31,557 bases of DNA. Origin: Heterotrichella gracilis (lineage: Eukaryota > Sar > Xanthophyceae > Tribonematales > Xanthonemataceae). Location of the stretch: NCBI GenBank assembly GCA_032358255.1, contig JAULBX010028138.1, positions 1-31,557 of the forward strand, written 5' to 3'. Within the stretch, counting starts at the first letter, position 1, and the number at the start of each line of letters is the position of its first letter. Made by a program: the position numbers and the translations under genes. Positions 1 to 31,557 of the stretch are shown here, in pieces. Below the pieces are notes generated by a model. The model was not told where the DNA came from and did no database searches. It worked only from the letters and a program-made list of their open reading frames with translations.

Positions 1-26
1 ATCTTTGAATAATATTTAACTCTCAG

Positions 27-103
27 GTCATAAAAGACACACCGAACCCAGTGTTTGATGAGACTTTTGAGTTTGAAATGGCAAAAGAAGAATTATCATC
101 AAG
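27..103 (+). CDS. Partial C2-domain protein, one internal exon
   Basis: An open stretch flanked by a good acceptor (ttaactctcag before 27) and a good donor (AG|GTAAAT at 103/104) reads as VIKDTPNPVFDETFEFEM followed by AKEELSS. This matches the conserved C2-domain core 'K-T-x-N-P-x-F-x-E-x-F-x-F-x-V', the strand that follows the first calcium-binding loop. C2 domains bind membranes, often with calcium. The exon begins in phase 0 and ends in phase 2. The rest of the gene lies to the left. I could not find the next C2 exon (expected L-x-V-x-V-x-D) to the right, so the gene may be interrupted here or have a long intron. Which C2 protein it belongs to cannot be told from 25 residues. Confidence 0.6.
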
Positions 104-360
104 GTAAATGCTAGTTTGTATTCTGCCAAAAAGGTTTTTCTGAAACAGCTAAAATTGTAAATGGTGCTAAATGCAACAGTACACATTTACCAGTATACAT
201 ACAGGCTTTTCCTTATGAGGACAAATTTGAAAATATTATTTGTTTCCCAAGATATTGCTCTTTCCAAATTATATAAAAATGTATAACAATATCTACCCAT
301 GCATGGTACTTGGAGAAGGAATGTTTGCAAATTTATATTTGGTTGTGTTCCATTTTTGTT

Positions 361-800
361 ATAGCCAGAACGATTCCCCCCTCCCTCCTCCCTCCCCAGG
401 ATCCGGCAGGCCTGCACCCAAGAGTAGCGCACTGTGGCCTTGTTGGGTGTATGTGCAATGCCGCATAATGTCCCCCATTGCAATCTCTTTGTGAAGTTTT
501 GCAGCGAGGTGAACCGTTCACACAGCCACATATTTCCCCCCCCTTCCCCCCTTCCCCCCTTCCCTCCTCCATACCCAAGACCCCAGCAGGGCTGTACCCA
601 AGCTTAGCGCACATTGGCATAAAGTTTCACATTTCATATGCCAGTGGTTAGATTGGAAAGGACGTGTTGGCATGCCACAGTGTTTCAGCATACCACTAGC
701 CCACACTTCACCTATAGCTACTGTACAATATCAAACCCCAATCCTCAGCCATATCTTTGTCCCCCCTCCCCCTCCTCCCTCCTCTTTTCTACAGCAAACT
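361..800 (+). repeat. Three polypyrimidine-plus-tag repeat copies
   Basis: Three C/T-rich tracts (about 367-400, 534-568 and 761-791) are each followed by a related tag. The first two tags end in an 'aag-(ag/ct)-tagcgcac' core (about 420-431 and 600-611), and the third has a decayed 'aacttagcaattcac'. Spacing is about 170-180 bp. Each unit looks like an intron 3' end (pyrimidine tract, AG, a few exon-like bases). The rest of 104-1000 shows nothing gene-like. Confidence 0.55.
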
Positions 801-1000
801 TAGCAATTCACACACTGCGGCAGCCACGTATTTACATTTTCAGCAAGGTTGCACCTTTCCTTTTATGCTCTATGTAAGATATATATTATATTCAAGAGCA
901 CCCAGGTTGGACTCCAACAGGTCCTCCTGTTCTTTTCGTGACGACTAAGCCCTGTCACAGTGTCATCGCCCCGCAAGCCTTCATCAACGCTGTGGCCACC

Positions 1001-1923
1001 ATGGATCTTCCCTTCTACCTACGGACTTTGACAGGCGCCCCAGCAACTTCGCCTGCAGCGTGGACGTAGAAATCCTTGTCGGAGGCAAACCCTGCCTGCG
1101 CACAGCCAACTCCTGCCTTGCATTTCTAAAGATCTCTGCGACCTTCTGGATTCTGTCAAAAGCCGCTCTACAGACGGAATGATACGCATCGACCTGGATG
1201 CGTCAACTGGCAATAAGATCAGATTTGAGGATATGGTGCTCCTGCTAGAGCACGTGTACAGCGGCCCAGACAAGGCCATACAGAACGTAAGTCGCAACCT
1301 TGTTGCCCCGCAGCAACTGGCATTTTTGTAATATTACTTTAAAAGTAATATTATTTATCAAAGTTGAATTGAGTGATACTGTCAATTTTAAGCTGCAGGG
1401 GACAAATTTATTGGGGCACCCTTGCCCTTGTTGCACTCATGCAATCTATGAGATGAACAAATCTTAATCGTTACCCTGTGCACACATGCAGCTGCAAGAG
1501 GCGTACCGCATGGCTGCCATCGCCGATTTCTTTGACGTCATTGGTATACAATCCAAGCTTGACCTCTTCTACGACCAGGAGTGCCGACTCAACCGGCTGC
1601 TCAATGGCTCCAACCTGCTAGAGTATGCAGTAAAGGCCAACCAATTCAAGATGAAACGGCTGATGGCACATTGCATTCAGACCCTGTTGGAATACCAGCA
1701 ATTGCGGTGCTCAATCACAACTTCCGGAAAAAGTCTGAAGGACCTGGATCCTGCCATCCTGGCAGGCATTCTGGAATATGCCATGCGCTCTGCCAATCAT
1801 GAGCCAGCTGGCTCTGATAAGTATGGGCACCGTACTCCAGGATACCTGAAACGCTCTGGCTGTTTTGCATCCTGGGAGACTACCTATACCTGGCTGGAGA
1901 AGCTGTGGCCCACGGGGCCATGA
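1001..1923 (+). pseudogene. BTB/POZ domain gene, copy 1 (frameshifted BTB exon)
   Basis: Exon 1 runs 1001-1286 and exon 2 runs 1492-1923, with donor AAC|GTAAGT and acceptor CATGCAG|CTG. The start codon is in a strong context (gccaccATGG). Exon 1 reads MDLPFYLRTL, then RRPSN..CSVDVEILVGGK, then AHSQLLPC..DLCDLLDSVKS..TDGMIRIDLDAS..FEDMVLLLEHVYSGPDKAIQN. These three blocks lie in three different frames, so there are two frameshifts, near 1031 and near 1092. Exon 2 is intact for 143 codons (LQEAYRMAAIADFFDV...KMKRLMAHCIQ...LKDLDPAILAGILEYAM...ASWETTYTWLEKLW). BTB domains mediate protein-protein contacts, often as cullin-3 adaptors; no substrate-binding domain is visible here. Unlike copies 5 and 6, this copy has no intron between MAHCIQ and LKDLDP. 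The frameshifts suggest a pseudogene, but assembly errors are possible. Confidence 0.7.
1329..1353. repeat. Hairpin in the intron of BTB copy 1
   Basis: Two perfect 12-base arms (TAATATTACTTT and its complement) are separated by a single A, inside the 205-nt intron of BTB copy 1. It could fold in RNA or be a cruciform; no function is evident. Confidence 0.7.
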
Positions 1924-3980
1924 GAAGGGCAATGGGCTGTGGACAAGTACACATGGATACATGCATACCTGTTTTGAATTACCTAGGAGTGTATCCATAT
2001 GTTACTCCGAGGTGCCCATGGATGCTTCCTCCTGCAAGGAGGGCAGAAAGAGGATTTCAGATACATTTACAATATTATGAGGGATTTTAACAAACCAGCA
2101 ATGACAATGCCTGTATGTTAGTATTTACCGTGTTGTGTTTGACGCCAACTTGCTGTTTTGGGTAAATATATTGATTAAGCACCCCCCTCCCCCCTTTCAA
2201 CTATGTGATGCCAGCCTGATCACTACAGTAGTGATCAACACCGCAGCAGTTAGGAGAACAGGGATTTGTACGGGCGATCTAAGAATCTTTCCAGCAAGGA
2301 AGGAAAAGGAATATATGGGAATATTAGAGGGTGAACAAATATCTGTGATGGACTGCACCATGCGTTGCACTGGCTGTTTTCTCCATTTTATCTATTAGAT
2401 TGTGAACAACATGGCGCAATAAAATGTAATACCTGGCATAATTCATGTATAGACATGTAAACCCAGACGGAAATGTTAAATAAAGCCACATTTTTTTCAC
2501 TACAATAAGAGAGGACGATGTACACCCAACAATGGGTTCCGTCAGCACGTGTAGACCGCGTAAGTCTCGAAGTTTAGGAAAGTCAAACAGCAATGCCTGC
2601 CGCAGGACAGTGTGGTCCCATCCGCTATAATATATTAATTCATTGACATTTCTGAACCTTTCAGGGGAGTAGGGGCAAAAGGCAGCAAGGCACCACTGGG
2701 CGTTAGAGGTTTGATGACAAGATTGTGGCAGTCAGCTTCTAACAATGTTGTTGGTCAGCAAAATCTATGGGGCAAGGACCAGGACCTTTCAGGACAAACC
2801 ACCAACAGGGCTAACAAAACTAGTGTTCTGCGGAATACTTGCTAGTAGCTTAGACCGGATTTGTAAGGCCCTGGGAGTGGGAGCGTGACAAGAATATGTA
2901 AGTCTACTTTCAATACATTGGCGTGCGTAGGCACACGGGTGGTATTCACCAGCCAGTTATGTCTCCATTGTAAGGGCATGCGCTGCTAGTCTACAATCTG
3001 CCCAATGGAATGCAGTGGAAACCCTGGGAAAAACCTGAGGAAACCCTAATGCAGGGGGAATCAGAATCCCAATTTGGTAGCCATGGGAATAATCTGTCTA
3101 TCCATTACAGGATCATGTGATTTAAGCAAGGCAGATTTATGTTCAGCGCATACTCGCAGCACTTTGGAGCTTGCAATGTCATGGGGGTGCTGTCACGGTA
3201 AGTACCTCACCACAAATGCATAGCTCCAAAGAGTAAAAGCACTTATAATGGGTGCTGTGCCGCAAACGTAGTCCAACCTAATGTGAAGGCGAGCGAAGAC
3301 CGTACCTGTCGCTCGTTAGGACCAGAGAGGGTTGGCCCTAAGCATGGGAATTGCGCATGGTGATCCAGTGTTCACTCCGTCCAGGCAAAAACATGTTCAT
3401 CAAAGTAAGCAAGATGCTATGCTTTGCGTGTCACAGCATATTGCAGCTAGGGGGTTTATGCCACTTCTACTTTGAATCAGCACGGTACAATGACTTGTTT
3501 ATTACCTATAGAACGGGATGTAGATTCAGCTGAATAGGTCATATGCGACCACATTCGGTATTGCAGCAACAAATTCTCGCCACTGTCATGGAGTTAAAAT
3601 TCCTGTATTACTAATGATGACAAATAAATATCCCGCCCATCTTGCACACGTAAGTTTTGCGGCAGCCATTTTGCCACCAGACCCTTGCTGAGCCATTGTG
3701 CGTCTGAGCCAATATGCCAGGACTATTTTTTGCTCAATCAGGTTCTGGTCAATATATAATATGTGTTATGCACAATACTGCCAAGCTGGTGTGGCTTTGG
3801 TTGCACCGTGTTTGTGATAAGTAAATTAATATCCTGATTATTTATCCTGACGTGTACTAGTCGGGTACAGATGGAAATCAGTCATTAAACTGGTTTGTAA
3901 CATTCCTTATGTATGTCGTCCTAGTTACACTGCGCAAGATGCCATTTCCAATGGGCAGAACCCCTTCCCATCTTGTGCAG
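1924..3980. other. Intergenic region, no gene recognised
   Basis: About 2 kb between BTB copy 1 and the orphan exon at 3981. Candidate chlorophyte poly(A) motifs (TGTAA) occur, for example near 2424. Apart from the 21-base palindrome at 2217-2237, no splice-linked coding segment or BTB remnant could be recognised. The open frames here are short and have no family resemblance. Confidence 0.5.
2217..2237. repeat. 21-base near-perfect palindrome
   Basis: TGATCACTAC, one A, then GTAGTGATCA: 10-base perfect arms around one base. It lies about 300 bp downstream of BTB copy 1. It could be a protein-binding site or chance. Confidence 0.7.
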
Positions 3981-4205
3981 GCCCTGTTCACCGATTTTGA
4001 GTACATCCCCTCAGATGACAAGAAGAAGCTGCGCCAGCTTGATCCCGCCATCCTGGGGGACATAGTGGCATACGAAATGTGCACCAGCAACCACAGGTCC
4101 AGCGGACCCTCGGTGAAACGCGCACTGCAGTTAACCTCCTGGGCCACCACCTACACCTGGCTGGAGGAGCTGTGGGCTGTACAGGACAACGAAGGGCAGT
4201 CATAA
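3981..4205 (+). pseudogene. BTB family orphan 3' exon, copy 2
   Basis: After an acceptor (cttgtgcag before 3981) an open 74-codon segment reads ALFTDFEYIPSDDKKKLRQL, then DPAILGDIVAYEMC..., then SWATTYTWLEELWAVQ and a stop. It matches the last exon of copies 5 and 6, including the LDPAIL and SWxTTYTWLEKLW signatures and the phase-0 start. No BTB half was found upstream within 2 kb, so this appears to be a remnant of a partial duplication. Confidence 0.65.
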
Positions 4206-4444
4206 AGGCAGTGCCCGCAGGCCGCCTGGCAAGTGCAATGGTTTCAGTCACAACTGTTCCGGTACCATCATCCTGGTGCCATTGGACAAGGATTGTTCAA
4301 TGTGATAGTAAGGTCAATAATGACTGTTACATTGCTATATGTAACGGACAATGTAGGTTGACCATGTAGCAGTTCTGATACAGGCCCTACTAGGGACCAC
4401 TTGAAAGCCATTTTCACGTGATTACGAGTTAATTATGAGAAACA

Positions 4445-4684
4445 ATGGCGGATATAAACAATGAATCTTCTAAGCAACCTTTTAGGTGGTTGCACATGCT
4501 ACTGGGAGATTATAGCATACGGCATGAACCCCTTCAACTACTCCAGGACAGCAGCGGTGGTGTGAAATTGAAGCTCTCAGGTCACTTCAGCTGTTGGGCA
4601 AGCACCTGGGCCTGGCTGGAGAAGCTGTGGGCTGGTCAGAGGGCCACTGGCGCAAGCAGTATATTCACAAGGCGGCCGAATTGA
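4445..4684 (+). pseudogene. BTB family 3'-end remnant, copy 3
   Basis: A 79-codon open frame carries the family end signature SGHFSCWASTWAWLEKLWAG, compared with SWATTYTWLEELW in copy 2. The upstream part (LHMLLGDYSIRHE) is only loosely like the LDPAIL block. There is no BTB half. It begins 240 bp after copy 2, which suggests a local tandem duplication followed by decay. Confidence 0.5.
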
Positions 4685-6070
4685 ATAGCAGGCTGCGGGG
4701 TCCTATGACAGACACAGGGCAATCGATGCGAGTACTGGGCAAAGGGCTTAATAATATTGAATGCTCCTGTATGTACAGGACAGGGCAACAGGTCATCAGA
4801 TTCCAGGGCTATTCTAGGTACAACACTTTGATAGTAATGGAGCACATGCATAGATGACTGAACAAGAGCTCTTGGTTTGATAGCGCAATGTACGCACCTT
4901 GTTGATGGGGTGATGCAGCAACAAGTCATGCCAATATTAGCCTATCAATTGTGCCTTCATCGCAAAGTTTGAAACTAATTAGGTCTCCAAATCAGTGCGT
5001 TTGAATTCAGTCGCAGCCTCCCAGGATGTATTGTTGAGTGTGGCTTGAAGGGGAACATTGAAGACGTTACGTTCACATATTTCTTAGAAGTGAATAAGCC
5101 TTGCATGCGAGACACCCAAGAGCAAGTCAGCAAAGGTAGCACATTTTGTCAAACAGCACCTGCCCAAAACACTTGACAGCCACAAAAACTATGTACGTTA
5201 ATTAAATGCAAGATTCAGGCAATCCTGGCTGTATGTAAATTATGCTTCTGTATCCCCATGCCCATGTTGTTTGGCAGCTGCAGCCCCCCTCCTGCGTTGG
5301 GTCCCCATGCTGGATTGCTGCCCCCATGCCCCTGGCCACCGCACATTCACCTCTTCCTTTGACACCAGCGCTCTGCACCCCACCAGCACATGCTACAACT
5401 CACCCCTGACTAGACGGGCCTCTTCCCTCTTCCCCACTCCCCAGACCCACCTCCTGCGGGATCCGTTGTATGGCCTCACTCCCTTCTCCTCAGACTGGAA
5501 CCCACCCCTGCCATTCTTAGGCTGCCACGTTACCCATAGATGACCAGCAGCCTAAAGCGTGTCCGCACATGTAAAGGCATTGGGCAACCCCATGCGCAGG
5601 TAAAAAGTTGAATGTTTGGAGCATGCAGCGCGCCTACACCACCCCAATTACGGATTAGGCAAACTTGGGATTGTGAACGTTGCTGGCATACGAGAAAACT
5701 GTGCTTAGATATAGGTATAGAATATGGGCTACAGTTAACGGCATGTTGAAGGGCGATGGGGCCACTCAAAATGCATGTGACTTGGGGGCATGGGTGCAAA
5801 GAATAATCATTCACAGTGGAGATTATATGAAGATCAAATGTGACTTCAGATGCAGCGCTGATGAGGTCACATTTTCCATTATCATTTTCATGACCTGCAC
5901 CTCTACCCACTGTGCTCTAGAGGGGCAAGGCACTTGGGATTTTTACAATCATTGTAATCATCCAGGAAGGGACTGTCAAAGAATCAACCAATGCTCTACC
6001 ACCTTTCACTGTCTGGGGATCAGTCCCCATGGGGTATGCATACCTAGATATCCCTCCCTGCCAGATTTAA
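4685..6070. other. Intergenic region, no gene recognised
   Basis: No exon with family resemblance was found. A C-rich segment at about 5271-5540 is open for 90 codons, but its composition (P, S, T, H rich) and lack of motifs make it more likely chance than a gene. Confidence 0.45.
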
Positions 6071-6220
6071 AAGGTCCAGCTTGAATACAATACCAGTGAC
6101 ATTGGAGGAATCAGCGATGAAAGACAGGCGCATTTTGCCTGCAGCTGATGTGCAGCGCTGGAGGCGCGGCATCTGGCTGTCATTGCTGATTCCTTCAATG
6201 TCACCGGGATAGTATCCACT
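6071..6220. pseudogene. Inverted pair of decayed BTB exons, copy 4
   Basis: On the + strand, 6158-6220 reads LEARHLAVIADSFNVTGIVS. On the - strand, 6133-6071 reads MRLSFIADSSNVTGIVFKLD followed by L. Both match the start of BTB exon 2 (LQEAYRMAAIADFFDVIGIQ, SKLDL in copy 1). The two pieces are head to head around about 6147 and form an imperfect inverted repeat. This is the only piece of the family on the - strand. Neither arm continues into a complete exon. Confidence 0.6.
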
Positions 6221-8216
6221 TTTCAACTTATTTTGGGTAATGCAATTGTTTGCTGATTCTACACTGAGTCTCGAAACTTGTTTCTTGTCCCTCTGAGGAT
6301 ATTATAATTTTGAAAGAGCACGATGCGATGACTTGAATAAATGCGCTTTAGTTGGTTGGCATCTTGCTGTACAGCATGACTCCGGATCCGTTTTGACTCT
6401 AAGACTCTTGGCAGCATTCATTGGCAGTTTTCCAATGCCAGGGCATCACTGATGCTTTACCACCTGCGCAGTGACTTGCCTGTTGGCCAGGCTGTGGACC
6501 CCTCATATGATTGCTCACACATGTTTGTTTGCATGGACTTTTGGGGTTGCTCCCCAATGATGTATGGTACTGGATTTTAATTCAGGGTTAGTCACCCAAT
6601 GCGGTTGCCGTGTGGCGCTGCTGGAGGCAAACCCACAACGGGTATATGATCTCAAATTGGTTCAAGAAATTTGACCTGGCTTATTATTGGTTTATTCCTT
6701 GAATGCCGATTTGAAAGGAGTGTTGACCATGCTGCAGCTCGCGTGATACACTTGGTTACACCAGCACGCAGCAAATGCGTGTGCACAGTGTGCCACCAGA
6801 CAAGCAGGAGACCTTGCAAATCAAATGCAGCTGTTTCTAGAATCAGTCTACAATCATTTTTCAAGTCTGCCTTGTGTGTGCAGGTCTGCCTTGGCGCCCC
6901 GTACGCCCTGCACACTTCCTGCAATATAATTGCTCTACCTACGGCCGTGGGCTGTAACCATACCATTTATTGATGACAGCCGGGGCTTGTTTGCATGTCA
7001 CAGAAAGTTGGTGCTTTGCAAGTGATTTGTTTCACACAAAGTTTGGCAAGCAAATGCGCAGGGAGTGCCAACTTCCTGGAGTGCCAACACCTGCACGCAC
7101 TGACCAAACCATGTAAACCATGCCTTCTTGCCTGCATACCAAATGAACCACTATTGGCAAAATACCAGGAGCACGACAGACTTAACAGCCTGCTCTGTAC
7201 TTGTAAACCTGCACAGCGGGCGCATATGCCCAATTTGGGTCACCGAGGCCCAGGCGGCATGGTACCATGGTGAAGGCTAGGGCCTATAGTTAGTTAGTTA
7301 GTGCTCGCTATGCTAGCGCTATGTACGCTACTGGCACGGCTGCTTGCAGAAAGCTTTATTCAATCTGAGGCTGAACCACCAGTGGTAGCGGCGCGCCTGG
7401 CAATATCTGGGGGCCATCTGGAAGTACTTAGTCTGGTAACGTGGTGCAGCCTAGCTATAGTACCCTAGTAGGGTTTCAGGATGAGTAAGGAGAGGTGGAA
7501 GGTGCCCACCGGCAGGATTGCACGGGAATCGAACTAGAAAGCCCTATATGTCCCAGCAAAGACAAGAACAAGACAAGTCAAGCAGGCTCTAGGGAAAGCA
7601 GCAGACCAGAAACTGCCATGGCCAAGAGGCATTGCTGCAGGGTTCGGAGGGCCAAGCACTGCCAGGTTTCCAACCCAGAATGTAGGACGCAGGGCCAAGC
7701 AAGACTAGTCGGTATTGCTACCGTACTACAGCACAACGAATTTGCTATGCAGCGTGCCCGAGCGAGGACAGTATCACTTGCACAACATGCATATGCATGC
7801 ATGCATAAACGTAACATACTTGTTTCTAAATCTTTGAAGTTTGTGCAGGCTTGGACAAACTTGTCTACTCTCGAAATACCAAACGCATGTGTCAGTCTCG
7901 CCTGGGGGGATAGAGTCGCGTTGATTCAACCTGGTGACACGGATACCGCGCCCGCAGCTGCATATGCCTAGGTGTTAGCACCTCAAGTGTCAGCACTATG
8001 CACAGTGTACACGTCTGTCAATATGCCTCTTCGTCTAACGGGTATGATACGGGTATGGTGGTGGAATTATAACACATCGTTCGCCTCTAGGTCAACCCCT
8101 GTTCCTGCGTTCGTTACTTTATTAGGCCTCAACAAGTTCAAACCTACACCTGTTAAACCACCAGTGGTACATTCCAGAAGTTGTGGCACACCCAACGGGG
8201 CACCCTCTACGTCACC
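6221..8216. other. Intergenic region, no gene recognised
   Basis: About 2 kb between the inverted BTB remnant and BTB copy 5. A run of TAGT repeats lies near 7289 and an ATGCATGCATGCATAAAC string near 7791, which recurs near 11505. Several open frames of 80-158 codons exist but have no recognisable motif or splice context. Confidence 0.45.
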
Positions 8217-8797
8217 ATGAGCCTAACCACCTTGAATGCCGAGCTGCCCCCCTACCTATCGTCCTTGAAGCGCTCGCCAAGCAACATTGCCAGCCTAGTG
8301 CGCAGCATGGACGTCGAGCTCACTGTTGAGGGCAGAACCATCCCCGCGCATAGCCAAATGTTGGCTTGCTAAAGTGCTCTGCTACCTCCTGTAGTAAGTC
8401 AAAATCTCCGAACCAGACGGACAGACGCAGCTTGACCTGGATAAGTCGACCAACAACAAGATACACTACCGCGACATGGTGCTGCTTTTGGATGTACAGC
8501 GGGCCAGACAAGCTCATCGAGGATGTGCGTGTCTTACCCCCTGGTTACCTCTATGTCTTTGTATGTACCTGTCGGATGGCGGCGGTGACCTTCCTTTGGG
8601 CACCCTGGGTCTGTGGCTTGGCCAGTCTCCCTGTCACACACAACCCTAAACCCCAAACCATGAACAGGCTGATAAGCACACTATAGATGTGTACACTGTA
8701 GTCGTGCCCTACACCCTACAGCCTATCCAGTACATGCTGTAGATGCCTTGTGGGCTCGGTGCCAAGGGAGGAGGATCAGCGGCTGGCAGCAAAGTGT

Positions 8798-8840
8798 TTA
8801 AACCCTGAACCCTAAACCCTACACAAGTACCCTAAACCCT
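8798..8840. repeat. Short interstitial telomere-type repeats
   Basis: Degenerate CCCTAAA/CCCTGAA units lie in the first intron of BTB copy 5. Similar AGGGTTT or CCCTAAA strings recur in introns or flanks near 9262, 9325, 10315, 10366, 12126-12197, 19251, 21957, 22890 and 31487. The unit matches the TTTAGGG telomere type of plants and many green algae. The units are short and dispersed, so this is not a chromosome end. Confidence 0.7.
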
Positions 8841-9228
8841 GTGGATCTCAGCGCCAGGCTCAAGGGTCACCTGCACCAGCTGGCGTGACTAGTCCCTGGT
8901 GCCCACCATCCCCTTGCACGTGCACGCGCAAACCACACAAAGACTGACCACCCGCCACCCACAAATGGGCTCGTATAGCTTTTAGAAGCTACATGACTGA
9001 CGGCGCCCCCACGTGCACCGCCTTTTTCACCAGTACCCACCCCCCACCCCTGTGCAGGTGGAGGAGGCGCAGCGCCTGGCTGCCATCACAGATTTCTTTG
9101 GTGTCATCGGCACAGCAGGCAAGCTCGACATCTTCTACGACATGGAGTGCCGACTCGACCGCCTGCTCCACGGCAACAACCTGTTGGACTATGCAGTCAC
9201 AGCCAGCAAGCACAAGATGAAACGCCTG

Positions 9229-9386
9229 ATAGCGCACTGCATCCAGGTGGGTCCAAGGTTCTAGGGTGTAGGCTAGGGTTTGTCCACCGGTGCATAGCGC
9301 ACTACGTCCAGGCGCGTCCAAGGTTTTAGGGTGTAGGTCAGGGTTTACTTATTTACCGGTGCATGGCGCACTGCATAATGGTGGGT
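9229..9386 (+). repeat. Three tandem copies of an exon end plus donor
   Basis: The last 18 bases of BTB copy 5 exon 2 (ATAGCGCACTGCATCCAG, 9229-9246) plus the first ~45 bases of the intron recur starting at 9294 and 9363, at periods of 65 and 69 bp. The donor is GTGGGT in copies 1 and 3 and GCGCGT in copy 2. Each intron part carries an AGGGTGTAGG..AGGGTTT string and an ACCGGTGC string. Confidence 0.85.
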
Positions 9387-10282
9387 CTGGGAATCAAACC
9401 GTAAGGTATCCAGAGTTATAACTATGGCGCCTTATCACTCACACAAACACAAACCATGCTGATGCTTACCTAATGTGGATATTAAGTTTATACACGGGTG
9501 TGTGGGCCTGTGTCAGCAGCAACAACCCTGCTGGACCATGCAGCCGTGGCAAATTGATTCAAGTTGCCGCAGCGCATGTTGCGCTGCATACTGGTATGCA
9601 CTGGTGTGCATCACCAAATATGCGCCTCAGGTTTAGGGAGTTTGTAACCATAGTATCCACGCCGATGCATGCCAGCCCTGTCTACCTGTCAGTAACCTAT
9701 CAGCCTATTTCATTGCCTATTTATCAACTTTTGTTCTATCCTGCTTCCAATGGCAACACACAAAAGCAGTTCAATTGGCACTATGCGCCATATTGCACAG
9801 CCTGCTAAGCCTGCAGCGATCTCATTCTGTCTCATTATTTGTTTTACCCAATATAACTTTGGGGACCACATTCCCATGGCCAACAAACTGCTGACACATC
9901 TAAGCTGGAGCCCACGCTCACACTCATCTAAAGCTTTCATTGCATTCCATCCACGACGCTGCTTGCCTGGCTTGCACATGCCTACTCCGGATCCCCCCTA
10001 CCTCCTGCTACTCCTGCGCAGGGCATGTTTACCGAGATCGTTTGGACCATGGGTTACATGGGTTCTGTAGAAGGCAGGCAGCTGAGTGAGCTGGACCCCA
10101 ACATCCTAGGGCACCTTGTGACCTATGCGATGAACAGCAGCAACCACTTTGACCACGGCGGGATCCCAAAATTGCAGCCCGGCTCGGGCTATTTTTCTTC
10201 ATGGGAGGAAACCTATGTGTGGCTGGACAAGCTGTGGGCTCCAGAGTCAGGTGACATCCTCACTATCTTTATGGGCCGCTGA

Positions 10283-11738
10283 ACGAGTCCCCTGCAGCTA
10301 ACCGTGCAATGTAGGGTTTTAGGGTTTATGGTTAGAGTCTGGCCAGACTGGTCCCCATGGGTTTCACACATTAGGGTTTACAGGCTGTTGGAAAATTTTG
10401 ACTCTAATGCTCATAGTGCGCTGGTAATGAGGGAACACCCCGTGGTGCCATTGATGAATTTGTGGACCTTGCATTGACAGCCACTGGTCAGTCCTCATGG
10501 AGAGTAGCTAGCAGTTCATATGCCGCCTAATTTATCTGGAAGTTTTGGCGTTGAATTTCCGATATCCGCGCATGCGTACATATGTATTTACGTCCACTTT
10601 CAGTGGGCATACCAGCCTGGGGTTCAGGGGTGTGGACTTTGGAGGGCTGCCAGCTGGGGATGCCAATCGTATTGGCATTTATTATTGCACAGCGTGCTAA
10701 GCCTGCGTGACAAGTGTTTGTATTCTGGTTGCGCTTTTTCAGTGTGGTGGCAATTTCGGTGTGGTGGTAATACCAGTTTCAGTGTAAACGATTCCAAATC
10801 GCCCTATTTCACTGTGGGCTGTTTTCGAGCTACATTTTGCGCCGACCACAACCAACAAACAGCTGGGACGAACCCTTCCGCCCTGCATGGTTTCTCAACA
10901 TGGGTCTCAACCCTGCGCTGCCCCCATTTGGGAAGGTGGAGTACACACCTTGACAGTGTTTTGTGTGAACCACTGTTTCCCTGGTTTTCCGTGGGTTAGT
11001 GTCTCCCTTGCTGGAGTGTGTCTCCTCTCAGTGACTTCAAAAGGTGAATGGTGCTGTCATATGTTGTGACAAACCCTGACCAAACAGGTGCACACCCAAC
11101 TATTGGTTTTGTCCACTGTGATCGACTGTGTAGTCTTGCAACTGGCAATTGTATCTGTATTTGCGCCACAGCGAGCTACAGGCTGGATGGGTGGTGCATA
11201 TCTGACGGCATGCCACAGATGTGGCGACCCGATTACCATCCACACCGTAAGGGGTGGTGCTGGGTAGGGTTGTAATGCCTTGTCCCTTAAACCTGGCGCT
11301 AGCTAGCTATGTATAGCTGTTGGTATGGTAACGTTGCAGCGTCTACTCCAACCTCGTAGCCCGACTCTCGTCATGACCTGCGGGTCAACAACTGTGGCCA
11401 CGGGGCATACATGAGGGCATCACAAAAGGATGGCAGCTGGTGTGGAGCTGCTCGCGTCTCCACAGGTTCGCGCATTTGCATGCATGCATATATTGCCGTA
11501 CGCAGATGCATGCATGCATAAACACCCTTGGGCTACATGTCACTTACCAAAGTCGATTATAAGCTAGATGCCTACCAGACACTTAACGTAAGCTAGTTGC
11601 CTACCAGAACCTGTCTACTAAACTTCTTGTGAAAGGATACAGTTTTTTGTCTTCCATCCCGACCAAATCAAAACAATGCATGTGTGGGCCCACACCCAGC
11701 AAAACCGCGACAGCCCGCTAGTGGTACAAGGGTTTGCC
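10283..11738. other. Spacer between BTB copies 5 and 6
   Basis: No gene recognised. It contains telomere-type strings near 10315 and 10366, two TGCATGCATGCATA strings near 11476 and 11505, and a short direct repeat (AAGCTAG(A/T)TGCCTACCAGA) near 11562 and 11590. A 159-codon open frame at 10520-10999 shows no motif and no splice partner. Confidence 0.45.
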
Positions 11739-13760
11739 ATGGAGCTGCCCCTGTACTTGGACGAGTCAGCGACCTTGCAGCGCACAAGCAGCAACGTCGC
11801 CAGCCTGGTTGACAGTGCTGACGTGGAGCTCAAAACCATCCCAGCACACAGCCAGGTCCTGTCTTGCTTCTCTGGGCTGCTGTGCTCCCTGCTGACTTCA
11901 GTTAGACAGGGTTTAAACCAGTCCTGATCAGCCCACGTGCCCCTAGGCTTACACCACCCCCATTTGGGTCAGGTGCTGTCTTGCTTCCATAGAGTGCTGT
12001 GCTCCCTTGACCTCATTCAAGGTTAGGTATAAATCCGCCCATGTGCCCCTAGGCTGACACCTTCCCCCTTGGGTCAGGGGCTGTCTTGCTTCTCTCTAGT
12101 GCTGTGCCCTCAACTTGCCTCCTTTAGGGTCAAGGGTTTAGACCAGTTCTTAGACAGGAGCTGTCGTGCTGAAACCCTCAACCCTTAACCCTCAACCCTG
12201 ACAATGCCCTACAGGTGCTGTCCTGCTTCTCTGGGCAGCTGTGCTCCCTTCTGGCCGCCTCTAAAGGCTGCTCTACGGACGGAACAACGCGCATCAACCT
12301 GGACAGAGCAACAGGCCAGAAGTTCAGCTATGAGGACGTGGTGCTGCTGCTGCAACACATGTATGGAGGGCCAGGCAAGCCCGCCATCAAAGACGTGAGA
12401 CACAACCCTCGCCCACCACCTCTGATATTCTGCTGTATAGTGCACCTGTGTACAGATCGAAACGTTGGAACCCACCTGCCACAATCCAGACCGCACTGCC
12501 AACAAGTGTTTCCACTGCTGGGCACAACCAAAATGCCCTTCCCACTATCACATGGACAGGTTTTGGCAGAGGTTGTGGCCCACTCTATTTGTGCACACAT
12601 ACATCCCTTAGGGGGATTCCCCCCCACCCCTCCCCTCCCCCCACCAATAACCCTCCCCCACCCCCCCACCCCCCACCCATGAGCGCAGCGCCTCACTGCC
12701 ATGCATGGCGGGCAGGCCACCAACCGGGCAGCCACCCTTCCACCTGACACGCATGACCGGCTGGCAGCTGACACCCACTGGTGATCATACAAGCTTCACC
12801 ACTTTTCCCTGGTCGCCCTGTGCACGGCCCATACACAAGCAGCGAGGCGCCCCCCACCCCCCCCACCCACCCCACCCCCCACCCGTGTGCAGCTGCAGGA
12901 GGCACAGCGCCTGACTGCCAAGGCCAGGGGCTGCCCATACGTCCAACCAAGGTGCCACCCTTCCATCTCACATGCATAACCTTACAACCCTGACCAGCTG
13001 ACACCCACCGGTGATCATACAAGCCTCCCCACGCTCCCCACCCTATGCGCACAAGCAGCGAGGGAGGCGCCCCCCACCTGCCTACCTCCCACCCCTGTGC
13101 AGCTGCAGGAGGCCCAGCGCATGACCACCCTTGCAGACTTCTTTGACGCCGAAGCTTTGCGCTACAAGATCGAGCTCTACTACGACCACGAGTTCCGGAT
13201 GAACGAGCTGGGCCAAGGGAACCTGCTTGACCTGACAGCCATCGCCAACAAGTGGAAGATGAAGCGGCTCATGGCGCACTGCATACAGCAGATCTTCAAC
13301 CGGGGGCTAGCCGCAGGCACAACTGCGGCTGAAGCAGGTGAGAACCATGAACTAGCAAGGGAAAAGTGGGCAAAACCGGTTAGTGATTTGTTGGATACCA
13401 AGCAACATGTCAGGGCATGACCAGCCTCTGAGGATGGACCTCACTGTGTCTCACAGCCTTACGTTCAATGAGACGCATATAACCAAACAACAGTATTTTT
13501 TTGTTGCAGCTAAGAAGCTGAAGGACCTTGATCCAGCCATCCTGGTAGACATTCTGGCGCACGCTTTGTGCAGCAGCGGCCACCAGCTCCCACCCGTGAC
13601 CGCTGCAGCAGCAGCACCGCAGCGCCATCACTACCACCATCAGCAGCAGCAGCAGCAAGTGGTGCAGCCGCGCTGCGCACAGGCCAGTTTTCCTCCTGGG
13701 CTATCACCTACACCTGGCTGGAGAAGCTGTGGGAGGGGGAGGAGGAGGGGTAGGGCATGA
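11739..13760 (+). CDS. BTB/POZ domain protein, copy 6 (best preserved)
   Basis: Four exons join in frame: 11739-11855, 12215-12394, 13103-13337 and 13510-13760 (260 aa). The start is MELPLYL in a gccATGG context. BTB core: VASLVDSADVELKTIPAHSQ, VLSCFSGQLCSLLAAS, TDGTTRINLD, FSYEDVVLLLQHMYGGPGK (about residues 20-99). The following helical region has ADFFDAEALRYKIELYYDHE, NLLDLTAIANKWKMKRLMAH (about 107-155) and KKLKDLDPAILVDILAHAL. The family's end signature FSSWAITYTWLEKLWEG is present at 13687-13740 but in another frame, after a CAG/CAC-rich stretch (CAG5-CAA at 13641-13657). The in-frame end is therefore an unrelated RGRRRGRA tail, probably from an indel in that stretch. BTB proteins act as dimerising or cullin-3 adaptor modules; no partner domain is visible. 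The first intron is absent from copies 1 and 5. Confidence 0.72.
11856..12214 (+). repeat. Intron built of tandem copies of its exon boundary
   Basis: The cassette AG|G-x-GCTGTC-x-TGCT-TC recurs at 11856 (the donor itself, gtcctgtcttgc), 11973, 12078, 12158 and 12215 (the real acceptor, AG|GTGCTGTCCTGC). Spacing shrinks from 117 to 105, 80 and 57 bp. Copies 11973 and 12078 also keep the 'gtgctgtg' and 'cccctaggctnacacc' parts. The first and last copies serve as donor and acceptor. Confidence 0.85.
12640..13102 (+). repeat. About 210-bp tandem repeats with a decoy exon
   Basis: In the second intron of BTB copy 6, a unit made of a C-rich tract, a 'cagcgc..actgcc' exon start, a 'ccacccttccacctgacac' segment, 'gctgacacccac.ggtgatcatacaag' and 'acaagcagcgag' is repeated. 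The exon-start string occurs at 12686, 12905 and 13115 (the real exon). The middle copy keeps a full acceptor (gtgtgcag|ctgcaggaggcacag at 12893) and reads LQEAQRLTAKARG, compared with LQEAQRMTTLADF in the real exon at 13103. Confidence 0.85.
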
Positions 13761-13901
13761 TGTCTGGTGGATGGGTGGGGGAGGGCTTTTCATGGAGATG
13801 GTCACATGAGGGGGTACATGCTGCGCACATGCCAGTTTTCCTCCTGGGCTACCACCTACACCTGGCTGGAGAAGCTGTGGGAGGGGGAGGAGGACCAGTG
13901 A
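13673..13901 (+). repeat. Tandem duplication of the 3' end of BTB copy 6
   Basis: The segment 13673-13745 (ctgcgcacaggccagttttcc...) recurs at 13821-13893, period 148, with very few changes. It includes the whole SSWA(I/T)TYTWLEKLWEGEE signature. The second copy ends EEDQ and a stop at about 13901. Between them lies a stop and a GGGTGGGGGAGG-type spacer. Confidence 0.85.
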
Positions 13902-14099
13902 AGGAGGGTAGTGGCTGAGATATGGCCCCGGCGACGCCTGGCGAGACGAGGATGATCCATTGTCAAGCGATTTGAAGTGGGTTGTCAATACCCCCGCTCT
14001 CGAATTGACATGGTGGGTCAAGCCGGTCTGAAGCATTCAATACAACACTGGGGACACGCGTGCAACCACAGGTACATGCCTTGCAGAGACACCTCAAGG

Positions 14100-14104
14100 T
14101 GTAA
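14100..14104 (+). terminator. Candidate poly(A) signal for BTB copy 6
   Basis: TGTAA lies about 340 bases after the stop of BTB copy 6 and about 200 bases after the duplicated 3' end. TGTAA is the usual chlorophyte poly(A) signal. The motif alone is weak evidence. Confidence 0.3.
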
Positions 14105-14165
14105 TCCCAGCAATCTGGGTGCCGCATGCATGTGTTTTCAGGATGGTGGTCATGCACCGCGCATG

Positions 14166-14337
14166 CTCACGGCATGTGTTCAGTACGCGTCCAACTGGCT
14201 TAGTAGTACTCGAATGAAGTTCGCCCTACCCTAGATTGTCCAATTGGTTAACCTGGCAGATCTGAAAGTTTAGGTAGGGTGAAGTTCATTCGAGTATTTC
14301 ACAGCCAGTTGGACGCATGTTGAAAGCACGCCGTGAG
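14166..14337. repeat. Foldback element, 65-base arms
   Basis: Arms 14166-14230 and 14273-14337 are complementary over 65 positions without a gap, by eye about four fifths identical. Perfect runs include GCGTCCAACTGGCT and TACTCGAATGAA. The loop is 42 bases. No clear target-site duplication is seen next to the arms. It could be a MITE-like element, a small-RNA precursor or a relic of an inverted duplication. Confidence 0.8.
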
Positions 14338-15690
14338 GATAGAACTAATTTTCAAAAGCGTTATGTTTGGTAGGACAATAGGGCACTGCGTGACGCGCTG
14401 TAGGGAGGCCCAGAGCCACATGGGCTGACCTGGCGTTACGTGCTTTAGCTGCGTTGACACCCTGGCAAGCTTTCGCTTGGCACTCTGCCAATGTGGCACA
14501 TCAGCGATGATTGCAAATTCTGAGGAATTTCCTCTTTGAAGGAATGGAGCGCCACAGCATGTATGTGCACTTGGCCAAGCCTTTGAGGCCCATCCGGTGT
14601 AACACCTTGCAGCAAGCTTTCAAAGACTGTCTAAGACTGGCTTGTCAATGACCAACCATTCAAACGGCCGTTCTGTCAGTGATCTGAGTTTGTAAATTTG
14701 TTCAACGATCGTCTTCATTTGATGAAGGTTCAGCAACGAATGTGCAATATAGGGTGCATTTACAAATAAATTTGAAATAATTGATTTACCCTTCAACTGT
14801 AGAACCGCCGGTTACCTACGGCGTATCGGTGCCAGGTGCTTTCTTTTAAGAATTCACTCTGGCTCAGATCTGAGAGCCATATTTAAAATTTCATACTAAG
14901 TTTGCTATGCTGAAAACACATACTGCATGATTCAATTGTTGCATGCACCTAGCTTGGATACTGCCTATGCGATAGATGTACTGGAGTCCTCGGGACCATG
15001 CCAGTAACAACTGTGGCACTGCAAATACTGAAGTTCACGTGAAGCAAATCTGTTGCAAAACCTTCCCAAAGCATGCGAGGAAAGTACGCGGCGGCCGTAC
15101 TATGGACACTTGGTATTGATAAACACACAATATGGAGGCCATCAAAAATGTGATGGCGGGTGAGGTTTCAAAAATCATAGAAAGCGCTGCACACTACTAC
15201 ACTGCTCAAAAATAGATTGATATGGGCCCCCAGGCGTACTACCAGACCAGCAAACTATATATCTATCATGACTAAAGCCATACCCTATATGCACCCAACA
15301 GAACCATAAGGTCATGCGTTTGGCGTTCATTGTATGCAAAAACAGATAGCGGGTGGATGTACAGCATTCTTTGGTCCTAACAAGCTACAATAATTGGAAA
15401 ATCACACATGGATTGTGGGCAAAGCACAACATCAAGGGTGTTGCTTGAAAAACACTGCAATTGTCTGCTTTCTAAAACCTGTGTACTTGCGGCATTATAT
15501 AGCAGCAGCTAAGCCCCAATATGACCAGCAGATGCACGCCCCGCCACCTGCTATCCCCAGCAATTCTGGAAGTTGCCATCGCCCCTCCCACATGCCCATT
15601 CCTTGCACAGGCACCTGCCCTCATGTCACGCTCAAGCACTGTGGCTGTGCCGCTATGGCACCAACACAGGCAGCTACCCCACAGCTGCAG

Positions 15691-18600
15691 TCACTGCTCC
15701 TCCTCTCTCAAGCTCTCCAGCACCTCATCCAGGTGGCGCAACTCATCCCGCTCCAGCACGTACAGGTGGTGCGTGCGCAGGTACAGCACCACTGACGCGC
15801 TGCACGCCAACAGCTGCATAGCCGCTAGCATAAGGAGGGAATATCTGCGGGGAGCAGCAGAAGGGGGTATGAGATGATGGTGTGTGTGTGGGGAGGGGAT
15901 TGGGGGTGTTAATCAAGGGCTACTATTATTTTGCCCTTGCTGAGTGCCGGGGTTGGAGGGTGCCAAAGAAAAGTTGCTCATTTTAAAGTGTGAGCCATGC
16001 CTAGACATGGATCCAAAGTAGAAATGCACGACTTCTGTAACCTACACCTAAGTGCGCAGGTCGTCCTGTTGCGCTGTGTACAGCAGGCAGGTGGCCTTTT
16101 TGTCTTGCCAGTCATCCTGGCCAGCCCACATGCACTGTCGCGCCAGAAGTGGGTAGTGCACCCCAACGTGTGCACGCAGAGGTGGGCAGTCCATCCAGCA
16201 CATGTCAATCACGCACGCCTGTGCTTGCAACCATGCGCCCACCTGTAGCAATCCGACCCTATGCAGATGTCAAAGGGGTCCTTGTGGCGGCGCATCACGT
16301 GCGCATACACCCCCCCTGCCAGCCGCGTGTTGAGCAGGTAGTTTGCCACCGAGGGGCCAATCTGCAGCATGGAGTAGTGCGTGGCAAAGTGCTCCAGGCC
16401 AAACAGCTCCGACACCAGGGCCGGCATGAGCGAGAAGTGGGCGCCCAGGGTGAAGCCGCACAGCAGGGAAGAGGGGTAGAGCAGGGCCGGGGTGGCAAAG
16501 GCGGTGAAGAGGAGGTTGGCGGCGGCAATGGCGGCAACGATCGCCAGGAAGATTGACCTGCGGAAGAGGAGGATGGGGGGCTTGAGAGTGGGTGGCAGCG
16601 GCTGTGGTAAGCAAGGCGTTGGGGTGAAGGGCATTGAATTCTTTAAGAGGCTTTACTGGCCAGCTTTAATTCTCTGCGCTTATCGCACTGTGGGGACAGC
16701 AATGAATGATGGTCAAGCACAAAGCAACCCTTCTATCCGCATCGGTGACAACATGTCAAAGCAGCCAGCGGCAGCAACTTCAGCCAGGAATATCCACAGA
16801 ACTGATGTGCCGCCAAGCTTGCAGTGGGCGCATATGCCGGACAGCTAATTTTCCATGCAGTACATTTGCAAAGATGCTTCTAAATTCCATGATTTATCAC
16901 ATAAAAATAATATGCATATTTTTCAATATTCATATAAAAACTGTGACTGTAATCCTGTTAACTCCGGCAAATACTCCACAAACGAAGGTGTAGCCAGTAT
17001 TCATACCTTGCCGTGCCATACTTGTGCAGCACGTGCTCCGGGCCAAACCCCCCGACCAGCCTGCCCGCCGCATTGGCCACCGAAAACAGCGACACATACA
17101 CGTCCTGCGCGTCATGGTGCCCCCCCAGGCTCTGCACCAGCTGGCCAAAGTTGTTGAGCAGGGTGAGGTTGGCACCCGTGCCCACGAAGAAGGCCAGGAA
17201 CAGGAGCCAGAAATCCGTGGATTTCAGGCATTTCGAGGGGGTCATGTCTGGCAGCTCGGTGACTGTGACACTGCCTGGGTGCAGGCGCTTGATGAGGGGC
17301 TCGGTGGGGTCGGATTGGTACTCGTCCCAGGGGAAGAGCATGGGTTGGGAGGGTGGGGGTGGGGGTGCGGGCGCGTGGAGGAACTCCGCTGAGGTCCAGG
17401 AGAAGCTGACCTTGGAGCTGCACCTGAGAAAGGATGCAAGACAAAATAGGGATTAATCACTTGTCGGATCGTTGATTTTTCTTGATGAAGGGATTGAATT
17501 AAACTATAATTACAAGCAGTAATAGGACAAAGCAGAGCAACATTTCAGGGACGGGCACCACAGAGACAAAACAGAAGCAGGATTGATAAGAACAGGGCCC
17601 CAATAAGAATAGGGGCAGGAATGCAGGCAAAAATCCTTACACCTCAAACAGAACAGGTGCAGGACGGGCAGCAAAATGGGGGCAGGAGCCGCACCTGATG
17701 GAAGGCCCGCTTTCCGTGTCGGCCACATAGGGCACCCGGTTGACCCGAGTCACCTGCTGGCCCACATTCTCAGACCCCGCGCCCGACCGCGCATGAGGGG
17801 GCGCCAATGCGCCCCCCGTGATGAGGTGGCTCAGGTCGGACCCCGACCCCGAGGGCGCGTGGTGCGTGAGGGTGATGCCCGGCGGGATGGGCAGCGGCTG
17901 CAGGTGGCACTGGCTGAGCCCCGAGATGGAGATGGGCAGGCTCGGCTGCCTGCTGACGGGGCTGACGGGGACGTCCACGGAGCGGCGGGGGTTGGGGTTG
18001 AGGTTGAGTGAGGCCCCCATGCGCCTGCGCTCGTTGCTGGCCACAGCCAGTGAGGCCAGCAGGCGGGCGTCCTCGGGCAGGAGGTGGGCGGAAGACGGCG
18101 CCCACGGGGTGATGCCGCCACCTCCACCACCACCAGCAGCAGCAGCAGCGCTGGTCCCTGCCCTGGAGGAGGCGGCTACCCAAGGGGGGAAACCGCCACC
18201 GCCACAGCCACCAGCACTTGCGCTGGAACCTGCCCTGGAGGGGCCCGGCATCCAAGAGGACGGCCCACCGCCAGCACCTGCGGCAGCGCTGCTCCCTGCC
18301 CTGGGTGTAGCGCCCCCCCTCGCTGCCAAGCCAGCCGCCGTGCTGGCTGCCACGCTGGGGATGCCGCTGGCACTGGTCACAAACGGGAAGGGCGGGTGGT
18401 AGCCTGGCTGTGCACCGGATGGATTTATCTCTGCACCTAGGGGACCGATGCCCTCGACAACCGACCCCCATGGCCCCTCCCTGCCGCCGCTGCAGCTGCG
18501 GGTGTGTCGGGGCATGCCCACCGGGCGCGCACCCTCCTGCGTCTCGCTCGCGCTCCTCCCCCCCAGCGGCAGCCGGAGGGTGGCGGCGGTCGGGATGGGC

Positions 18601-20873
18601 GACTGCCGCCGCGACTGGCTGCGACTGGTGCTGCGGCTGGAGCTGCGGCTGGTGCCCTGGAGGTGGCTGTGGCTGGTGCTGTGGCTGCGCCTGCAGCTGC
18701 TGCTGGATTTTTGGGAGTCCTCCAAATCCCCAGACAGCCTTGCGGAGACGGCCCACAACCCACCCGTCCCCAGCGGCACCATCATTAAGGGCAGCAGCAG
18801 CGCCAGGGCAGCGCTGAGGATGAGGTAGTTCTGCGTCTTGGTGAGGAAGAAGACGTGGTCCACGATGGCGTGCATGAGCAGCACCACCGCCAGCATGCAC
18901 ACAATCTGGTACGCCAAGGCAAACCGCACACCTGCGTGGGGGAGCAGGGGATCAGCATGCGCGCCAGAAGGCATCTTCTGTTAATCATGCAAAGGCGAAC
19001 TGCGCGCTTATGTGGCCAGAAAAACCCCCTACTGTACGGCATGCGTAATGCGGCGCCTTCAGCAACCAGACCCTGGCCGTTGGCCTACAGGTAATCGCCA
19101 ATTTGTATTTGACTCAACGACTCTGGAGTGCTCCCAATAACCCTGCACCAGAACGCTGCCTCTTACCTGTAAGAGGAATCAGGTGCCCCCGCCATGGTGC
19201 CACACTGTGTAGGGTTTGGTGCACCATAACCTCAAGTGCAACCTCCTGCTAGGGTTTAGGGTTTTGGCGCCAGCCTCACCTGTGGTGCACCGCCTGTCGG
19301 GCGCCGGCAGCTCGCTGCGCTGTATGAAGGGCACATGGTTGATGAAGGGCAGCGAAAGCAGCCCCACCACCAGTGGACCCACTGCCAGGAACACCAGGAA
19401 GGAGGCAGCGGAGGGCTCAAAGAGCGCCACATACAGGCTCACGCACAGGCTGGCGCTCAGCCCCAGCAGGGCTTTGAGCAGGCCCACCACTGTTCCCCGC
19501 TGGTCGGGGAAGTTGCGCACGTTGGTGGCGATGGCGGCGGTGTCTGGGAGCAAAGGAAGGGTTTGGTGAGGGTGGTCCAAAGGCGTGGGTATTGCTCGTT
19601 GTACAGGTGGGGAACCACAACGCCACATGATATGGGTTTGGTGGTGCCATTGGTTCCCAACGCAAGTGCAGTGTGCAGGGAATTAAGCGGGGCTATTGGC
19701 AGTATCTTGGCGGACTACAGCATAGTGCACATACTGTGTGTTAAATGCCCAGTGGTCACACTGCTGCTGTTGGTGCACTGAGGTGTGCGGTGCAGTCTGT
19801 GGCTCCAGCGCCTGGGCACTTACCTGTCCAGAAGTTCCCAGTTACTCCCACCACCGCAAAGAGCACCAGCTGCCAGTATTTGGCCTGGATGGCCCGTGTA
19901 GCCGCTAGCCATAGTCCAAAGTGGCCCACGCTTGTGAGCACTATGCCTATTGCTGCTGTTACCCTGCGAGCCAAGTCACAAAGTGAGATATTAGAAGCCT
20001 GTTTCAGGAGTAGAGTAGCATATAGCTCAGCGTGTGAGGCCACTCAGAGGTTGCATGGGTGCAGGGCTGTGTTCTGGTGTAAGTGACAGCTGTACCTAGC
20101 AGGCAAACAACTGGAGCTTCTAACAGTTGCTGCTAGCAGCCATTGTTAGAAGAAGCTGTGGGTGCTTAGGGCACAGGTGTGTGTCAGTGCGTCTGCGATG
20201 CGCTGTTCGTGTGCACGCTGTGGTGGAATGGCGTCGTGTCGTGGTTTTACAGACGTCAGTGTTCCTGCCTGAAGCGCCACTGGCGCCGCCCGAGGTTTTG
20301 TTTGCTAGATGCGTGAGCCAAGGCTGCAGCCAGCGGCCATACACATTCGAAAGAGTAAACACTGCAACGCCTTGAAGCAAGAAGCACGGACGTATACCAC
20401 CACTAGCCTTTGGTACACTTGGTACAGCGCCTCCCATTCCAGGAAAATTACCGAATCAACTGGCCACACACGATGTCCAGGCAGGACAGCCTAATACAAC
20501 ACCTGGACTTGTCAATAGGAAGGTTGCTTGCTTCCTCGTACAGACAGGACAGCAAAGGTATCCCAGGGTCCGGGGGAACCGAAACGGCACCAGGTGGTTT
20601 TGCCATAAACCGCATTCCGCAACCACTTCAAAGTCCGTACCTTGGTCCGAGTCCATGCCTGTGCCTCAGCAGATCGTACAGGAATCCTGGGAAGATTGAA
20701 AAGTAGCCTGGCGAGATCAACGGCGCTGCGATTCCCTCCAACTGGGAAGGAGTGAGGTTCAAAGCTGTTTTCAGGTCAGTTGCGTAAATGGAGAACGCGT
20801 ACACCAAACCGGTCACCGATAGCTGTAAGAAACCAGAAGCTATCAGGGTGTGCCACTTGTTAACGTACACCAT
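15691..20873 (-). CDS. Nodulin-like MFS transporter, seven exons, 919 aa
   Basis: Exons on the - strand: 20873-20641, 19963-19824, 19543-19280, 18931-17695, 17423-17007, 16557-16243 and 15844-15691. All have GT-AG borders and the joins are in frame (2760 nt). The start MVYVNKWHTLIASGFLQLS followed by VTGLVYAFSIYA, and the GTVVGLLKALLGLSASL block with preceding TNVRNFP, identify the nodulin-like/NFD4 family of major facilitator membrane proteins. The second half has DFWLLFLAFFVGTGANLTLL, NNFGQLVQSLG, YVSLFSVANAAGRLVGGF and LGAHFSLMPALVSELFGLEH, all typical of this family. About 12-14 membrane segments are visible. The substrate is unknown, as for most of the family. Between the eighth and ninth segments lies a long hydrophilic loop, about residues 290-645, rich in S, R, G, A and P; family members usually have a much shorter one. 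The last exon encodes a final membrane helix and the tail HLDEVLESLREEEQ. Confidence 0.88.
18093..18302 (-). repeat. Three tandem 22-24-residue repeats in the transporter loop
   Basis: Inside the large fourth exon the protein repeats RAGSSAAAGAGGGPSSWMPG, RAGSSASAGGCGGGGFPPW and [20 protein letters not shown] (followed by W). The repeats start at 18302, 18236 and 18164, with periods of 66 and 72 bases. Upstream in the same loop is an SR-rich segment (SRSSSRSTSRSQSRRQSP). The frame is open across the whole exon, which argues that this loop is translated. Confidence 0.8.
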
Positions 20874-21768
20874 TGTGTGGCATAGCTACCGAGTATCAGC
20901 CAAACCACGAAACATGGTACCGTCGTGTGCCAAACCACTAAACTGCATGCATGGCCCCACCAAACCCAGCAGTGTCACTGCAGACGAGCCCCAAGGCAGA
21001 CATCGTTTCGAACCTTGTGAGTGCAATACAGCGATCGTCCAGGCTTTGTACTTGTTCGAGCAGAAAAAACTCCGGCAGAAAAAGCAGTGGAGCAATCCTA
21101 CTTTCGCATTTCACACGTCATCCAGACCTTCCCAGGGATTGCAGCCTGTCCCAAAAGCAGGAAAGCATATTGATGATGTATGGCAACTTGCAACCCCCCC
21201 TGAGGGTTCTGGGTTCCTCCAGTTGTTCCCAGGCATCCATGGTGCATCTCTGATAGCTGTAACCTGTGGCCGTCCCTTTCCTCCAATGCACTCTAGTTGC
21301 AGGTGTGCACAAGTGCCCAGATGCGTACTCAAACGATCTCGTCTGTGACAACAGACCCCAGTGGTAACCCCACCCACGCGATCCAAGTGGCTTTTCAGAC
21401 TGCCGGTCATCAACAGGTGAACCTTAGCTCGGGGTGCACTGAAGGATGCTACCATATGTTTGGCTTGCAAGACAACGGGCGATGGCACGATGAGGGCGCC
21501 AGTGGGCCAATGGAGCTCAAAACCTGTTACAGTATCCTACCGAGTCCGTCAGTCCATACCCAAGTGGAAGGGTTGGCCTAGCTGTACTATCATGTGGCCC
21601 CCCTCTACACCCCCACACCACACACCGAGCAGCAAGCTGCGCCTCTGCAAGGGGTATTGCGCTGCCCCCTGACCGAGGCTCCCCACACCCGCTGCTGCAC
21701 CAACGTCGCGCTGGCGGCCCCTCACCACATCCCGCTGCTGCACTCAAATAGCCATGCTGCCAAGCTGC
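20874..21768. other. Spacer upstream of the transporter, 3' flank of eEF1B
   Basis: Contains the promoter side of the transporter and the 3' untranslated side of eEF1B (both - strand). Open frames of up to 186 codons (for example 20788-21348, +) overlap the transporter start on the other strand and show no motif. No gene is called. Confidence 0.5.
21527..21531 (-). terminator. Candidate poly(A) signal for eEF1B
   Basis: TGTAA on the - strand (TTACA on +) lies about 240 bases past the eEF1B stop. The distance and motif fit chlorophyte 3' ends; position-based evidence only. Confidence 0.35.
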
Positions 21769-24359
21769 TTACAGCTTGTTGAACGCCACCACGTCGATGG
21801 ACTGGATGTTGTCGGACTCGCCATCCCTCACCAGCTCCTCCTCAATGATTGCGTCCATGGACTCAATCTTCACATCCTCAATGATGGCGGTGATCTGCAT
21901 CTTCCTGATGCCGTAGCCGATGGGCACCAGCTTGGCTGCAGGGCAAGGGGTTTGGCTTAGGGTTTTGGGTAGGTGTTAGGGTTTGGGCAAGGCAGTACCA
22001 TGAAGGCAATGACTAGAGCCTGCCTGATGCTTTGCAAATGTGACACGTGCATAATTTCCACTCAGAAGCTGCACGAATTTGCGCATGCAGAGTGCTGGCG
22101 CTTGTTCTTCCCAAGCTGCTGCTAAGTGCCAACCCCGTGCTTCCATGAAAGCCGCTGAGACGACCACGGCATAAAGCTCCTTAAACTGCTTGGCGCCGCG
22201 TGTTCAAACCTGAATGCTGATATGGCTATAAGTATATGATGCATGACATTAACTACCTAAGATTACGCCAGGGCATGTAAGTCACCAACTAGCACTACAG
22301 CCAAAGAGTGCTAAATTGCATGTGACTAGTTAACTGGGTATTGCCCAACGCACCTGCGCCCCACAGCAGACCGTCCTTGACGATACCGCGGACCTCCGCC
22401 TCCAAGGCAGCCATGTCTGCAGCAAGCACACACCCAGTTCAGAGAAAGGCAGGTTGTGTGTTTTTGGACACTCCTGGTGGATGCATGCCACCTGTAGCAC
22501 ACATGTAAGTATAGCTGCAAGGTCAGGCAAATTGGAGACAGCCCAACGCCCCACGGGAACTGACTCCTGCCCTCCAGCCAGGCATGGCATGTGCTGTAGA
22601 AGTCACTTTGCTAACGTCACATGTTGCCCAGTGGCGCAGAGTTGCAGCGTGTGTTCCCTAGTTGAAAACCCCTCAACATGAGGCAGGCAAGTGCACGCAC
22701 CGGTGGTGTCGTCCCATGGCTTGACATCCAGCACAATCATGGACTTGGCCTTGGCGGCGCCTGCGCGTGCCTTTGCCATCTTTGACTCAATCGCTGCCTT
22801 CTTCTCCTCCGCTGCCTTCTTCTCCTCCTCGGTCAGCTCGCCAAACAGGTCAAGGTCATCCTCATCATCATCGTCCTGCAATGTGACAAGGGTTTAGGGT
22901 TAAGGTCGTGGAAAAGGGTCACGGGTCATCGTCATTGTCGTCATTGTCGTCCTGCGAGGTGACAGGCAGCCCTAAGGGTTTCAAGGCCATGAAAAGGGTC
23001 AAAGGTCAACATCAGGATCATCATTCTGCACAATTAGACAGCGTTTAGGGTCCAGGATTAAGGTTCGGTATATCGGCTGTTGATGCCCACTGGCCTTTGC
23101 AGGTGAAACAGTGGTACCAAGATATGGTCAAGGGTTGTAAACAGCTTGATGAACGCTTAAAAAATAGTCAGCACCATATCAAGGCCTTCTGCAAATACCT
23201 TCACATGGGTGCAACTTTAGCAGAGTGAAACTATGCTCGCGCATGCAAGCAAGGCTGGCTGCTGATCTGTAATGCATGCAGCTTGCGTACCATGCCATTG
23301 CAGACATGCAACACACCCGTCTGATCTAGCGACCAACAGACACTGAGCACACGTGCAGCTTCAGAGACTTACAGTGATGTCCTTGCCCAAACCCTCCTCA
23401 GCAGCAGCAGCAGCAGGTGGGGCATGCAAGGGCGTCCAATGACTGGCTGTATTTCAGCCGTGCACATGACTCCAATACAATATGAACAGCCACTGTGGTC
23501 AGATGATGGCTGCTCATAGTGATTAGCACTGTGCAGTTTCAGGGACTTACGAAGATGTCCTTGCCCATGTCCTCCTCCTCCTCCTCAGCAGCCGGGGCAG
23601 CGGCTGGGGCGGCGGCGGCGGCGGCAGCACCAGCAATGCTCACACCGCTGCCTGCGCCTGGGAAGCTGCAGCAAAGGAAAACAGTGGGTTGGTGAGGCGG
23701 TGCTACTGTACTGACCCACAAGAATGCAGAAACATTTGAGCAGCTGGTGGTCACTGGGTACAGCCAAACAAGCAATGGCACATGACTACAATGTCTGCAA
23801 GACTACAAGGAGTCAATCCTGATTAGGACCACTGTTGACGTATCACTAGTTGGTGTGGTGTACAACATTTCCTCTGATGTGTACTGTTTTATGTAGGAAA
23901 CAAGGCCTCACCTGGCACCTAGCAACGCCTGGATGTGCTTGAACCACCGGGCGGCATGTGGGTAGGCCTTGGCGTCTGGGGCACCAGCCAGGGAGGAGTA
24001 GCAGGCAAGGTCATCGCGGGATGCCTGGAACCTGCAGCGGTAAATAGAAAGGTGAGCCTCCGGCCGTGGCCAACGCAATACCGGAAAGGAATGCTCGTGC
24101 TGGGGTGTGGTGCCATCACACTGATCCAGCCACCACTGAGTGATGAGCACCATGTGACTGTCTAGGTTGGACACCGTGCTTCATACGGACAACAGGGCGT
24201 AGGGTGTCACAGCAGGACTGTAAAGACATCGTTATATTCCTCCCTCGTTTGCTAACTCATGCATATTCGCCCTCACCCGTCGATGTAGCTGCGTGTGAGC
24301 AGGTACTCGTTGAGGGCAGCGAGGCCCTCGGCAGTCTTGAGATCGGGGAAGGCAGGCAT
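21769..24359 (-). CDS. EEF1B: Translation elongation factor 1-beta (eEF1B GEF subunit)
   Basis: Exons on the - strand: 24359-24277, 24031-23912, 23665-23551, 22875-22701, 22416-22354 and 21935-21769. They join in frame to 240 aa, near the usual 210-230. The protein is the guanine-nucleotide exchange factor that reloads eEF1A with GTP in the cytosol. The N-terminal GST-like part is [24 protein letters not shown] and [13 protein letters not shown] (residues 1-67). An Ala/Pro/Glu linker follows, then the acidic [14 protein letters not shown] (107-120) and the Lys-rich [14 protein letters not shown]. The C-terminal exchange domain has [33 protein letters not shown] and the end [10 protein letters not shown]. 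The penultimate Lys matches the yeast eEF1B Lys that enters the eEF1A magnesium site. An optional 24-nt exon may lie between exons 3 and 4 (23373-23396). It is divergent from CHLP. Confidence 0.93.
22861..23040 (-). repeat. 75-bp tandem triplication of the acidic exon's start
   Basis: Just upstream of the acceptor of eEF1B exon 4 (exon start 22875) are two more copies, with acceptor-like CAG before 22951 and 23025, at periods of 76 and 74 bp. On the - strand they read [14 protein letters not shown] and [12 protein letters not shown], compared with [11 protein letters not shown] in the real exon. Intron sequence (AAACCCTTGTCAC-like) is co-duplicated. Confidence 0.8.
23373..23396 (-). other. 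Possible 24-nt microexon in eEF1B (duplicated exon 3 end)
   Basis: On the - strand the bases read EGLGKDIT between an AG (CTGCTGAG) and a strong donor ACT|GTAAGT. It copies the end of exon 3, [14 protein letters not shown], 178 bp upstream in transcription. The homology continues about 30 bases into the intron and back through a CTG/Ala run. Phase 0 at both ends means inclusion would add eight residues without a frameshift. Whether it is spliced in is unknown; the acceptor is poor because a CTG repeat takes the place of a pyrimidine tract. Confidence 0.4.
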
Positions 24360-24779
24360 CTTGATTGGGCAATGGGGAATGCAGCAACGGAGTGTAGAGG
24401 AATACAGGGAGGTTGCATCCTGCTCAAAGGATATGTCGTGAAAAAAATGTTCCACTTGGCGGCTGATGCGAGGATGGCAGCTGAGTTGGTGCAGGCTCCC
24501 AAACCCTCTAGGGTTTGGCCAAGGCATGAACCCTAGCCTAGGGTATTGCCGACTTATCCTCAGGGGGAGATAGCACAATTACGTGGGGAAACAGGGTCAT
24601 CCAGAAAATCTCCCGTGCCCACTCTGATGTGGCAGCGCCTCATTGGGCCATCGGTTCCAGCCAACCCTACCCGATAGCAGCCCCGTCTGCCCAAACAAAA
24701 GCTTCCATTCTACAGCGTTTACGCTTGTCTTTGCGCATCGTTGGAACCCCCCCCGACGATTACCCGGTTTCCAAACACT
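24360..24779. promoter_or_regulatory. Divergent promoter region of eEF1B and CHLP
   Basis: 420 bp separate the two start codons, which point away from each other, so both promoters and 5' leaders must lie here unless there are 5' non-coding exons. It contains two palindromic telo-box-like sites (24499-24518 and 24530-24544). No clear TATA box was seen. Confidence 0.6.
24499..24518. promoter_or_regulatory. Palindromic telo-box-like element
   Basis: CCAAACCCT, CT, AGGGTTTGG: two telo-box-like halves (AAACCCTA type) facing each other. Telo-boxes are known in plant promoters of translation-factor and ribosomal-protein genes. A second palindrome, ACCCTAG C CTAGGGT, follows at 24530-24544. The role here is inferred from position next to eEF1B. 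Since similar strings also litter introns in this window, they could be unrelated repeats. Confidence 0.4.
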
Positions 24780-27700
24780 ATGGCTTCCTCAGGACTGCAT
24801 GCGCAGAGCGCCATCGCTGGTGCAGCCGTCAGCGGCTCCCGGCGCACCGTGTCTAGCGGGGCAAAGACCGTGCCAGTGGCCAAGCTGTCTTTGAAGAAGT
24901 TCAACGGCTTCGTCGCCGGCAAGAACGCTTCTTTCTCCGGCCAGACAGTGGCCTTCAACGCACGCACAGCCACTGTCTCCCACAGGAACAGCACGCTGAC
25001 TGTCCGTGCAGTGAGGGATGGCGCTGTGCTGGACAGGCCTCTGCGTGTCGCAGTGATTGGTGGCGGGCCCGGGGGTGCCTGCGCTGCAGATGAGCTCGCC
25101 AAGAACGGCATCGAGACCTACCTCATCGAGCGCAAGATGGACAACTGCAAGGTGTGTGTTGGCATACCTGTGGCAGTGCCAGTGGTTGTTGTAGCTGTTG
25201 CCATCTACGCAACTGGTGGAAGATGTGGGTGGTTGTATCGCCTGCGATTCTGCTTGTTTTATGCTGTATATCTGTCCAGACAAATACTGGCTTGTTTTTT
25301 CTTTCTGGTGCCTGGTGCCTGCCTCTGACCCACCTGTGTGCTCAAGATGGAGCAAACTCCCAAATCACGTAACTCACACCTTGTCCCCTCCCTTTCGCAG
25401 CCCTGCGGTGGCGCCATCCCCCTGTGCATGATCGACGAGTTCGACCTGCCCCCAGAGATCATCGACAGGAGGGTGACCAAGATGAAGATGATCTCCCCAT
25501 CCAACAGGGAGGTGGACGTGGGCAGGACCCTCAGCGAGACCGAGTTCATCGGCATGTGCCGGAGGGAGATCATGGACGACTTCTTGCGCACCCGTGCCAA
25601 GAAGAGCGGTGCCAACGTCATCAACGGGCTGTTCATGAAGCTCGTGCAGAAGCAGGCTGACGGCCCCATCACCATCAACTTCAACAACTACAAGGATGGT
25701 GGCAAGGTGGGTGACTCACCACACCCAGGTGGCTAGCTAGCTAGCTAGCCACCACACCCCTCGTTGTAGGCTGAACCACCTGCCTCTACCTGTGGCCTTT
25801 GCATGGCAACACTGTGTCTTATGCGCTTGAAGCGCCTTCCACATCTGCGCTGTACCCGGCCTTGCTTTGCCAACTTGGTAACACCCCTTTCATGTCCCAC
25901 TCCCTGCCACACACACCACCCCTGTTGACTGACCCTGCTGGTCCTCGCCCCCAGGTCGGCGTGCCCGAGTCTGTTGAGGTCGACGTGGTGATTGGTGCTG
26001 ACGGTGCCAACAGCCGTGTGGCCAAGGAGATCGATGCCGGCGAGTATGACTACGCCATTGCCTTCCAGGTGCGCTTATGTTCTAGGCATGCGTTTATATT
26101 AATGCAGCCAGGGTAGGCGAGTGGAATTTGAGGAGGGTGGGTGTGTGGGTGCTGTGCCTTAAGCCAGCCTGCCTGTCTTGGCGCTGCCTATTCCTCTGCA
26201 TCAGCGGTTGAAGGCAGCTAAATCTAAGCTATGAGCTTGCAGCTGTGCAATGGAATGCCGTTTACTAGCAACTACAAAGACAATTATGGCTACCAAGCCC
26301 AATACCGCAATGCGTAGGCATACAACCTCTGCCATTGACCAACCACCCGCTGCCTCCTTGGAGGAGCGCATCCACATCCCTGCTGCCAAATTGCAGTACT
26401 ATCAACTCAGTAAATGTGCCCCAGGAAGCTCAACCATTCAAATCTCAGTATAACCAACTAACCACACCGCTGCCTCCCTAGGAGCGCATCCGCATCCCTG
26501 ATGACAAGATGGAGTACTACAAGGACCTCGCCGAGATGTACGTGGGTGACGACGTGTCACCAGACTTCTATGGCTGGGTGTTCCCCAAGTACGACCATGT
26601 GGCGGTGGGCACAGGTGCGAGCGGTGGGGGGTGGGTGGGTGAAGAGGGTGTGTGTGTGTGGGGGGGGGGGGGGGGTGGAGGGGGGTGAGGTGGTCCAGAG
26701 CAGGGGCTGATATGTGTGGGTGGTGGTTCAAAGCTGGGGAGGTGGAAGATGTGGTTCTTGAGAACGAGGAAGTGGGGGGAGCGGTTTGCTAAGCTAAACG
26801 CTTGCTTTGGACAGTCCCATGCAAGGTATACTCAGTGACGAGGAACTGAGACACTTACATGCCTGGGCAATGTTCCTTTCAGGGTAAAGGCTACCCCCAC
26901 CTTAAAACCTGGTCCTTACAGGTCCTATGGGTACCCGCCTTGCTGCCTGTTCCATCGCTTGTGTAGATACCGTGGTTCCTAACATTCCAGCGTGCGCCTG
27001 CGCCCCTGTCAGCACCACAGCCGCCATCAACCCACCCTTCCCTCTGACCCCTTCCCCACCTCCCCCAGGCACTGTGGTGAACAAGACCGCCATCAAGCAG
27101 TACCAGCAGGCCACCCGTGACCGCGCCCAGGTGAAGACCGAGGGGGGCAAGATCATCCGCGTGGAGGCGCACCCCATCCCAGAGCACCCGCGCCCACGCC
27201 GCGTGCAGGTACGGACAGATAGTTGGGCACAAACAGACCTACCATCATTATTTAATCACTGCAACACAAGCAGTCAGCCTTCCACAGCAGAGCAAGTCTG
27301 TCCTGGCAGTTATCTGTAATCATCTGCAGAGTTTTAGGTCTACGCCTAACAACAGCGCAACAGCTCCGGTACAGGGCGCATCACCCTGGGTGCGGCAGGG
27401 CCACAGTGTGCTCCAGGGAGGGGAACAGCACTGTGTATGGGTTGGATTGGTTGTGGTTGAACGCTCAGCGCAAAACACGCCCTGTTGCGCACTTATCATC
27501 TCAAAAAATCATCTCGTTGCGCTGACCTCCATCCACCCCCCACGTGCAGGGCCGCATCACCCTGGTGGGTGACGCCGCGGGCTACGTCACAAAGTGCTCG
27601 GGCGAGGGCATCTACTTTGCCGCCAAGTCTGGTCGCATGTGTGCCGAGGCCATCGTGGAGGCCTCCCAGAAGGGCAAGCGGATGGTTGGCGAGCAGGACC

Positions 27701-28354
27701 TGCGGGTGTACCTTGACAAGTTTGACAAGAAGTACTGGGCCACCTACAAGGTGCTGGACATTCTGCAGAAGGTGTTCTACAGGTGGGTGCGAGCAAGGGT
27801 GGTGGTGGTGGCGGTGGTAGTGTATTTTAATTTGGCCGGGCTGGGGTTAGGTATATGTGTGTGGTGGGAATGAACCCCTGTCGCGTGGTTGTCGTCAAGC
27901 ACTGGCCTGGTGTTGTGGCAAGTGCATAGCCATGATCTAACTGCTTGGCGCTGCTTTGCAAGCCTCTCAGTAGTGCCGGAACGCCCCTGACTTTTGGTCC
28001 TTGTATGGCCCTTGCACAAGCTACCTGTGCTGTTGTACGCTTGCAACATGGCTGCACCCTCGCCCCCTTCCCCCTCTCCCTCTCCCTCTCCCTCACCCTC
28101 CCCTCCACCCTCTCCCGCCCAGGTCCAACCCCGCGCGCGAGGCCTTTGTGGAGATGTGCGAGTCCACCTACGTGCAGAAGATGACCTTCGACTCGTACCT
28201 GTACAAGACGGTGGTGCCCGGCAACCCCCTGGACGACGTGAAGCTGCTGGTGGACACCGTGGGCAGCCTACTGCGCGGAAACGCGCTGCGCACCGGAAAG
28301 GGCGTGAACGTCACCTTTGGCAGCAAGGGCAACGAGGAGCGGGTGGCGGCCTAA
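24780..28354 (+). CDS. CHLP: Geranylgeranyl reductase, chloroplast (CHLP)
   Basis: Exons: 24780-25151, 25401-25706, 25955-26068, 26482-26614, 27069-27208, 27550-27782 and 28123-28354. They join in frame to 509 aa. The enzyme reduces the geranylgeranyl chain to phytyl for chlorophyll and tocopherol, using NADPH and FAD in the plastid. Residues 1 to about 75 are rich in Ser, Ala, Lys and Arg without acids, a typical transit peptide. The FAD-binding motif VAVIGGGPGGACAADEL (about 91-107) is followed by the acid in LIERK. PCGGAIPLC opens exon 2. Then come VTKMKMISPSN, VIGADGANSRVAK, MYVGDDVSPDFYGWVFPK, KIIRVEAHPIPEHPRPRR, the second FAD motif GDAAGYVTKCSGEGIYFA (from about 362), KVFYRSNPAREAFVEMC and SYLYKTVVPGNPLDD. 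All are family hallmarks and all are intact. The ATG at 24780 is the first in frame. Confidence 0.95.
25728..25753. repeat. 26-base perfect palindrome in a CHLP intron
   Basis: GGTGG, four CTAG-type units, CCACC: a perfect self-complementary sequence near the start of CHLP intron 2. It could form a hairpin near the donor at 25707. Confidence 0.85.
26339..26402 (+). repeat. Decoy copy of CHLP exon 4 start
   Basis: In CHLP intron 3, 118 bp upstream of the real exon 4 (26482), the sequence CGCTGCCTCCTTGGAG|GAGCGCATC... reads ERIHIPAAKLQYY, compared with ERIRIPDDKMEYY in the exon. The upstream intron end (accaaccacccgctgcctcc) is also copied. The acceptor AG is kept. Using it would alter the protein and read on to a stop codon. 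Confidence 0.85.
26649..26675 (+). repeat. (GT)n-(G)16 tract in CHLP intron 4
   Basis: A GT repeat runs into 16 consecutive G, within a wider G-rich stretch (about 26615-26700). It may form G-quadruplex structure and is prone to length errors in sequencing. Confidence 0.8.
27365..27425 (+). repeat. Decoy copy of CHLP exon 6 start
   Basis: In CHLP intron 5, 175 bp upstream of the real exon 6 (27550), GGTACAG|GGCGCATCACCCTGGG reads GRITLGAAG, compared with GRITLVGDAAG in the exon. Further matching bases (cacagtgtgctccaggg against cacaaagtgctcgggcg) follow. The acceptor AG is preserved. Confidence 0.8.
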
Positions 28355-28367
28355 GCAGGGGCTGGGT

Positions 28368-28560
28368 GGGCAGGGTTTCCGCTGGGGTTTGGGGCTGGGG
28401 CTGAGGGGTGCAGCTTTGGGAGGATGCCTTGCCGTCTGGGACACAGGCTTTCTACAGGCTGCACAAGCCCTTGGGCAGGGTTTCCGCTGGGGTTTGCTGG
28501 GGGTTTCCAGTCGGGGTTTTGAGGTGCAGCTTTTGGAGGGTATCCTCTTTCAGCGCTCGG
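28368..28560 (+). repeat. 105-bp tandem duplication after the CHLP stop
   Basis: GGGCAGGGTTTCCGCTGGGG occurs at 28368 and 28473, both followed by matching 'gaggt/ggtgcagctttgggagg' segments. The duplication starts 14 bases after the stop codon, so it is probably in the 3' untranslated region. Confidence 0.8.
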
Positions 28561-29374
28561 GTGCAGAGCGCCAGCCAGCTGCAGCTGCCCGTTTTTTGGG
28601 GAACGGGGGTAGGTGCTGTCTCTCCTTTCTGGGTTGTGTGGGTGCCATCGCCATGGCTTGGGGCTTTTGATAGTTGCAGCGGGACCATTCACAGTAGCTC
28701 TGGCAGTGGGGCTTTGGGGCAGGCCAGCAGTGACCACACCAGGGCTGCTGTACTGCACGCAACACCGCGGGCATGGGGGACCTGACTCGTTGTCATCTAC
28801 CCTTTCTACGGCAATGCAGTTTGTCACCAGCTGTATCTAGAACACATTGGGTCAGTTCCAACAGGCATATTTATGTTGCTGCCTGCCGCACGTCACAGTC
28901 TGTGCAACAGACCCTTCTTTACCGCAATTTGTTGCTATTTCCACTGCAGTGGCTTTGGGACGCAGTGTGCAGTTAGCTAGTAGGCCCCTCTAGTAGGTGA
29001 GAAGAGACCCATTCAAGCTTGTCCTGCAGCAAGGGCACATAGCGCTGCAGCACTCCCCTTGTACTAGTATTGGAGTAGTTGTTCGGCTTGTAACAACTAC
29101 CACCCAGAACACATCCTGTGCATATGTGCAGCCCTAGGCAGTGCACGAGTGACTTTGAGCTACAAAGGAGAACCCAACTTGAACTTGGGGACGCCCTGCA
29201 AGAGGAAGTGAGTTGGTATGTGGCTCCAAAGCATGATGCTTTCGTTGAGTGTGGCAGCGTCTCAGGCCGGCGTACGATGGCATGAGGACAACCAACACCT
29301 AGGCTGCTTCGTCAGAGTATGCCAACCTGCGAGCACGATGCGCAACGGCTTTCCCATGCGTATAATTTCGGGTC

Positions 29375-29392
29375 GGTGTAAGATCTTACACC
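29375..29392. terminator. Palindrome with TGTAA on both strands
   Basis: An 18-base perfect palindrome, GGTGTAAGATCTTACACC, places a TGTAA poly(A) motif on each strand. It lies almost midway between two converging genes, about 1.02 kb from the CHLP stop and 1.04 kb from the BRCT stop. Use as a shared poly(A) site is inferred. Confidence 0.35.
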
Positions 29393-29435
29393 CAGTACTT
29401 GTAAAGTTTCGCAAAAAGCTCTAAACAACTGTACT

Positions 29436-29457
29436 GGCCAATTTGGCCAAATTGGCC
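29436..29457. repeat. 22-base perfect palindrome
   Basis: GGCCAATTT-GGCC-AAATTGGCC: a perfect self-complementary sequence built from overlapping GGCCAA units in the convergent spacer. Confidence 0.8.
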
Positions 29458-30436
29458 CAACGAGTGTAATCAATCGGTTGATTATCAATTATCAAAACCA
29501 GGCGCATAATAAACGATTAGTCCTCCCCGTCGTTTCGTATGCGGCACAGGCGGGGACTGTCGGCCCGCTGCAGCCGCGCCTGCACTTTTCCAGCTGCAGC
29601 GTGAGTACGCCACACCCTAGCCCCCCGCTCTGGCAATGCTCGTAGACTCTACGACTACGACGTAGAGAGCTCAACTAGCCTAACCAGGCATGTTACTCCA
29701 ACCCAGATATACCCAACATCCTATCAGACATACGGTACTCAGTTGTCCTCAAATGTTGATGTCAACATCCTGTGAGCTCACATACAGTCCTGAGCTTGGC
29801 GTTGACATGACATCCAAGGCCTGCCATCCGGAGGCGTTGCCTGCCAGGCAGTGGCGAGTAGTGCTTTTCGAACCACTGCCTTGGCTAACCACCATAACCT
29901 TTCCTTTGCTACAAGAAGGCCTGGCAAACCCTATGCCCGCTTGCCTGTACTTCTGTAAAGAACTTGCACCAGTTGTTGCATTGAAAGGAACTGCCATTAG
30001 CCATGTATCTAGCCTACCCTGCAGCACTGCTGGTTTCAACTGCTGGTTTCAACTGCATGTACTTGAATACCCAACATCCACCACAAGTCCACCTGCTTGC
30101 GATGCAGGCCAGTGCTTGCGGTATGCTGGCACCTCTCTTCCTACGCATTATCAGTACACAATCTATTTGCACACCACGAACTTCAGGAAATCCATCGCAA
30201 CCACAAGGAACACAGGGGCTAGATAACAACGGATTGGAAGAATGGTATAAGATGGAAAGCCCAAGCTAAAACGATACTATCTAAGCTGGATCTCGCCTTG
30301 GAAGCCTATCCTAATCAGAGCACCCTTGGCCCCTCCCCCCGCCCTCAAGAGCTACCACAGTGTGTGTTTGCATGGGTTGCAGCTCACCCAGCCGTGCTCC
30401 GCAGGAACCAACGCTGTGTGCTGATGCTGATCATTG

Positions 30437-31557
30437 CTACGCCACCAGGTACTGCTCCAGCGGCGGCAGCTCAAACCTCTCTGCCGCCACCAGCAGCCAC
30501 TCCTCGTGCACCGTGGGGGTGGTGGGGGGCAGGGAGGGGGGGCGCGCACCGCCGCCCGTGATGACACACAAAGATGCGGCCTTCATGCTGACGACCTGCC
30601 AGGGAGACACACACAAACCTGGTCAGTAATGGATGGTTAATCCTACCCCTGAAACCCTACCCAATGATGATGCACAGCCAGCCACACTTCACGCTGACGA
30701 GGAACACACATGCCCGCAAAATTGGAGGAGGGGTAAAATATAATCCTCAAACCCTATGATGACCCGATGATGATGCGCAGGAAGGTCCTTTTATGCTGAC
30801 GCCCTGCCAGGGAACATGCGCAGGCATGGTTTTGTCTTGAGTGGCCACTATGGATTTGCCATGACCATCCTGCCACAGTTTATCATTGGGCATGTGGGCT
30901 GCATCCCCCATGCCTTCGCCATCCCAACTCCGCAACTCCCCACCCAAACCACCGCTGCCACCTCTACCACCACCCGCCCCACCTTGCCCCCAAGTGCATT
31001 GATGAGACGGCGCAGCGAAGGCGCATTGTTGTTGACCTTGCCACCCCGCCGGGCGCCGCTGCCACCCTCCCCTGTGTGCACAACTATCGCCCGCCCCTGC
31101 AGCAGGGGGGGGGTGCCCGGGACCTCCTGTGCCTGGCGGGCCTTCTCGGATGCCTGCTGGAACCGCAGCTGCAGGAGGGAGGGAAGGAGAGGAGTGAGTT
31201 CATCCTCCAGGAGAAAGGGCGCAGGTTTCTTGTGCGGGATTGTGTAGAGTGCCAATATTTACTGGGGTTTGGGATGGTGCAGTATGAGTTTCCTCTGGTA
31301 GAGTCAGATGCAGAGCACAACTACATCCATTCCAACGCAGCCAGTGGAGCAGTCAGCAGTTGTATATCTCCTCCCTCCGCAAGGGGGTTAAACAGCTGTA
31401 TCATGGCAGTGATTCTGCTGTTTAACCATCCGCGATTTGAGATCCTGATGATACACATATAACAGGGCAACGGCGCACCCCAAACTCTCAACCCTAAAGT
31501 CAGGGACTGTCCTTCAAGTGTATTACATCCTGCGTCGCACCCACCTTGGCCAAGTAT
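30437..31557 (-). CDS. BRCT-domain protein, C-terminal exons (partial)
   Basis: Exons on the - strand: 31557-31545 (partial, ends YLAK), 31168-30983 (62 codons) and 30595-30437 (52 codons plus stop). All joins are phase 0 with GT-AG borders. The reading LLQGRAIVV..., APSLRRLINALGGK, VVSMKAASLCVITGGG, VHEEWLLVAAERFELPPLEQ, YLVA fits a BRCT domain: the hydrophobic first strand, the helix ending in GGK, the strand before the H-x-x-W helix with its invariant Trp, and a terminal L-P-x-x-x-Y. BRCT domains bind phosphopeptides or other BRCTs in DNA-damage and cell-cycle proteins. The preceding QASEKARQAQEV segment is helical. Which BRCT protein it is cannot be told, as the rest lies beyond the right edge. 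Confidence 0.72.
30676..30830 (-). repeat. Tandem copies of the last BRCT exon's start
   Basis: In the intron before the last BRCT exon, the 'CTGACGAC..TGCCAGGGA' acceptor region (real at 30588-30605) recurs at 30694 and 30796, periods 106 and 102. On the - strand the farthest copy has an intact CCCTGGCAG acceptor and reads GVSIKGPSC, compared with VVSMKAASLC in the exon. The middle copy has lost the acceptor. Confidence 0.8.

Follow-up and report, generated by a model that had tools for sequence, protein, structure and literature searches.

The origin of intron sequence is mostly obscure, because source sequences decay. Duplication within a gene is a known supplier of intron sequence, cited for example for segments with entire introns; the duplications described here likewise supply intron sequence from within the gene, but their units are short exon edges. 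In plants, small tandem duplications are said to arise from adjacent nicks (reportedly Schiml, in 2016).

Intron gain by AGGT tandem duplication has been described for ATP2A1 (Hellsten 2011, as cited in PMC3443670 and PMC4974935). As in that system, to the extent that these two papers summarize it, the gene BTB6 of the present locus has a repeated AG|GT exon head, an intron start that matches the downstream exon, and intronless paralogues; unlike in that system, nearly all copies here span or border a splice site that was already there, with one clear birth among 294 introns. In potato RdRp, a tandem duplication over an intron-exon boundary made a new intron as a single case (PMC4974935). There as here, the boundary-crossing unit brings splice signals into the new copy, whereas here about one fifth of introns are involved and the inner copy is concealed in an old intron. 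Fill-in and end-joining of staggered breaks is a known route to small tandem duplications, and is CST-dependent in mammalian cells (PMC8355091). Those CST-Pol alpha duplications resemble ours in their short adjacent units and in having no common repeat family, but tandem arrangement is supported here in only about half of the pairs. In mammals, interstitial telomeric repeats are inserted at double-strand breaks (PMC2246262, PMC7215372); as outlined in these sources they too are short internal runs of the genome's own telomere repeat, whereas those reported here cluster near intron edges and tend to accompany exon-edge copies. New here is that telomere tracts are tied to splice edges and to edge copies; intron gain via AGGT duplication was already known.

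Exon-edge copies within and beyond the window

The window, a stretch of 31,557 nucleotides, is one contig of the 68.5-Mb assembly of a trebouxiophyte-like alga. We compared introns and their flanking exons with themselves in the window and 22 ten-kb stretches, where a self-trained gene finder gave 294 introns and 588 exon edges (BTB and BRCT are labels taken from the first-pass annotation). Left out were 3 of 25 stretches, all from contig C1, which has long ORFs of bacterial type and a GC content of 0.33-0.36; 6 of 51 gene predictions, whose coding score was ≤30; and 28 of 322 introns that lay outside 70-2500 bp or had a flanking exon <20 bp. Under loose self-alignment scoring, shuffled DNA yielded about as many matches as the real sequence, and stricter scoring took its place.

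At a score ≥115, 58 of the 588 edges matched their own intron, against 0.07 expected when introns of other genes served as control, which bears out the earlier proposal that each copy derives from its own exon. Lowering the score to ≥105 gave 58 of 294 introns with an edge copy (about one fifth; CI 15-25%). Donor and acceptor edges were alike in this respect (31 and 33), and the duplicated edges were spread over 25 of 44 genes on both strands, a single gene accounting for 13 of the 64. The junction was crossed by 60 of the 64 matches; the other four were left out of the analyses of layout, period, inner sites and edge share, leaving 60 pairs. The recognisable unit had a median of 46 bp of exon plus 27 bp of intron, and the copies had decayed to many different degrees. 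A scan of 251,557 bp for local direct duplications (score ≥100) found 156, versus none in one dinucleotide-preserving shuffle. Decayed exon-edge copies are therefore real, genome-wide and common beyond the window, as the first-pass annotation had anticipated from the traces in unrelated genes.

All five places that it had named (BTB5, BTB6, eEF1B, CHLP and the BRCT-labelled gene) contain edge copies (Table 1), but its view that the window stands out in their density did not hold: at ≥115 the window had copies at 7 of 60 edges (expected 0.00), the other stretches at 51 of 528 (p=0.65). The acceptor-edge duplication of BTB6 is absent from the counted edges because the gene finder made its inner copies small exons. 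The CHLP exon-6 acceptor copy had been overlooked. A middle copy in the BRCT-labelled gene appeared only under the discarded loose scoring and is unsupported. The notion that duplications are confined to introns needs correcting, since local duplications also occur at the 3' end of BTB6 (13672/13820) and in the 3' flank of CHLP (28384/28500).

Table 1. Anchor genes and duplicated exon edges in the window
Feature	Position	Strand	Details	Match or basis
BTB5 donor-edge array	9229..9387	+	exon tail, donor and a stretch containing TAGGGTTT; 3 copies, period 65/69	28/32
BTB6 intron 11856-12214 with flanking edges	11853..12264	+	AGGT-containing exon head; four decayed copies (11853, 11970, 12075, 12212), spacing 117/105/137	36/41
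BTB6 acceptor-edge duplication	12720..13125	+	ahead of exon at 13103; spacing 210-230	self-comparison
eEF1B gene	21769..24359	-	6 exons; PF00736 at residues 152-240	anchor for gene models
eEF1B exon-4 acceptor edge	22845..23038	-	true exon end 22875; AGGGTTTAGGGTT adjoins splice site; copies at 22921, 22995; spacing 76/74	35/46
eEF1B exon-3 donor edge	23353..23595	-	true edge 23531-23595; copy 23353-23417; spacing 178-187	53/75
CHLP (geranylgeranyl reductase) gene	24780..28354	+	7 exons	anchor for gene models
CHLP exon-4 acceptor edge	26338..26519	+	exon start 26482; copies at 26338 and 26457, the inner one 26338-26401; spacing 119	49/59
CHLP exon-6 acceptor edge	27369..27608	+	exon start 27550, edge ~27544-27608; inner copy ~27369-27422; spacing ~175	45/65
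BRCT-labelled gene acceptor edge	30559..30830	-	predicted exon 30446-30595; inner copy 30768-30830; spacing ~209	42/56

Intron birth at AG|GT

The start of the BTB6 intron matches the start of the downstream exon at an offset equal to the intron length (359), with a score of 139, and swapped controls gave 0 matches at ≥70. Four paralogues (BTB1, BTB4, one on contig C37 and one on C35) have uninterrupted sequence at this site, BTB4 with an in-frame stop close by, and a paralogue on C96 carries at the same AG|GT a 434-bp insert with more copies and CCCTAAA tracts. At the level of sequence, these comparisons show the predicted BTB6 intron to have been born by AGGT tandem duplication. Across the 294 introns, the signature of an offset equal to intron length was found in this one clear case and one weak case (score 68) and was otherwise absent. 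Intron birth by AG|GT duplication is thus rare here, and the copies lie mostly within existing introns; the making of introns, in the earlier suggestion that such duplication "makes or lengthens introns", applies to few of them.

Telomere-repeat tracts at intron edges

The most enriched intron 8-mer is CCCTAAA/TTTAGGG, concentrated at splice sites and unmentioned in the first-pass annotation. CCCTAAA arrays also stand at the start of seven contigs, and the intronic tracts are runs of the genome's own telomere repeat. The repeat is present in 96 of 294 introns, namely 41 of the 58 duplicated versus 55 of the 236 others (odds ratio 8), and the association of tracts with copies persisted under within-gene permutation (30 vs 14.3, p≤0.0002). 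Thirteen of 33 acceptor and five of 31 donor matches lie in introns that have no tract. In 150 introns lacking edge copies, tracts counted by intron and orientation numbered 15 in 10.5 kb of donor zones, 14 in 13.5 kb of acceptor zones and 14 in 37.8 kb of intron middles. Among the matches listed in open-licence literature (e.g. the best 15 of 2,266), none tied the telomere repeat to splice edges.

Direct repeats flank 53 of 157 tracts in introns but only one of 33 outside genes, so a tract alone is insufficient. The idea that copies are joined at a telomere tract was not borne out: the copy-copy join abuts a tract in 14 of 31 cases, with 16.9 expected and hence no excess. Splice-site strength did not differ between edges with and without a tract (p=0.66 and 0.74). 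Tentatively, and with considerable doubt, tracts and edge copies could be two outputs of one repair route at splice edges, in which breaks in transcribed genes are handled by telomere fill-in or by telomerase.

Alternative readings and a proposed route of intron growth

Might the process be aimed at splice junctions or transcribed genes, for instance through breakage at R-loops or at telomere tracts beside splice sites? Edge-crossing clusters make up 50 of 66 duplication clusters (76%), or 62 of 78 (79%) counting exon-versus-noncoding clusters, and uniform placement of the unit predicts 52% (p=0.0001 for 50/66). If pairs with one constrained copy are visible twice as long, however, the expected share rises to 68%, which leaves p=0.23 for 50/66 and p=0.04 for 62/78. 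Purely non-coding clusters are four-fold denser in introns than between genes when corrected for length (17 in 76.8 kb vs 4 in 71.8 kb, p=0.008; by plain length 16 vs 4, p=0.11), so a uniform process is no full account, and the tracts near edges of introns without edge copies also speak for targeting. On the other side, edges show no excess when neutral sequence is compared: identity of ≥85% is reached by 4 of 45 pairs at edges, 4 of 17 intron-only clusters and 0 of 4 intergenic ones, a comparison in which the alignment overruns unit ends and under-scores edge pairs. Most of the edge excess is accounted for by the longer visibility of pairs in which one copy is constrained; junction targeting is unproven, and we judge it unlikely.

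The second alternative dispenses with tandem duplication: a break would be repaired by inserting another copy of the edge, together with new, partly telomere-like filler between the copies. The gap between copies had a median of 44 bp over all 60 pairs and exceeded 100 bp in 14, and in 29 pairs the spacer had no detectable relation to the repeat. Two pairs of 98% identity, L025 and L026, are separated by spacers of 87 and 109 bp, for which simple recent tandem duplication is inadequate; by eye, these two spacers include telomere-like runs. A telomere tract lies between the copies in 31 of the 60 pairs. Against such filling, the copies adjoin head to tail to within 15 bp in 17 pairs, a repeat-related spacer (p≤0.05) separates those of 14 among the remaining 43, and the distance from tract to join is no closer than chance. 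Four-copy arrays were seen in BTB6 and, by eye, in intron 54. The earlier description of all copies as tandem is thereby supported for 31 pairs, tandem arrangement being undetected in the other 29, and repair by copy plus filler is doubtful as the source of the copies.

It is improbable that the copies are retained because they act as decoy splice sites or as poison exons that make splicing unproductive. The inner GT or AG is retained in 46 of 59 cases versus 65% expected (p=0.04), and if the inner site were used, 52 of 60 pairs would acquire a stop codon and four more a frameshift. This dinucleotide excess is weak, however, and the choice of junction-crossing alignments favours retained sites; non-coding sequence would contain stops in any case, and the periods of the 60 pairs showed no clear bias toward multiples of three, remainders 0/1/2 occurring 24/17/19 times.

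An artefact, whether of the assembly or of the self-trained gene finder, is very improbable. The finder did merge eEF1B with the neighbouring gene and seemingly predicted some inner copies as exons. Yet the copies' varied decay and the near absence of matches in shuffled DNA and swapped introns speak against it, as do four duplicated edges in the two hand-built genes and ten of the 13 in a nitric oxide synthase gene, which fall within the Pfam domains PF02898, PF00258 or PF00667. CHLP aligns with a Trebouxia protein at 80% and gap-free at both duplicated edges. The PF00736 match does not include those of eEF1B, and a flavodoxin match covers 161 residues vs 143 profile positions, a surplus that is probably a copy wrongly taken into the gene model. 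No second haplotype for dating events was found with pieces of CHLP and nitric oxide synthase, which match only themselves. Introners or other mobile elements with intronic copies would explain why many introns share a motif (96 of 294), but what they share is the telomere repeat of this genome, and each duplicated segment matches its own exon, exon edges giving 0.07 matches per set in the introns of other genes, which makes such elements extremely improbable.

These observations suggest instead that short duplications, hidden by splicing, may lengthen introns and now and then create them. Local duplications of short units, mostly at spacings of 65-240 bp, would arise often in this alga's genes, presumably from staggered breaks by fill-in and end-joining. 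A unit spanning a splice site would be tolerated because the spliceosome is expected to go on using the outer site, as before the duplication. Removed with the intron, the inner copy would decay and leave a longer intron behind, and where, rarely, a duplicated exon piece contains AG|GT, a new intron would result, as in BTB6. Edge-crossing pairs would stay visible about twice as long because protein selection holds one copy, which would largely explain their dominance in what is seen. Intron edges that carry tracts may be more prone, perhaps through easy breakage or binding of the CST-Pol alpha telomere fill-in machinery. We hold this whole account, from local duplication over the splice site and decay of the spliced-out inner copy to rare intron birth and tract-prone edges, with moderate confidence.

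The source of intron sequence is visible in about one fifth of the sampled introns, which by extrapolation would amount to about 16,000 introns. Because the copies span many ages and one gene family shows the intron both present and absent, this route of intron growth and birth becomes countable in one genome. If tracts and edge copies do come from one repair route, the telomere machinery would continually lengthen this alga's introns and occasionally create them.

Prevalence of exon-edge copies

The first-pass annotation had placed decayed copies of the adjoining exon edge in introns of the genes it labelled BTB5, BTB6 and BRCT and of eEF1B and CHLP in the window, and these were recovered at each place, together with one further copy in CHLP intron 5. 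The assembly containing the window, its contig C562, comprises 68.5 Mb in 903 contigs, and the 80% identity of the CHLP protein to one from Trebouxia marks the source as a trebouxiophyte-like green alga. We sampled the window plus 22 of 25 fetched ten-kb stretches (~0.4% of the assembly). The three left out (L004, L005, L024) came from contig C1 (894,458 bp) and had a bacterial look, with low GC (0.33–0.36) and long uninterrupted ORFs, one with what we take to be a resemblance to homoserine dehydrogenase; this contig is most likely a bacterial contaminant within the algal assembly. A simple hidden-Markov gene finder, trained on CHLP and eEF1B, yielded 45 retained genes out of 51 with 322 introns, 294 of them within the size filters (588 edges). 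Each edge was represented by at most 60 bp of exon plus 15 bp of intron and compared by alignment with the remainder of the same intron, with introns from other genes (200 sets) as control.

We found that 58 of the 588 edges matched their own intron at a score ≥115, as against a control mean of 0.07 and maximum of 1, bearing out in the sample the excess that a genome-wide process would leave. At ≥105, 64 edges matched (31 donor, 33 acceptor), in 58 of 294 introns; 60 of these matches crossed the junction, and offsets ranged over 47–359, one equalling the full intron length. At least one duplicated edge occurred in 25 of 44 genes, and 47 of 274 introns still carried copies once the richest gene was removed. 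The window, whose density had seemed outstanding, was no richer than the rest (7/60 edges vs 51/528 elsewhere, p = 0.65), and extrapolation, ignoring contaminant contigs, gives ~16,000 such introns in the whole assembly. One duplication across an intron-exon boundary is described in an earlier paper (PMC4974935); among the matches listed, drawn mostly from non-subscription literature, none described a genome with such copies in one intron out of five, and none described telomere tracts at splice edges.

The gene models held at the places checked, namely CHLP, whose alignment to its homologue is gap-free at both duplicated edges, and the nitric oxide synthase gene on sampled stretch L016, where 10 of 13 duplicated edges lie within Pfam matches. 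The flavodoxin match in the latter exceeds the profile by 18 residues, probably an inner copy called as exon. The finder also seems to have taken inner copies for exons in BTB6 and on L021, and the count of duplicated edges is therefore probably too low.

Features in the window and in sampled stretches (L handles)
Feature	Location	Observation
BTB4	window 8300-8540	In-frame stop within conserved stretch; may be a decaying copy
BTB6 intron	window 11856-12214	Four exon-head copies along its span
BTB6 terminal coding segment	window 13672-13894	Repeated beyond itself, 97% identity; duplication outside introns
eEF1B (- strand)	window 21769-24359	PF00736 match outside duplicated edges
CHLP, geranylgeranyl reductase (+ strand)	window 24780-28354	7 exons; protein 80% identical to Trebouxia protein
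CHLP 3' flank	window 28384-28539	40-bp local duplication, spacing 116
Nitric oxide synthase gene, algal	L016 (G000:C32:100001-110000)	Oxygenase, flavodoxin, FAD-binding domains (PF02898, PF00258, PF00667); predicted to have 25 exons; the sample's richest gene, with 13 duplicated edges
Predicted ligand-gated ion channel in alga	L007 (G000:C3:150001-160000)	Neur_chan_LBD and Neur_chan_memb; three duplicated edges
Copy pair	L025:5926-6144	98% alike; unaligned spacer 87 bp, telomere-like runs by eye
Copy pair	L026:5-207	98% alike; unaligned spacer 109 bp, telomere-like runs by eye

Layout and placement of the duplications

The 60 junction-crossing pairs had a median offset of 121.5 bp, a median exon part of 46 bp and a recognisable intron part of 27 bp. 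That the copies are tandem, as first described, stands for part of them: recognisable copies lie ≤15 bp apart in 17 pairs, and among the 43 with a spacer, 14 have one related to the sequence expected after or before the unit (p ≤ 0.05 vs other introns; ~2 expected). The other 29 show neither sign; they may be tandem pairs of greater age, or else copies set apart by a spacer. Of the 60 extended alignments, 14 were examined, and several of those continue into the next copy. The pairs on L025 and L026 are possibly young copy-filler-copy events. In mammalian cells, small tandem duplications arise from CST-guided fill-in at breaks (PMC8355091).

Self-comparison of the sample DNA gave 156 local direct duplications, whereas shuffled sequence gave none. 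They fall into 88 clusters, of which 50 cross an edge, 16 are confined to introns, 12 are exon-versus-noncoding, 6 lie in exons and 4 are intergenic. Units placed uniformly along introns would give an edge-crossing share of 52%. Decay would run at about half the rate where one copy of a pair is under selection, and doubling the visibility of such pairs raises the expectation to 68%, vs 76% seen (p = 0.23), or 79% if exon-versus-noncoding clusters are included (p = 0.04). Doubled visibility thus covers most of the edge excess, so that junction targeting by the duplication process may occur but need not be invoked. Purely non-coding clusters were denser in introns than between genes after length correction (0.22 vs 0.06/kb; 17 v 4, p = 0.008), with a plain comparison giving 16 v 4 (p = 0.11).

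Telomere repeat in introns

Among intron 8-mers with 15 or more occurrences, enrichment was strongest for rotations of CCCTAAA/TTTAGGG, very probably the true telomere repeat because five-unit arrays of it start contigs C70, C140, C526, C609, C717, C770 and C824. AAACCCTA occurred 145 times in introns vs 5.1 in shuffles, TTAGGGTTT reached 0.86/kb in introns, 0.20 between genes and 0.03 in exons, and the heptamer was present in 96 introns, vs at most 39 for any of 19 scrambled heptamers. ATGCATGC, which is unrelated to the telomere repeat, was also intron-enriched (87 v 15 in shuffles). Intron tracts are mostly no further than about 60–80 bp from a splice site or from the copy of one, and this holds in introns lacking edge copies too. 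The TTTAGGG sense was rare before acceptors (9 v 27 introns, compared with 23 v 21 downstream of donors; p = 0.02), as would be expected if its AG created decoy acceptors.

Tracts were present in 41 of 58 introns with copies vs 55 of 236 others (p = 3e-11), and at edge level the link persisted both without the two richest genes and under within-gene permutation (30 v 14.3, p ≤ 0.0002). Direct repeats flanked 53 of 157 intron tracts, 36 of 629 random intron positions and 1 of 33 intergenic tracts. The tracts may give rise to the copies, or tracts and copies alike may be signs of fragile intron edges. Joining of copies at the tract itself was rejected, joins within 10 bp of a tract numbering 14 of 31 vs 16.9 by rotation.

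Intron birth and function of the copies

The start of the BTB6 intron copies the head of the downstream exon, and the offset between the two matches the length of the intron. No interruption is seen at this site in the window's BTB1 and BTB4 or in the paralogues on contigs C37 and C35, and the C37 paralogue retains an undivided CAGGTGCTG. At the same AG|GT, the C96 paralogue carries a 434-bp insert whose splice sites are predicted from the alignment; within the insert lie CCCTAAA tracts and more copies of CAGGTGCTGTC, three by eye. The claim that such duplication makes introns thus finds its case in BTB6, and among the 294 introns only one other fits, weakly.

Splicing at the inner site would introduce a stop codon for 52 of the 60 pairs, and copy periods had no clear bias to multiples of three. 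Inner splice dinucleotides were retained in 46 of 59 cases vs 65% expected (p = 0.04), a weak and biased signal. The copies are most likely passively tolerated. The BTB6 intron, with intron-less and intron-bearing states within one family, fits a Rogers-type route.
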